In this document: piece by piece, positions 1 to 64,000 of the stretch
Layout: each line of letters starts with the position of its first letter
Numbering within the stretch: the stretch's first letter is position 1
Assembly (NCBI RefSeq): GCF_000003815.2
Contig: NC_049990.1
Span: forward strand, 673,395-737,394
Length of the DNA: 64,000 nt
From: Branchiostoma floridae
Lineage: Eukaryota; Chordata; Leptocardii; Amphioxiformes; Branchiostomatidae
Reading direction: 5' to 3'
Made by a program: the position numbers and the translations under genes
The notes under the pieces: generated by a model
Databases searched by the model: none
Told to the model about the DNA's origin: nothing
Seen by the model: only the letters and a program-made list of their open reading frames with translations

Positions 1-1
1 G

Positions 2-1723
2 GGAACACTATCAACATCTGCCAGTGGTCATGATCAGACAAGGCAGGGTCAGTCTAAGGCCATCACAGAATCCACCAAAAACACCACAGCTAGTGTAGTG
101 GCCAGTATTCATGATCACCAGTATGAAGATATAGACAAACAACACAATCAGACAAGGCAGGGCCAGTCTCAGGCCATCACAGAATCCACCACAAACACCA
201 CAGCTAGTGTAGTGGCCAGTGTTCATGATCACCAGTATGAAGATATAGACAAACAACACAATCAGAAAAGGCAGGGTCAGTCTAAGGCCATCACTGAATC
301 CAACACAAACACCACAGCTGCTGTAGTGGCCTGTGGTCATGATCACCAGTATGAAGATATAGACAAACAACACAATCAGACAAGGCACGGCCAGTCTCAG
401 GCCATCACTGAATCCAACACAAACACCACAGCTAGTGTTGTGGCCAGTGGTCATGATCACCAGTATGAAGATATTGACAGACAACACAATCAGAAAAGGC
501 AGGGTCAGTCTCAGGCCATCACTGAATCCAACACAAACACCACAGCTAGTGTAGTGGCCAGTGGTCATGATCACCAGAATGAAGATATAGACAAACAACA
601 CAATCATGCAACGCAGGGTCAGTCTAAGGCCATCACAGAATCCAACACAAACACCACAGCTAGTGTAGTGGCCAGTGTTCATGATCACCAGTATGAAGAT
701 ATAGACAAACAACACAATCAGACAAGGCAGGGTCAGTCTAAGGCCATCACAGAATCCAACACAAACACCACAGCTAGTGTAGTGGCCAGTGTTCATGATC
801 ACCAGTATGAAGATATAGACAAACAACACAATCAGACAAGGCAGGGTCAGTCTAAGGCCATCACAGAATCCAACACAAACACCACAGCTAGTCAAGTGGC
901 CAGTGGTCATGATCACCAGTATGAAGATATTGACAGACAACACAAACAGACAGAGCAGGGCCAGTCTCAGGCCATCACAGAATCCAACACAAACACCACA
1001 GCTGCTGTAATGACCAGTGGTCTTGATCAACAGTATGAAGATATGGCCCCTCAACACAATCAGACAGGGCGGGGCCAGTCTCAGGCCATCAATAAATCCA
1101 ACACAAACCCAAAAGCTACAGTAGTGACCAGTGGTCATGATCACCAGTATAAAAACATGGACAGCCAGACAGGGCAGGATAATCCTCAGGCCATCACTAA
1201 CTCCTTTGATGCTAGAAATCTATCATATGGCACAGGGCCGACTGCCTCGCAGCTTAATTCCTTGTACACAAACACCACAGCTGTTGTGGAAGCTAGTGGT
1301 TCTGATCAGGCAGGGCAGGGCCAGTCTCAGGCTGTCACTGAATCCTTGGATGCTGGTATTCTATCTTATGGCACAGGGCCGACTGCCTCACAGCTTAATT
1401 CCTTGTACAACGTTGAGCGCCAGTATCAGGCCATTATTAAATCCAACTCGGGCACAGCAGCTGCTGTAGGAACCGGTGGTCATGATCAGACTGGGCAGTG
1501 CCAGTCTCAGGCCGTCATTGAAACTAACACAAAGACCACAGCTATTGCAGTGACCAGTAGCAATGATAGACATCATCAATGTATGGCCCCCCATCCCCAA
1601 AACAATCAGGCAGATCTGGTTCAGTCTCAGGCCATCACTCAATCCAACCCAAACACTACAGCTGCTGTAGTGCCCAGTGGTCATGATCAGACAGAGTTGG
1701 GCCAGTCTCATGGCCAGCACTGA
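2..1723 (+). CDS. LRR1: 3' part of LRR transmembrane protein, cytoplasmic YEDI-repeat tail
   Basis: The reading frame is open from the window edge, so the LRR ectodomain lies outside. It begins at the point matching LRR2 position about 13096 and consists of 38-residue (114-bp) repeats with the core HDHQYEDIDKQHNQ. I count seven YEDI units, one unit whose Tyr is Asn (HQNEDI, about 576-585), one YEDM unit and one YKNM unit, followed by degenerate repeats rich in Gln, Thr, Ser and Asn. By family resemblance this is the cytosolic tail of a single-pass receptor, with Tyr sites of SH2-ligand type. A +1 change near 1711 shifts the frame to a TGA at 1721-1723, just before the gap at 1751. The other copies continue to a STYLR-type C-terminus. 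The shift may be a real mutation or an error at the contig edge. Confidence 0.8.
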   Translation, partial: GTLSTSASGHDQTRQGQSKAITESTKNTTASVVASIHDHQYEDIDKQHNQTRQGQSQAITESTTNTTASVVASVHDHQYEDIDKQHNQKRQGQSKAITESNTNTTAAVVACGHDHQYEDIDKQHNQTRHGQSQAITESNTNTTASVVASGHDHQYEDIDRQHNQKRQGQSQAITESNTNTTASVVASGHDHQNEDIDKQHNHATQGQSKAITESNTNTTASVVASVHDHQYEDIDKQHNQTRQGQSKAITESNTNTTASVVASVHDHQYEDIDKQHNQTRQGQSKAITESNTNTTASQVASGHDHQYEDIDRQHKQTEQGQSQAITESNTNTTAAVMTSGLDQQYEDMAPQHNQTGRGQSQAINKSNTNPKATVVTSGHDHQYKNMDSQTGQDNPQAITNSFDARNLSYGTGPTASQLNSLYTNTTAVVEASGSDQAGQGQSQAVTESLDAGILSYGTGPTASQLNSLYNVERQYQAIIKSNSGTAAAVGTGGHDQTGQCQSQAVIETNTKTTAIAVTSSNDRHHQCMAPHPQNNQADLVQSQAITQSNPNTTAAVVPSGHDQTELGQSHGQH

Positions 1724-1750
1724 ATCCAACCCAAACACCACAGTTGCTGT

Positions 1751-1850
1751 NNNNNNNNNNNNNNNNNNNNNNNNNNNNNNNNNNNNNNNNNNNNNNNNNN
1801 NNNNNNNNNNNNNNNNNNNNNNNNNNNNNNNNNNNNNNNNNNNNNNNNNN
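1751..1850. other. assembly gap (100 N)
   Basis: One hundred N. The sequence after the gap matches the spacer downstream of LRR2 from about 15677, so the missing piece should contain the LRR1 C-terminus and roughly 0.7 kb of 3' flank. The length is a placeholder. Confidence 0.95.
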
Positions 1851-3560
1851 AGACCAAACATGGATTCAAATAAGCCTGGCATAGTATCAAAACTCCAATG
1901 GAATGTAAAAAAAAAGCCTGTATATTTTTAGGCTCAAACAATCTGGATGGGCATCATTAACCACTATATGCCTATTACGAAGCTAACAGTTATTCAGGCA
2001 ACATGATTTTGGAAACGGTCAGACGGTTCAAACAGCATCCACTGCTGTCTTCTGACAGCGACTTCACGAAGATCTGGAGTCATTGGAGTAACTGTTACCT
2101 TGTCTATCTTATTCCCTGGATGTTTTACCTTCATCGGTGTATTAAAATGTAGTCTTGTAATGTGAGGGCTTACAATTATGGCACGATAACTGCGACTAAA
2201 AGTTTATCGTACGAACCTCTCTGTGTAGATGACGCTAATCATCACCAAGATAGTTTTGTCATTCTGTGTAAGGTATTCACAATTTAAGTTTGAAAATACT
2301 GCAGAAGCAGTAGGACTTGCAAGATACCGATCAGCTATATCTTAATGGTCGTTATCACCGCTGCACTTTTCTGATTAGATGTGAGCTTAACACCGGCTTA
2401 ACACCGGCAGTATTTTGTTCTTATTTTCGTTGTGATATTGTAAAGATAGTGGTCATACCGATTTCTTGTATTATTCACTTTAATTAAATGACTTGTTTGT
2501 GCAGTTGAATTTTGATTTCATATATGAGAAACCAGAAACAATTTATTGTAGTGGCCGGCTTTGGATGTGTTAACACCTAGGAAGTATTAATGGAATTGAC
2601 GTTACAAAATATGTTTGCAAGATCTCACTGAGACTTTCTTTTAAAAAAATTGGATTATTTTAAGCATATTATCGTTTTAATTACACGTTTATTGCATGCA
2701 AGTCTATAGAATGATCTAATAGTATGTGATCTAATAGTATGATAACAGCATTTTGTTACCACGATAGTTTTAGTCCAAGACAACTTCACCAACCTGTAAA
2801 TTTGTGTTCTTTGGGCCATGCTGACTGGATTGTTTGGATAGCACCGATCCTCCTTGAACCCCAAAACTGAGGCTGAAGAGAAAGCACAAAAATTACCTGA
2901 AGTCTTAAATCTAAGTAGTCAGGAAGGTTGAACTGAACAGAGCATGATATACCGTACAAAAAAATCTTCTTTTTTGTTCTTTCGCATCTTCTTTGACTTT
3001 GGAAATGACTTTGAAATTCTCTGACATTAGCATCCGTTTTCAAATATATTTTTGTTTGCAATTTACTGTTGGCATATATATATATATATATATGTGCCCA
3101 TCTTGCAGCTGTTTTGTGGAAATTAATCAAATCTGGTGGTGTTTATGCCATGAATATCCGTATAATCTGATCAACATGGTCTTACTTTTTTTGAAGAATG
3201 GTAATAAAAGCGATAAAGTGATAAGACAATTGAAGAGACATACACAAGACAACCCGAAGACAAATACAAGATGAAGTAAATGTCATTATAGTAAGGGTTA
3301 TACAAGAAAGGTGAAACTCCTTATTAGAGAGTGCTTAATCATAACTGACAGTAAAAGAACGTTTTTATTAGTTTTAGAAGAACTGCATGTTATTCAATGA
3401 CTTCTGTGTAATGATCTTAGAAAAATAAAATATAAGAATAAGTACAGCTTGTCTTTAAGTAATTTTATGAGGTTGCAACTGGAACAAAGTTAAATGTCCT
3501 AACAGCTTTTTACAACGCGTCCTCTCCACCCTTATTTTCACAAGCCAACTCAGTAGTATA
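1851..3560. other. intergenic spacer, block A copy 1
   Basis: No gene seen. The block is recognisably repeated downstream of LRR2 (about 15677-17800), LRR3 (about 29590-32190) and LRR4 (about 49610-51730), and so is part of the tandem unit. It holds a (TA)n run near 3075-3092. Short ORFs here differ between copies and look non-coding. Confidence 0.7.
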
Positions 3561-3589
3561 GTAGGGACACGATGAGCCCCATTATTCAG

Positions 3590-3752
3590 GCACAAACAGG
3601 CGCATGTCAAAGGTCATCGCCCGCTGATTTTATTTATTCAGGCGCAGGTCAGAGGTCAGATATTATCTATTCAGGCAAAGGTCAGAGGTCATCGTCTGCT
3701 GATATTATTTATTCAGGCGCAGGTCAGAGGTCATCGTCTGACGGCAAAATCT
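3590..3752 (+). repeat. short tandem repeat carrying DR1 motifs
   Basis: About four imperfect units of roughly 40 bp built on ATTTATTCAGGCGCAGGTCA and AGAGGTCATCGTCTG. The array is found only in this copy of the spacer; I see no equivalent in the other three copies of block A. Confidence 0.75.
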
Positions 3753-3818
3753 AGGGGAATAGGTATTTTCTTAGATCTGAGTAGGGGTGAAACAGGGGTC
3801 AAGTTGACCTTTTGACCC
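3604..3818. promoter_or_regulatory. cluster of nuclear-receptor-type half-sites (DR1 x4, IR3, DR2)
   Basis: Three perfect AGGTCAGAGGTCA direct repeats with 1-bp spacing lie at 3646-3658, 3679-3691 and 3721-3733. A fourth with one weak half-site (ATGTCAAAGGTCA) is at 3604-3616. At 3796-3810, GGGTCAAGTTGACCT is an inverted repeat spaced by three, matching the steroid-receptor palindrome GGTCAnnnTGACC. Its right half also forms a minus-strand DR2 with TGACCC at 3813-3818. DR1 is the classical RXR/HNF4/COUP-TF-type arrangement. Function is inferred only; the DR1 copies were multiplied by a local tandem repeat. RTK1 begins 2.2 kb downstream. Confidence 0.45.
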
Positions 3819-4032
3819 ACCAAGGTAACTATGACAACAACCCAAAATCCCAATTGTGAAAGACACGCCCTTATTTGGCCTAGCTGTAAGTCTCTGAGTC
3901 AATCAACCGGTTAAATCTACTGAGATCAGTCTTTAATGGATGCACTGAAAGCACAGACAACAGACGTCTTTCTTTAGTTACTATATCACAAAGGCTTGTT
4001 TCTCAAACACCGGCGACGCCCCAGTTCTGTAG

Positions 4033-4281
4033 CTGGGGAAAGATCCGTGCTACGATGGCAGGATGCAGCTGAGCTTTCTTCAGCTGGTAGGGATTCTGAG
4101 GTAAGGAATACGGTTGGAGAGGCCGCCGGGATGTCCAGAGGACCTGTACCGACTGATGAGGTCGTGTTGGCGCGACGTTCCAGATACCAGACCGACTCCG
4201 GAAGGGATAGAAGAGAGGCTGCTGCAATTGAGACGTGCACTGCTTCCACATGACGTCATTGAAATGGAGACTGTGGTGTAG
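4033..4281 (+). pseudogene. RTK kinase C-lobe relic 1
   Basis: Eighty-three codons match the last part of the RTK kinase domain, from LGKDPCYDGR through RLMRSCWRDVPDTRPTPEG to the C-terminal ETVV and TAG. A TAA at 4102-4104 replaces the Gln of the paralogs' ILRQG. Nothing upstream resembles the rest of a kinase. The 3' flank, with an AATAAA at 4566-4571, matches that downstream of RTK3 rather than RTK1, and the distance to the next RTK start (1.7 kb) equals that between RTK3 and RTK4. It is best read as the stump of a deleted upstream RTK. Confidence 0.85.
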
Positions 4282-5391
4282 TTTGTCTCGCTCTAGAACA
4301 CAATCAAGGAAATGATTTACAACTTGTGTTTAATTGATATGTTTGAAAGGAATGTAACGTTTTTGCAGAATCTTATTTTGTGTGCTTAGTACTAATTCTA
4401 AATGTAACCAGTGTTGTGTTGATGCGATGGTTTTCGTTTTAATTGAGCATCTTAATTTACTTGTACCAATGTCGACAGTAACAACTGTTGCATTGATGTT
4501 ATGATTTGAATGTTAAAACAGACAGAGCTGTACACAGATTGCAAGCTTATTAACTAAACAAGGTGAATAAAATATGTGGAGAGTACTAGCCATTCGTAAC
4601 ACGATATCCCAACAAACTATACGATATAACTTAACGCAGCGTTGCAGCTTATTTTCGTATTGCGTTCAATGTTAATTTTCTGCTTGGTCATTTCAATTCA
4701 TTACATGAACTTACAAAACAAAAAGCGTCAAATCGAAAGCTATTTATACACGTATATGATAACCAGATGACGGGATGTTTAGATTATCAAAGCCCACTTT
4801 TGACTGTACATGTGCCCATATCCATGTGTGAATAAAAGGCTATGAGATGAGAGGTTTTCTTTTCAATCCTTTCTCGTGCCAATCCTATCTTTTCTATCTA
4901 TTTGGCCACCAAGTTGCAACATATGAATCAAAATTGCTATGTAACAAATCAAAGATTTAATGAAAATGTACAGTGAAAAATTCTTAGATGAGGTTTTTAA
5001 GATGTAAATAGGTGCGGATTAGTTTCGTGCGTATTAGTCGGAGTATTTGAAAACATGTAATAGCAATCAAGTTCCAAAATGTAAACGGACCTTTCATGTT
5101 TTATATTGATGTAACGGGTCAAGCATACAGTGTTCTTCTTGGTTGCTAATTCCTATGAATATATGGTAATAACGAAGCCAAAACATTCCTGCATAGCAAA
5201 GATTTTCCTGACCGTTTTCAAGATTGCTATATCCAAACTACCCAGCATATCTGCTTTGGTGATGTTTCATGACCTACACAAAGCAGGAATCATTCTACAA
5301 AATCAAAGTTCTCCCCTAGTGTTTTTTTTGTTGCTTTCTCTTGTTCTAATGACGTTTTATACTGAAAGTTCATCTGTGTTGGTAGAAGTCA
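4282..5391. other. ancestral RTK 3' UTR and spacer
   Basis: AT-rich sequence without a credible ORF. It aligns by eye with the regions after 18253, 32644 and 37153. Poly(A)-type AATAAA signals occur at 4566 and near 4831. Confidence 0.65.
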
Positions 5392-5611
5392 TTCTTGAAA
5401 TAGTTGAACTGTAATTTCCAACACCAAAATTGGACTCACCCAACTTTTCGACTGAACAGCATCAGTCTTTGTCAAGGAATGAACAATCCACTGCTGTCGT
5501 GACGTCACGTTATGCAGATAGAACACGTGACTCAGTAAGCAGTGGATTATAGGTTGCAGGAAGTCTATGGCGCCCACTGTGTTGGAAATTACTGTTCAAC
5601 TATTTCAAGAA
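5392..5611. mobile_element. 220-bp terminal-inverted-repeat element, copy 1
   Basis: The first and last 33 bp (5392-5424 and 5579-5611) are inverted repeats with one mismatch, beginning TTCTTGAAATAGTTGAAC. There is no ORF of note, so it is MITE-like. A second internal inverted repeat (CCACTGCT / AGCAGTGG) surrounds a perfect cAMP-response-type TGACGTCA (5500-5507) and an E-box CACGTG (5524-5529). A 220-bp copy sits at the same place upstream of RTK2, RTK3 and RTK4. No clear target-site duplication was found. Confidence 0.8.
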
Positions 5612-5994
5612 CGTTATATATGGTGAACCTCTAATCTCCTAGCAGAGGTCAGAATCCGGCCCATTCTCAGCGCTGTAGATGCATTTTTGCAAAATATCTA
5701 GCACGCCTTTCCAGTATTGCACCTTTTTAACACCCAGTAGTATTACACTTTTAAAGAAAAGTGCAGCCCCAGATGAAATGCGAGGTCGACGTTGCTTTAG
5801 CTTAAAGACGCAAAGACCCAGATAATGAGCTATTTCTTTACATTTGTCAGAGATAAGTGACACCCGAGACGGTGCTGTGTACGCACTGACCCTGAACTTC
5901 CCGCGTCGAGAAGAACGAGGAAGCGGAGTGAGAACCCGCGTCGTTACCTCTGGGGTCTGTTTTCAACACCGAGGATACAAGTCAAGGTGAAATT
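5612..5994 (+). other. RTK1 upstream and 5' UTR region
   Basis: This stretch is conserved upstream of RTK1-4. The last 130 bp, including a CTGACCCTGAACTTCC block, are also found before RTK5, which marks them as the shared proximal promoter or 5' UTR. No TATA box could be assigned with confidence. Confidence 0.5.
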
Positions 5995-8857
5995 ATGGCA
6001 ACTGATGTGAAGGGATTGTTTGTTGTGGGTTTCTGGGTTGCTTCTGTCAACCTTCTTTGTTCTGCTCGGGCCCAGGAGTTCAGCGTTTCCGTACCAGAAA
6101 ACGTCGCTGTTGGGGAGACCATTTTCAGCCTACCAGGGACCCGGGCTGGAGAAAAAGCGGAACTTCCGTGTGCCAAAATGGAGGGAGATCCGTACGGCCG
6201 CTTTAATGTGACGAAGAACTGCACTATTGTGGTCGCCAACCCGCTGGACTGGTCAGTGCAGTCGGCATATTTGCTGACAATCCGCAGTGGAGTCCACAAC
6301 ACGAGAGTTAAGATAGAGTTGAGTGACGTTGAGGGCTATCCTCCTGTGTATAACGAGACGTGTGAAACTCCGGTCAACCCTGACCGAAAGACGGGAGATT
6401 TACTATACAGTGTAACTACATCAGGGGAATTTGTGACGACGACCGGAGATGTTTTCTTTAGCAAAGGAATACGTATTACAAAAGTCCCCCACGATACTGA
6501 CTGGAAAAAGGATTCTTGGATGTTTTACACCGACAATAGTGACTGCAACATTCGCATAGCGGTTAAGACTGATCATATTTATGATTTAACAGTCTTACAA
6601 GACATATGGGACAACGACATTAAACAGGTGACATGCACTCACTCACTCACTCACTCACTCATCCTCTTGCACATGCACTGCGGGTTACAAATCATCAAAA
6701 ATAAATATGAACCTGTTTAGTCTTAAATGGGAAAACACTAGTATCGAGTATTTAAGGAAGTATGTTCCCGAACACGTCGTGAAAGCAAGATATCTTAACT
6801 TCATCGTTGTCATTTCTTTGACGGTTCCTACAACAGAAGCAGTGCTATACAACTGTGAAATCCCAAAATTTCGCACCCCGGTCGGATCAACAGTGCATGA
6901 CATCATAAGATCATTTGCGAGTATTGAATATCTGGACATGCGAATAACACCAGTCGGCTGCCCAGTTGGAAAATATGGCTTCAACTGCCACAAAACCTGC
7001 ATCTGTAAGAACGGCGCCCGCTGCCACGGGTTTAACGGTGCCTGCAAATGTCCGCCCGGCTGGAAAGGTGTGGCCTGTGACATTCCCAAACAAGACGTCT
7101 CCATCACGACGACACCTAGCGATCCTAGCCACATCTACATTTCCGCAAATATCACGTTTCATTGCAAGACACACCATGTCGATGCTGAATACATCTCGCT
7201 TACATTTCAAAATGCAACCAAGAAAGTCAGATTTGGTGAAAAGGAGATAGACTTTGTAGTTCCGAATATACAATCAACCAACAGCGGGCCCTACACCTGC
7301 CAGGTCCGAGACACCCGGGGAAACACACTCAACACCACGTTTGTGCTCAATGTTACCAACTGTGCTCCAGACACAAAAGGTGCCCGGTGTGATGAAGTGT
7401 GTGGTTGCCTACAAGGTGCCAGCTGTGACCGCTGGGCTGGTTGTGTCTGTCCGCCGGGATGGACAGGAACCAGGTGTCTGACCAAATGTCCCCATGGCAA
7501 GTACGGACAAGACTGTGCTAAGAACTGTAGCTGTCAAAATGGAGCGACTTGTGGCCCTAGTGACGGTAGGTGTGAATGTGAAGCCGGATGGTACGGAAGG
7601 AATTGTAGCAAACCATGTGTAAACGGTCGGTTCGGTTGGAGATGTCATGAAGTTTGTGCCTGTAAGAACAATGCTACATGTAGCAATGTGGACGGTAGCT
7701 GCACATGTATGACACCATGGACGGGACGGAACTGTGACCAGTTGCAGACAAGCGCAGATCAACCGATGCTCGAAATCCTGGTCTCACTGGGCTCCTTAGT
7801 CTTATTTGTTGCCATAGTGATGGCCATACTCTACATAACGGGTATTCTGGCTTGCTCCGCATCTGACACAGGCGAGGAGGACAAGATACTTTTCGAGCTG
7901 AGGAGAATGGAGCAGGATCTAGCACAGAGCCTACAGCCGGGCTGGCTGGGACGTTGGGAGAAGAAGATCAAACATCTTACTCCTGGTCCCCTGATAGGAG
8001 AAGGAATGTTTGGACTAGTCAGAAAAGGAAAGCTGCGCACACCTGAGGGAGAGCTCGCCGTTGCCGCGAAAACAGTTCGCGTCGAGGACTCACAGTCCTA
8101 TCGAGACTTCTACAGAGAAGCAGCCATTTTGGTAGCTGTGCACCAACAACGAGATGGCGATTGTCGTGAGTCCAACATTGTTCAACTTGTGGGGCTCATC
8201 ACCAAGTCTGCGGAGAAGTACATTCTTCTGGAATACGCCCCGAAAGGCGATCTCTTGGGCTTCCTTCGCCGATCTGGGAACATCAATGAGAAAGGCCTAC
8301 TTGGAAACCTTCTTGGATACGCAGTCCACATAGCACGAGCTCTACAAGAGCTGGAACGCTTGAGAATCGCCCATCGTGACGTGGCCGCTCGCAACGTCCT
8401 CATCACTGCCGATGACGTGGCCAAGCTGGCTGACTTTGGACTGGCCAGAGATGTCTACGCCACTACTCAGTATGTCCGATCCAACCGTCCAGGCGTTGAC
8501 GAACTCCTTCCGCTGAAGTGGATGGCGCTGGAGTCCATCGAGACCGGCGAGTACACTTGTCTGAGTGACGTCTGGTCCTTCGGCGTGCTGCTGTGGGAGA
8601 TCGCCACGCTGGGGAAAGATCCGTGCTACGATGGCAGGATACAGCTGAGCTTTCTTCAGATGGTGGGGATTCTGAGGCAAGGCATACGGTTGGAGAGGCC
8701 ACCGAAATGTCCAGAGGACCTGTACCGACTGATGAGGTCGTGTTGGCGCGACGTTCCAGATACCAGACCGACTCCAGAAGGGATAGAAGAGAGGCTGCTG
8801 CAACTGAGACGTGCATTGCTTCCACATGACGTCATTGAAATGGAGACTGTGGTGTAG
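5995..8857 (+). pseudogene. RTK1: receptor tyrosine kinase, frameshifted by a 40-bp insertion
   Basis: Frame 1 (5995-6720) encodes a signal peptide (LLCSARAQ end), a cadherin-like stretch (VPENVAVGE ... NPLDWSVQSAYLLTI) and more ectodomain. Frame 2 (6707-8857) carries EGF, Ig, three EGF-like modules, TM and a full kinase: GEGMFGLV loop, VAAK lysine, HRDVAARN, DFGLARD, KWMALE, and C-terminal ETVV. Relative to RTK5 there is a 40-bp insertion at 6640-6679, made of CACT repeats between two copies of ACATGCACT. It shifts the frame by one and creates a stop at 6718-6720. I see no GT-AG pair that would remove it. A recent pseudogene, a null allele, or an assembly slip in a microsatellite are all possible. 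The gene is intronless. AATAAA lies at 9361 and 9405. Confidence 0.8.
6631..6679 (+). repeat. CACT microsatellite and 9-bp duplication inside RTK1
   Basis: ACATGCACT at 6631-6639 and 6671-6679 flank a run of CACT units plus a short unique piece. RTK3, RTK4 and RTK5 have a single ACATGCACT here, so the event is private to RTK1 and is the cause of its frameshift. Confidence 0.9.
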
Positions 8858-9541
8858 TTTTTCTCGCCCTGGAATGTTGTAAAAGAAAATATACAGCTTT
8901 TGTTTGCCATTCTTAAGAGGACATTTTTGTAGAATCTTCCTTGGTGTGTTCAGTGCTTGTTTTGATATTTCAATCACTGGGTGTTGTTTTGAGGCGATCA
9001 CTAAGTTTGAATTGAGAGCTGTACAGAATCTTTCTTGCTTTGCAGTGTACCAATTGCGACAGTAACAGTGTGTTGTGTTGATATGATGGCTTGAGTGTTA
9101 AGATGGAGCTATGTATATATTACAATCTTACTCAGTCAATGATAATATCATATAACTTACATCATCTCTCTTCCGTATTGTGTTTAAAGTTAATTTGCAG
9201 TGCTGTGTCTATATTTCACTGATTTTGTAATTCATCGGTGAAGGTATGAGACCGTTGAACTCTCGATCTTTATTCTATTAACATGTTTGAATACTTAGTA
9301 TAGCTTTGAATACTAGTACTGTATACATGCGTAAGATTGATCTTAGCAGCCTGTAGTCGTAATAAAAGTCTTTCTCTACATTAAACCCGCCACAATCGTT
9401 GTTCAATAAACTTTGACCTGACGTGTATTATAAAACCTGCATCATGATTTCATTTTACATCATGAACATTAATGTTAATATAAAAAGCCTGCTTCAGACA
9501 ATCAGCCCCGTGTTGGTAAGACTAATAACGGGTTGTACCAC
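8858..9541. other. RTK1 3' UTR and spacer
   Basis: Matches the 3' flanks of RTK2 and RTK4 (b-type flank, with CTTTTGTTTGCCATTCTTA) and not the a-type flank of RTK3 and the relics. Poly(A)-type signals AATAAA are at 9361-9366 and 9405-9410. No gene seen. Confidence 0.6.
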
Positions 9542-9826
9542 ACGCCATTACGGACCAGCTACCGACGGCCGCACCCTACACAACAACAGCCTGAGCCATC
9601 ACGGACCAGCTACCGACGGTCGCACCCTACACAACAACAGCCTGAGCCATCACGGACCAGCTACCGACGGCCGCACCCTCCACAACAACAGCCTGAGCCA
9701 TTACGGACCAGCTACCGACGGCCGCACCCTACACAACAACAGCCTGAGCCATCACGGACCAGCTACCGACGGCCGCACCCTACACAACAACAGCCTGAGC
9801 CATCACGGACCAGCTACCCAGAACGT
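9542..9826 (+). repeat. 51-bp tandem array 1
   Basis: About 5.5 units of 51 bp containing CACGGACCAGCTACCGACGG and CAACAACAGCCTGAGCCAT. Because 51 is divisible by 3, two forward frames stay open (HHGPATDGRTLHNNSLS in one, a Pro/Gln/Arg-rich peptide in the other). Flanks are the same at every array: a GACAATCAGCCCCGCCCTGT block before and a CAGGTATG-type block after. Two more units occur at 9980-10075. Confidence 0.9.
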
Positions 9827-10075
9827 GCAGCTAAAGCTGCTCTTGTGGCTTGACAGGTATGTTGCTGCCGGTGGATAAACTTTAAGGGTAAATCTGTTAT
9901 GTCCAAATGTTGTTATAACTTAATCAGGATTGATATCAGTCCCGCCCTGTAGGTAAGACTAACCCCCGGTTGTTAACCACACGACATTACGGACCAGCTA
10001 CCGACGGCCGCATCCTACACAACAACAGCCTGAGCCATCACGGACCAGCTACCGACGGCCGCACCCTGCACACCA

Positions 10076-11385
10076 GCACCTGGTGCCTGGGGTATTCACA
10101 CCCTACACACCAGCACACCGGTGCCTGGGGTATTCACACCCTACACACCAGCACCCCGTGCCTGGGGTATTCACACCCTACACACCAGTACACCGGTGCC
10201 TGGGGTATTCACACCCTACACAACAGTACACCGGTGCCTGGGGTATTCACACCATACACACCAGCACCCGGTGCCTGGGGTATTCACACCCTACACACCA
10301 GCACCCCGTGCCTGGGGTATTCACACCCTACACACTAGCACCCGGTGCCTGGGGCATTCACACCCTACACACCAGCACCCGGTGCCTGGGGTATTCACAC
10401 CCTACACACCAGCACCCGGTGCCTGGGGTATTCACACCCTACACACCAGCACCCCGTGCCTGGGGTATTCACACCCTACACACCAGCACCCCGTGCCTGG
10501 GGTATTCACACCCTACACACCAGCACCCCGTGCCTGGGGTATTCACACCCTACACACCAGCACACCGTGCCTGGGGTATTCACACCCTACACACCAGCAC
10601 ACCGTGCCTGGGGCATACACACACCCTACACACCAGCACCCGGTGCCTGGGGCATACACACACCCTACACACCAGCACCCGGTGCCTGGGGCATACACAC
10701 ACCCTACTCACCAGCACCCGGTGCCTGGGGTATTCACACCCTACACACCAGCACCCCGTGCCTGGGGTATTCACACCCTACACACTAGCACCCGGTGCCT
10801 GGGGCATTCACACCCTACACACCAGCACCCGGTGCCTGGGGTATTCACACCCTACACACCAGCACCCGGTGCCTGGGGTATTCACACCCTACACACCAGC
10901 ACCCCGTGCCTGGGGTATTCACACCCTACACACCAGCACCCCGTGCCTGGGGTATTCACACCCTACACACCAGCACCCCGTGCCTGGGGTATTCACACCC
11001 TACACACCAGCACACCGTGCCTGGGGTATTCACACCCTACACACCAGCACACCGTGCCTGGGGCATTCACACCCTACAAGCACACCAGCACCCGGTGCCT
11101 GGGGCATACACACACCCTACACACCAGCACACCGGTGCCTGGGGTATTCACACCCTACAGCACACCAGCACACTGGTACCTGGGGTATTCACACCCTACA
11201 GCACACCAGCACACTGGTACCTGGGGTATACACACCCTACACACCAGCACCCGGTGCCTGGGGCATACACACACCCTACACACCAGCACCCGGTGCCTGG
11301 GGTATTCACACCCTACACACCAGCACACCGGTGCCTGGGGCATACACACACCCTACACACCAGCACACCGTGCCTGGGGCATTAT
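10076..11385 (+). repeat. 37-bp minisatellite, about 1.3 kb
   Basis: About 34 units of a 37-bp repeat (GTGCCTGGGGTATTCACACC ... CTACACACCAGCACC) with variants such as GGCATACACACA. The unit lacks stops in all three forward frames, and 37 is not a multiple of 3, so frames rotate and long artefactual ORFs appear (up to about 500 codons). A higher-order duplication is present: 10261-10616 reads identically to 10711-11066 (offset 450 bp). The unit seems to have grown from the terminal part of the 51-bp array, whose last unit elsewhere ends ACCAGCACCCGGTGCC. Confidence 0.92.
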
Positions 11386-11633
11386 TACACGAGTTCTTGC
11401 CCGGAAGGTACCAGCTGAAGCTGTTCTTATTGGCTTCAAATTCTGTTGTGAATATTCATTCAGCCAGCTTCAGACAATCAACACAACCATTTCGCAAAGA
11501 CCACAGTAATTTAACTGCTTGTTACACACTTTTCCAGTCGAGATTTACTTTAAAGTTGACATCAAATTCCGAGATATCGACGAGGTGAGGTTTTACAGAC
11601 GACCTTCCTGTTCTGTTTAGGTAACAGAACACC
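11386..11633 (+). promoter_or_regulatory. LRR2 upstream block
   Basis: From about 11455 this sequence (CAGCTTCAGACAATCAACAC onward) is closely repeated immediately upstream of LRR3 (about 25955) and LRR4 (about 45985), right up to the start codon context GAACACCATG. It is the best candidate for the LRR family promoter and 5' UTR. No individual factor site is claimed. Confidence 0.5.
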
Positions 11634-14600
11634 ATGTGGAAAAAGCTGCGACACGTGCTGATCTTTCTTCTCGTCCTCCTCAATGAGTCCAACATGTCAG
11701 AAGCTTGGTGTGGTAGAGACTCTCTTACTTGCCGACCAGACCAACCGGGATGTTGGAACAAGCGTAATTTCACCAGCATCCCTCAGAATATTGAACATGG
11801 CGAGCTCAAATCTTTATCTTTGCAACATAACTTGATGACAAAGATTCAGCCCGATGCATTTGTTAAGCTGAGCAGCATAAGGAAGTTGGACCTGTTGTCC
11901 AACCATATAACAAATATACCGGCAGGTACATTTGCACCGCTATGCTATCTCCATTCTTTGTGCTTGTCCCGCAACAGGATAGCAATGATTCAGAATGGCA
12001 CATTTGCAGGTCTACGCCGGCTAAAAAAGTTAATCATGGCCCATAACAGGATAACAAGGATTGAATCTGGTGCGTTTGCAGAGTTACCCCAGCTCTCGGA
12101 GATCAACCTGTCATTCAATCAGATAACAACGATTGAGGCAGGTACATTTGCAGACCTACCACGTCTCTTAAAGTTATCGATGAAAAACAACAAGATAGCT
12201 AAGATCGATCCTGGTGTGTTTGCAGAGTTACCATGGCTACAAATGCTGATCCTATCCTCCAACCAGATAACAATGATTCGAACTGGCACATTTGCAGACC
12301 TACCCATCCTCATAAACTTGTATCTGGAGTCCAATCAGATAACAAAGATTCAGCCCTGTGCATTTGTAAATCTACCCCAGCTACAGGTTAAACTAGATAA
12401 CGAGCGCGAGCATATGCTGGAAGGATCGATTTGTGAAGAACGAACCATATCAACACTGTCTGTTGATATCCAAACCTCCTTCCAGTCATCTTTAGTTTCA
12501 ACGTCTTCTCTGTTTGGCAGCACAGAAATCAATGCTGGTCCAACAGCACGACCTAAAGGCTTCACATCTGCCACACAGTCCTCGTTTGGTCCTTCACAAA
12601 GTGCTAACAACAGTTACAATGGAACCGTCACCTCTCGCTATCACTGGTACTTCAAGCGCGATTTTGGTTCAACTGCAAGTTCTGCAGGCAATAAAAGCCA
12701 AGCTAGAGCAACACCACCTTCCCTCCTTGCAATTACACCAGACAAACCAGAAATCCGCAGTTCTCATGAATTATCTGCCAATTTACCCAACGCTGTTCTC
12801 ATTGCCTCAATCTGTGGTTCAATAGCTGGCATTGTCCTGATTGGCAGCATCATTCTCACTATCTGGTGCAAGAGGAGGACCAGCCATCCTCCTCTAGGAC
12901 TAAATCCCAATGTTGTTAGTACCAACACTAGCACAACGGTTTCTGTAATGACAAGTGGCCAGAATGAAAATGAAAACAAGGATCATGATCAGACAGGGCA
13001 GGGCCAGTCTCAGGCTAACGCCAGATCTTTGAAGGTTGAAAACCTGCCACAAAACGTGCTAGCTGCCTTAAAGCCAAACCCTCTGTACGCAGGTGTGGGA
13101 ACACTATCAACATCTGCCAGTGGTCATGATCACCAGTATGAAGATATAGACAACCAACACAATCAGAAAAGGCAGGGTCAGTCTAAGGCCATCACTGAAT
13201 CCAACACAAACACCACAGCTGCTGTAGTGGCCAGTGGTCATGATCACCAGTATGAAGATATAGACAAACAACACAATCATGCAACGCAGGGTCAGTCTAA
13301 GGCTATCAGTGAATCCAACAAAAACACCACAGCAGCTGTAATGACCAGTGGTCATGATCACCAGTATGAAGATATAGACAAACAACACAATCAGACAGGG
13401 AAGGCCCAGTCTCAGGCCATCACAGAATCCAACAAAAACACCACAGCTGCTGTAGTGGCCAGTGGTCATGATCACCAGTATGAAGATATAGACAAACAAC
13501 ACAATCAGACAAGGCAGGGCCAGTCTCAGGCCATCACAGAATCCAACACAAACACCACAGCTGCTGTAATGACCAGTGGTCTTGATCACCAGTATGAAGA
13601 TATAGACAAACAACACAATCAGACAAGGCAGGGCCAGTCTAAGGCCATCACAGAATCCACCAAAAACACCACAGCTAGTGTAGTGGCCAGTATTCATGAT
13701 CACCAGTATGAAGATATAGACAAACAACACAATGAGACAAGGCAGGGTCAATCTACGGCCATCACAGAATCCACCAAAAACACCACAGCTAGTGTAGTGG
13801 CCAGTGTTCATGATCACCAGTATGAAGATATAGACAAACAACACAATCAGACAAGGCAGGGCCAGTCTCAGGCCATCACTGAATCCAACACAAACACCAT
13901 AGCAACTATAGAGGCCAGCGGTCATGATCACCAGTATGAAGATATAGACAAACAACGCAATCAGACAGAGAAGAGCCAGTCTCAGGCCATCACAGAATCC
14001 AACACAAACACCACAGCTGCTGTAATGACCAGTGGTCTTGATCAACAGTATGAAGATATGGCCCCTCAACACAATCAGACAGGGCGGGGCCAGTCTCAGG
14101 CCATCAATAAAACCAACACAAACCCCAAAGCTACAGTAGTGACCAAGGGTCATAATCACCAGTATAAAAACATGGACAGCCAGACAGGGCAGGATAATCC
14201 CCAGGCCATCACTAACTCCTTTGATGCTAGAAATCTATCATATGGCTCAGGGCCGACTGCCTCACACCTTCACTCCTTGTACAACTTGAGGGCCAACTCG
14301 GGCACCACAGCTGCTATAGTAACTAGTGGTCATGACAAGACAGGGCAGGGCCAGTCTCAGGCCGTCACTAACTCCTTTGATGCTAGAAATCTATCTTATG
14401 GCACAGGGCCTACTGCCTCACAGCTTAATTCCTTGTACAACGTTGAGCGCCAGTATCAGGCCATCATTAAATCCAACTCGGGCACAGCAGCTGCTGTAGG
14501 AACCAGTGGTCATGATCAGACTGGGCAGTGCCAGTATCAGGCCGTCATTGAAACTAACACTAAGACCACAGCTACTACAGTGACCAGTAGCAATGATAGA

Positions 14601-14990
14601 CATCATCAATGTATGGCCCCCCATCCCCAAAACAATCAGGCAGATCTGGTTCAGTCTCAGGCCATCACTCAATCCAACCCAAACACCACAGCTGCTGTAG
14701 TGGCCAGTGGTCATGATCAGACAGGGCAGGGCCAGTCTCAGGCCATCCCTGAATCCAACCCAAACACCACAGCTGCTGTAGTGACCAGTGGTCATGATCA
14801 GACAGAGCAAGGCCAGTCTCAGGTCATCACTGACTCATCTGATGCGGGGTCGTGTGGCGTGACGGCAGGTTGTTTGGCCCAGAACCCAGAGGTCCCGGGT
14901 TCAAATCCACAAGGAAATTTGGACGACGTCTCTCCCTTCAATAATGTTGAAATAAGTACCTATCTACGTCTCAGGCAGTCCCTCGAATAG
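11634..14990 (+). CDS. LRR2: LRR single-pass membrane protein with multi-tyrosine tail
   Basis: A 1118-residue single-exon protein. In order: signal peptide (about 1-24), a Cys pair (CGRDSLTCRPDQPGC), eight LRRs of the LxxLxLxxNxITxIxxGTFAxLP type (about 50-245), a short C-terminal cap with Cys, a Ser/Thr-rich stalk, and a TM helix at about 386-408 with a GSIAG (GxxxG) motif followed by CKRR. The long cytoplasmic tail from about 496 has 38-residue repeats holding eight YEDI, one YEDM and one YKNM. Further C-terminal Tyr sites follow, and the end is STYLRLRQSLE. YEDI resembles Src-family SH2 ligands and YxxM resembles PI3K p85 ligands (established motif classes). Ligand unknown; extracellular recognition is inferred from the LRRs. 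The last about 45 residues derive from a tRNA-like sequence and its flank. Confidence 0.9.
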   Translation: MWKKLRHVLIFLLVLLNESNMSEAWCGRDSLTCRPDQPGCWNKRNFTSIPQNIEHGELKSLSLQHNLMTKIQPDAFVKLSSIRKLDLLSNHITNIPAGTFAPLCYLHSLCLSRNRIAMIQNGTFAGLRRLKKLIMAHNRITRIESGAFAELPQLSEINLSFNQITTIEAGTFADLPRLLKLSMKNNKIAKIDPGVFAELPWLQMLILSSNQITMIRTGTFADLPILINLYLESNQITKIQPCAFVNLPQLQVKLDNEREHMLEGSICEERTISTLSVDIQTSFQSSLVSTSSLFGSTEINAGPTARPKGFTSATQSSFGPSQSANNSYNGTVTSRYHWYFKRDFGSTASSAGNKSQARATPPSLLAITPDKPEIRSSHELSANLPNAVLIASICGSIAGIVLIGSIILTIWCKRRTSHPPLGLNPNVVSTNTSTTVSVMTSGQNENENKDHDQTGQGQSQANARSLKVENLPQNVLAALKPNPLYAGVGTLSTSASGHDHQYEDIDNQHNQKRQGQSKAITESNTNTTAAVVASGHDHQYEDIDKQHNHATQGQSKAISESNKNTTAAVMTSGHDHQYEDIDKQHNQTGKAQSQAITESNKNTTAAVVASGHDHQYEDIDKQHNQTRQGQSQAITESNTNTTAAVMTSGLDHQYEDIDKQHNQTRQGQSKAITESTKNTTASVVASIHDHQYEDIDKQHNETRQGQSTAITESTKNTTASVVASVHDHQYEDIDKQHNQTRQGQSQAITESNTNTIATIEASGHDHQYEDIDKQRNQTEKSQSQAITESNTNTTAAVMTSGLDQQYEDMAPQHNQTGRGQSQAINKTNTNPKATVVTKGHNHQYKNMDSQTGQDNPQAITNSFDARNLSYGSGPTASHLHSLYNLRANSGTTAAIVTSGHDKTGQGQSQAVTNSFDARNLSYGTGPTASQLNSLYNVERQYQAIIKSNSGTAAAVGTSGHDQTGQCQYQAVIETNTKTTATTVTSSNDRHHQCMAPHPQNNQADLVQSQAITQSNPNTTAAVVASGHDQTGQGQSQAIPESNPNTTAAVVTSGHDQTEQGQSQVITDSSDAGSCGVTAGCLAQNPEVPGSNPQGNLDDVSPFNNVEISTYLRLRQSLE
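13119..14160 (+). repeat. 114-bp coding tandem repeat in LRR2
   Basis: Nine consecutive 114-bp units (repeat starts at 13119, 13233 and so on) encode the YEDI/YEDM repeat; the next unit diverges to YKNM. The equivalent array in LRR1 has about the same number of units, LRR3 keeps two YEDI units, and LRR4 none. Confidence 0.92.
14846..14910 (+). mobile_element. tRNA-like (SINE head) sequence exonised in LRR2
   Basis: TGGCGTGACGG (14855-14865) fits a Pol III A box and GGTTCAAATCC (14898-14908) fits a B box, with tRNA-like spacing of about 43 bp start to start. The cloverleaf pairing is partly degenerate, so this is not a functional tRNA. It is translated in frame as part of the LRR2 C-terminus (NPEVPGSNP). 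Confidence 0.65.
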
Positions 14991-15198
14991 GACGAAAAGT
15001 CCCGTGTTTGAAGAGAGCCACACATAGAGCACGTCACAAAAACCTCCTCACTAATCGAACATAGAAGACAAGAATACCACTCCACGAAGGCACTGTATGT
15101 GGCCTCGTACACCAATGAATTTCCTGGCTCTATGATATATTTCCAAACTCTCAATTTGAAATTTAAGAGGAAAAAGACAGCTGGGAAGACAACCTGCA
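14991..15198. other. LRR2 3' UTR
   Basis: Conserved after LRR3 and LRR4 as well, starting with GGACGAAAAGTCCCGTGTTT. No gene seen. Confidence 0.6.
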
Positions 15199-15396
15199 AG
15201 TTTTCTTTTACACATTGTCTACCAGTTAATCTCACCTTAGCTGACGTTTCGATGCCTGTTAGACATCTTCCTCAGAGCCAATACCTGGAGTTCTGCTTCT
15301 CGTCACCCCAAAAGAAGCAGAACTTCAGTTAGAAGCTCTGAGGAAGTTGTATGACATCAGCTTAGGTTAGATTAACTGGCTGTGTACAAGAAAACT
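15199..15396. mobile_element. fold-back element, copy 1
   Basis: The outer 90 or so bases of each side are imperfect inverted repeats (AGTTTTCTTTTACACA ... TGTGTACAAGAAAACT; CTTCCTCAGAGC ... GCTCTGAGGAAG). Copies lie at the same place downstream of LRR3 and LRR4, so it inserted before the tandem duplication. Confidence 0.75.
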
Positions 15397-17805
15397 CATA
15401 TATCTTGTTAGAAAGTAGTCGGTTTGTTGTTTGGTTGGTTGGTTGGATTCAAAGTGTTCTAATTCGTTGTTGTGGGACACCAGGAGGACGCTAGATGATA
15501 CTTTTAAGCTGCTTATGTGGTAGTAATGTTTTTGAGATACTATTTAGCTCCTAACGGGGCTGATATTCACAAAGTTTAGAAAGTATACGTACAAGGAATC
15601 CATTGGCTTTAGATCCTGCAATGTTAGTAATACATTGGATAGAGATTTACGAGTGGTTGGCAAACATCTATACAGAGACCAAACATGGATTCAAATAAGC
15701 CTGGCATAGTATCAAAACTCCAATGTGAAAAAAAAAACTGTACATTTTTAGTCTCAAACAATCTGGATGGGCAGCATTATCCATTATGTAGAATGATAGT
15801 CGGACAACAGGTACTGATACTTTGAAACTGCTTAAAGAAAAATAGATTACAGTCACACCCTACAAAGGTAAAATGTTAAGCTCGGAGAAATTTCCACAGT
15901 GCCTTGCCTACTTGGCGAGAATGTGTTGTTTGAGGGCTTACACTTATGGCAGGATAACTGCGACTAAAAGTTTAGCGTACGAACCTCTCTGTGTAGCTGT
16001 CGCTAATCAGCAACAAGAGAGTTTTGTCATTCTCGGTGCTGATGGGCAATTTAAGTATGGACAATTTAAGTATGGGCAATTTAAGTATGGACAATTTAAG
16101 TATGGGCAATTTAAGTATGGACAATTTAAGTATGGACAATTTAAGTATGGACAATTTAAGTTTGAACATCTAAAAGTACTACAGAAGCCGTGGGAGTTGA
16201 AAGTTACCAATCAGCTATATCTTAATGGTCGTTATCACCGCTGGATCTTTCTGATTGGAAGTGAGCTTTACACCTGAGTAATGCCGGCAGTATTTTGTTC
16301 TTGTTTTCTTTGTGATATTGTAAAGATAGTGGTCATAACTATTTCTTGAATTATTCACTTTAATTGTATGACTTGTTTGTACAGATGAATTTTGATTTCA
16401 TATATGAGAAGACAAAAAACGATTTGTTGCAGTGGCCGGCTTTGAATGTGTTAATAGAATTGACGTTACAAAATATGTTTGCAAGATCCCACTATCGCGC
16501 GACTTTCTTTAATGACAAAAAATGGAATCTATTAAGCATATCATTTAATTGCATATTAATTGCATACTATTCTATAGAATGATCTAATAGTATGATAACA
16601 GCATTTTGTTACCACGATACTTTTACTCCAAGACAACTTCACCAACCTGTAAATTTGGTTTCTTTAGGCCATGCTGACTCGATTGTTTGGATAGCATCGA
16701 TCCTCCGTGAACCCCAAAACTGAGGCTGAAGTGAAAGCACAAAAATTACCTGAATTCTGAAATCTAAGTAATCAGGAAAGTTGAACGAATGACTGAACAG
16801 AGCATGATATACCGTACAAAAAATCTTCTTTTTCGTTCTTTCGCATCTTCTTTGACTTTGGAAATGACTTTGGAATTCTCTGACATTAGCATCCGTTTTC
16901 AAATATATTTTTGTTTGCAATTTACTGTTGGCACATATACATGTGCCCATCTTGCAGCTGTTTATGTGGAAATGGATCAAATCTGGTGGTGTTTATGTCA
17001 TGAATATCCATATAATTTGATCAACATGGTCTTACGTTTTTTGAAGAACGGTAATTAAAGCGATAATGTGATGAGACAATTGAAGAGACATACACAAGAC
17101 AAGCTGAAGACAAAGACAAAGATGAAGTATATGTCATTATAGTAAGGGTTATACCAGAAAGGTTAAACTCGTTATCGAGTGCTTAATCATAACTTACAGT
17201 AAAAGAACGTTTTTATTAGTTTTAGAAGAACTACATGTTCTTCAATGACTTCTGTGAAATGAGCGTAGAAAAATAAAATGCAAGAAAAAGTACAGATTCG
17301 ACAGCTTGTCTTTAAGTCATTTTATGCGGTTGCAAGTGGAACAAACTTAATGTCTTGACATTCTTTCACAACGCGTCCAGTCAACCCTTATTCTCACAAG
17401 CAATCTACCGAACACTAAAACTTGAAAGCAGAAAAACTGTAAAAAAAAGGATGACGGGGGATCCGGGAGGGGACATATAGGTTATCTGAGACGTTCCTGC
17501 AGTCACGTGTCCCTGATGCCATGTGGTGAAAATGCTGAACAATAGACAATTTGTATGCCCCTAGTTTTAAGTGTAAGTCGTGTAAAGTCTTATTCTTTAG
17601 TCATATAAGGTAGTAGTCATATAAAACACCTTTCCTTACATTGAAACTTATTCTTGTGCAATACGCTTTGACCTGACTTGTATTTTGAAACATTCCCCAT
17701 GTTAAAAATTATTCCCATCATCATTATTATTGTTGATATCATTTGAATGGCCAGCTTCAGACAATCAGCCCCGCCCTGTAGGTAAGACTAATCCCGGGTT
17801 GTTTA
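15397..17805. other. intergenic spacer, block A copy 2
   Basis: No gene supported. It is homologous to the other block A copies. A GGTT run lies near 15428-15446 and a private 15-bp repeat expansion at 16043-16160. The end (CCCGCCCTGTAGGTAAGACT) is the same leader that precedes the 51-bp arrays, interrupted here by a transposon at 17806. Confidence 0.7.
16043..16160 (+). repeat. 15-bp minisatellite
   Basis: About eight copies of GGACAATTTAAGTAT / GGGCAATTTAAGTAT. Paralogous spacers have one copy (about 2271, 30268 and 50071), so the expansion is specific to this unit. The GQFKY peptide repeat it could encode is a by-product. Confidence 0.92.
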
Positions 17806-18031
17806 TACCCCAGTCACATTTGGCGAAAATCGATCGGACGACGATTCTGCGGCAATCGCCTCGCTTATAATTATAAGTTTATTGCACAACGATTGTACAA
17901 GGTACAAAGTATGGCTTATATGTGACAGGGACGGTTTTCAGGTGGAAAATACGCGCAACCCTCTGTCGATCTTAAATATGGCCGATCTTCCATCGATACG
18001 CCAGAAGATCGGGGATAATGTGACAGGGGTA
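17806..18031. mobile_element. 226-bp Harbinger-like MITE, copy 1
   Basis: Terminal inverted repeats TACCCCAGTCACATT (17806-17820) and AATGTGACAGGGGTA (18017-18031), one mismatch, are flanked by TTA on both sides. TTA fits the TWA target duplication of PIF/Harbinger elements. The right end abuts the kinase relic. Confidence 0.7.
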
Positions 18032-18037
18032 TTACTG

Positions 18038-18253
18038 CAGCTGAGCTTTCTTCAGATGGTGGGGATTCTGAGGCAAGGAATACGGTTGGAGAGGCCACCG
18101 GGATGTCCAGAGGACCCGTACCGACTGATGAGGTCGTGTTGGCGCGACGTTCCAGATACCAGACCGACTCCGGAAGGGATAGAAGAGAGGCTGCTGCAAC
18201 TGAGACGTGCACTGCTTCCACATGACGTCATTGAAATGGAGACTGTGGTGTAG
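18038..18253 (+). pseudogene. RTK kinase C-lobe relic 2
   Basis: Seventy-two codons from QLSFLQMVGILRQG to ETVV and TAG, uninterrupted, with one change (EDPYRL for EDLYRL). Upstream it joins the MITE directly, and the open frame runs back through the MITE to an ATG at 17882 (123 codons in all). Without P-loop, catalytic loop or DFG it cannot be a kinase. The 3' flank is of the RTK3 (a) type. RTK2 starts 1.66 kb downstream. Confidence 0.85.
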
Positions 18254-19312
18254 TTTGTCTCGCTCTAGAACACAAGCATGGAAATGATTTACAACTTGTG
18301 TTAGATTTTAATTGATATGTTTTAAAGGCATGTAACGTTTTTGCAGAATCTTATTTTGTGTGCCTAGTACTAATTCAAAGAGTAACCAGTGTTGTGTTGA
18401 TGCGATGGTTTTCGTTTTAACTGAAAACATCTTAATTTACTTGTACCAATGTCGACAGTAACAACTGTTGCCTTGATGTTATGATTTGAGTGTTAAAACA
18501 GAGCTGTACACATCTTATTAACTAAACAAGGTGAATAAAATATGTAAAGAGTACTAGTCATTCGTAACACGATATCCCAACAAACTATACGATATAACGT
18601 AACACACCTTTCTAGCTTACTTCTGTATTGCGTTCAATGTTAATTTGGTACTTGGTCATTTCAATTAATTACATGAACTTACAAAACAAAAAGCATCAAA
18701 TCGAAAGCTATTTATACACGCATATGATAACCAGATGACGAGATGTTTAGATTATCAAAGCCCACTTTTGACTGTACATGTGCCCATATCCATGTGTGAA
18801 TAAAAGGCTATGAGATGACAGGTGTTGTTTTTTTCAATCCTTTCTCGTGCCTTTATCTTCTCTATCCGTTTGGCCACCAAGTTGCAAGATATGAAGCAAA
18901 ATTTCTATGTAACAAATCCAAGATTCTTAGATGAGGTTTTTAAGATGTAAATAGGTGCGGATTAGTTTCTGGCGTATTAGTCGGAGTCTTTGAAAACATG
19001 TAATAGGAATCAAGTTCCAAAATGTAAACGGATTGATGTAACGGGTCAAGCATACAGTGTTCTTCTTGGTTGATAATTCCTGACAATGAATATATGATAA
19101 TAACGAAGCCAAAACATTCCTGCATAGCAAAGATTTTCCTGACCGTTTTCAAGATTGGTATATCCAAACTACCCAGCATATCTGCTTTGGTGACGTTTCA
19201 TGACCTACACAAAGGAGGAATCATTCTACAAAATTCTCCCCGAGTGTTTTTCTGCTTTCTATTGTTCTAATGACGTTTTATACTGAAAGTTCATCTGCGT
19301 TGTTAGAAGTCA
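18254..19312. other. relic 2 3' flank and spacer
   Basis: Homologous to 4282-5391, 32645-33745 and 37154-38273. Contains AATAAA near 18535 and 18800. No gene seen. Confidence 0.65.
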
Positions 19313-19532
19313 TTCTTGAAATAGTTGAACTGTAATTTCCAACACTAAAATTGGACTCACCCAACTTTTCGACTGAACAGCATCAGTCTTTGTCAAGGAA
19401 TGAACAATCCACTGCTGTAGTGACGTCACGTTATGCAGATAGAACACGTGACTCAGTAAGCAGTGGATTATAGGTTGCAGGAAGTCTATGGCACCCACCG
19501 TGTTGGAAATTACAGTTCAACTATTTCAAGAA
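19313..19532. mobile_element. 220-bp terminal-inverted-repeat element, copy 2
   Basis: Same element as 5392-5611, and its 33-bp inverted repeats match exactly. It keeps the internal TGACGTCA and CACGTG. It occupies the orthologous site upstream of RTK2, so it is part of the duplicated unit. Confidence 0.8.
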
Positions 19533-19909
19533 CGTTATATACTGGTGAACCTCTAATTTCCAAGCAGAGGTCAGAATCCGGCCCATTCTAAGCTCTGTAG
19601 ATGCATTTTTGCAAAATATCTAGCACGCCTTTCCAGTATTGCACCTTTTTAACACCCAGTAGGATTGCGCTTTTAAAGAAAAGTGCAGCCCCAGATGAAA
19701 TGCGAGGTAGACGTTGCTTTAGCTTAAAGACGCAGATAATGAGCTATTTCTTTACATTTGCCAGAGATAAGTGACACCCGATACGGTGCTGTTGTACGCA
19801 ATGACCCTGAACTTCCCGCGTCGAGAAGAACGAGGAAGCGGAGTGAGAACCCGTGTCGTTACCTCTGGGGTCTGTTTTCGACACCAAAGGTACAAGTGGA
19901 GGCAAAATT

Positions 19910-20990
19910 ATGGCAGGAACTGTTCAGGTGTTGCTTGTTGTGGGTTTCTGGGTTGTTTCTGTCAACCTCCTTTGTTCTGCTTGGGCCCAGGAGTTCAGCT
20001 TTTCCGTACCAGAAAACGTCACTGTTGGGGAGACCATTTTCAGCCTGCTAGGGACCCGGGCTGGAGAAAAAGCGGAACTTCCGTGTGCCAAAATGGAGGG
20101 AGATCCGTACGGCCGCTTTAATGTGACGAAGAACTGCACTATTGTGGTCGCCAATCCCCTGGACTGGTCAGTACAGTCGGCATATCTACTGACCATCCGC
20201 AGTGGAGTCCACAACACGAGAGTTAAAGGTGGGTTTACACCTGCGTATATTTTCATGCCGCATGAGTTCCGTTTTGACATTTTTCGACATTTTGACTAAT
20301 TTCTTCAATACGCGGCCGCACGCACAAGTCGCACCTCTATCGCATCTGAATCGTCTTTAGAAAGTTTCACGTACGCAGGCAAACGAAAATATACGCACAG
20401 TTCGTCTGATAGTTTTGGACATGCACAAAACTATCATTCGTACGCAGTTTGGTGCCCAAAACGTTATGGATGCGCAATACAGTGGTCCCACGTCGGTCGA
20501 TTGCGCTATGAAGACGCTACATGTTTGCGCTTTACACGCAGTAATACGCGGAAATCGCGGTAATGCGAGTACATAGCGTTCTTACAGCGCAGACACAACG
20601 CACCATGAGCGACCGTATAACGAATGCACACATAGATCACGATTTAGTACCGTGCGTTCTGCGATCGCTTTGCGCATACTACGCGTACTAATAGCGTGAT
20701 CGACGCACACTCCAGATTTGGAATAAATACGAAGGTGCATCTGACTCCAGACAAAAAAAATCATCTCAAGATGTATATAACTTTATTGCAGGATTCAGGG
20801 GATTCTGAGGCAAGGAATACGGTTGGAGAAGCCACCGGGATATCCAGAGGACCTGTACCGACTGATGAGGTCGTGTTGGCTCGACGTTCCAGATACCAGA
20901 CCGACTCCGGAAGGGATAGAAGAGAGGCTGCTGCAAATGAGACGTGCACTGCTTCCACATGACGTCATTGAAATGGAGACTGTGGTGTAG
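19910..20990 (+). pseudogene. RTK2: gutted receptor tyrosine kinase
   Basis: From ATG 19910 the signal peptide and cadherin-like N-terminus match the other RTKs up to VHNTRVK (about 20226). Homology then stops. About 570 bp of unrelated TACGC-rich sequence follows, and homology resumes at 20799 (GILRQG) to the TAG at 20988-20990. EGF, Ig, TM and nearly all of the kinase, some 2.2 kb, are missing. The open frame runs on to a stop at 20297-20299, so at most a 129-residue secreted N-terminal fragment could be made. A potential donor (AAAG|GTGGGT) and acceptor (TTATTGCAG) flank the insert, but joining them puts the kinase tail out of frame and gives an immediate TGA. Confidence 0.85.
20227..20790. 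mobile_element. TACGC-rich insert replacing the body of RTK2
   Basis: Begins GGTGGGTTTACACCTGCGTA. It is rich in CG and TACGC words unlike its surroundings, and contains a hairpin (GATAGTTTTG ... CAAAACTATC, near 20409-20436). There is no transposase-like ORF. Probably a non-autonomous DNA transposon or several nested ones; the ends are not certain. Confidence 0.5.
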
Positions 20991-21731
20991 TTTTTCTCGC
21001 TCTTGAGTGTTGTAAAAGAAAATATGAAGCTTTTGTTTGCTATTCTTAGTATTTTTGTAGAATCTTTCTCCGTGTGTTTAGTGCTTGTGTTGATATTTCA
21101 ATCACTGAGTGTTGTTTTGAGGCCATTACTAAGTTTGAATAGAGAGCTAGCTGTACAAAATCTTGCTTGCTTTGCTGTGTACCATTACCTAAAGTAACAG
21201 TTGATGGGTTGCTGTGATGGCTTGAGTATTAAGATGTAGTTATGTGCATGTTAGAATCTTACTTAGTCAATGATAAGCATATGCAAATGTGGAGGGTACT
21301 ATAGATGCTTTGCAAATTGATTTCCCAATTTAAAGAAATATATATAACTTAACACATCATTCCTTCTTCCGTATTACGTTTAAAGTCAATTTGCAGTTTG
21401 AATCCAGTGCTGTGTCTATATTTCACTGATGTTGTAATTAATCGGTGAAGGTATAAGACCGTTCAGTTCTCGTTCTTTATTCTATTAACATGCTTTGAAT
21501 ACTTAGTATAGCTTTGAATACTAGTACTGAACAATAGCCAGTAGTCGACCGTACAAAACGCCTTTCCTTACAGTAAACCCGTGACGGGTGCAATAAACTT
21601 TGATCTGACGTGTATTATAAAACCTGCATCATGATTTTATTTTACATCATGAACATTTATGTTAATATAAAAAGCCTGCTTCAGACAATCAGCCCCGCCC
21701 TGTAGGTAAGACTAATCACGAGTTGTTTACC
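20991..21731. other. RTK2 3' flank and spacer
   Basis: Matches the b-type 3' flank of RTK1 and RTK4, ending in CAATAAACTTTGATCTGA near 21593. No gene seen. Confidence 0.6.
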
Positions 21732-22190
21732 ACACGCCATTACGGACCAGCTACCGACGGCCGCATCCTGCACAACAACAGCCTGAGCCATTACGGACCA
21801 GCTACCGACGGCCGCACCCTACACAACAACAGCCTGAGCCATCACGGACCAGCTACCGACGGCCGCACCCTACACAACAACAGCCTGAGCCATCACGGAC
21901 CAGCTACCGACGGCCGCACCCTACACAACAACAGCCTGAGCCATCACGGACCAGCTACCGACGGCCGCAACCTACACAACAACAGCCTGAGCCATCACGG
22001 ACCAGCTACCGACGGCCGCACCCTACACAACAACAGCCTGAGCCATCACGGACCAGCTACCGACGGCCGCACCCTACACAACAACAGCCTGAGCTATTAC
22101 GGACCAGCTACCGACGGCCGCACCCTACACAACAACAGCCTGAGCCATCACGGACCAGCTACCGAAGGCCGTACTCAACACAACAACAGC
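21732..22190 (+). repeat. 51-bp tandem array 2
   Basis: Nine units of the 51-bp repeat described at 9542, the longest such array in the window. A single further unit with the same leader occurs at about 22375-22410. Confidence 0.9.
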
Positions 22191-22535
22191 CTGGGGGATT
22201 CTACACGAGCACCTGACCAGAACGTGCAGCTAAAGCTGCTCTTGTGGCTTGACAGGTATGCTGCTGCCGGTGGATAAACTTTAAGGGTAAATCTGTTATG
22301 TCCACATGTTGTTATAACTTAATTAGGATTGATTTCAGCCCCGCCCTGTAGGTAAGACTAATCCCAGGTTGTTTACCACACGCCATTACGGACCAGCTAC
22401 CGACGGCCGCACTCTACAAGCGCACCATCAGCGGTGCCTGGGGCATTCTACACGAGTTCCTGCCAGCTGAGTGCCAGCTGAAGCTGTTCTCAGTGGCTTC
22501 AAAGGTATGTTTCTGCGAGTGCATGAACATTTAAG
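22191..22535. other. array-flanking spacer
   Basis: Repeated flank of the 51-bp arrays (GCTGCTGCCGGTGGATAAAC and CAGTGGCTTCAAAGGTATGT). The AGGTATG words look like splice donors, but no linked exon or acceptor could be defined. Confidence 0.4.
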
Positions 22536-22646
22536 GTATTCTGTATCGCCCGAGCCGAGGTACGGCCCGACCGCGGAAGGATTGGCCGAAGCCCGGAGAG
22601 CGATCCGACCCGCGGGAGGGCCGGGGCCGGGGGCGATACGGAATAC
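22536..22646. mobile_element. 111-bp GC-rich MITE, copy 1
   Basis: Inverted ends GTATTCTGTATCGCCC (22536-22551) and GGGCGATACGGAATAC (22631-22646) around a very GC-rich core. A second copy lies at 42677-42787 in the equivalent spacer. The following 300 bp (to about 22950) are shared and may belong to a larger element. Confidence 0.65.
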
Positions 22647-24165
22647 ACCGCGTTGTATTTCATCTATATCATTCCAACCCGAGGAAACTCAAGTTTATCG
22701 CAAAAAAGACCCAAAAATGTGACATTGATGCACATGGCATCAACTTTAGTCGCCAATTCAAACGAAAAATCGGGCCAAGCCAGTGAGCAGCTGTTCGAAT
22801 TTTCAACAGCGTGGCACACACAAGCAAGTACTAATCGTTCGAATCGAATTATAGAACCCTGGGCCGGGTCGTACCGTAAAATACGGACCGGTCGGAACGC
22901 CGACATCAAACGTAACTCTGGACCGGGTATGATACAAAACTCGTTATGTGCTTTAATCTGAGTTGAAATCTCCAAGCAGATGTTGGTTGGTAGAATGCGG
23001 TGTTTTGTTACTGTCGACAAGCCGTCACAAAACGTGTATCTTTCACACCAACATTTGCTTGTTGATCAAGCTACTGTAAATGCATTTAATTTCGCGGGGA
23101 TTTAATGTAGCGGTAGCAGGAAAAGGACTGTTCGCGTTGTTTTCAAGTTCGCGGTAGCACCATACACTGTAGTCTCTTACTGCCATGGAAAAATTTCCGC
23201 GGTGGTTTTAAGTTCGCGGCAAATTTGCAACGCGAAAACCTGTCTGCCTGCGCCTGTTTACGCCAATGGCGCAATCTATTCTTTAAAAAGTAAAATGGCG
23301 GCCGACAATAACAACTCCCAACACCATATCTATCTGCAGCCGGGACTATTTGTATAAGTTATACATTATATCTACAACACATAGAAAAGAGTAAGCAACC
23401 ACAGTATTGTGTATATATATATATATATAATTTTTTGTAAACGTTAGATTTAGTGATAACATTTATACAATAGATTTAGCAGAGATTTTTATGCTTAACT
23501 ACTTCGTCTCAACCCCGGTTAGGCAGATATACCTTTCTGGGAGACTTGCTACATTTGTTGACTTCACATTATCTAAAAACACGTCAGCAAAAAGAATATT
23601 AATATCCATGCAGCCAGTTGTAGACAATCAACACAACCATATCATATAATCACAGTGAGTTACACGCTGTAAAGAACAACGTGTACGTTGAATGGCAAAG
23701 TTTGCAGTGGAGCGAATGATAAGGAAGACTTTCGCTTCGGCGCCCGCAGCTACAAGAAGGACTTGTAACTAGATTACGGATGAACAGCCTTGGCCTTAAG
23801 CTGCAGGTGTCGAAGTGAAGACGTGTCTCGTGACTTATTTGCATAAATGATAAGAAAATACGAATATAGCCTTCTTTCTTAAGATGTCATATTTTGGACA
23901 ACGTCCGTTATTAGCGTGGGATGATCAACCATCAATGACAAAGATAAATGTGATAATAATTTGGTGATGGTATTAAACGGTTTTCCTTACATTGAACCTG
24001 TTACAATTATTGTTACAAATATAGACTTTGAGCTGAGTTGTATTACAAAACCTGCATCATGATTATACTTTACATCATGAACATTAATGTTAATATCATT
24101 CAAATATCCAGCCACAGACAATCATCTCCTGCCTGTACGTCAGACTAATCCTGGGTTGTTTGTCA
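22647..24165. other. spacer upstream of array 3
   Basis: No gene supported. It aligns closely with 42788-44194 except for an extra block at about 23074-23240. Holds a (TA)n run near 23410-23428. Confidence 0.6.
23074..23240. mobile_element. insertion of a TTTCGCGGGG-type dispersed repeat
   Basis: About 165 bp with repeated words TAATTTCGCGGGG, AAGTTCGCGG and TTTCCGCGG. It is missing from the otherwise matching spacer near 43220, so it is a recent insertion or a loss in the other copy. No ORF. Confidence 0.5.
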
Positions 24166-24420
24166 CACGTCATTACGGACCAGCTACCGACGGCCGCACC
24201 CTACACAACAACAGCCTGAGCCATCACGGACCAGCTACCGACGGCCGCACCCTACACAACAACAGCCTGAGCCATCACGGACCAGCTACCGACGGCCGCA
24301 CCCTACACAACAACAGCCTGAGCCATTACGGACCAGCTACCGACGGCCGCACCATACACAACAACAGCCTGGGGCATTACGGACCAGCTACCGACGGCCG
24401 CACCCTACACACCAGCACCC
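24166..24420 (+). repeat. 51-bp tandem array 3
   Basis: Nearly five units of the 51-bp repeat, ending in ACCAGCACCCGGTGCC, the word that seeds the 37-bp array of unit 1. Confidence 0.9.
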
Positions 24421-26131
24421 GGTGCCGAGTGCATTCTACACGAGTTCCTGTTCAGAAGGTACCAGCGGAAGCTGTTCTCAGTGGCTTCAAATTCTGTTGT
24501 GCATATATTTGTTATATGCCTTAGCTTACCTGGTGCTGAATTCTCCAAGCAGAGGTTGTGCAGAAGATTGTGACGTCCTCCAACTGTTGGTTGCCACGGT
24601 GAAAAAAGCTTACTAACAGTTTTTTTTTAATCCCAACGTCTGCTTGAAGGTTATGTTACTCTTGCAGTGGGGAACGGGTGCTGCGCCGTGATTGTTTGTT
24701 TGTTTGTTTGTTTGTTGTTTTTTCTGACTGGTCTGCCATTACCGGAATTTCTGCAGATTGATCATGCCATCTCTCGAGGCCACAGTCCGGTTCAAATATT
24801 TTCCGGCCTGTTGTGAAAAACATTCCCTCCCTCTAGGCTTCAAAAATAGATACTCTCAACTTAAATCGTCTTTGTCTACATCTATATTTTTGTATGAGTA
24901 CATCATTATTTAGTGATAACATGTATGCTATAGATTTAGTGGTAGTCTAGATTATTGATCGTTTTATTTTCTTCTGTTTACTATTAAAGGGTTTTGTCTC
25001 TTATTTTACATTTAGTTATCAAAACAATAGTAAAAGTAATGCATTGAGCCTACGTTAGAATATAAATGGAGATCATCAATTAGTTGAGATAAGAGTTACT
25101 AAGTGATTCATTTCTATACAAATGACAGTTTGTAAGAAAATGTCAGTTACAAAATTTATTGGAGATATAAAACATATTTATGAGACGTATTACACAAAAA
25201 GAGTAAAAAACACAAAATGAACATTCAAACAGCCAGCATCAGACAATCAACAGAAGTCAACCATATCACATGATCACAGTAATCTAAATCTGTTTGTTTC
25301 GCACTGCTGAAAGCAGAGGTTCGACTCCGGCGTTTTTGTCTGGCTTTACGTCTGCCGGTCTGTATCCTTATCTATATAGCTGGTATAACCACCCTTCGGC
25401 GTAACACACCAGCTTCTGTATCTGTATGGCCGGTACAACCACCCTTCGGCGTAACACACCAGCTTCTGTACTGTATCTATATAGCCGGTACAACCACCCT
25501 TCGGCGTAACACACAAGTTTCGCAGGCACGCGGCGCGGTAGCAGCTGGTTATATTACACTGAACGACCCGTCACACCTAGCTTTTGCACATCTATCTGCA
25601 AGCGTTCTTTAAAACTAGCCAGAGAAGATGCCTCCGAAGAAGATGCCGGTCTCCTATAACTGCTTTGTCTCCCCGTTTATTACTAACACTACATATATTG
25701 ATAGTTTGCCTTTAGCCCGTCATGTTATAGTAGACCGACTGCATGTAGGAACATGCAAAGAAATATCATCAAATTATTTCGACGGGAGTGACTATAGGGT
25801 ATAAACGAACCGTGTAGTTCAGAAATAGGCAGATGAACGTTTCTGGAAGAGGTTTTTGCAATGTCCATTCATCTGTTGATTTCATCATCTAGAATGTGCA
25901 ACAAAGTCAGAAATACGTCAGCAAAAAAGAGTAAACAACCTAAATATTAATATTCATTCAGTCAGCTTCAGACAATCAACACAACCATTTCGCAAAGACC
26001 ACAGTAATTTAACTGCTTGTTAAACACTTTTCCAGTCGAGATTTACTTAAAAATTGACATCAAATTGCAATATATTGACTAGGTTAGGTTTTACAGACGA
26101 CCTTCCTGTTCTGTTCAGTTGACAGAACACC
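24421..26131. other. LRR3 upstream region
   Basis: No gene supported. Almost identical by eye to 44450-46161 (offset about 20030). Contains (TTTG)n near 24692-24713, a perfect Pol III B-box word GGTTCGACTCC at 25318-25328 without a convincing A box, and a short tandem repeat at 25371-25508. The last 180 bp are the shared LRR upstream block. Confidence 0.65.
25371..25508 (+). repeat. 50-55 bp tandem repeat (three units)
   Basis: Three units containing GGTACAACCACCCTTCGGCG and TAACACACCAGCTTCTGTA, with starts near 25381, 25431 and 25486. Duplicated at 45401-45538. It follows a tRNA-type B box by about 50 bp, so it may be the body of a SINE. Confidence 0.8.
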
Positions 26132-28915
26132 ATGTGGAAAAAGCTGCGACACGTGCTGATCTTTCTTCTCATCCTCCTGAATGAGTCCAACGCGTCAGAA
26201 ACTTTCTGTGAAACCTTCTATACTTGCCAACGCTCCGAATTGGGATGTTGGAACAAGCGTGGTTTCACCAGCATCCCTCAGAATATCACGTACGGCGACT
26301 TCTTATCTTTGCAACAAAACTTCATAACAAAGATTCAGCCCGAGACATTTGTTAAGCCATTGGGACTAAGTAAGTTGGACCTGGTGTCCAACCATATAAC
26401 AGATATACCGGCAGGTACATTTGCACCGTTGTGCAATCTCCAACAGTTGTGCTTGTCCCTCAACAGGATAACAATGATTCAGAATGGCACATTTGCAGGT
26501 CTACGCCGGCTAGAAAAATTAATCATGGCCCATAACAATATAACAAGGATTGCGCGTGGTGCGTTTACAGAGTTACCCCACCTCGGCTTGATCGACCTGT
26601 CATTCAATAAGATGACAACGATTCAGGCAGGTACATTTGCAGACCCACCCCGTCTAGGCAAGTTATATTTGGGCAACAACAGGATAACTAAGATCTATCC
26701 TGGTGTGTTTGCAGAGTTACCCCGGCTTCAAATACTGATCCTATTCGCAAACCAGATAACAATGATTCAAACTAGCGCATTTGCAGAGTTGCCGGAGCTC
26801 TTTACGTTGAACCTAATCTTCAACGGGATAACAATGATTCGAACTGGCACATTTGCAGACCTTCCCAGCCTCAAAAACTTGTATCTGGAATTCAATCCGA
26901 TAACAGAGATTCAGCCCTGTGCATTTGTAAATCTGCCCGAGCTATGGAATGTTGAAGTAGACGACAGGCAGATGCTGGAAGGATCGATATGTGAAGAACG
27001 AACCATATCAACACTGTCTGTTGATATCCAAACCTCCTTCCAGTCATCTGCAGGGTCAACATCTTCTCCGTTTGGCAGCACAGAAATCAATGCTGGCCCA
27101 ACAGCACGCCCTGAAGGCCCCACATCTGCCACACAGTCCCTAACTGGTCCAATGCAAAGTGCTAACAACAGTTACAGTGGCACCGTCACCTCTCGCTATC
27201 ACTGGTACTTCAAGCACGATTCTGGTTCAACTGCAAGTTCTGCAGGCAATACAAGCCAAGATAGAGCAACACCACCTTCCCTCCTTGCAATTACCTCAGA
27301 CAAACCAGAAACCCACAGTTCTCATGAATTGTCTCCCAATTTACCCAATGCTGTTCTCATTGCCACTATATGTGGTTCAATAGCTGGCATTGTCCTGATT
27401 GGCAGCATCATTCTCATTATCTGGTGCAAGAGGAGGACCAGCCATCCTCCTCTAGGACTAAATCCCAATGTTGTTAGTACCAACACTAGCACAACGGTTT
27501 CTGTAATGACAAGTGACCAGAATGAACATGAAAACAAGGATCATGATCAGACAGGGCAGGGCCAGTCTCAGGCTAACACCAGATCTTTGAAGGTTGAAAA
27601 CCTGCCACAAAACGTGCAAGCTGCCATAAAGCCAAATCCTATGTACGCAGATGTGGGAACACCATCAACATCTGCCAGTGGTCATGATCAGACAAGGCAG
27701 GGCCAGTCTCAGTCCATCACTAAATCCAACCCAAACACCACAGCTAGTGTAGTGGCCAGTGGTCATGATCACCAGTATGAAGATATTGACAGACAACACA
27801 AACAAACAGGGCAGGCCCAGTCTCAGGCCATCACTAAATCCAACACAAACACCACAGCTGCTTTAATGATCAGGGATGATTATCACCAGTATGAAGATAT
27901 CGACAAACAACATACACAGACAAGGCAAGGCCAGTCTCAGTCCATCACTAACTTAAACACAAACACCACAGCTGCTTTGGTAACCAGCAGCCATGATCAA
28001 CAGTACGAAAATATTGCCCCCAAACACAATCAGACAGGTCAGGGTCAGTTACAGGCCATCACAGAACCCCACGCAAACAGNNNNNNNNNNNNNNNNNNNN
28101 NNNNNNNNNNNNNNNNNNNNNNNNNNNNNNNNNNNNNNNNNNNNNNNNNNNNNNNNNNNNNNNNNNNNNNNNNNNNNNNNGCCAGGGGTCATAAGCAGCA
28201 ATATGAAAATATTGGCAGCCAACACAATCAGACAGGGCAGGACAAGTCCCAGGCTATCACTTATTCCTTAGATGCTACAAATATATCTTATGGCACAGGA
28301 CCGACTGCCTCACAGCCAAATTCCTTGTACACAAACACCACAGCTGTTGTGGAAGCTAGTGGTCATGATCAGACAGGTCAGGGTCAGGGCATCACTGATT
28401 CAGTAGACGCTACAAATATATCTTATGGCACAGGACCGACTGCCTCACAGCCAAATTCCTTGTACACAAACACCACAGCTGTTGTGGAAGCTAGTGGTCA
28501 TGATCAGACAGGTCAGGGTCAGGCCATCACTGATTCAGTAGACGCTACAAATATATCTTATGGCACAGTCTCAGGCCAGTCTCAGGCCATCACTGAATCC
28601 AACCCAAACACTACAGCTGCTGTAGTGGCCAGTGGTCATGATCAGACAGGGCAGGGCCAGTCTCAGGCCATCACTGAATCCAACCCAAACACTACAGCTG
28701 CTGTAGTGGCCAGTGGTCATGATCAGACAGGGCAGGTTCAGTGTCAGGTCATCACTGACTCATCTGATGCGGGGTCGTGTGGCGTGACGGCAGGTTGTTT
28801 GGCCCAGAACCCAGAGGTCCCGGGTTCAAATCCGAAAGGCACTCTGGACGACGTCTCTCCCTGCAGTAATGTTAAAATAAGTACCTATCTACGTATCAGG
28901 CCGTCCCTCGAATAG
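26132..28915 (+). CDS. LRR3: LRR single-pass membrane protein, mixed YEDI/YENI tail
   Basis: Single exon, 927 codons including a 100-N gap (28081-28180). Signal peptide (about 1-24), nine LRRs (one more than LRR2), a Cys-containing cap, a Ser/Thr stalk, TM at about 407-429 (GSIAG motif), and a CKRR stop-transfer. The tail has two YEDI units, two YENI units (one on each side of the gap), and repeated NSLYTNT and SYGTG segments. YxN motifs are Grb2-SH2 type; YEDI is Src-SH2 type. It ends in the tRNA-derived segment and STYLRIRPSLE. By comparison with LRR4 the gap hides only about 16 bp, and since 100 and 16 both leave remainder 1 on division by 3 the frame survives. Confidence 0.88.
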   Translation: MWKKLRHVLIFLLILLNESNASETFCETFYTCQRSELGCWNKRGFTSIPQNITYGDFLSLQQNFITKIQPETFVKPLGLSKLDLVSNHITDIPAGTFAPLCNLQQLCLSLNRITMIQNGTFAGLRRLEKLIMAHNNITRIARGAFTELPHLGLIDLSFNKMTTIQAGTFADPPRLGKLYLGNNRITKIYPGVFAELPRLQILILFANQITMIQTSAFAELPELFTLNLIFNGITMIRTGTFADLPSLKNLYLEFNPITEIQPCAFVNLPELWNVEVDDRQMLEGSICEERTISTLSVDIQTSFQSSAGSTSSPFGSTEINAGPTARPEGPTSATQSLTGPMQSANNSYSGTVTSRYHWYFKHDSGSTASSAGNTSQDRATPPSLLAITSDKPETHSSHELSPNLPNAVLIATICGSIAGIVLIGSIILIIWCKRRTSHPPLGLNPNVVSTNTSTTVSVMTSDQNEHENKDHDQTGQGQSQANTRSLKVENLPQNVQAAIKPNPMYADVGTPSTSASGHDQTRQGQSQSITKSNPNTTASVVASGHDHQYEDIDRQHKQTGQAQSQAITKSNTNTTAALMIRDDYHQYEDIDKQHTQTRQGQSQSITNLNTNTTAALVTSSHDQQYENIAPKHNQTGQGQLQAITEPHANXXXXXXXXXXXXXXXXXXXXXXXXXXXXXXXXXXARGHKQQYENIGSQHNQTGQDKSQAITYSLDATNISYGTGPTASQPNSLYTNTTAVVEASGHDQTGQGQGITDSVDATNISYGTGPTASQPNSLYTNTTAVVEASGHDQTGQGQAITDSVDATNISYGTVSGQSQAITESNPNTTAAVVASGHDQTGQGQSQAITESNPNTTAAVVASGHDQTGQVQCQVITDSSDAGSCGVTAGCLAQNPEVPGSNPKGTLDDVSPCSNVKISTYLRIRPSLE
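28081..28180. other. assembly gap inside LRR3
   Basis: One hundred N. The flanking words GCAAACAG and GCCAGGGGTCAT are 16 bp apart in LRR4, so the real missing length is probably very small. Confidence 0.95.
28771..28835 (+). mobile_element. tRNA-like (SINE head) sequence exonised in LRR3
   Basis: A box TGGCGTGACGG at 28780-28790 and B box GGTTCAAATCC at 28823-28833, in the same reading frame and place as in LRR2. Confidence 0.65.
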
Positions 28916-29126
28916 GACGAGAAGTCCCGTGTTTAAAGAGAGCCAGACATAGAGCACGTAAAAAAAACCTCCTCACTAATCGAAAATAGAAGACAAGAAT
29001 ACCACTCCACGAAAGCACTGTATGTGGCCACGTACAGCAATGTATTTTCATGGCTCTATGATATATTTCTAAAAACTTTTAATTGAAAATCTAAGAGGAA
29101 AGAGACAGCTGGGAAGACAACCTGTA
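28916..29126. other. LRR3 3' UTR
   Basis: Conserved with 14991-15198 and 48926-49136. No gene. Confidence 0.55.
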
Positions 29127-29317
29127 AGTTTTCTTTTACACATTGTCTACCAGTTAATGTCACCTTAGCTGACGTTTCGATGCCTGTTAGACATCTTCCT
29201 CAGAGCCGGAGTTTTGCTTCTCGTCACCCCAAAAGAAGCAGAACTTCAGTTAGAAGCTCTGAGGAAGATGTATAACATCAGCTTAGGTTAGATTAACTGG
29301 CTGTGTACAAGAAAACT
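29127..29317. mobile_element. fold-back element, copy 2
   Basis: Same inverted-repeat element as 15199-15396, at the same distance from the LRR3 stop codon. Confidence 0.75.
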
Positions 29318-32196
29318 CATATATCCTGTTAGAAAGTAGTCGGTTTGTTGTTTGGTTGGTTGGTTGGATTCAAAGAGTTCTAATTCGTTGTTGTGGGACA
29401 CCAGGAGAACGCTAGATGACACTATGTGCTGCTTATGTGGTAGTAATGTTTTTGAGATACTATTTAGCTCCTAACGGAGCTGATATTCACAAAGTTTAGA
29501 AAGTAAAAGGAATCCATTGACTTGATTTAGATCCTGCAATGTTAGTAATACATTGGATAGAGATTTACGAGTGGTTGGCAAACACCTATACAGAGACCAA
29601 ACAGGCATACAAATAAGCCTGGCATAATGCAAAAATTCCAATGGAATGTAAGAAAAAAAGCCTGTACATTTTTAGGCTCAAACAATCTGGATGGGCATCA
29701 TTAACCACTATATGCCTATTACGAAGCTAACAGTTATTCAAGCAATATGATTTGAAAACGGTCAGACGGTTCAGACAGCATTCACTGCTGTCTTTCGACA
29801 GCGACTTCACGAAAATCTGGAGTCATTAAAGTAACTGTTACCTTTTCTATCTTATTATCTGGATGTTTTACCTTCATCGGTGTATTAAAATGTAGCCCGT
29901 GGTTTGTGGAGACTTCAGTTTAGAACTACTGGTTGTCGGCATGTAGGATGCTAGTCGGACTCTATGTAATACTTTTAAACTACATGATACTAAAGAGCTA
30001 CGAAGGGCCATGGAGGACCAAGTGCATTGGAGGAAGAATTCAGGAACACTAACTAACATTAAAAAAAAAGATTTGAATTCACACCCTACAAAGGTAAGAT
30101 GTTAAGCTCGCAGAAATGTCAACAGTGCCTTGCCTACTTGGCGAATTTGTTGTTTGAGGGATTACAATTATGGCAGGATAACTGCGACTAAAAGTTTAGC
30201 GTACGAACCTCTCTGTGTAGCTGTCGCTAATCATCACCAAGATAGTTTTGTCATTCTGTGTAAGGTATGGACAATTCAAGTTTGAAAATCTAACAGTACT
30301 GTAGAAGTTGTAGGAGTTGAAAGTTACCAATCAGCTATATCTTAATGGTCGTTATCACCGCTGGATGTTGCTGATTGGATGTGAGCGTACCCTGGGGGGC
30401 AGCCTGGGATCGGGCAGCTAGGACAGTTTGTTCGGTGGCCCAAGACAGTCAGGCCCGCCAATCTCCTATTAGCACTCGAGGGAGTTTGAGCCCGATGATG
30501 CCCACCTGCCCTTTTCCCTCAGAAAGGGTAGCGATAACTCCTTCGGGCTTAAACTCCCCAGAGCGCTAATGTGAGATCGGCGGGCTGACTGCCTTCCGTC
30601 CCCGAACAAAACTCGCTAGCTACCCGATCCTGTCTGGTACCCAGGGTAATGTGAGCTATACACCTGAGTATTGCCGGCAGTATTTTGTTCTTATTTTCTT
30701 TTGTGGTATTGTAAAGATTGTGTATTGCATTAGTATTGTTTGTGCAGTTGAATTTTGATGTCATATATGAGAAACCAAAAGCAATTTTGTTGTAGTGGCT
30801 TTGGATGTTTTAACAGAAGTATTAATAGAATTGACGTTACAAAATATGTTTGCAAGATCCCACTATCGAGACTTTCTTTTAATGACAAAAAATATAGATT
30901 CTATTAAGCATATCATCGTTTTAATTACATTTAATTACACGTTAATTGCATGCAATTCTATAGAATGATCTAATAGTATGTGATCTAATAGTATGATAAC
31001 AGCATTTTGTTACCACGATAGTTTTAGTCCAAGACAACTTCACCAACCTGTAAATTTGGTTTCTTTAGGCCATGCTGACTCGATTGTTTGGATAGCATCG
31101 ATCCTCCGTGAACCCCAAAACTGAGGCTGAAGAGAAACGCAAGATATTACCTGAATTCTGTAATCTAAGTAATCAGGAAAGTTGAACGAATGACTGAACA
31201 GAGCATGATATACCGTACAAAAAAAATCTTCTTTTTTGTTCCTTTACATCTTCTGACTTTGGAAATGACTTTGGAATGCTCTGACATTATCATCCATTTT
31301 CAAATATATTTTTGTTTGCAATTTACTGTTGGCACATATATATGTGCCCATCTTGCAGCTGTTTCTGTGGAAATGGATCAAATCGTGTGGTGTTTATGTC
31401 ATGAATATCCATATAATCTTATCAACATGGTCTTACTTTTTTGAAGAACAGTAATTAAAGCGATAATGTGATAAGACAATTGAAGAGACACACACAACCC
31501 GAAGACAAATACAAAGATGAAGTAAATGTCATTATAGTAAGGGTTATACCAGAAAGGTTAAACTCGTTATCAAGTGCTTAATCATAACTTACAGTATAAG
31601 AACGTTTTTATTAGTTCTAGAAGTACTACATGTTCTTCTATGACTTCTGTGAAATGAGGGTAGAAAAATAAACTACAAGAAAAAGTACAGATTCGACAGC
31701 TTGTCTTTAAGTCATTTTATGCGGTTGAAAGTGGAACAAACTTAATGTCTTGGCATCCTTTCACAAGGCGTCCTGTCCACCCTTATTTTCACAAGCCAAC
31801 TACCGAACACTAAAACTTGAAAGCAGAAAAACAAAGAATAAAAAAATATGACGGGGGAGGGGGGCATATAGGCTATCTGGCGCGTTCCTGCAGTCACGTG
31901 TCCCTGACGCCATGTGGCCGAAATGCTGAATAATTGACAATTTGTATGCCCCTAGTTTTAAGTGTAAGTCGTGTAAAGTCTTATTGTTTAGTCATATAAG
32001 GTAGAAGTCATATAAAACACCTTTCCTTACATTGAAACTTATTCTTGTGCAATATGCTTTGACCTGACTTGTATTTTGAAACATTCACCAGGTTAAAATT
32101 AATTTGCATCATCATTATTATTGTTAATATCATTTGAATGGCCAGCTTCAGACAATCAGCCCAGCCCTGTGGGTAAGACTAATCCCGGGTTGTTTA
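29318..32196. other. intergenic spacer, block A copy 3
   Basis: No gene supported. Homologous to the other block A copies, and carries one extra transposon at 30387-30648. The short ORFs are not conserved. Confidence 0.7.
30387..30648. mobile_element. 262-bp hAT-like MITE with 8-bp target duplication
   Basis: ATGTGAGC occurs on both sides (30379-30386 and 30649-30656). The ends are inverted (TACCCTGG ... CCAGGGTA, with further pairing of GATCGGGCAGCTAG and CTAGCTACCCGATC). Paralogous spacers have the uninterrupted site (CTGATTGGATGTGAGCTTTA near 50173). An 8-bp duplication is typical of hAT elements. Confidence 0.82.
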
Positions 32197-32422
32197 TACC
32201 CCAGTCACATTTGGCGAAAATCGATCGGACGACGATTCTGCGGCAATCGCCTCGCTTATAATTATAAGTTTATTGCACAACGATTGTACAAGGTACAAAG
32301 TAAGGCTTATATGTGACAGGGACGGTTTTCAGGTGGAAAATACGCGCAACCCTCTGTCGATCTTGAATATGGCCGATCTTCCATCGATACGCCAGAAGAT
32401 CGGGGATAATGTGACAGGGGTA
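32197..32422. mobile_element. 226-bp Harbinger-like MITE, copy 2
   Basis: Same element and same junction as 17806-18031, with TTA on each side (32194-32196, 32423-32425). It was therefore present before the two units separated. Confidence 0.7.
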
Positions 32423-32428
32423 TTACTG

Positions 32429-32644
32429 CAGCTGAGCTTTCTTCAGATGGTGGGGATTCTGAGGCAAGGAATACGGTTGGAGAAGCCGCCGGGATGTCCA
32501 GAAAAGCTGTACCGACTGATGAGGTCGTGTTGGCGCGACGTTCCAGATACCAGACCGACTCCAGAAGGGATAGAAGAGAGGCTGCTGCAACTGAGACGTG
32601 CACTGCTTCCACATGACGTCATTGAAAAGGAGACTGTGGTGTAG
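32429..32644 (+). pseudogene. RTK kinase C-lobe relic 3
   Basis: Seventy-two codons from QLSFLQMVG to ETVV, open, preceded in frame by the MITE (ATG at 32273). It differs from relic 2 by several substitutions (RLEKPPGCPEKLYRL, EKETVV). It lacks all catalytic motifs. The 3' flank is of the a type, and RTK3 begins 1.7 kb downstream. Confidence 0.85.
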
Positions 32645-33745
32645 TTTGTCTCGCTCTAGGACACAATCAAGGAAATGATTTACAGCTTGTGTTTAATTGA
32701 TATGTTTTAAAGGAATGTAACGTTTTTGCAGAATCTTATTTTGTGTTCCTAGTACTAATTCTAAATGTAACCAGTGTTATGCTGATGCGATGGTTTTCGT
32801 TTTAATTGAGCATCTTAATTTACTGTACCAATGTCGACAGCAACAACTGTTGCTTTTATGTTATGATTTGAGTATTAAAACAGACAGAGCTGTACACAGT
32901 TTGCAAGCTTATTAACTAAACAAGGTGAATAAAATATGTGGAGAGTACTAGCCATTCGTAACACGATATCCCAAACAAACTTTACGATATAACTTAACAC
33001 ACCTTTCTAGCTCATTTTCGTATTGCATTCAATGTTAATTTGCTGCTTGGTCATCTCAATTTATTACATCAGGACGACAAGCGTTAAAGCCAATGCTATT
33101 TATACACGTATATGATAACCAGATGACGGGATGTTTAGATTATCAAAGCCCACTTTTGACTGTACATGTGCCCATATCCATGTGTGAATAAAAGGCTATG
33201 AGATGAGAGGTTTTCTTTTCAATCCTTTCTCGTGCCAATCCTATCTTTTCTATCTATTTGGCCACCAAGTTGCAAGATATGAATCAAAATTGCTATGTAA
33301 CAAATCCCAGATTTAATGAAAATGTACAGTGAAAGATTCTTAGATGAGGTTTTTAAGATGTAAATAGGTGCGGATTAGTTTCTGGCGTATTAGTAGGAGT
33401 CTTTGAAAACATGTAATAGCAATCAAGTTCCAAAATGTAAACGGACCTTTCATGTTTTGTATTGATGTAACGGGTCAAGCATACCGTGTTCTTCTTGGTT
33501 GATAATTCTGACAATGAATATATGATAATAACGAAGCAAAAAATTCCTGCATAGCAAAAATTTTCCTGACCGTTTTCAAGATTGGTATATCCAAACTACC
33601 CAGCATATCTGCTTTGGTGATGTTTCATGACCTACACAAAGCAGGAATCATTCTACAAAATCAAAGTTCTCCCCTAGTGTTTTTCTGCTTTCTCTTGTTC
33701 TAATGACGTTTTATACTGAAAGTTCATCTGTGTTAGTAGAAGTCA
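32645..33745. other. relic 3 3' flank and spacer
   Basis: Homologous to 4282-5391. AATAAA near 32930 and 33187. No gene seen. Confidence 0.6.
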
Positions 33746-33965
33746 TTCTTGAAATAGTTGAACTGTAATTTCCAACACCAAAATTGTACTCACCCAAATT
33801 TTCGACTGCACAGCATCAGTCTTTGTCAAGGAATGAACAATCCACTGCTGTCGTGACGTCACGTTATGCAGATAGAACACGTGACTCAGTAAGCAGTGGA
33901 TTATAGGTTGCAGGAACTCTATGGCGCCCACCGTGTTGGAAATTACACTTCAACTATTTCAAGAA
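33746..33965. mobile_element. 220-bp terminal-inverted-repeat element, copy 3
   Basis: Orthologous copy of the element at 5392-5611, with internal TGACGTCA and CACGTG retained. Confidence 0.8.
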
Positions 33966-34342
33966 CGTTATATACTGGTGAACCTCTAATCTCCAAGCAG
34001 AGGTCAGAATCCGGCCCATTCTCAGCGCTGTAGATGCAGTTTTGCAAAATATCTAGCACACCTTTCCAGTATTTTAAAAACCAGTAGTATTACACTTTTA
34101 AAGAAAAGTTCAGCCCCAGATGAAATGCGAGGTAGACGTTGCTTTAGCTTAAACACGCGAAAGACCCAGATAATGAGCTAACTCTTTACATTTGCCAGAG
34201 ACAAGTGACACCCGAGATGGTTTTGTTGAATGCACTGACCCTGAACTTCCAGCACCGAGAGGAACGAGGAAGCAAGGTGAAAACCCGTGTCTTCATTTCT
34301 GGGGACTGCTTTCAACGCCAAAGATACAGTCAAGTTGAAATT

Positions 34343-37153
34343 ATGGCAGGGAATGTGCAAGAGTTACTTGTTGTGGGTTTCTGGGTAGTTTCTGTCAACC
34401 TTCTTTGTTCTGCTGGGGCCCAGGAGTTCAGCGTTTCCGTACCAGAAAACGTCGATGTTGGGGAGACCATTTTCAGCCTACCAGAAAAAGCGGAACTTCC
34501 GTGTGCCAAAATGGAGGGAGATCCGTACGGCCGATTTAATGTGACGAAGAACTGCACTATTGTGGTCGCCAACCCGCTGGACTGGTCAGTACAGTCGGCA
34601 TATCTCCTGACAATCCGCAGTGGAGTCCACAACACGAGAGTTAAGGTAGAGTTGAGTGACGTTGAGGGCTATCCTCCTGTGTATAACGAGACGTGTGAAA
34701 CTCCGGTCAACCCTGACGGACAGACAGGAGATTTGCTATACAGTTTAACTACATCAGGGGAATTTGTGACGACAACCGGTGATGTTTTCTTTAGCAAAGG
34801 AATACATATTACAAAAGTCCCCCACGATACTGACTATAAACGGGACTCTTGGATGTTTTACACAGACAACAGTGATTGCAACATTCGCATAGCGGTGAAG
34901 ACTGATCATATTTATGATTTAACGGTCTTACAAGATGTATGGGAAAACGACATTCAACAAGTTACATGCACTGCGGGTTACAAATCATCAAAAATAGTGA
35001 TGGACCTGTTTAGTCTTAAATGGGGTGAAAACACTAGTATTGAGCATTTAAGGAGGTATGTTCCTGAACACGTCATAAAAGCAAGATATCTTAACTTCAT
35101 CGTTGTCATTTTTTTGACGGTTCCTACAACAGAAGCAATGCTATACAACTGTGAAATCCCACAATTTCGCACCCCGGTCGGATCAACAGTGCATGACATC
35201 ATCAGATCATTTGCAAATATTGAATATCTGGACATGCGAATAACACCAGTGGGCTGCCCAGTTGGAAAATACGGCTTCCTCTGCCACAAAACCTGCATCT
35301 GTAAGAATGGCGCCCGCTGCCACGGGTTTAACGGTGCCTGCAAATGTCCGCCCGGCTGGAAAGGTGTGGCCTGTGACATTCCCAAACAGGACGTCTCCAT
35401 CACGACGACACCTGGCGACCTTCGCGACATCTACATTTCCGCAAATATCATGTTTCATTGCAAGGCACACCATGTCGACGTTAGGTCCATGTCGGTTACA
35501 TTTCCAAATGCGACAAAGAACGTTCACTTCCATGTGAACGAGATTTACTTTGTAGTTCCGAACATACAACCAACCAACAGCGGACCCTACACCTGCCAGG
35601 TCCGAGACACCCGGGGAAACACACTCAACACCACGTTTGTGCTCAATGTTACCAACTGTGCTCCAGACACAAAAGGTGCCCGGTGTGATGAAGTGTGTGG
35701 TTGCCTACAAGGTGCCAGCTGTGACCGCTGGGCTGGTTGTGTCTGTCCGCCGGGATGGACAGGAACCAGGTGCCAGACAAAATGTTCCCTCGGCACGTAC
35801 GGTAAAAACTGTGCAAGGAACTGTAGCTGCCTAAATGGGGCGAGCTGTAGCCCTAGCGACGGTAAGTGTGACTGCACCGACGGGTGGTATGGAAAGGATT
35901 GTAGCAAACCGTGTCCAAACGGTCGGTTCGGTTTGCTTTGTCAGCAGGTTTGTGCCTGTAAGAACAATGCCACATGTAACAACGTGGACGGCAGCTGCGC
36001 ATGTGTGACGCCATGGACGGGACGGAACTGTGACCAATTGCCAAGCACAGATCAACCGCTGCTCGAAAGTCTGGTCTCACTGGGATCCTTAATCGTACTT
36101 GTTGCCATAGTGATGACAATACTCTACAAAAAGGGCATTCTGGCTTGCTCCGCACCTGACACAGGCGAGGAGGACAAGATACTTTTCGAGCTGAGGAGAA
36201 TGGAGCAGGATCTAGCACAGAGCCTACAGCCGGGCTGGCTGGGACGTTGGGAGAAGAAGATCAAACATCTTACTCCTGGTCCTCTGATAGGAGAAGGAAT
36301 GTTTGGACTAGTCAGAAAAGGAAAACTGCACACAACTGAGGGAGAGCTCGCCGTTGCTGCCAAGACAGTTCGCGTCGAGGACTCACAGTCCTACCGAGAC
36401 TTCTACAGAGAAGCAGCCATTTTGGTAGCTGTGCACCAACAACGGGATGGCGATTGCCGTGAGTCCAACATTGTTCGACTTGTGGGGCTCATCACCAAGT
36501 CTGCGGAGAAGTACATTCTTCTGGAATATGCCTCCAAAGGAGATCTCTTGGGTTTGCTACGACGATTTGTGAACATCAACGAGAAAGACCTACTTGGAAA
36601 CATTCTTGGCTACGCAGTCCACATAGCACGAGCCCTACAAGAGCTGGGTCGCTTGAGAATCGCCCATCGTGACGTGGCCGCTCGCAACGTCCTCATCACT
36701 GCCGATGACGTGGCCAAGTTGGCTGACTTTGGACTGGCCAGAGATGTCTACGCCACTACTCAGTATGTCCGATGCAACCGTCCAGGCGTTGATGACGAAC
36801 TCCTTCCGCTGAAGTGGATGGCGCTAGAGTCCATCGAGACCGACGAGTACACCTGTCAGAGTGACGTCTGGTCCTTCGGCGTGCTGCTGTGGGAGATCGC
36901 CACGCTGGGGAAAGATCCGTGCTACGATGGCAGGATGCAGCTGAGCTTTCTTCAGATGGTGGGGATTCTGAGGCAAGGAATACGCTTGGAGAGGCCACCG
37001 GGATGTCCAGAGGACCTGTACCGACTGATGAGGTCGTGTTGGCTCGACGTTCCAGATACCAGACCGACTCCAGAAGGGATAGAAGAGAGGCTGCTGCAAC
37101 TGAGACGTGCACTGCTCCCACATGACGTCATTGCAATGGAGACTGTGGTGTAG
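34343..37153 (+). CDS. RTK3: cadherin-like/EGF/Ig/EGF receptor tyrosine kinase
   Basis: Single exon, 936 residues from ATG 34343. The frame is open upstream to 34205, but the MAGNVQELL start is the one conserved in RTK4, where an in-frame TAA precedes it. Order: signal peptide ending at about 27, a cadherin-like stretch and further unassigned ectodomain (about 28-300), one EGF-like module (CPVGKYGFLC), an Ig-like domain ending GPYTCQVRD, three EGF-like modules, a TM helix, and a kinase with GEGMFGLV, VAAK, HRDVAARN, DFGLARD and DVWSFG all present. The C-terminus is ETVV, about 15 residues after the kinase fold. It should be an active membrane tyrosine kinase; ligand unknown. The arrangement recalls Tie-type receptors (EGF plus Ig), but the N-terminal region does not. 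Confidence 0.92.
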   Translation: MAGNVQELLVVGFWVVSVNLLCSAGAQEFSVSVPENVDVGETIFSLPEKAELPCAKMEGDPYGRFNVTKNCTIVVANPLDWSVQSAYLLTIRSGVHNTRVKVELSDVEGYPPVYNETCETPVNPDGQTGDLLYSLTTSGEFVTTTGDVFFSKGIHITKVPHDTDYKRDSWMFYTDNSDCNIRIAVKTDHIYDLTVLQDVWENDIQQVTCTAGYKSSKIVMDLFSLKWGENTSIEHLRRYVPEHVIKARYLNFIVVIFLTVPTTEAMLYNCEIPQFRTPVGSTVHDIIRSFANIEYLDMRITPVGCPVGKYGFLCHKTCICKNGARCHGFNGACKCPPGWKGVACDIPKQDVSITTTPGDLRDIYISANIMFHCKAHHVDVRSMSVTFPNATKNVHFHVNEIYFVVPNIQPTNSGPYTCQVRDTRGNTLNTTFVLNVTNCAPDTKGARCDEVCGCLQGASCDRWAGCVCPPGWTGTRCQTKCSLGTYGKNCARNCSCLNGASCSPSDGKCDCTDGWYGKDCSKPCPNGRFGLLCQQVCACKNNATCNNVDGSCACVTPWTGRNCDQLPSTDQPLLESLVSLGSLIVLVAIVMTILYKKGILACSAPDTGEEDKILFELRRMEQDLAQSLQPGWLGRWEKKIKHLTPGPLIGEGMFGLVRKGKLHTTEGELAVAAKTVRVEDSQSYRDFYREAAILVAVHQQRDGDCRESNIVRLVGLITKSAEKYILLEYASKGDLLGLLRRFVNINEKDLLGNILGYAVHIARALQELGRLRIAHRDVAARNVLITADDVAKLADFGLARDVYATTQYVRCNRPGVDDELLPLKWMALESIETDEYTCQSDVWSFGVLLWEIATLGKDPCYDGRMQLSFLQMVGILRQGIRLERPPGCPEDLYRLMRSCWLDVPDTRPTPEGIEERLLQLRRALLPHDVIAMETVV

Positions 37154-38273
37154 TTTGTCTCGCTCTAGAACACAAGCATGGAAATGATTTACAACTTGTG
37201 TTAAATTTTAATTGATATGTCTTAAAGGCATATAACGTTTTTGCAGAATCTTATTTTGTGTGCCTAGTACTAATTCTAAATGTAACCAGTGTTGTGTTGA
37301 TGCGATGGTTTTCGTTTTAATTGAGCATCTTAATGTACTTGTACCAATGTCGACAGTAACAACTGTTGCCTTGATGTTATGATCTGAGTGTTAAAACAGA
37401 CAGAGCTGTACACAGTTTGCAAGCTTATTAACTAAACAAGGTGAATAAAATATGTGAAGAGTACTAGCCATTCGTAACACGATATCCCAACAAACTATAC
37501 GATATAACGTAACGCAGCGTTCCAGCTTATTTTCGTGTTGCGTTCAATGTTAATTTTCTGCTTGGTCATTTCAATTCATTACATGAACTTACAAAACAAA
37601 AAGCGTCAAATCGAAAGCTATTTATACACGTATATGATAACCAGATGACGGGATGTTTAGATTATCAAAGCCCACTTTTGACTGTACATGTGCCCATATC
37701 CATGTGTGAATAAAAGGCTATGAGATGAGAGGTTTTCTTTTCAATCCTTTCTCGTGCCAATCCTATCTTTTCTATCTATTTGGCCACCAAGTTGCAACAT
37801 ATGAATCAAAATTGCTATGTAACAAATCAAAGATTTAATGAAAATGTACAGTGAAAAATTCTTAGATGAGGTTTTTAAGATGTAAATAGGTGCGGATTAG
37901 TGTCTGGCGTATTAGTCGGAGTCTTTGAAAACATGTAATAGCAATCAAGTTCCAAAATGTAAGCGGACCTTTCATGTTTTGTATTGATGTAATAACGGGT
38001 CAAGCATACAGTGTCCTTCTTGGTTGATAATTCCTGACAATGAATATATGATAATAACGAAGCCAAAACATTCCTGCATAACAAAGATTTTCCTGACCGT
38101 TTTCAAGATTGGTATATCCAAACTACCCAGCATATCTGCTTTGGTGATGTTTCATGACCTACACAAAGCAGGAATCATTCTACAAAATCAAAGTTCTCCC
38201 CTAGTGTTTTTTTTTCTTTCTCTTGTTCTAATGACGTTTTATACTGAAAGTTCATCTGTGTTGGTAGAAGTCA
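37154..38273. other. RTK3 3' UTR and RTK3-RTK4 spacer
   Basis: The a-type 3' flank in its proper place after an intact gene, which allows the relics' flanks to be assigned. AATAAA near 37444 and 37708. No gene. Confidence 0.65.
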
Positions 38274-38493
38274 TTCTTGAAATAGTTGAACTGTAATTTC
38301 CAACACCAAAATTGTACTCACCCAACTTTTCGACTGAACAGCATCAGTCTTTGTCAAGGAATGAACAATCCACTGCTGTAGTGACGTCACGTTATGCAGA
38401 TAGAACACGTGACTCAGTAAGCAGTGGATTATAGGTTGCAGGAAGTCTATGGCGCCCACTGTGTTGGAAATTACAGTTCAACTATTTCAAGAA
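38274..38493. mobile_element. 220-bp terminal-inverted-repeat element, copy 4
   Basis: Orthologous copy of the element at 5392-5611, upstream of RTK4. RTK5 has no copy. Confidence 0.8.
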
Positions 38494-38875
38494 CGTTATA
38501 TACTGGTGAACCTCTAATTTCCAAGCAGAGGTCAGGGTCCGGCCCATTCTCAGCGCTGTAGATGCAGTTTTGCAAAATATCTAGCACACCTTTCCAGTAT
38601 TGCACCTTTTTAACACCCAGTAGTATTACACTTTTAAAGAAAAGTGCAGCCCCGGATAAAATGCGAGGCAGACGTTGCTTTAGCTTAAAGACGCGAAAGA
38701 CCCAGATAATGAGCTAACTCTTTACCTTTGTCAGAGGCAAGTGACACCCGAGAGGGTTTTGTTGAACACACTGACCCTGAACTTCCAGCGCCGAGAACGA
38801 GGAAGCGGAGTGAGAACCCCTGTCTTTATTTCTGGGGACTGCTTTCAACGCTAAAGATACAGTCAAGTTGAAATT

Positions 38876-41671
38876 ATGGCAGGGAATGTGCAAGAGTTAC
38901 TTGTTGTGGGTTTCTGGGTAGTTTCTGTCAACCTTCTTTGTTCTGCTCGGGCCCAGGAGTTCAGCGTTTCCGTACCAGAAAACGTCGATGTTGGGGAGAC
39001 CATTTTCAGCCTACCAGAAAAAGCGGAACTTCCGTGTGCCAAAATGGAGGGAGATCCGTACGGCCGCTTTAATGTGACGAAGAACTGCACTATTGTGGTC
39101 GCCAACCCGCTGGACTGGTCAGTACAGTCGGCATATCTGCTGACAATCCGCAGTGGAGTCCACAACACGAGAGTTAAGATAGAGTTGAGTGACGTTGAGG
39201 GCTATCCTCCTGTGTATAACGAGACGTGTGAAACTCCGGTCAACCCTAACGGACAGACGGGATATTTGCTATACAGTTTAACTACATCAGGGGAATTTGT
39301 GACGACAGCCGGAGATGTTTTCTTTAGCAAAGGAATACATATTACAAAAGTCCCCCACGATACTGACTATAAACGGGACTCTTGGATGTTTTACACCGAC
39401 AACAGTGATTGCAACATTCGCATAGCGGTGAAGACTGATCATATTTATGATTTAACGGTCTTACAAGATGTATGGGAAAACGACATTCAACAAGTTACAT
39501 GCACTGCGGGTTACAAATCATCAAAAATAGTGATGGACCTGTTTAGTCTTAAATGGGGTGAAAACACTAGTATTGAGCATTTAAGGAGGTATGTTCCTGA
39601 ACACGTCATAAAAGCAAGATATCTTAACTTCATCGTTGTCATTTTTTTGACGGTTCCTACAACAGAAGGAATGCTATACAACTGTGAAATCCCACAATTT
39701 CGCACCCCGGTCGGATCAACAGTGCATGACATCATCAGATCATTTGCAAATATTGAATATCTGGACATGCGAATAACACCAGTGGGCTGCCCAGTTGGAA
39801 AATACGGCTTCCTCTGCCACAAAACCTGCATCTGTAAGAACGGCGCCCGCTGCCACGGGTTTAACGGTGCCTGCAAATGTCCGCCCGGCTGGAAAGGTGT
39901 GGCCTGTGACATTCCCAAACAGGACGTCTCCATCACGACGACACCTAGCGACCTTCGCGATATCTACATTTCCGCAAATATCATATTTCATTGCAAGGCA
40001 CACCATGTCGACATTAGGTCCATGTCGGTTACATTTCCAAATGCGACAAAGAACGTTCACTTCGATGTGAACGAGATTTACTTTGTGGTTCCGAACATAC
40101 AACCAACCAACAGCGGACCGTACACCTGCCAGGTCCGAGACACCCGGGGAAACACACTCAACACCACGTTTGTGCTCAATGTTACCAACTGTGCTCCAGA
40201 CACAAAAGGTGCCCGGTGTGATGAAGTGTGTGGTTGCCTACAAGGTGCCAGCTGTGACCGCTGGGCTGGTTGTGTCTGTCCGCCGGGATGGACAGGAACC
40301 AGGTGTCAGACAAAATGTCCCCATGGCATGTACGGTAAAAACTGTGCAAGGAACTGTAGCTGCCTAAATGGGGCGAGCTGTAGCCCTAGCGACGGTAAGT
40401 GTGACTGCACCGACGGGTGGTATGGAAAGGATTGTAGCAAACCGTGTCCAAACGGTCGGTTCGGTTTGCTTTGTCAGCAGGTTTGTGCCTGTAAGAACAA
40501 TGCTACATGTAACAACGTGGACGGCAGCTGCGCATGTGTGACGCCATGGACGGGACGGAACTGTGACCAATTGCCAAGCACAGATCAACCGCTGCTCGAA
40601 AGTCTGGTCTCACTGGGATGCTTAATCGTACTTGTTGCCATAGTGATGGGCACACTCTACAAAAAGGGCATTCTGGCTTGCTCCGCACCTGACACAGGTG
40701 AGGAGGACAAGATACTTTTCGAACTGAGGAGAATGGAGCAGGATCTAGCACAGAGCCTACAGCCGGGCTGGCTGGGACGTTGGGAGAAGAAGATCAAACA
40801 TCTTACTCCTGGTCCTCTGATAGGAGAAGGAATGTTTGGACTGCACACAACTGAGGGAGAGCTCGCCGTTGCCGCCAAGACAGTTCGCGTCGAGGACTCA
40901 CAGTCCTACCGAGACTTCTACAGAGAAGCAGCCATTTTGGTAGCTGTGCACCAACAACGGGATGGCGATTGCCGTGAGTCCAGCATTGTTCGACTTGTGG
41001 GGCTCATCACCAAGTCTGCGGATAAGTACATTCTTCTGGAATATGCCTCCAAAGGAGATCTGTTGGGTTTGCTACGACGATTTGGGAACATCAACGAGAA
41101 AGACCAACTTGGAAACATTCTTGGCTACGCAGTCCACATAGCACGAGCCCTACAAGAGCTGGATCGCTTGAGAATCGCCCATCGTGACGTGGCCGCTCGC
41201 AACGTCCTCATCACTGCCGATGACGTGGCCAAGCTGGCTGACTTTGGACTGGCCAGAGATGTCTACGCCGCTAATCAGTATATCCGAGCCAACCGTCCAG
41301 GCGTTGACGAACTCCTTCCGCTGAAGTGGATGGCGCTGGAGTCCATCGAAACCGGCGAGTACACGTGTCAGAGTGACGTCTGGTCCTTCGGCGTGCTGCT
41401 GTGGGAGATCGCCACGCTTGGGAAAGATCCGTGCTACGATGGCAGGATGCAGCTGAGCTTTCTTCAGATGGTAGGGATTCTGAGGCAAGGCATACGGTTG
41501 GAGAGGCCGCCGGGATGTCCAGAGGACCTGTACCGACTGATGAGGTCGTGTTGGCTCGACGTTCCAGATACCAGACCGACTCCGGAAGGGATATCGATAG
41601 AAGAGAGGCTGCTGCAACTGAGACGTGGACTGCTTCCACATGACGTCATTGAAATGGAGACTGCGGTGTAA
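38876..41671 (+). CDS. RTK4: receptor tyrosine kinase with deleted glycine-loop strand
   Basis: Single exon, 931 residues, very close to RTK3 throughout the ectodomain. The kinase domain lacks six residues just after the glycine-rich loop: RTK3 reads GEGMFGLVRKGKLHTTEG and RTK4 reads GEGMFGLHTTEG (about 40843). This removes the conserved Val and the beta-2 strand that clamps ATP. The 18-bp deletion lies between two ACT words. VAAK, HRDVAARN and DFGLARD are intact. Two extra codons (IS) occur at TPEGISIEERL near 41592. The C-terminus is ETAV, still a class I PDZ-ligand type. It may be a pseudokinase or a weak kinase. 3' flank of b type with AATAAA at 42176. Confidence 0.9.
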   Translation: MAGNVQELLVVGFWVVSVNLLCSARAQEFSVSVPENVDVGETIFSLPEKAELPCAKMEGDPYGRFNVTKNCTIVVANPLDWSVQSAYLLTIRSGVHNTRVKIELSDVEGYPPVYNETCETPVNPNGQTGYLLYSLTTSGEFVTTAGDVFFSKGIHITKVPHDTDYKRDSWMFYTDNSDCNIRIAVKTDHIYDLTVLQDVWENDIQQVTCTAGYKSSKIVMDLFSLKWGENTSIEHLRRYVPEHVIKARYLNFIVVIFLTVPTTEGMLYNCEIPQFRTPVGSTVHDIIRSFANIEYLDMRITPVGCPVGKYGFLCHKTCICKNGARCHGFNGACKCPPGWKGVACDIPKQDVSITTTPSDLRDIYISANIIFHCKAHHVDIRSMSVTFPNATKNVHFDVNEIYFVVPNIQPTNSGPYTCQVRDTRGNTLNTTFVLNVTNCAPDTKGARCDEVCGCLQGASCDRWAGCVCPPGWTGTRCQTKCPHGMYGKNCARNCSCLNGASCSPSDGKCDCTDGWYGKDCSKPCPNGRFGLLCQQVCACKNNATCNNVDGSCACVTPWTGRNCDQLPSTDQPLLESLVSLGCLIVLVAIVMGTLYKKGILACSAPDTGEEDKILFELRRMEQDLAQSLQPGWLGRWEKKIKHLTPGPLIGEGMFGLHTTEGELAVAAKTVRVEDSQSYRDFYREAAILVAVHQQRDGDCRESSIVRLVGLITKSADKYILLEYASKGDLLGLLRRFGNINEKDQLGNILGYAVHIARALQELDRLRIAHRDVAARNVLITADDVAKLADFGLARDVYAANQYIRANRPGVDELLPLKWMALESIETGEYTCQSDVWSFGVLLWEIATLGKDPCYDGRMQLSFLQMVGILRQGIRLERPPGCPEDLYRLMRSCWLDVPDTRPTPEGISIEERLLQLRRGLLPHDVIEMETAV

Positions 41672-42324
41672 TTTTTCTCGCTCTGGAATCTTGTAAATTA
41701 AAATATACAGCTTTTGTTTGCCATTCTTAAGAGGACATTTTTGTAGAGTCTTCCTTGGTGTGTTCAGTGCTTGTTTTGATATTTCAATCACTGAGTGTTG
41801 TTTTGAGGCGATTACTAAGTTTGAATTGAGAGCTGTACAGAATCTTTCTTGCTTTGCAGTGTACCAATTGCGACAGTAACAGTGTGTTGTGTTGATATGA
41901 TGGCTTGAGTGTGAAGATGGAGCTATGTATATGTTACAATCTTACTCAGTCAATGATAATATTATATAACTTACATCATCTCTCTTCCGTATTGTGTTTA
42001 AAGTTAATTTGCAGTGCTGTGTCTATATTTCACTGATTTTGTAATTTATCGGTGAAGGTATGAGACCGTTGAACTCTCGATCTTTATTCTATTAACATGT
42101 TTGAATACTTAGTATAGCTTTGAATACTAGTACCGTATAAAACGCCTTTCCTTACATTAAACCCGTGACGGGTGCAATAAACTTTGAGCTGAGTTGTATT
42201 ACAAAACCTGCATCATGATTATACTTTACATCATGAACATTAATGTTAATATCATTCAAATATCCAGCCTCAGACAATCATCTGCTGCCTGTACGTCAGA
42301 CTAATCCCGGGTTGTTTACCACAC
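41672..42324. other. RTK4 3' UTR and spacer
   Basis: b-type 3' flank, close to that of RTK1. CAATAAACTTTGAGCTGA near 42175 is the likely poly(A) region. No gene. Confidence 0.6.
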
Positions 42325-42570
42325 GCCATCACGGACCAGCTACCGACGACCGCACCCTACACAACAACAGCCTGAGCCATCACGGACCAGCTACCGACGG
42401 CCGCACCCCACACAACAGCCTGAGCCATCACGGACCAGCTACCGACGGCCGCACCCTACACAACAACAGCCTGAGCCATCACGGACCAGCTACCGACGGC
42501 CGCACCCTACACAACAACAGCCTGAGCCATTACGGACCAGCTACCGACGGCCGCACCCTGCACAACAACA
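42325..42570 (+). repeat. 51-bp tandem array 4
   Basis: About five units of the 51-bp repeat, one shortened by 3 bp. Confidence 0.9.
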
Positions 42571-43827
42571 CCCGGTGCCTGGGGCATTCTGCACGAGTTC
42601 CTGCCTGGAAAGTGACAGCTGAAGTTGTTCTCAGTGGCTTCAAAGGTATGTTTCTGCGAGTGCATGAACATTTAAGGTATTCTGTATCGCCCGAGCCGAG
42701 GTACGGCCCGACCGCGGAAGGATTGGGCGAAGCCCGGAGAGCGATCCGACCCGCGGGAGGGCCGGGACCGGGGGCGATACGGAATACACCGCGTTGTATT
42801 TCATCTATATCATTCCAACCCGAGGAAACTCAAGTTTATCGCAAAAAAAAGAGCCAAAAATGTGACATTGATGCACATCGCATCAACTTTAGTCGCCAAT
42901 TCAAACGAAAAAATCAGGCCAACCCAGAGAACAGTTGTTCGAATTTTCGACAGCGTGGCACACGCAAGCGAGTACTAATCATTCGAATCGAATTATATAT
43001 AGAGCCCCGGGCTGGGCCGTACCGTAAATACGGACCGGTCGGAACGCCGACATCAAACGTAACTCTGGACCGGGTATGATACAAAACTCGTTATGTGCTT
43101 TAATCTGAGTTGAAATCTCCAAGCAGATGTTGGTTGGTAGAATGCGACAAACCGACAGTGAAACATAGCCGTCACAACGCGTGTATCTTTCCCCCCAACA
43201 TCTGCTTGTTGATCAGGTTAGCTCACCGTCCGCGTCTGCCTGCGCCTGTTAACGCCAATGGCGCAATTTATTCTTTAGAAATAAAAATGGCGGCCGACAA
43301 TAACAACTCCCAACACCATATCTATCTGCAGCCAGGACTATTTGTATAAGTTATACATTATATCTACAACACATAGAAAAGAGTAAGCAACCACAGTATT
43401 GTGTATATATATATATATAATTTTTTGTAAACGTTAGATTTAGTGATAACATTTATACAATAGATTTAGCAGAGATTTTTATGCTTAACTACTTCGTCTC
43501 AACCCCGGTTAGGCAGATATACCTTTCTGGGAGACTTGCTACATTTGTTGACTTCACATTATCTAAAAACACGTCAGCAAAAAGAATATTAATATCCATG
43601 CAGCCAGTTGTAGACAATCAACACAACCATATCATATAATCACAGTGAGTTACACGCTGCAAAGAACAACGTGTACGTTGAATGGCAAAGTTTGCAGTGG
43701 AGCGAATGATAAGGAAGACTTTCGCTTCGGCGCCCGCAGCTACAAGAAGGACTTGTAACTAGGTTACGGATGAACAGCCTTGGCCTTAAGCTGCAGGTGT
43801 CCAAGTGAAGACGTGTCTCGTGACTTA
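42571..43827. other. spacer with GC-rich MITE copy 2
   Basis: Aligns with 22440-23840. Contains the 111-bp MITE at 42677-42787 and a (TA)n run near 43405. No gene supported; a 278-codon frame through the array and MITE is not credible as a protein. Confidence 0.6.
42677..42787. mobile_element. 111-bp GC-rich MITE, copy 2
   Basis: Same inverted ends as at 22536-22646 and same position relative to the array. Confidence 0.65.
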
Positions 43828-43927
43828 NNNNNNNNNNNNNNNNNNNNNNNNNNNNNNNNNNNNNNNNNNNNNNNNNNNNNNNNNNNNNNNNNNNNNNNNN
43901 NNNNNNNNNNNNNNNNNNNNNNNNNNN
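43828..43927. other. assembly gap in spacer
   Basis: One hundred N. The matching stretch in the other copy (about 23848-23900) suggests some 50 bp are missing. Confidence 0.95.
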
Positions 43928-44194
43928 CGTCCGTTATTAGCGTGGGATGATCAACCATCAATGACAAAGATAAATGTGATAATAATTTGGTGATGGTATT
44001 AAACGGTTTTCCTTACATTGAACCTGTTACAATTATTGTTACAAATATAAACTTTGAGCTGAGTTGTATTACAAAACCTGCATCATGATTATACTTTACA
44101 TCATGAACATTAATGTTAATATCATTCAAATATCCAGCCACAGACGATCATCTCCTGCCTGTACGTGAGTCCAATCCTGGGTTGTTTGTCACAC

Positions 44195-44440
44195 GTCATT
44201 ACGGACCAGCTACCGACGGCCGCACCCTACACAACAACAGCCTGGGTCATTACGGACCAGCTACCGACGGCCGCACCCTGCACAACAACAGCCTGAGCCA
44301 TCACGGACCAGCTACCGACGGTCGCACCCTGCACAACAACAGCCTGAGCCATTACGGACCAGCTACCGACGGCCGCACCCTACACAACAACAGCCTGAGC
44401 CATCACGGACCAGCTACCGACGGCCGCACCCTGCACACCA
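44195..44440 (+). repeat. 51-bp tandem array 5
   Basis: Nearly five units, close counterpart of array 3, ending in ACCAGCACCCGGTGCC. Confidence 0.9.
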
Positions 44441-46161
44441 GCACCCGGTGCCGAGTGCATTCTACACGAGTTCCTGTTCAGAAGGTACCAGCGGAAGCTG
44501 TTCTCAGTGGCTTCAAATTCTGTTGTGCATACATTTGTTATATGCCTTAGCTTACCTGGTGCTGAATTCTCCAAGCAGAGGTTGTGCAGAAGATTGTGAC
44601 GTCCTCCAACTGTTGGTTGCCACGGTGAAAAAAGCTTACTAACAGTTTTTTTTTAATCCCAACGTCTGCTTGAAGGTTATGTTTCTCTTGCAGTGGGGAA
44701 CGGGTGCTGCGCCGTGATTGTTTGTTTGTTTGTTTGTTTGTTTGTTGTTTTTTCTGACTGGTCTGCCATTACCGGAATTTCTGCAGATTGATCATGCCAT
44801 CTCTCGAGGCCACAGTCCGGTTCAAATGTTTTCCGGCCTGTTGTGAAAAACATTCCCTCCCTCTAGGCTTCAAAAATAGATACTCTCAACTTAAATCGTC
44901 TTTGTCTACATCTATATTTTTGTATGAGTACATCATGATTTAGTGATAACATGTATGCTATAGATTTAGTGGTAGTCTAGATTATTGATCGTTTTATTTT
45001 CTTCTGTTTACTATTAAAGGGTTTTGTCTCTTATTTTACATTTAGTTATCAAAACAATAGTAAAAGTAATGCATTGAGCCTACGTTAGAATATAAATGGA
45101 GATCATCAATTAGTTGAGATAAGAGTTACTAAGTGATTCATTTCTATACAAATGACAGTTTGTAAGAAAATGTCAGTTACAAAATTCATTGGAGATATAA
45201 AACATATTTATGAGACGTATTACACAAAAAGAGTAAAAAACACAAAATGAACATTCAAACAGCCAGCATCAGACAATCAACAGAAGTCAACCATATCACA
45301 TGATCACAGTAATCTAAATCTGTTTGTTTCGCACTGCTGAAAGCAGAGGTTCGACTCCGGCGTTTTTGTCTGGCTTTACGTCTGCCGGTCTGTATCCTTA
45401 TCTATATAGCTGGTATAACCACCCTTCGGCGTAACACACCAGCTTCTGTATCTGTATGGCCGGTACAACCACCCTTCGGCGTAACACACCAGCTTCTGTA
45501 CTGTATCTATATAGCCGGTACAACCACCCTTCGGCGTAACACACAAGTTTCGCAGGCACGCGGCGCGGTAGCAGCTGGTTATATTACACTGAACGACCCG
45601 TCACACCTAGCTTTTGCACATCTATCTGCAAGCGTTCTTTAAAACTAGCCAGAGAAGATGCCTCCGAAGAAGATGCCGGTCTCCTATAACTGCTTTGTCT
45701 CCCCGTTTATTACTAACACTACATATATTGATAGTTTGCCTTTAGCCCGTCATGTTATAGTAGACCGACTGCATGTAGGAACATGCAAAGAAATATCATC
45801 AAATTATTTCGACGGGAGTGACTATAGGGTATAAACGAACCGTGTAGTTCAGAAATAGGCAGATGAACGTTTCTGGAAGAGGTTTTTGCAATGTCCATTC
45901 ATCTGTTGATTTCATCATCTAGAATGTGCAACAAAGTCAGAAATACGTCAGCAAAAAAGAGTAAACAACCTAAATATTAATATTCATTCAGTCAGCTTCA
46001 GACAATCAACACAACCATTTCGCAAAGACCACAGTAATTTAACTGCTTGTTAAACACTTTTCCAGTCGAGATTTACTTAAAAATTGACATCAAATTGCAA
46101 TATATTGACTAGGTTAGGTTTTACAGACGACCTTCCTGATCTGTTCAGTTGACAGAACACC
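44441..46161. other. LRR4 upstream region
   Basis: Close copy of 24421-26131, including (TTTG)n near 44722, the B-box word GGTTCGACTCC at 45348-45358, the three-unit repeat at 45401-45538, and the LRR upstream block. No other gene. Confidence 0.65.
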
Positions 46162-48925
46162 ATGTGGAAAAAGCTGCGACACGTGCTGATCTTTCTTCTC
46201 ATCCTCCTGAATGAGTCCAACGCGTCAGAAACTTTCTGTGAAACCTTCTATACTTGCCAACGCTCCGAATTGGGATGTTGGAACAAGCGTGGTTTCACCA
46301 GCATCCCTCAGAATATCACGTACGGCGACTTCTTATCTTTGCAACAAAACTTCATAACAAAGATTCAGCCCGAGACATTTGTTAAGCCATTGGGACTAAG
46401 TAAGTTGGACCTGGTGTCCAACCATATAACAGATATACCGGCAGGTACATTTGCACCGTTGTGCAATCTCCAACAGTTGTGCTTGTCCCTCAACAGGATA
46501 ACAATGATTCAGAATGGCACATTTGCAGGTCTACGCCGGCTAGAAAAATTAATCATGGCCCATAACAATATAACAAGGATTGCGCGTGGTGCGTTTACAG
46601 AGTTACCCCACCTCGGCTTGATCGACCTGTCATTCAATAAGATAACAACGATTCAGGCAGGTACATTTGCAGACCCACCCCGTCTAGGCAAGTTATATTT
46701 GGGCAACAACAGGATAACTAAGATCTATCCTGGTGTGTTTGCAGAGTTACCCCGGCTTCAAATACTGATCCTATTCGCAAACCAGATAACAATGATTCAA
46801 ACTAGCGCATTTGCAGAGTTGCCGGAGCTCTTTACGTTGAACCTAATCTTCAACGGGATAACAATGATTCGAACTGGCACATTTGCAGACCTTCCCAGCC
46901 TCAAAAACTTGTATCTGGAATACAATCCGATAACAGAGATTCAGCCCTGTGCATTTGTAAATCTGCCCGAGCTATGGAATGTTGAAGTAGACGACAGGCA
47001 GATGCTGGAAGGATCGATATGTGAAGAACGAACCATATCAACACTGTCTGTTGATATCCAAACCTCCTTCCAGTCATCTCCAGTGTCAACATCTTCTCCG
47101 TTTGGTAGCACAGAAATCAATGCTGGTCCAACAGCGCGCCCTGAAGCCTCCACATCTGCCACACAGCCCATAATTGGTCCAATGCAAAGTGCTAACAACA
47201 GTTACAATGGCACCGTCACCTCTCGCTATAACTGGTACTTCAAGCGCGATTCTGGGTCAACTGCAAGTTCTGCAGGCAATACAAGCCAAGATAGAGCAAT
47301 AACACCTTCCCTCCTTGCAATTACCTCAGACAAACCAGAAATCCACAGTTCTCATGAATTGTCTCCCAATTTACCCAATGCTGTTCTCATTGCCACTATA
47401 TGTGGTTCAATAGCTGGCATTGTCCTGATTGGCAGCATCATTCTCATTATCTGGTGCAAGAGGAGGACCAGCCATCCTCCTCTAGGACTAAATCCCAATG
47501 TTGTTAGTACCAACACTAGCACAACGGTTTCTGTAATGACAAGTGACCAGAATGAACATGAAAACAAGGATCATGATCAGACAGGGCAGGGCCAGTCTCA
47601 GGCTAACACCAGATCTTTGAAGGTTGAAAACCTGCCACAAAACGTGCTAGCTGCCATAAAGCCAAATCCTATGCACGCAGATGTGGGAACACCATCAACA
47701 TCTGCCAGTGGTCATGATCAGACAAGGCAGGGCCAGTCTCAACAGTACGAAAATATTGCCCCCAAACACAATCAGACAGGTCAGGGCCAGTTACAGGCCA
47801 TCACAGAACCCAACGCAAACAGTAGAGCTACTGCAGTGGCCAGGGGTCATAAGCAGCAATATGAAAATATTGGCAGCCAACACAATCAGACAGGGCAGGA
47901 CAAGTCCCAGGCTATCACTTATTCCTTAGATGCTACAAATATGTCTTATGGCACAGGACCGACAGCCTCCCAGCCAAATTCCTTGTACACAAACACCACA
48001 GCTGTCGTGGAAGCTAGTGGTCATGATCAGACAGGTCAGGGTCAGGCCATCACTAATTCAGCAGACGCTACAAATCTATCTTATGGCACAGGACCGACTG
48101 CCTCACAGCCAAATTCCTTGTACACAAACACCACAGCTGTTGTGGAAGCTAGTGGTCATGATCAGACAGGTCAGGCTCAGGCCATCACTAATTCAGCAGA
48201 CGCTACAAATCTATCTTATGGCACAGGACCGACTGTCTCANNNNNNNNNNNNNNNNNNNNNNNNNNNNNNNNNNNNNNNNNNNNNNNNNNNNNNNNNNNN
48301 NNNNNNNNNNNNNNNNNNNNNNNNNNNNNNNNNNNNNNNNAGTGGTCATGATCAGACAGGTCAGGGTCAGGCCATCACTAATTCAGTAGACGCTACAAAT
48401 CTATCTTATGGCACAGTCTCAGGCCAGTCTCAGGCCATCACTGAATCCAACCCAAACACTACAGCTGCTGTAGTGACCAGCGGTTATGATCAGACAGGGC
48501 AGGGCCAGTCTCAGGTCATCGCTGAATCCAAACCAAACACCACAGCTGCTGTAGTGACCAGTGGTCATGATCAGACAGGGCAGGGCCAGTCTCAGGCCAT
48601 CACTGAATCCAAACCAAACACCACAGCTGATGTAGTGACCAGTGGTCATGATCAGACAGGGCAGGGCCAGTCTCAGGCCATCACTGAATCCAACCCAAAC
48701 ACTAAAGCTGCTGTAGTGACCAGCGGTCATGATCAGACAGGGCAGGGCCAGTCTCAGGCCATCACTGACTCATCTGATGCGGGGTCGTGTGGCGTAGCGT
48801 CAGGTTGTTTGGCCCAGAACCCAGAGGTCCCGGGTTCAAATCCACAAGGCACTCTGGACGACGTCTCTCCATGCAATAATGTTAAAATAAGTACCTATCT
48901 ACGTATCAGGCCGTCCCTCGAATAG
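46162..48925 (+). CDS. LRR4: LRR single-pass membrane protein with YENI tail (gap inside)
   Basis: Single exon interrupted by a 100-N gap at 48241-48340. The frame changes across the gap (stop at 48351 in one frame, continuation to TAG 48923-48925 in another), so the N length is wrong, not the gene. The N-terminal 540 residues are almost those of LRR3: signal peptide, nine LRRs, stalk, TM at about 407-429 and CKRR. The tail has lost every YEDI unit and goes straight from GQSQ to QYENI. It keeps two YENI motifs, repeated NSLYTNT and SYGTG segments, then four SGHDQTGQGQSQ-type repeats without Tyr. It ends with the tRNA-derived segment and STYLRIRPSLE. The tail therefore looks biased to Grb2-type (YxN) sites. 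Confidence 0.85.
48241..48340. other. assembly gap inside LRR4
   Basis: One hundred N in the repeat region. The true length must differ by one or two modulo 3 to restore the frame. Confidence 0.95.
48781..48845 (+). mobile_element. tRNA-like (SINE head) sequence exonised in LRR4
   Basis: A box variant TGGCGTAGCGT at 48790-48800 and B box GGTTCAAATCC at 48833-48843. The A-box difference from LRR2 and LRR3 is compensated so that the frame is kept. Confidence 0.65.
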
Positions 48926-51740
48926 GACGAGAAGTCCCGTGTTTAAAGAGAGCCAGACATAGAGCACGTCACAAAAACCTCCTCACTAATCGAAAATAGA
49001 AGACAAGAATACCACTGCACGAAAGCACTGTATGTGGCCACGTACACCAATGTATTTTCATCGCTCTATGATATATTTCTAAAAACTTTTAATTGGAAAT
49101 CTAAGAGGAAAGAGACAGCTTGGAAGACAACCTGTAAGTTTTCTTTTACACATTGTGTACCAGTTAATCTCACCTTAGCTGACGTTTCTATGCCTGTTAG
49201 ACATCTTCCTCTGAGCCAATACCTGGAGGTCTGCTTCTCGCTACCCCAAAAGAAGCAGAACTTCAGTCATAAGCTCTGAGGAAGTTGTATAACATAGGCT
49301 TTGGTTAGATTAACTGGCTGTGTACACTCCTATATCCTATTAGAAAGTAGTCTGTTAGTTGGTTGGTTGGTTGTTGGTTGGTTGGATTCAAAGAGTTCTA
49401 ATTCGTTGTTGTGGGACACCAGGAGAATGCTGGATGACACTATGTGCTTCTTATGTGGTAGTATGTTTTTGAGATACCCTTTAGCCTCTAAAGGAGCTGA
49501 TATTCTAGGGTTCAGAAAGTAAAAGGAACCCATTGGCTTAATTCAGATCCTGCAATGTTAGTAATACACTGCCTAGAGATTAACGACGTATGGTTGTCAA
49601 ACATCTATACAGAGACCAAACAGGGATTCAAATAAGCCTGGCATAGTATTAAAACTCCAATGGAATGTAAAAAAAAAGCCTGTACATTTTTTAGGCTGGA
49701 GTCATTGGAGTAACTGTTACCTTGTCTATCTTATTACCTGGATGTTTTACCTTCATCGGTGTATTAGAAAGTAGTCCGTGGTTTGTGGAGACTTCAGTTT
49801 AGAACTACTGGTTGTAGGCATGTTGGATGCTTGTCGGACTCTATGTGATACTTTGAAACTGCTTAAAGAAAAATAGATTTGCATTCACACCCTACAAAGG
49901 TAATATGTTAAGCTCGGCGAAATTTCAACATTGCCTTGCCTACTTGGTGAATTTGTTTGAGGGCTTACAATTATGGGACGATAACTACGGCTAAAAGTTT
50001 AGCGTACGACCCTCTCTGTGTAGCTGTCGCTAATCATCACCAAGGGAGTTTTGTCATTCTGTGTAAGGTACGGACAATTTAAGTATGAAGATCTAAAAGT
50101 ACTACAGAAGCTGTAGGAGTTGTAAGTTACCGATCAGCTTTATCTTAATGGTCGCTATCACCGCTGGATCTTTCTGATTGGATGTGAGCTTTACACCTGA
50201 GTAATGCCGACAGAATTTTGTTCTTATTTTCTTTGTGATATTGTAAAGATAGTGGTCATAACTATTTCTTGTATTGTTCATTTTAATTGTATGACTTTTT
50301 TGTACAGTTGAATTTTGATTTCATATATGAGAAACCAAAAGCAATTTTGTTGTAGTGGCCGGCTTTGAATGTGTTAATAGAATTGACGTTACAAAATATG
50401 TTTGCAAGATCCCACTATCGCGCGACTTTCTTTAATGACAAAAAATGTAATCTATTAAGCATATTATTTAATTGCATGTTAATTGCATGCAATTCTATAG
50501 AATGATGTAATGGTATGTGATCTAATAGTATGATGACAGCATTTTGTTACCACGATAGTTTTAGTCCAAGACAACTTCACCAACCTGTAAATTTGTTTTC
50601 TTTGGGCCATGCTGACTCGATTGTTTGGATAGCATCGATCCTCTGGGAAACCCAAAACTGAGGCTGAAGAGAAAGCACAAAAATTACCTGAATTCTGAAA
50701 TCTAAGTAATCAGGAAGGTTAAACGAATGACTGAACAGAGCATGGTATACCGTACAAAAAAACTTCTTTTTTGGTCTTTCGCATCTTCTTTGACTTTGGA
50801 AATGACTTTGAAATTCTCTGACATTAGCATCCGTTTTCAAATATATTTTTGTTTGCAATTTACTGTTGGTATATATACATGTGCCCATCTTGCAGCTGTT
50901 TCTGTTGAAATGGATCAAATCTTGTGGTGTTTATGTCATGAATATCCATATAATCCGATCAACATGGTTTTTTGAAGAACGGTAATTAAAGCGATAATGT
51001 CATAAGACAATTGAAGAGACACACACAACCCGAAGACAAATACAAAGATGAAGTAAATGTCATTATAGTAAGGGTTATACCAGAAAGGTGAAACTCGTTA
51101 TCAAGTGCTTAATCATAACTGACAGTAAAAGGACGTTTTTATTAGTTTTAGAAAAACTACATGTTCTAAAATAACCTCTGTGTAATGAGCTTAGAAAAAT
51201 AAAATGCAAGAAAAAGTACAGATTCGACAGTTTGTCTTTAAGTCATTTTATGAGGTTGCAAGTGGAAAAAACATAATTGTCCTGACATCCTTCACAACGC
51301 ATCCTGTCAACCCTTATTCTCACAAGCAAACTACCGAACACTAAAATTTGAAAGCATAAAAACTGTAAAAACAAGTGTGACGGGGAAGGGGGGCATATAT
51401 GCTATCTGAGACGTCCCTGCAGTCACGTGTCGCTGACACCATGTGGTGAAAATGCTGAACAATAGACAATTTGTATGCCCCTAGTTTTAAGTGTAAGTCG
51501 TGTAAAGTCTTATTGTTTAGTCATATAAGGTAGTAGTCATATAAAACACCTTTCCTTACATTGAAACTTATTCTTGTGCAATACGCTTTGACCTGACTTG
51601 TATTTTGAAACATTCACCATGTTAAAATTAATTCCCATCATCATTATTCTTGTTAATATAATTTGAATAGCCAGCTTCAGACAATCAGCCCCGCCCTGTA
51701 GGTAAGACTAACCCGGGTCGTTTACCACACGCCATTACGA
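48926..51740. other. LRR4 3' UTR, fold-back element copy 3 and block A copy 4
   Basis: The fold-back element lies at about 49137-49326 with a damaged right end. The rest is homologous to block A elsewhere, with internal deletions (for example near 49700) and no 15-bp or hAT-like expansion. No gene supported. Confidence 0.65.
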
Positions 51741-52618
51741 AACAAGCTACTGAAAGATGCAGCCTGCATGTACACTACAACAGCCTAAACAAGTGCTTTT
51801 AAAAAAGCTGACATTTTGCCAAGGTTTGCGTGCGTGAAAGTTTTTTTCTAGTTATTAGAATGTGCTGAAGGTAGTCGCTAACACGTCGAAACTGCTTAAC
51901 CTCTTGCCATCATACAAAGCTCCCTTGGGACAAAATGCAACACTCCCTTGAGATATGGCGGTGCCCAAGGACGCTAACGAAACCAGTACAGGTTTTTCTA
52001 TTGCAAACCTGTAACAATATAATCAGCTAGCTACCATCCTACATGTACACAACAAAAGCCTGAGCCATTCTACACGAGTTCCAGACCAGAATGTGTCTGA
52101 GTGGTTTGAAAGGTATGCTTCTGCCGGTGGATAAACTTTGAAGGTAAATTTGTCACTTTGATATAACTTAACCAGGATTGAGATCTTAAAGCAGGTGTTG
52201 GTGGAATAAAACTCCTCTGCCGGCTAAACTCTTTCCCCAGGTTATGATACTATCTTATGCCACCGCAAGATCTGCTTGGAGATTAGTCTGCTGCCTTAAT
52301 TAATCTTCTTTGTTGCCTGTTTGGTCCCTTTTTCAAATTCCAACGTTAGAATTAAAATTTTCATGATGAAGTTTCAAAGTTCAAATGAAAAAGTATCATT
52401 TCTTGAGCATAAGATAATATATACAGGTTCAGAATATCTCCTGCAAACTAGTTGGTGTCTTTGAAAGTACTGATAGAAACTAAGCTACAAACGTAGAGTG
52501 GGTGCTATTGTGCGCACTGACCCTGAACTTCCAGCAGAACGAGGAAGCGGATTGAGAACCCTTGTCGTTACCTCTGGGGTCTGTTTTCAACGCCGAAGAT
52601 ACAAGTGGAGGTACAATT
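51741..52618. other. RTK5 upstream region
   Basis: Begins with a single degenerate 51-bp-like unit (ACGAAACAAGCTACTGAAAG). There is unrelated sequence to about 52030, another array-flank block (GGTATGCTTCTGCCGGTGGA), then a diverged promoter. The 220-bp element of RTK1-4 is absent. Only the last 130 bp resemble the other RTK 5' regions. Confidence 0.55.
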
Positions 52619-55444
52619 ATGGCAGGAAATGTGCAGGGATTACTTGTTGCATGTTTCTGGGTTGTTTCTGTCAACCTTCTTTCTTCTGCTCGGGCCCAGG
52701 AGTTCAGCGTTTCCGTACCAGAAAACGTCGCTGTTAGGGAGACCATTTTCAGCCTACCAGGGACCCGTGCTGGAGAAAAAGCGGAACTTCCGTGTACCAA
52801 ACTGGAGGGAGATCCGTACGGCCGCTTTAATGTGACGAAGAACTGCACTATTGTGGTCGCCAATCCCCTGGACTGGTCAGTACAGTCGGCATATCTGCTG
52901 ACAATCCGCAGTGGAGTCCACAACACAAGCGTTAAGGTAGAGTTGAGTTACGTTGAGGGCTATCCTCCTGTTTATAACGAGACGTGTGAAACTCCGGTCA
53001 ACCCTAACGGACAGACGGGAGATTTACTATACAGTTTAACTACATCAGGAGAATTTGTGACGACGACCGGAGATGTTTTCTTTAGCAAAGGAATACGTAT
53101 TACAAAAGTCCCCCACGATACTGACTGGAAAAAGGATTCTTGGATGTTTTACACCGACAATAGTGACTGCAACATTCGCATAGCGGTTAAGACTGATCAT
53201 ATTTATGATTTAACAGTCTTACAAGACATATGGGACAACGACATTAAACAGGTGACATGCACTGCGGGTTACAAATCATCAAAAATAGTGATGGACCTGT
53301 TTAGTCTTAAATGGGGTGAAAACACTAGTATTGAGCATTTAAGAAAGTATGTTCCTGAACACGTCATAAAAGCAAGATATCTCAACTTCATTGTTGTCAT
53401 TTCCTGGACGGTTCCTACAACAGAAGCAATGCTATACAACTGTGAAATCCCACAATTTCGCACCCCGGTCGGATCAACAGTGCATGACATCATAAGATCA
53501 TTTGCGAGTATTGAATATCTGGACATGCGAATAAACCCAGTGGGCTGCCCAGTTGGAAAATACGGCTTCCTCTGCCACAAAACCTGCATCTGTAAGAACG
53601 GCGCCCGCTGCCACGGGTTTAACGGTGCCTGCAAATGTCCGCCCGGCTGGAAAGGTGTGGCCTGTGACATTCCCAAACAGGACGTCTCCATCACGACGAC
53701 ACCTAGCGACCTTCGCGATATCTACATTTCCGCAAATATCATATTTCATTGCAAGGCACACCATGTCGACGTTAGGTCCATGTCGGTTACATTTCCAAAT
53801 GCGACAAAGAACGTTCACTTCGATGTGAACGAGATTTACTTTGTGGTTCCGAACATACAACCAACCAACAGCGGACGCTACACCTGCCAGGTCCGAGACA
53901 CCCGGGGAAACACACTCAACACCACGTTTGTGCTCAATGTTACCAGCTGTGCTCCAGACACAAAAGGTGCCCGGTGTGATGAAGTGTGTGGTTGCCTACA
54001 AGGTGCCAGCTGTGACCGCTGGGCTGGTTGTGTCTGTCCGCCGGGATGGACAGGAACCAGGTGTCAGAGAAAATGTCCCCATGGCACGTACGGTCAAGAC
54101 TGTGCGAGGAAATGTACCTGTCAAAATTGGGCGACCTGTGACCCTAGCGACGGTAAGTGTGACTGCATCGACGGGTGGTATGGAAAGGATTGTAGCAAAC
54201 CGTGTCCAAACGGTCGGTTCGGTTTGCTTTGTCAGCAGTTTTGTGCCTGTAAGAACAGTGCTGTGTGTAGTAACGTGGACGGCAGCTGCGCATGTGTGAC
54301 GCCATGGACAGGACCGGACTGTGACCAATTGCAGACAAGCACAAATGAACCGCTGCTCGGAAGTTTAGTTCCACTGTGGTCCTTAGTCTTACTTGTTGCC
54401 ATAGTGATGGCCATACTCTACAGAGCAGGCATTCTGGCTTGCTCCGCACCTGACACAAGTGAGGAAGACAAGATACTTTTCGAGCTGAGGAGAATGGAGC
54501 AGGATCTAGCACAGAGCCTACAGCCGGGCTGGCTGGGACGTTGGGAAAAGAATATCAAACATCTTACTCCTGGTCCACTGATAGGTTTAGGAATGTTTGG
54601 ACTAGTCAGAAAAGGAAAACTGCGCACACCTGAGGGAGAGCTCGCCGTTGCCGCCAAGACAGCTCGCGTCGAGGACTCACAGTCCTACCGAGACTTCTAC
54701 AGAGAAGCAGCCATTTTGGTGGCTGTGCACCAAGAACGAGATGGCGATTGTCGTGAGTCCAACATTGTTCGCCTTGTGGGGCTCATCACCAAGTCTGCGG
54801 AGAAGTACATTCTTCTGGAATATGCCTCCAAAGGAGATCTCTTGAATGTTCTATACGGAATAAGAATCACTAATGAGGAAGGCCTACTTGGAAACCCTCT
54901 TCGTTACGCAATCCACATAGCTCGAGCTCTACAAGAGCTGGAACGCTTGAGAATCGCCCATCGTGACGTGGCCGCTCGCAACGTCCTCATCACTGCCGAT
55001 GACGTGGCCAAGTTGGCTGACTTTGGACTGGCCAGAGATGTCTACGCCGCTACTCAGTATGTCCGATGCAACCGTCCTGGCGTTGACGAACTCCTTCCGC
55101 TGAAGTGGATGGCGCTGGAGTCCATCGAGACCGGCGAGTACACCTGTCAGAGTGACGTCTGGTCCTTCGGCGTGCTGCTGTGGGAGATCGCCACGCTGGG
55201 GAAAGATCCGTGCTACGATGGCAGGATGCAGCTGAGCTTTCTTCAGATGGTGGGGATTCTGAGGCAAGGAATACGGTTGGAGAGGCCGCCGGGATGTCCA
55301 GAGGACCTGTACCGACTGATGAGGTCGTGTTGGCGCGACGTTCCAGATACCAGACCGACTCCGGAAGAGATAGAAGAGAGGCTGCTGCAACTGAGACGTG
55401 CACTGCTTCCACATGACGTCATAGAAATGGAGACTGTGGTGTAG
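52619..55444 (+). CDS. RTK5: cadherin-like/EGF/Ig/EGF receptor tyrosine kinase
   Basis: Single exon, 941 residues from ATG 52619 (an in-frame ATG at 52562 exists, but the MAGNVQ start is conserved). Signal peptide 1-27; cadherin-like stretch about 28-115 (VPENVAV, NPLDWSVQSAY); unassigned Cys-containing ectodomain to about 305; EGF-like about 308-350; Ig-like about 355-441; three EGF-like modules about 444-575; TM about 581-602; kinase about 649-930. Lys of VAAKT at about 680, HRDVAARN at about 781-788 and DFGLARD at about 801 are present. The glycine loop reads GLGMFGLV, so the usual Glu is Leu but all glycines remain. Ends ETVV. Full-length and probably active. Its promoter lacks the inverted-repeat element, and it is the most diverged copy. 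Confidence 0.92.
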   Translation: MAGNVQGLLVACFWVVSVNLLSSARAQEFSVSVPENVAVRETIFSLPGTRAGEKAELPCTKLEGDPYGRFNVTKNCTIVVANPLDWSVQSAYLLTIRSGVHNTSVKVELSYVEGYPPVYNETCETPVNPNGQTGDLLYSLTTSGEFVTTTGDVFFSKGIRITKVPHDTDWKKDSWMFYTDNSDCNIRIAVKTDHIYDLTVLQDIWDNDIKQVTCTAGYKSSKIVMDLFSLKWGENTSIEHLRKYVPEHVIKARYLNFIVVISWTVPTTEAMLYNCEIPQFRTPVGSTVHDIIRSFASIEYLDMRINPVGCPVGKYGFLCHKTCICKNGARCHGFNGACKCPPGWKGVACDIPKQDVSITTTPSDLRDIYISANIIFHCKAHHVDVRSMSVTFPNATKNVHFDVNEIYFVVPNIQPTNSGRYTCQVRDTRGNTLNTTFVLNVTSCAPDTKGARCDEVCGCLQGASCDRWAGCVCPPGWTGTRCQRKCPHGTYGQDCARKCTCQNWATCDPSDGKCDCIDGWYGKDCSKPCPNGRFGLLCQQFCACKNSAVCSNVDGSCACVTPWTGPDCDQLQTSTNEPLLGSLVPLWSLVLLVAIVMAILYRAGILACSAPDTSEEDKILFELRRMEQDLAQSLQPGWLGRWEKNIKHLTPGPLIGLGMFGLVRKGKLRTPEGELAVAAKTARVEDSQSYRDFYREAAILVAVHQERDGDCRESNIVRLVGLITKSAEKYILLEYASKGDLLNVLYGIRITNEEGLLGNPLRYAIHIARALQELERLRIAHRDVAARNVLITADDVAKLADFGLARDVYAATQYVRCNRPGVDELLPLKWMALESIETGEYTCQSDVWSFGVLLWEIATLGKDPCYDGRMQLSFLQMVGILRQGIRLERPPGCPEDLYRLMRSCWRDVPDTRPTPEEIEERLLQLRRALLPHDVIEMETVV

Positions 55445-55480
55445 TTATTCTCGCTCCGAGAGCTTGCAGCTTTATGAGAT
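55445..55480. other. start of RTK5 3' UTR
   Basis: Short RTK-like 3' flank. The flank resumes after the transposon and gap, near 56150 (GTAACCAGTGTTGTG), with AATAAA near 56615. Confidence 0.5.
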
Positions 55481-55741
55481 ACGAGGGGCGTTCAAGAAGT
55501 AATCCACCTGACCCATTTCCAGTTGTGTGATCTAGATGAAATTTTGCATATGTAATGATTCATATCTCTATGGGTTATGTTGCAAAAAACAGCTCTGAAC
55601 TAATTTTGGTTTTTGATTTAAAGGTGTTTGAACTGAGTCAGGTGTGAAATGGACCAGGTGTGAAATGGAACCAGTTGAGTGTCGCGCAGTGATCCGGTTT
55701 TTGTATTTGAAAGGACGCATACCAAATGAGACTTTTGATGA
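55481..55741 (+). mobile_element. mariner-like transposon, 5' part, in the RTK5 3' UTR
   Basis: A TA precedes an ACGAGGGGCGTTCAAGAAGT end typical of mariner-type elements. An ORF from ATG 55665 begins MEPVECRAVIRFLYLKGR, which resembles the N-terminal helix-turn-helix of mariner transposases. The rest is in the 312-N gap, and the 3' end was not found after 56053. Confidence 0.7.
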
Positions 55742-56053
55742 NNNNNNNNNNNNNNNNNNNNNNNNNNNNNNNNNNNNNNNNNNNNNNNNNNNNNNNNNNN
55801 NNNNNNNNNNNNNNNNNNNNNNNNNNNNNNNNNNNNNNNNNNNNNNNNNNNNNNNNNNNNNNNNNNNNNNNNNNNNNNNNNNNNNNNNNNNNNNNNNNNN
55901 NNNNNNNNNNNNNNNNNNNNNNNNNNNNNNNNNNNNNNNNNNNNNNNNNNNNNNNNNNNNNNNNNNNNNNNNNNNNNNNNNNNNNNNNNNNNNNNNNNNN
56001 NNNNNNNNNNNNNNNNNNNNNNNNNNNNNNNNNNNNNNNNNNNNNNNNNNNNN
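55742..56053. other. assembly gap (312 N)
   Basis: A gap of estimated, non-default length. It should contain the remaining transposase if the element is complete; 312 bp is too short for a full mariner ORF. Confidence 0.95.
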
Positions 56054-56775
56054 CTCGTAAAATAGATTACAGCATTGACGTTTGGGACAATCTTTGGGAG
56101 GACTGTAACATTTTGCACTGTCTTACTTACTAATAGTGAGCATAGCTCTTAAAAAAGTAACCAGTGTTGTGTAACTTGTGTTGATGCGCTGACTTATAAC
56201 TGAGAGCTGTACAGAATCTTGCTGAGTATGCATTTTAGCAATTACAACATTAACAGTTTTATTGTGGTAATGCGCCATAAAGTAAAGCTTTGTACATTTT
56301 ACAAACTCACTTAGTCAATACTTACCACATGGCGGATCGAATGTGGTGGGTACTAGTCATGCATTCGAAACACGATTTCCATGACAAACAATTTATATAA
56401 CTTAACGCCCCAATCTCATTTACTTCCGTATTGTATTGTGACGGTATATGAAGCTGGTTTGATATTCAGCCATCAACCTTAATTACATCAACTTACAAGA
56501 AAAAAAACACTGTAAAACCAAAAATTACCGAAACTCGTATACGATAACCTAATGATGGTATAATAGAATTATAAACTCTTGATTGTATATGCGTCCATAT
56601 CCGGATCCGGCTCTGAATAAAATGCTAGGAAAGTATTTTTTAATGTGGTATAGTGTCGGGATTATTTTTGTTGCCTTTTCAAAACTTGGAATCAAAATTA
56701 TTATGTCTTATTGGAGTCTTTGAACGGACTAATAGAAATAAAGTTACAAAAGTTAAAAGGTACCAACGGACCTTT
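56054..56775. other. RTK5 3' flank remainder and spacer
   Basis: Words from the RTK 3' flanks (GAGAGCTGTACAGAATCTT near 56201) identify this as the displaced RTK5 3' UTR region. AATAAA near 56615. No gene. Confidence 0.55.
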
Positions 56776-57187
56776 TGTTATTTTATCTATACAAGGGGGA
56801 TAGAAATTCAAGAGTTTTTTCAGCGTTTGATAATTCTGGAGAATTCGAATACAATACTTAATAAAGCCATTTTATTCCAGTAGATGCAGAATTCCCGTTT
56901 TCAGTTAAGTATTACCAGTAACCTCCTGTGAGCACCACTCAAAGTCGCCGATGACGTCATGGGGTTAAAGTTTAGCGGCCTTCATTGTAAGTTTTATCTC
57001 CTTGGTTTTATCTACTAAAAGGAGATTTAGTGTTTCTTTCGTTCTATAATTCGAATATGATGGTTGATAAAGCCGATCCTCTCAAAAATTTCAATTACCG
57101 TTTTCCCATTGTTACATTCTGTTGTGAGCATGATTCTTATTCGACACTGACGTCACGAGTTCAAAGTTCAACGGCCTTCACGGTAAT
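56776..57187 (+). promoter_or_regulatory. duplicated promoter module with CRE and DR1-like sites
   Basis: About 200 bp is present twice in diverged form (about 56776-56991 and 57004-57187; shared words include ATTCGAATA, GATAAAGCC / AATAAAGCC, TGTGAGCA and CGGCCTTCA). Each copy has a perfect TGACGTCA (56952-56959; 57148-57155). Three to four bases later comes a DR1-like repeat, AGTTCAAAGTTCA at 57158-57170 in the second copy and GGGTTAAAGTTTA in the first. AGTTCA belongs to the PuG(G/T)TCA half-site class used by RAR/RXR-type receptors. The second copy ends about 80 bp before the dehydrogenase ATG. Confidence 0.5.
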
Positions 57188-57248
57188 GCGAAACCGGTTC
57201 TTCACCGTCACGCCCTGCTGTCTGCCGCAGAGCAGCCACCCGATCTTT

Positions 57249-57262
57249 TTAAGACGTCTTAA
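57249..57262. promoter_or_regulatory. 14-bp perfect palindrome before the start codon
   Basis: TTAAGACGTCTTAA reads the same on both strands and ends 3 bp before the ATG at 57266. Function unknown. Confidence 0.35.
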
Positions 57263-57265
57263 GAC

Positions 57266-60200
57266 ATGGCTCCGACAGAGTTCCTTTCAGTCCTGCCCTA
57301 CGTAGCCGCCGCAGGTGAGTCACTTGAATCCTTAATCTGTCTTAAGGTCTGTTTCCTACCTGAAGTTGTGGTCAAAGGATCACCTAAGGTCGTGCTAACA
57401 AACCATGCATCTTGTGTGTGTGTTTATGTGGCATATTTAGCAGTCTAAGCGGTAAAGTGGACTGTAGGTATTGCAAACGTTCCAAGTTGTCAGTTCTAAT
57501 CTGTTGGATGTTTGTTACCTCGGGCATTTCCTTCGTCTCGTGCAACCAATCATCCGCTAATTATGTAGTTAATTACGCAAGACACTGACTACTACCGGCT
57601 AAGGTGATTCAAGGTCGCGGTGTCAACAAACTCAAGGTGACCTTGTAACGTCTGGTTCCTTGAACAGGGTGAGGCGTTGTTACACACACCTGTGTATTGT
57701 TGGTAATCTGATTTACTGGCAGGTGTCACCAACATTGTTGTGTTACTTAAAACGCCATGCTCACAGTAGTAGGGAACATTCGCATTTCTTTTTCAGTCAG
57801 ACGGTAACAAATACAAGCTTCTATGTCACACCAAGAGGCCATGTTTACGTGATTAGGTTGCTGTGCCCCCCTCCCCCTTACGGCTTCGTTTTCAGCTGCC
57901 TTGTAGTTAGCGATACTTCTGCTTGGTCACTTTGTCGGGTGTTAGATCTCAGCCAGGCCTGAAGCATGATGTTTACTTTGCTGGTTTGTGTTGGCGTCTT
58001 TCATAGAGAACTTTCAATATGTCGGAGCCTTGTTCGCACTTGCAGGTGGCAATACATGTGAAACCTGCCACAGTAATCGACATATGGGATGTGTGTTGGT
58101 ATGCAGACCGCCTAAAACACCGCCCAATAAACAACGTTGTTCTACTCTATTCAAGTTGAGCTTGGTTCTGTCCTACATGACAGGGATCGTTGTAGACGAA
58201 TCTATGTCACTCCCTAGATGATGAACCGAAACTGAACTGCTCCATGGCACATTTCCAGGTGTGGTTGTAATGAAGAGTATGTCCTGTTGTACAGGTGTGT
58301 TTGCCGGCCTGTACCTGCTGAGGAGGCACGTGAGAGGACAGGACTGCCGCAGCGACGCCCGGCTGGACGGCAAAACCGCCATCGTCACCGGCGCCAACTC
58401 CGGTATTGGCAGGGCTGCGGCGCAGGAGCTGGCCGCGAGAGGTGGGTATCAGTTTTACTTAACCCTGACCCTGTCCCTACCTCTGTCCCTGTCCCTAACT
58501 CTGACCCTGTGTGGTCCTGACACTAACCCAATCGGCATCGTCACCGGCGCCAACTCGTCATCGGCAGGGCTGCGGCACTGGAGACGGCGGCGAGAGGTGG
58601 GTATCAGCTAACCCTGGCCACTACCCTAACCCTAACCCTAACCCTAACCCTAATCATACCCCTATAGCTAACCCTAACCCTAACCCTATAGCTAACCCTA
58701 ACCCTAATCCTAACCGTAACCCTAACCCTAACCCTAACCCTAACCCTAACCCTATAGCTAACCCTAACCCTAACCCTAACCCTAACTCTAACACAAGCCC
58801 CAACCGTGGCACTAACACTGACCCTTACACTACCTCTGACGGGTTTACGGAAAACCCTGGGCCCACCTCTGACACCGAGCCAGACGTGGAAGACCGCGAC
58901 ACAGGACCTTTATGTGTGGGTTTCTATAAATTAGTGTTCGGCAAGTGCTAAATATGACTATGGACAGACGTTCTGGGGGCAAGCAGCACCAGCTATAGCT
59001 ACGGTACAACCTTGTCGGAGCACAGTTGCCAAGGATCTATGACAACTCCAGTCTGATCCACTTTCTCCTCTCCAGGTGCGCGAGTGATCCTGGCCTGCAG
59101 AGACATGACGAAAGCGGAAACAGCTGCGTCTGACATCCGTCAGGCCACCGGAAACGGAAATGTCGTAGCCGGAAAGCTGGACCTTTCGTCGCTCGCGTCC
59201 GTCAGAGAGTTCGCAGATCACGTGAACAGGGAGGAGGAGAGACTGGACATACTCATTAACAATGCAGGTGAGGGGTTTGTCCTATCCCAGATGCACTCTA
59301 TCCCAAAAGCAACTAAATCAGAGCATATCCTGCATATATGATGTTGTGAGTGATTAGTGGTATTCTCCAAGCGGAGGTTTCAGCTGAGGATTTCTTATGT
59401 CTTCCTGCCTTCCTGCTCTGTGGTGTCTCTGAAAACGTCTGGAGAACTGCAGTTTGTCGTGAACTATTTTGATTTATTGATTAATTGGTTAGTTAACCAA
59501 TTTATCCGTTCCAGGAGTGATGTGGTGCCCTAAGCAGTACACAGCTGACGGATTTGAGCTGCAGTTCGGAGTGAACCACCTCGGCCACTTCCTCCTCACA
59601 CACCTGCTGCTGGACCTGCTGACGTGCTCCGCGCCCAGCCGGGTCGTCACCGTGTCGGCCGTGGGGCACGCGCACGCAAACATCGACTTCGACAACCTGA
59701 ACGGGGAGAAGTCGTACAGCCCGTTCCAGGCCAACTTTCAGAGCAAGCTGGCAAACGCGCTGTTCTCCAGGGAGCTGGCCAGGAGGACAAGAGGTCAGTG
59801 GCAATGAAGGAACACATGAAAGAACAACTCAGCCAATTGTTGGTCTACTCTCCCTTTCTCTATCTGTCATCTCTCAATCTCTCTGTCTCTCTGTCTCTCT
59901 GTCTCTCTGTCTCTCTGTCTCTCTGTCTCTCTGTCACTGTCTCTGTCCGCAGTGCCTCTCTCTGTCTTTCTCTCTGTCTTTCTCTCTCTCTCTCTGTCTG
60001 TCTCTCTCTCTCTGCCTCTTTCCCGCTCTAGGCCAACTTCCAGAGCAAGCTTGACAACGCGTTGTTCACCTGCGAGCTGACCAGAAGGACAACAGGTCAG
60101 TGGCAATGAAGGAACACATAAAAGAATAACTCAGGCAATTGTCGGTCCACTCTGACTCTCCCTTTTTCTATCTGTCCTCTCATTGTCTCTGTGTATCTCT

Positions 60201-60280
60201 GTCTGCCTCTCTGACTGTCTCTCTGTCACTGTCTCCGTCACTGTCTCTGTCTCTGCCTGTCCGTAGTGTCTCTCTGTCTT

Positions 60281-60315
<35 letters not shown>

Positions 60316-60321
60316 GATGTT

Positions 60322-60352
<31 letters not shown>

Positions 60353-60642
60353 CTACCTCTCTCTCTGCCTCTTTGTCTCTCTCTGCCTCTCTCTCCTTCT
60401 AGACTAACTTCCAGAGCAAGCTGGCCAACGCGCTGTTCTCCCGGGAGCTAGCCAGGAGGACAACAGGTCAGTGGCAATCCAACATCTGAAAAGATGACAA
60501 CTCAGCCAATTGTCGGTCCAATCCCTGTCTCTCCCTTTCTCTGTCTGTCTATCTGCCCTCTCAATTCCTCTGCGTGTCTCTATCTGTCTGTCTGTCTGTC
60601 TCTCTCTCTGTCTCTCTCTCTCTCTGCGCGCGTGTGTGTGTG

Positions 60643-60689
<47 letters not shown>

Positions 60690-62058
60690 GTCTCTCTCTC
60701 TCTGTCTCTCTGTCATACCGGCTGTGTGTGTGAGTTTACAGTAGGTGTGACGCAGTGTTATGTTTTCCGTAGGTACGGGAGTGACGGCGCTCTCCCTGGA
60801 CCCCGGCCCTGTAAGGACCGACATTGCCCGCCACATGCCGGACACGCTGGGCCCGGTCCTGTATTATAACAGTGTTATATGTTTCCCGTAGGTACGGGTG
60901 TGGCGGCGTTCTCCCTGGACCCCGGCCCTGTACGGACGGTCTCGCCCTCTCTTTCCGTGTCTGTCTCTGCCCCTCTGTCTGCCTCTCTTTTTCTCCCTCT
61001 CTCCCAGTGAATGTCTTTTTCTCTATCTCCCTCTCTCTCTATAACAGTGTTATGTTTCCCGTAGGTACGGGCGTGACGGCGCTCTCCCTAGACCCCGGCC
61101 CTGTAAGAACCGACATTGCCCGGCACATGCCCCAGACGCTTGGCCCGGTCCTGTATTATAACAGTGTTATGTTAACCGTAGATACAGGTGTGACGCTGTG
61201 TTATATGTTTCCCGTAGGTACGGGCGTGACGGCGCTCTCCTTAGACCCCGGCCCTGTGCGGACCGACATTGCCCGACACATGCCCCAGACGCTCGACCCG
61301 GTCCTGTATTATAACAGTGTTATGTTAACCGTAGATACCGGTGTGACTCTGTGTTATATGTTTCCCGTAGGTACAGGTGTGACAGCGCTCTCCCTAGACC
61401 CCGGCCCTGTACGGACCGACATTGCCCGGCACATGCCCACCACACTAGGCCCGGTCCTGTACGCGCCCTTCTGGCTCGTGATGCAGCTCATCCAGCCCAT
61501 CGTGAAGACCCCCCGCCAAGGCGCACAGACCGTCGTGCACTGCGCGGTGGCCGAGGGGTTGGAGGAGTGCTCGGGCATGTACTTCAGGTGCGGACATGTT
61601 TTTGTATCACCATGGCAACTTATTATGTTTTCCGAATGCAAAACATAATGTTTTTGCTGGTGTGTTCTTCTTTCTTCTTCTGCCTTTCATGTTTTGCAAT
61701 GACATACGTTGAATACATGCTATATACTTATGTCATAGAACATTTGAAATTCGGTTAGCTTGTCTGTTTTAAGATTTGCATTTCAGTGTACAAATATCGT
61801 CGAGATTGTTTGGTACAAATCGTAAGCTGTAACCTGCCATAGAAGTCATCAGTAGGTTCATGTATTTATCTGTAGAAAGTCTACAATTCGGCCAATGGCT
61901 GCGATATGCTTTATCTGCCTGATCATAATGATGTAATAAATCCTTCGTTCCTCCGCAGTAACTGTGCCCCTGCGGAGCCTGCCCCCCAGGCTAAGGACGA
62001 CGCCGTGGCGAAGCGGCTATGGGAGGTTAGCGAGGCTATGGTGGGAATTAGGAGCTGA
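57266..62058 (+). CDS. RDH11-14-like short-chain dehydrogenase (six exons)
   Basis: Exons by GT-AG and phase: 57266-57314, 58295-58441, 59076-59267, 59515-59793, 61371-61587, 61959-62058; 327 residues. There is an N-terminal hydrophobic anchor (exons 1-2), the NADP(H)-fold motif TGANSGIG in exon 2, LACRD and LINNAG in exon 3, then NHLGHFLLT, catalytic-Ser region VTVSAVG, and DPGPVRTDI in exon 5. YFSNC and RLWEVSE at the end match retinol dehydrogenase 11-14 family ends. Such enzymes reduce or oxidise retinoids and lipid aldehydes in ER or mitochondrial membranes. Oddly, the YxxxK site reads ANFQSK, that is Asn where family members have Tyr, so activity is doubtful. Introns carry partial copies of exons 2, 4 and 5. 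Confidence 0.85.
58535..58596 (+). pseudogene. partial copy of dehydrogenase exon 2
   Basis: GCATCGTCACCGGCGCCAAC onward repeats the 3' part of exon 2 and its GAGAGGTGGGTATCAG donor. Small deletions destroy the GIG of the cofactor motif. It lies 155 bp after the true donor. Confidence 0.8.
58624..58790 (+). repeat. interstitial telomere-like (CCCTAA)n array
   Basis: Mostly perfect CCCTAA units (TTAGGG on the other strand), interrupted by TATAG variants and a few substitutions, in intron 2 of the dehydrogenase gene. Confidence 0.9.
59870..60020 (+). repeat. CTCTGT / CT-rich microsatellite
   Basis: Long pyrimidine-rich tract on the + strand in intron 4. Related tracts lie at about 60160-60400 and 60540-60715 (with CTGT and GT runs) and 60945-61042. 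They provide polypyrimidine tracts before the exon copies. Confidence 0.9.
60032..60095 (+). pseudogene. partial copy of dehydrogenase exon 4 (first)
   Basis: 64 bp matching the end of exon 4 (59730-59793), with AG before and GTCAGT after. It encodes [12 protein letters not shown] in the exon 4 frame. As 64 is not a multiple of 3, inclusion after exon 4 would shift the frame. Confidence 0.85.
60403..60466 (+). pseudogene. partial copy of dehydrogenase exon 4 (second)
   Basis: A second 64-bp copy ([12 protein letters not shown]) with acceptor-like TTCTAG and donor-like GTCAGT. The same Asn replaces the catalytic Tyr. Confidence 0.85.
60773..61370 (+). repeat. four partial tandem copies of dehydrogenase exon 5
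   Basis: Acceptor plus the first part of exon 5 ([18 protein letters not shown]) recurs starting at 60773, 60892, 61065 and 61218 before the full exon at 61371. Spacings are 119, 173, 153 and 153 bp. The second copy is cut by a CT tract. None has a good donor; all but that cut copy stop at GGTCCTGTATTATAACAGTG. Confidence 0.85.
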
Positions 62059-63152
62059 ACACCACAAGCAAGATTTCTTTCACTTTTAGTTATCTTCTGT
62101 CATTTTTACACACTTGAATGGTTGGAATCAGGGGCTGAACACAACATGCAATATTTCTTTCGTTTTTATTTATTTTCTGTCATTTTTATCCAGGGTTGTC
62201 CGGATCAGTAAATACAGTCACTGCTTTAAAAGTTGTGCAGCCCTACCACTGCCAACAGGTCAGCTTATGAACTGAGGATGGTAGTCGGGATTTTATGGCA
62301 AACTTTAGCGCGGAGGAGACATGTAAACAATGACCTGCGAGTCATGTGTGTGTCTCCAAACGGTGGCCTTGTGGTGTTAATGTAGTCATTGTAACTTTTG
62401 TGACAGGTTGTGACAATGACACAGAACTTCCCAAGGGACCAAAATACGTGTACAGGTAAAGTGAATAAGGTGAGAAGCTGTATAGGTATGCATTCGTTCG
62501 TTCATATCATTTGTTTATAAAGACTATTGATATTCCTCTATATGTTTATTCAGTTTGTTCAGTGTGTATTAAAAGGTCTAGGTGTGATATGGCGACGGGT
62601 AGGTTTTATCGTTTCATTATTATGATTATTAAAGAGTTATGACAAATTCAATGAAACAATACGTTTTAGGATACATCTGCTAACATTTGTGGTCTTTGCA
62701 TTTCGCTGTGAGTTTAACAATAGCGCAGCTATAAAGTGTGCCCGTGTGTATGTTGAGGTCTGTTACATAGTATCATCTTTGCTCAACACTAAACATTATT
62801 TTATGTTGAACAGATAGAAAACGAATGTATTAATTGCTTGAGAGCACACACCAAAATCTCTCCCTTAGAACAAGCCTAGGACCGAGCCTCTGTCCGTTCC
62901 TTCGACATTTCGGTTTTGTTTATGCCCTTTAGCTCATCTCCGATTCTGTAACCCTGTAATCTTTAATTTGTAAAATCATTACAGCAGAGGACTAGTTCAC
63001 TGGTAGTCGTCTGTATATCCAACTACCATACTCTTTTCCCCAATGCTGAGTTCTAAGCAGAAAAAAAAGTTTAAAGTCTTAGTGATCGAACTCACGACCT
63101 TACCGAATGCAAGGCGAACATTCTACAGTCTACCCAATCGACGTTTGCACCG
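62059..63152. other. convergent intergenic region
   Basis: 3' flank of the dehydrogenase and the minus-strand NHL gene. No gene seen. A 60-bp stretch after the stop is repeated (GCTGAACACCACAAGCAAGA and GCTGAACACAACATGCAATA). Confidence 0.5.
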
Positions 63153-63971
63153 TCAGTAAGTAGGATAGATGTATATGAGTCCATAGAAGTCCATGGTGAC
63201 CACGAGCTGACCGGAGGGCCCCACGGCCACGGCGAGCGGGAACCCGGCTGTCCGGACGGTCCGGGCGTGCTGCCCACTAGGGGAGAACACCTGCACGGGA
63301 TGGAGATGTTATATCCTTAACTTCCTGGAATCTATCCTTAATTTCCTGGAATCAATCTTTAACTTCCTTGAATCTATCCTTAATTTCCTGGAATCTACCC
63401 TTAACTTAGTGGAATCTATCCTTACCTTCCTGAATTCTACCCTTACCTTCCTGAATTCTACCCTTACCTTCCTGGAATCTATCCTTAACTTCCTGGAATC
63501 TACCCTTGCCCTCCGTCACAGAATAATTAACATTTACATCCAACCTTACTTACCTGCGCCCTCCTGTTATCCCTGTCCGCCACGATGAGCCTCCCCGCGC
63601 GGTCCAGGCACAGCCCTTGTGGGCGGCTCAGGAACCCGTCGGACAACAACAATACTCTGTCGTTACCCTCCGTCACAGAGTAATAAACATTTATCTTCAT
63701 TCACCTGCACTCTCTTGTTATCCCTGTCCGCCACGATGACTCGCCCCGCGCGGTCCACGCACAGTCCCTGGGGGCGGCTCAGGAAGCCGTCCGCCGAGCC
63801 CTGCCCGCCGATCCTCTTGATCTGGAACCCGTGCCGCGTGAAGACGGAGATGATGTGGTTGTTGCCGTCGGACACAAACACCCTTCCCCGGGCGTTCACG
63901 GCCACCCGCAGCGGAGCGCCGATACCGCGGCCCCCGAACTTCCGCACCAGCGAGCCGTCGGGTCGGTACAC
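63153..63971 (-). CDS. NHL-repeat protein, last two exons
   Basis: On the minus strand, exon 63971-63705 (89 codons, phase 0 at both ends, preceded by TTCCAG and followed by GTGAAT) encodes two NHL-type units (VAVNARGRVFVSDGNNH; LCVDRAGRVIVADRDNKRVQ). The last exon, 63290-63153, encodes VFSPSGQHARTVR ... LVVTMDF and stops. NHL units build beta-propellers used for protein or RNA binding, as in TRIM2/3/32/71. The N-terminal part is beyond the window, so RING or B-box domains cannot be checked. Confidence 0.8.
63310..63510. repeat. 22-bp minisatellite in NHL intron
   Basis: About nine units of TTCCTGGAATCTATCCTTAA plus two bases, with variants, in the last intron of the NHL gene. Confidence 0.9.
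63554..63650 (-). pseudogene. partial copy of the NHL exon
   Basis: The minus strand repeats the 3' half of the 63705-63971 exon (DGFLSRPQGLCLDRAGRLIV ... DNRRAQ) with its GTAAGT donor, 151 bp downstream of the true donor. No acceptor is obvious, so it is probably not used. Confidence 0.75.
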
Positions 63972-64000
63972 CTGGAACGGACAGGCTGATGTCTTGTAGT

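Follow-up and report, generated by a model that had tools for sequence, protein, structure and literature searches.

A tandem array of amphioxus LRR receptor genes with putative SH2-ligand tails and receptor tyrosine kinase genes with PDZ-type ends

Results and Discussion

LRR-type genes and receptor tyrosine kinase (RTK)-type copies alternated on the + strand between positions 1 and 55444 of the window (the whole 64-kb stretch of DNA analysed), as the original prediction had described. Our preferred reading, with a probability of roughly 0.55, is a tandem birth-and-death array of LRR sensors with an SH2-ligand tail, the main kinase of which would be of the Src family, and RTKs coupled through PDZ scaffolds. 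Two single-exon receptor families would thereby be carried within one duplicating unit. The duplicate units were collinear and mostly 86-93% identical in the comparison within the window, which supported the predicted repeated co-duplication of LRR and RTK as one block.

Gene copies in the window

Four LRR genes had been announced, and LRR2 (11634..14990) was indeed an open frame of 1118 aa: LRRs, stalk, transmembrane segment and a 708-aa tail with 18 tyrosines, 8 of them in YEDI motifs. LRR1 (2..1723, locus L031) was a cytoplasmic tail alone, with 7 YEDI, a YEDM and a YKNM; its start precedes the window, at about 672 kb of contig C12, and an N gap (1751-1850) follows the tail. LRR3 (26132..28915; 2 YEDI, 2 YENI and 2 YTN) and LRR4 (46162..48925; 0 YEDI and 2 YENI outside its gap) were each interrupted by one gap of 100 N (28081-28180 and 48241-48340, respectively), their reading frames being read on either side of the gap and putative across it. 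The LRR part and upstream sequence of LRR4 were nearly identical to those of LRR3.

Three of the five RTK genes claimed had open frames: RTK3 (34343..37153; single exon, 936 aa, canonical kinase motifs, C-terminus METVV), RTK4 (38876..41671; 931 aa, C-terminus METAV) and RTK5 (52619..55444; 941 aa, C-terminus METVV). The other two were broken. RTK1 (5995..8857) was frameshifted at a CACT microsatellite insert (6636-6661), one frame running to 6675 and the other from 6671, and RTK2 (19910..20987) was gutted, with aa 1-119 (19910-20248) and aa 874-941 (20784-20987) remaining and the interior missing without any N run between them. The three kinase relics also claimed were recovered as RTK 3' relics (4033..4278, aa 860-941; 18035..18250 and 32426..32641, both aa 870-941), all with an ETVV end. 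Decaying RTK copies adjoined open LRR frames.

Minisatellites with units of 51 bp and 37 bp contained open reading frames, as did the antisense strand of the tail repeats; these frames are probably open through repetition and were not counted as genes. ARAGORN found no tRNA in the window or in three LRR 3' ends, and the single Rfam match was under its gathering score and was disregarded. No similarity suggesting a shared promoter was seen among the 800 bp upstream of LRR2 and LRR3 compared with those of RTK1, RTK3 and RTK5.

The receptor tyrosine kinases

The RTKs were single-exon mosaics with a weakly cadherin-like start, a Tie2-like Ig-EGF part and an FGFR-like kinase, a make-up that, like the PDZ-type end described below, is new here. 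They had an extracellular part, one transmembrane segment (assigned by eye from the alignment) and catalytic motifs: HRDVAARN, DFG and WMALES were found in all 4 copies examined, and the glycine (ATP) loop of RTK4 was short by six residues (LVRKGK). Of the solved structures, FGFR4 and FGFR3 came closest to the kinase (Pfam PF07714, 211 bits in RTK5), followed by RET, with ABL and ROS scoring nearly equal to RET. An EGFR chain (9p9u) topped the ranking solely through a double kinase match, fell below FGFR per match, and was discarded as the nearest relative. The Ig-EGF part (query 376-544) matched three Tie2 sequences (E 8e-19 to 3e-18), and the EGF-like protein 6u11 outscored Tie2 across the EGF part alone. 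Pfam, searched to E 0.01 for RTK5 and to E 1 for RTK3 and RTK4, reported no fibronectin III repeats before the transmembrane segment; despite the homology of their Ig-EGF module to that of Tie2, the genes were therefore not filed as Tie receptors. The start of the protein scored 14.8 and 17.4 bits against Pfam Cadherin (cut-off 28.8), and all 5 of its PDB matches were cadherins or a protocadherin, weakly (E 0.27-1.4). A profile search of the N-terminal 279 aa against PDB gave nothing useful, and an AlphaFold2 model of this part was discarded (mean pLDDT 32, 3-sequence alignment). Between copies, kinase dN/dS was 0.23-0.50, a range that partly mirrors the past because RTK1 was included, and dN/dS of the Ig-EGF part was 0.27-1.04, with no clear constraint. 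The latter counts against our preferred reading, as it blurs the contrast between a “constant” kinase and a “variable” sensor.

The cytoplasmic side of the RTKs had been described as almost free of tyrosines outside the kinase domain and as ending shortly after it. RTK5 agreed on both counts: neither its 44 juxtamembrane residues nor the 19 of its C-tail included a tyrosine, and the Pfam kinase match stopped 19 residues short of the stop codon. The chance of zero tyrosines in 63 residues of one RTK is P=0.12, so a Tyr-free end is unremarkable within the window, and the tail of one gene was dropped as evidence. Over the family, 18 unlinked RTK loci had 6 tyrosines in 1086 cytoplasmic-end residues (33.3 expected), and 17 copies from C12, C15 and the window had 1 in 1009 (29.6 expected), so that neither set carried a docking tail of its own; the copies being related to one another, these comparisons are indicative.

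A C-terminal [ST]-x-hydrophobic sequence is the pattern of class I PDZ ligands. PDZ-type ends were found in 32 of the 37 family copies examined (16/20 elsewhere and 16/17 from C12, C15 and the window), in all 8 RTK 3' ends of the window and, as [ST]x[VILF], at 15 of 18 unlinked loci, but in only 1 of 10 more distant RTKs. One PDZ-type C-terminal peptide of the family reads DVIEMETVV.

Genome-wide linkage of the two families

A genome-wide search placed the array within a larger set, two clusters on contig C12 with 10 LRR and 18 RTK matches. In the second, more diverged cluster both families were interleaved too, and a more distant pair was found at C1:2.28 Mb, its LRR tail containing YEDV, YEEV and proline-rich stretches. 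Such retention would be expected of a two-component system, in which the RTK without a tail would phosphorylate that of the LRR protein in trans, SH2 proteins would then be recruited to it, and linkage would hold the partners together; the anatomies of the two proteins are complementary, and RTK-dependent tyrosine phosphorylation of an LRR membrane protein has a precedent in FGFR1 and FLRT1 (PMC2858647). YED[IV] was also commoner beside RTKs, as pairing predicts, being present in 9 of 10 C12 LRRs and in the C1 LRR vs 4 of 11 LRRs without an RTK within 20 kb (L040, L042, L046 and L047), although the C12 copies form one clade.

The functional link proposed from this pairing was nevertheless not supported by linkage in the genome, and we consider the two-component system unlikely. 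Eleven of the 13 LRR relatives with at least 75% identity lay within 20 kb of an RTK match, but only 1 of 134 below 75% identity did (0.73 expected). Conversely, an LRR lay close to 21 of 117 kinase matches, 18 of these 21 being on C12, and the other 96 had no LRR of this family within 20 kb; the 117 include some kinases of other families. Nor was any LRR located within that distance of 24 further RTK matches outside this count. Since most relatives of either gene were found without the other, neighbourhood alone is no proof of a working pair, and since the short Tyr-poor RTK tail and the Tyr-motif LRR tail both occurred at unlinked loci, neither looks adapted to its neighbour. The RTK copies decaying beside open LRR frames and the lack of YEDI in LRR4 outside its gap also argue against the pair. 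A partnership in trans may exist without need for linkage.

Similarly unlikely is a split receptor. Here a family of dozens of RTKs, tethered through PDZ domains and lacking tails, would have handed docking to separate, diversifying LRR receptors, kinase chain and variable multi-phosphotyrosine sensor acting together. This would resemble a multichain immune receptor made from RTK parts, the C12 clusters being the site where both chains amplify together, and would place an immune-style division of labour between variable sensor and receptor kinase in a non-vertebrate chordate. Even without a split receptor, a large single-exon RTK family with few docking tyrosines of its own and a retained PDZ-type ligand, together with an LRR family with a fast-changing exposed face, points to a rapidly changing, testable surface-receptor system.

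The LRR tails

The LRR proteins combined an LRR ectodomain, a transmembrane segment and tail tyrosines; Pfam reported no TIR domain in LRR2 or LRR3. The docking repeats of LRR2 (13116..14165, unit of 114 bp or 38 aa) belonged to a tail with 8 YEDI, 1 YEDM and 1 YKNM, in agreement with the up to ten SH2-ligand-like tyrosines predicted. Candidate SH2-ligand peptides of the tails were HDHQYEDIDKQHN, QQYENIAP and QYEDMAP. The strict ITIM pattern [SILV]xYxx[ILV] occurred 0-2 times per tail piece, with no YEDI repeat among the matches.

These repeats might also be a coding minisatellite without a docking role, the tyrosines hitchhiking on repeat expansion. YEDI number varied between paralogues from 0 to 8 (LRR1, 7 in the visible part; LRR2, 8; LRR3, 2; LRR4, 0 outside the gap), tyrosine was not enriched in the LRR2 tail (2.5%), and one LRR clade seems to have shifted its tyrosine by two residues (HQYEDI to QHEYM). 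On the other side, YED[IV] occurred in one or two copies in relatives merely 54-61% identical (query part), and at the tail composition a given tyrosine would be followed by acid-acid-aliphatic with a probability of 0.0014. Across 21 repeats of the window the QYEDI core looked conserved (omega about 0.09 vs 0.89, Fisher p 0.028), but 72 repeats from more loci left this unconfirmed (0.30 vs 0.57, p 0.45). Overall, a mere minisatellite appears distinctly improbable.

The LRR ectodomain

The nonsynonymous rate exceeded the synonymous rate at the exposed-strand positions in 26 of 28 pairs (eight LRRs; 0-3 synonymous changes per pair), while the structural core stood at 0.00-0.03. For the whole LRR part of LRR2 and LRR3, dN/dS was 1.08 (interval 0.73-1.81); with this interval and so few silent changes, the case for diversification comes from the difference between positions. 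Faster change at the ligand face than at silent sites, seen in these 26 pairs against few silent changes, is new here. That the array is mostly decaying, with few copies expressed and a pairing without present function, is very unlikely: RTK1, RTK2 and the three relics are broken and the RTK4 loop is deleted, but kinase dN/dS (RTK1 included, partly past) and an LRR core conserved while exposed positions change argue against it.

Proposed mechanism

In the birth-and-death array that we prefer, the LRR proteins would be diversifying surface sensors without an enzyme, and their long, low-complexity, putatively disordered tail would be a multi-site SH2-ligand platform (YEDI/YEDV, YENI, YxxM and YxN), its output altered by gain or loss of 38-aa repeats. 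A tyrosine kinase acting in trans would probably phosphorylate the tail. A Src-family enzyme appears the likelier main one, both from the analogy of amphioxus BbLcLRR and because YEDI resembles pYEEI, which Src-family SH2 domains bind with high affinity (PMC5547543); the likeness would allow bind-and-phosphorylate processivity. With almost no docking tyrosines of their own and a class I PDZ ligand, the RTKs probably couple through PDZ scaffolds and further phosphorylated proteins; the LRR tail may be among the latter without being obligatory.

Comparison with known systems

No published LRR-RTK pair of this kind was found among the titles and abstract openings listed, all from open-licence papers. 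Expanded TIE/FGFR/PDGFR/RET-type kinases were reportedly described in amphioxus by D'Aniello in 2008. FGFRs have docking sites of their own, and FGFR1 and FLRT1 are not known to share a gene cluster. Tie2/TEK resembles the RTKs in the Ig-EGF part (E 8e-19); unlike it, they have no Pfam fibronectin match, a weakly cadherin-like start, a single exon, a Tyr-poor tail and a PDZ-type C-terminus.

Amphioxus BbLcLRR is, like the LRR proteins described here, a single-pass LRR receptor with tail tyrosines, in its case phosphorylated through the Src-family kinase Lck and recognised by SH2 phosphatases; it differs in its 699 aa, its WSC domain and the three ITIM or ITIM-like tyrosines reported for it, and the likeness is drawn from its published description (PMC8211107). 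FLRT1, an LRR membrane protein, is tyrosine-phosphorylated through FGFR1 with involvement of a Src-family kinase (PMC2858647); unlike the array proteins, it has a fibronectin domain. The substrate domain of p130Cas, a Src substrate, carries multiple tyrosine motifs within disordered sequence, as is proposed for the LRR tails (PMC5043372; PMC3983058), but p130Cas is cytosolic with YxxP sites for Crk, whereas the LRR proteins are transmembrane with YEDI.

The ectodomains of LRRC15, LRIG1 and TLR3 share the LRR solenoid with these genes. The lamprey VLR is also an LRR solenoid, with changes concentrated, as in these genes, at exposed strand positions. To the ectodomain compared with these four, the LRR genes of the array add a transmembrane segment and a putative docking tail.

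Organization of the LRR/RTK array

The forward strand of the window (C12:673395-737394 in searches of the 513 Mb genome) carried, in order, the LRR1 tail, a relic, RTK1, LRR2, a relic, RTK2, LRR3, a relic, RTK3, RTK4, LRR4 and RTK5 (LRR, receptors with a tyrosine-motif tail and no enzyme domain; RTK, copies of a short-tailed receptor tyrosine kinase; relics, RTK 3' remnants). This array was real and bigger than in the original prediction, but only three of its five RTKs had a complete reading frame, ATG through stop codon, that calls for no intron: RTK3 (936 aa), RTK4 (931 aa, glycine loop short by six residues) and RTK5 (941 aa). RTK1 was frameshifted at a CACT microsatellite, and RTK2 had lost aa 120-873. 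LRR2 was a single open frame, LRR3 and LRR4 were open on either side of one 100-N gap each, and LRR1, whose tail lies in the window, started upstream of it. Duplicate units were collinear over LRR, spacer, relic and RTK and mostly 86-93% identical, with lower identity in the repeat tails (75-83%). At 98.8% identity, the 5' halves of LRR3 and LRR4 exceeded most units, pointing to later conversion or exchange. Identity between RTK3 and RTK4 was 95.5%. The upstream regions of LRRs and RTKs showed no likeness when compared.

Minisatellites of 51 bp lay between RTK copies and the following LRR (window 9544-11383, 21736-22193, 24171-24411, 42325-42570 and 44197-44437) and, together with a 35-copy 37-bp array (10062-11383), were open in several frames; a 15-bp unit, ATGGACAATTTAAGT, was present in eight copies at 16042-16161. 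An exon-split gene at 58225-61650, with one exon repeated as a 153-bp tandem array, is by its motifs presumably a short-chain (retinol-type) dehydrogenase, and the minus-strand frame at the right end (63500-64000) we take, by motif, to be NHL-repeat-like.

RTK anatomy

The RTK5 kinase scored 211 bits against PF07714, and its closest solved structures were FGFR4 and FGFR3, followed by RET; ABL and ROS scored little lower. The Ig-EGF part aligned with Tie2 (E 8e-19), and the first ~70 RTK residues were cadherin-repeat-like, at scores (14.8 and 17.4 bits) under the cut-off of 28.8; the remainder of the N-terminal ~280 residues gave no convincing match in Pfam and PDB searches. This combination would make the family a Tie/RET-like mosaic. 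Classification as a Tie receptor was dropped, since no FN3 was reported.

RTK5 had no tyrosine in the juxtamembrane part or C-tail, and all eight RTK 3' ends in the window encoded ETVV (ETAV in RTK4), which we take to be a class-I PDZ pattern; this C-terminus is added here to the original prediction. The proposal that these RTKs are almost devoid of cytoplasmic tyrosines outside the kinase was borne out, by counts that are indicative because the copies share kinship: 7 tyrosines in 1199 juxtamembrane and tail residues at 20 loci elsewhere in the genome (36.3 expected; [ST]x[VILF] C-terminus in 16), 6 in 1086 (33.3 expected; 15 of 18) without L018 and L021, the two loci with an LRR inside 28 kb, and 1 in 1009 (29.6 expected; 16 of 17) for 17 C12, C15 and window copies, a set in which L063 is broken and tail-less and from which RTK1, RTK2 and RTK4 were left out. 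Ten more distant RTKs, read for kinase and C-terminus, had tails short by eye, with a tail tyrosine in L071 only and the PDZ pattern in one. Since RTK loci elsewhere were equally short and tyrosine-poor, the tail-less state is a family trait, independent of an LRR neighbour.

LRR anatomy and selection

The LRR proteins comprised typical LRRs, a stalk, one hydrophobic segment and a T/Q/S/N-rich tail built from repeats of 114 bp (38 aa, one tyrosine motif), 81 bp (27 aa, mostly without tyrosine) and 135 bp (45 aa, two tyrosines). In translation the 38-aa unit can be read as a 27-aa unit extended by HQYEDIDKQHN (a 33 bp difference), a putative docking module. Of the predicted SH2-ligand-like tyrosine motifs, YEDI occurred 7, 8, 2 and 0 times and YxN 2, 1, 4 and 4 times in the visible parts of LRR1 to LRR4. 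LRR3 and LRR4 differed by 2 nonsynonymous and 0 synonymous changes over 287 codons of the LRR part and had different tails, which reads as an unchanged sensor with altered output. The tail tyrosine appeared displaced by two residues, from QYEDI through QYEYM (both) to QHEYM in C8 copies (L032, L033, L034; L039, L041, L043). The final ~40 LRR codons (14830-14990, 28755-28915 and 48765-48925) we take to be tRNA-like, with A-box-like and B-box-like (GGTTCAAATCC) elements; they look like a SINE turned coding, and ARAGORN found no tRNA in them.

Between copies, dN/dS was 0.23-0.50 in the kinase, 0.27-1.04 in the Ig-EGF part and 1.08 (0.73-1.81) in the LRR part of LRR2/LRR3, where amino acids differed at 17 of 35 exposed-strand and 4 of 63 structural codons. 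In 26 of 28 pairs drawn from eight C12 LRRs, exposed-strand positions had a higher nonsynonymous than synonymous rate (structural core 0.00-0.03), by uncorrected counts with 0-3 synonymous exposed-position changes per pair and non-independent pairs. For 21 in-register window repeats, omega was 0.09 for the QYEDI core against 0.89 for the rest (p 0.028), and five random positions had as few changes with p 0.008; conservation of this core is suggestive only, because 72 repeats from further loci gave 0.30 vs 0.57 (p 0.45), or 0.30 vs 0.73 against unanchored flanks (p 0.11).

Genome-wide linkage

An LRR3 stalk-TM-tail query gave at least 153 matches (147 used), PF07714 at least 141 (117 used) and the RTK5 ectodomain at least 78, fragments counted; loci were scored as linked when an LRR and an RTK match lay no more than 20 kb apart. 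Linkage was kept in both C12 clusters and was at chance level beyond close relatives: 11 of 13 LRRs with at least 75% identity were linked (ten on C12, one degenerate C15 copy; of the remaining two, a C8 copy was separated from an RTK by 27.7 kb and the other had no RTK nearby), against 1 of 134 below 75% (0.73 expected; P of at least one, 0.52). Twenty-one of the 117 RTK matches had an LRR within 20 kb; C12:0.60-0.98 Mb accounted for 18 of them, C1:2.28 Mb for two and C15 for one. None of the 24 left-out matches added to this number. The closest RTK relatives elsewhere (C5, C17, C12:6.55, C8:16.23; 53-65%) adjoined no LRR of this family. The pairing is local. On C12 it is persistent, since the second, mostly minus-strand cluster was interleaved as well, at 75-80% identity for its LRRs and 72-77% for most of its RTKs (90% for one).

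Away from C12, L018 and L048 (C1:2283500-2288600) were LRR/RTK neighbours; the L048 tail had YEDV and YEEV beside proline-rich stretches, another docking design. L029 and L032, from the two C12 clusters, had near-identical LRR parts despite different tails, which suggests exchange between clusters.

Proposed mechanism

Most likely, the LRR is a diversifying sensor whose tail, once phosphorylated, would gather SH2 proteins. That the neighbouring RTK phosphorylates this tail in trans, as originally proposed, is conceivable because an RTK can drive phosphorylation of the LRR protein FLRT1 (excerpt of PMC2858647), but it is unlikely, as the anatomy of each partner occurs without the other: YED[IV] was found in 4 of 11 LRRs examined without a nearby RTK (L040, L042, L046, L047). 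The motif was commoner in RTK-linked LRRs, with 9 of 10 on C12 and the C1 copy carrying it. The array is a good test system, and not yet evidence of a new signalling principle. For the LRR as a sensor with an SH2-collecting tail, a comparable system is amphioxus BbLcLRR, whose phosphorylation, according to an excerpt, runs through Lck and which binds SHIP1 and, to a lesser extent, SHP1/2 (PMC8211107). Another paper deals with amphioxus FrLRR and Grb2 (PMC10199209, in excerpt). The YEDI of the LRR tails matches, by resemblance, pYEEI, described in an excerpt as a high-affinity ligand for Src-family SH2 domains (PMC5547543).
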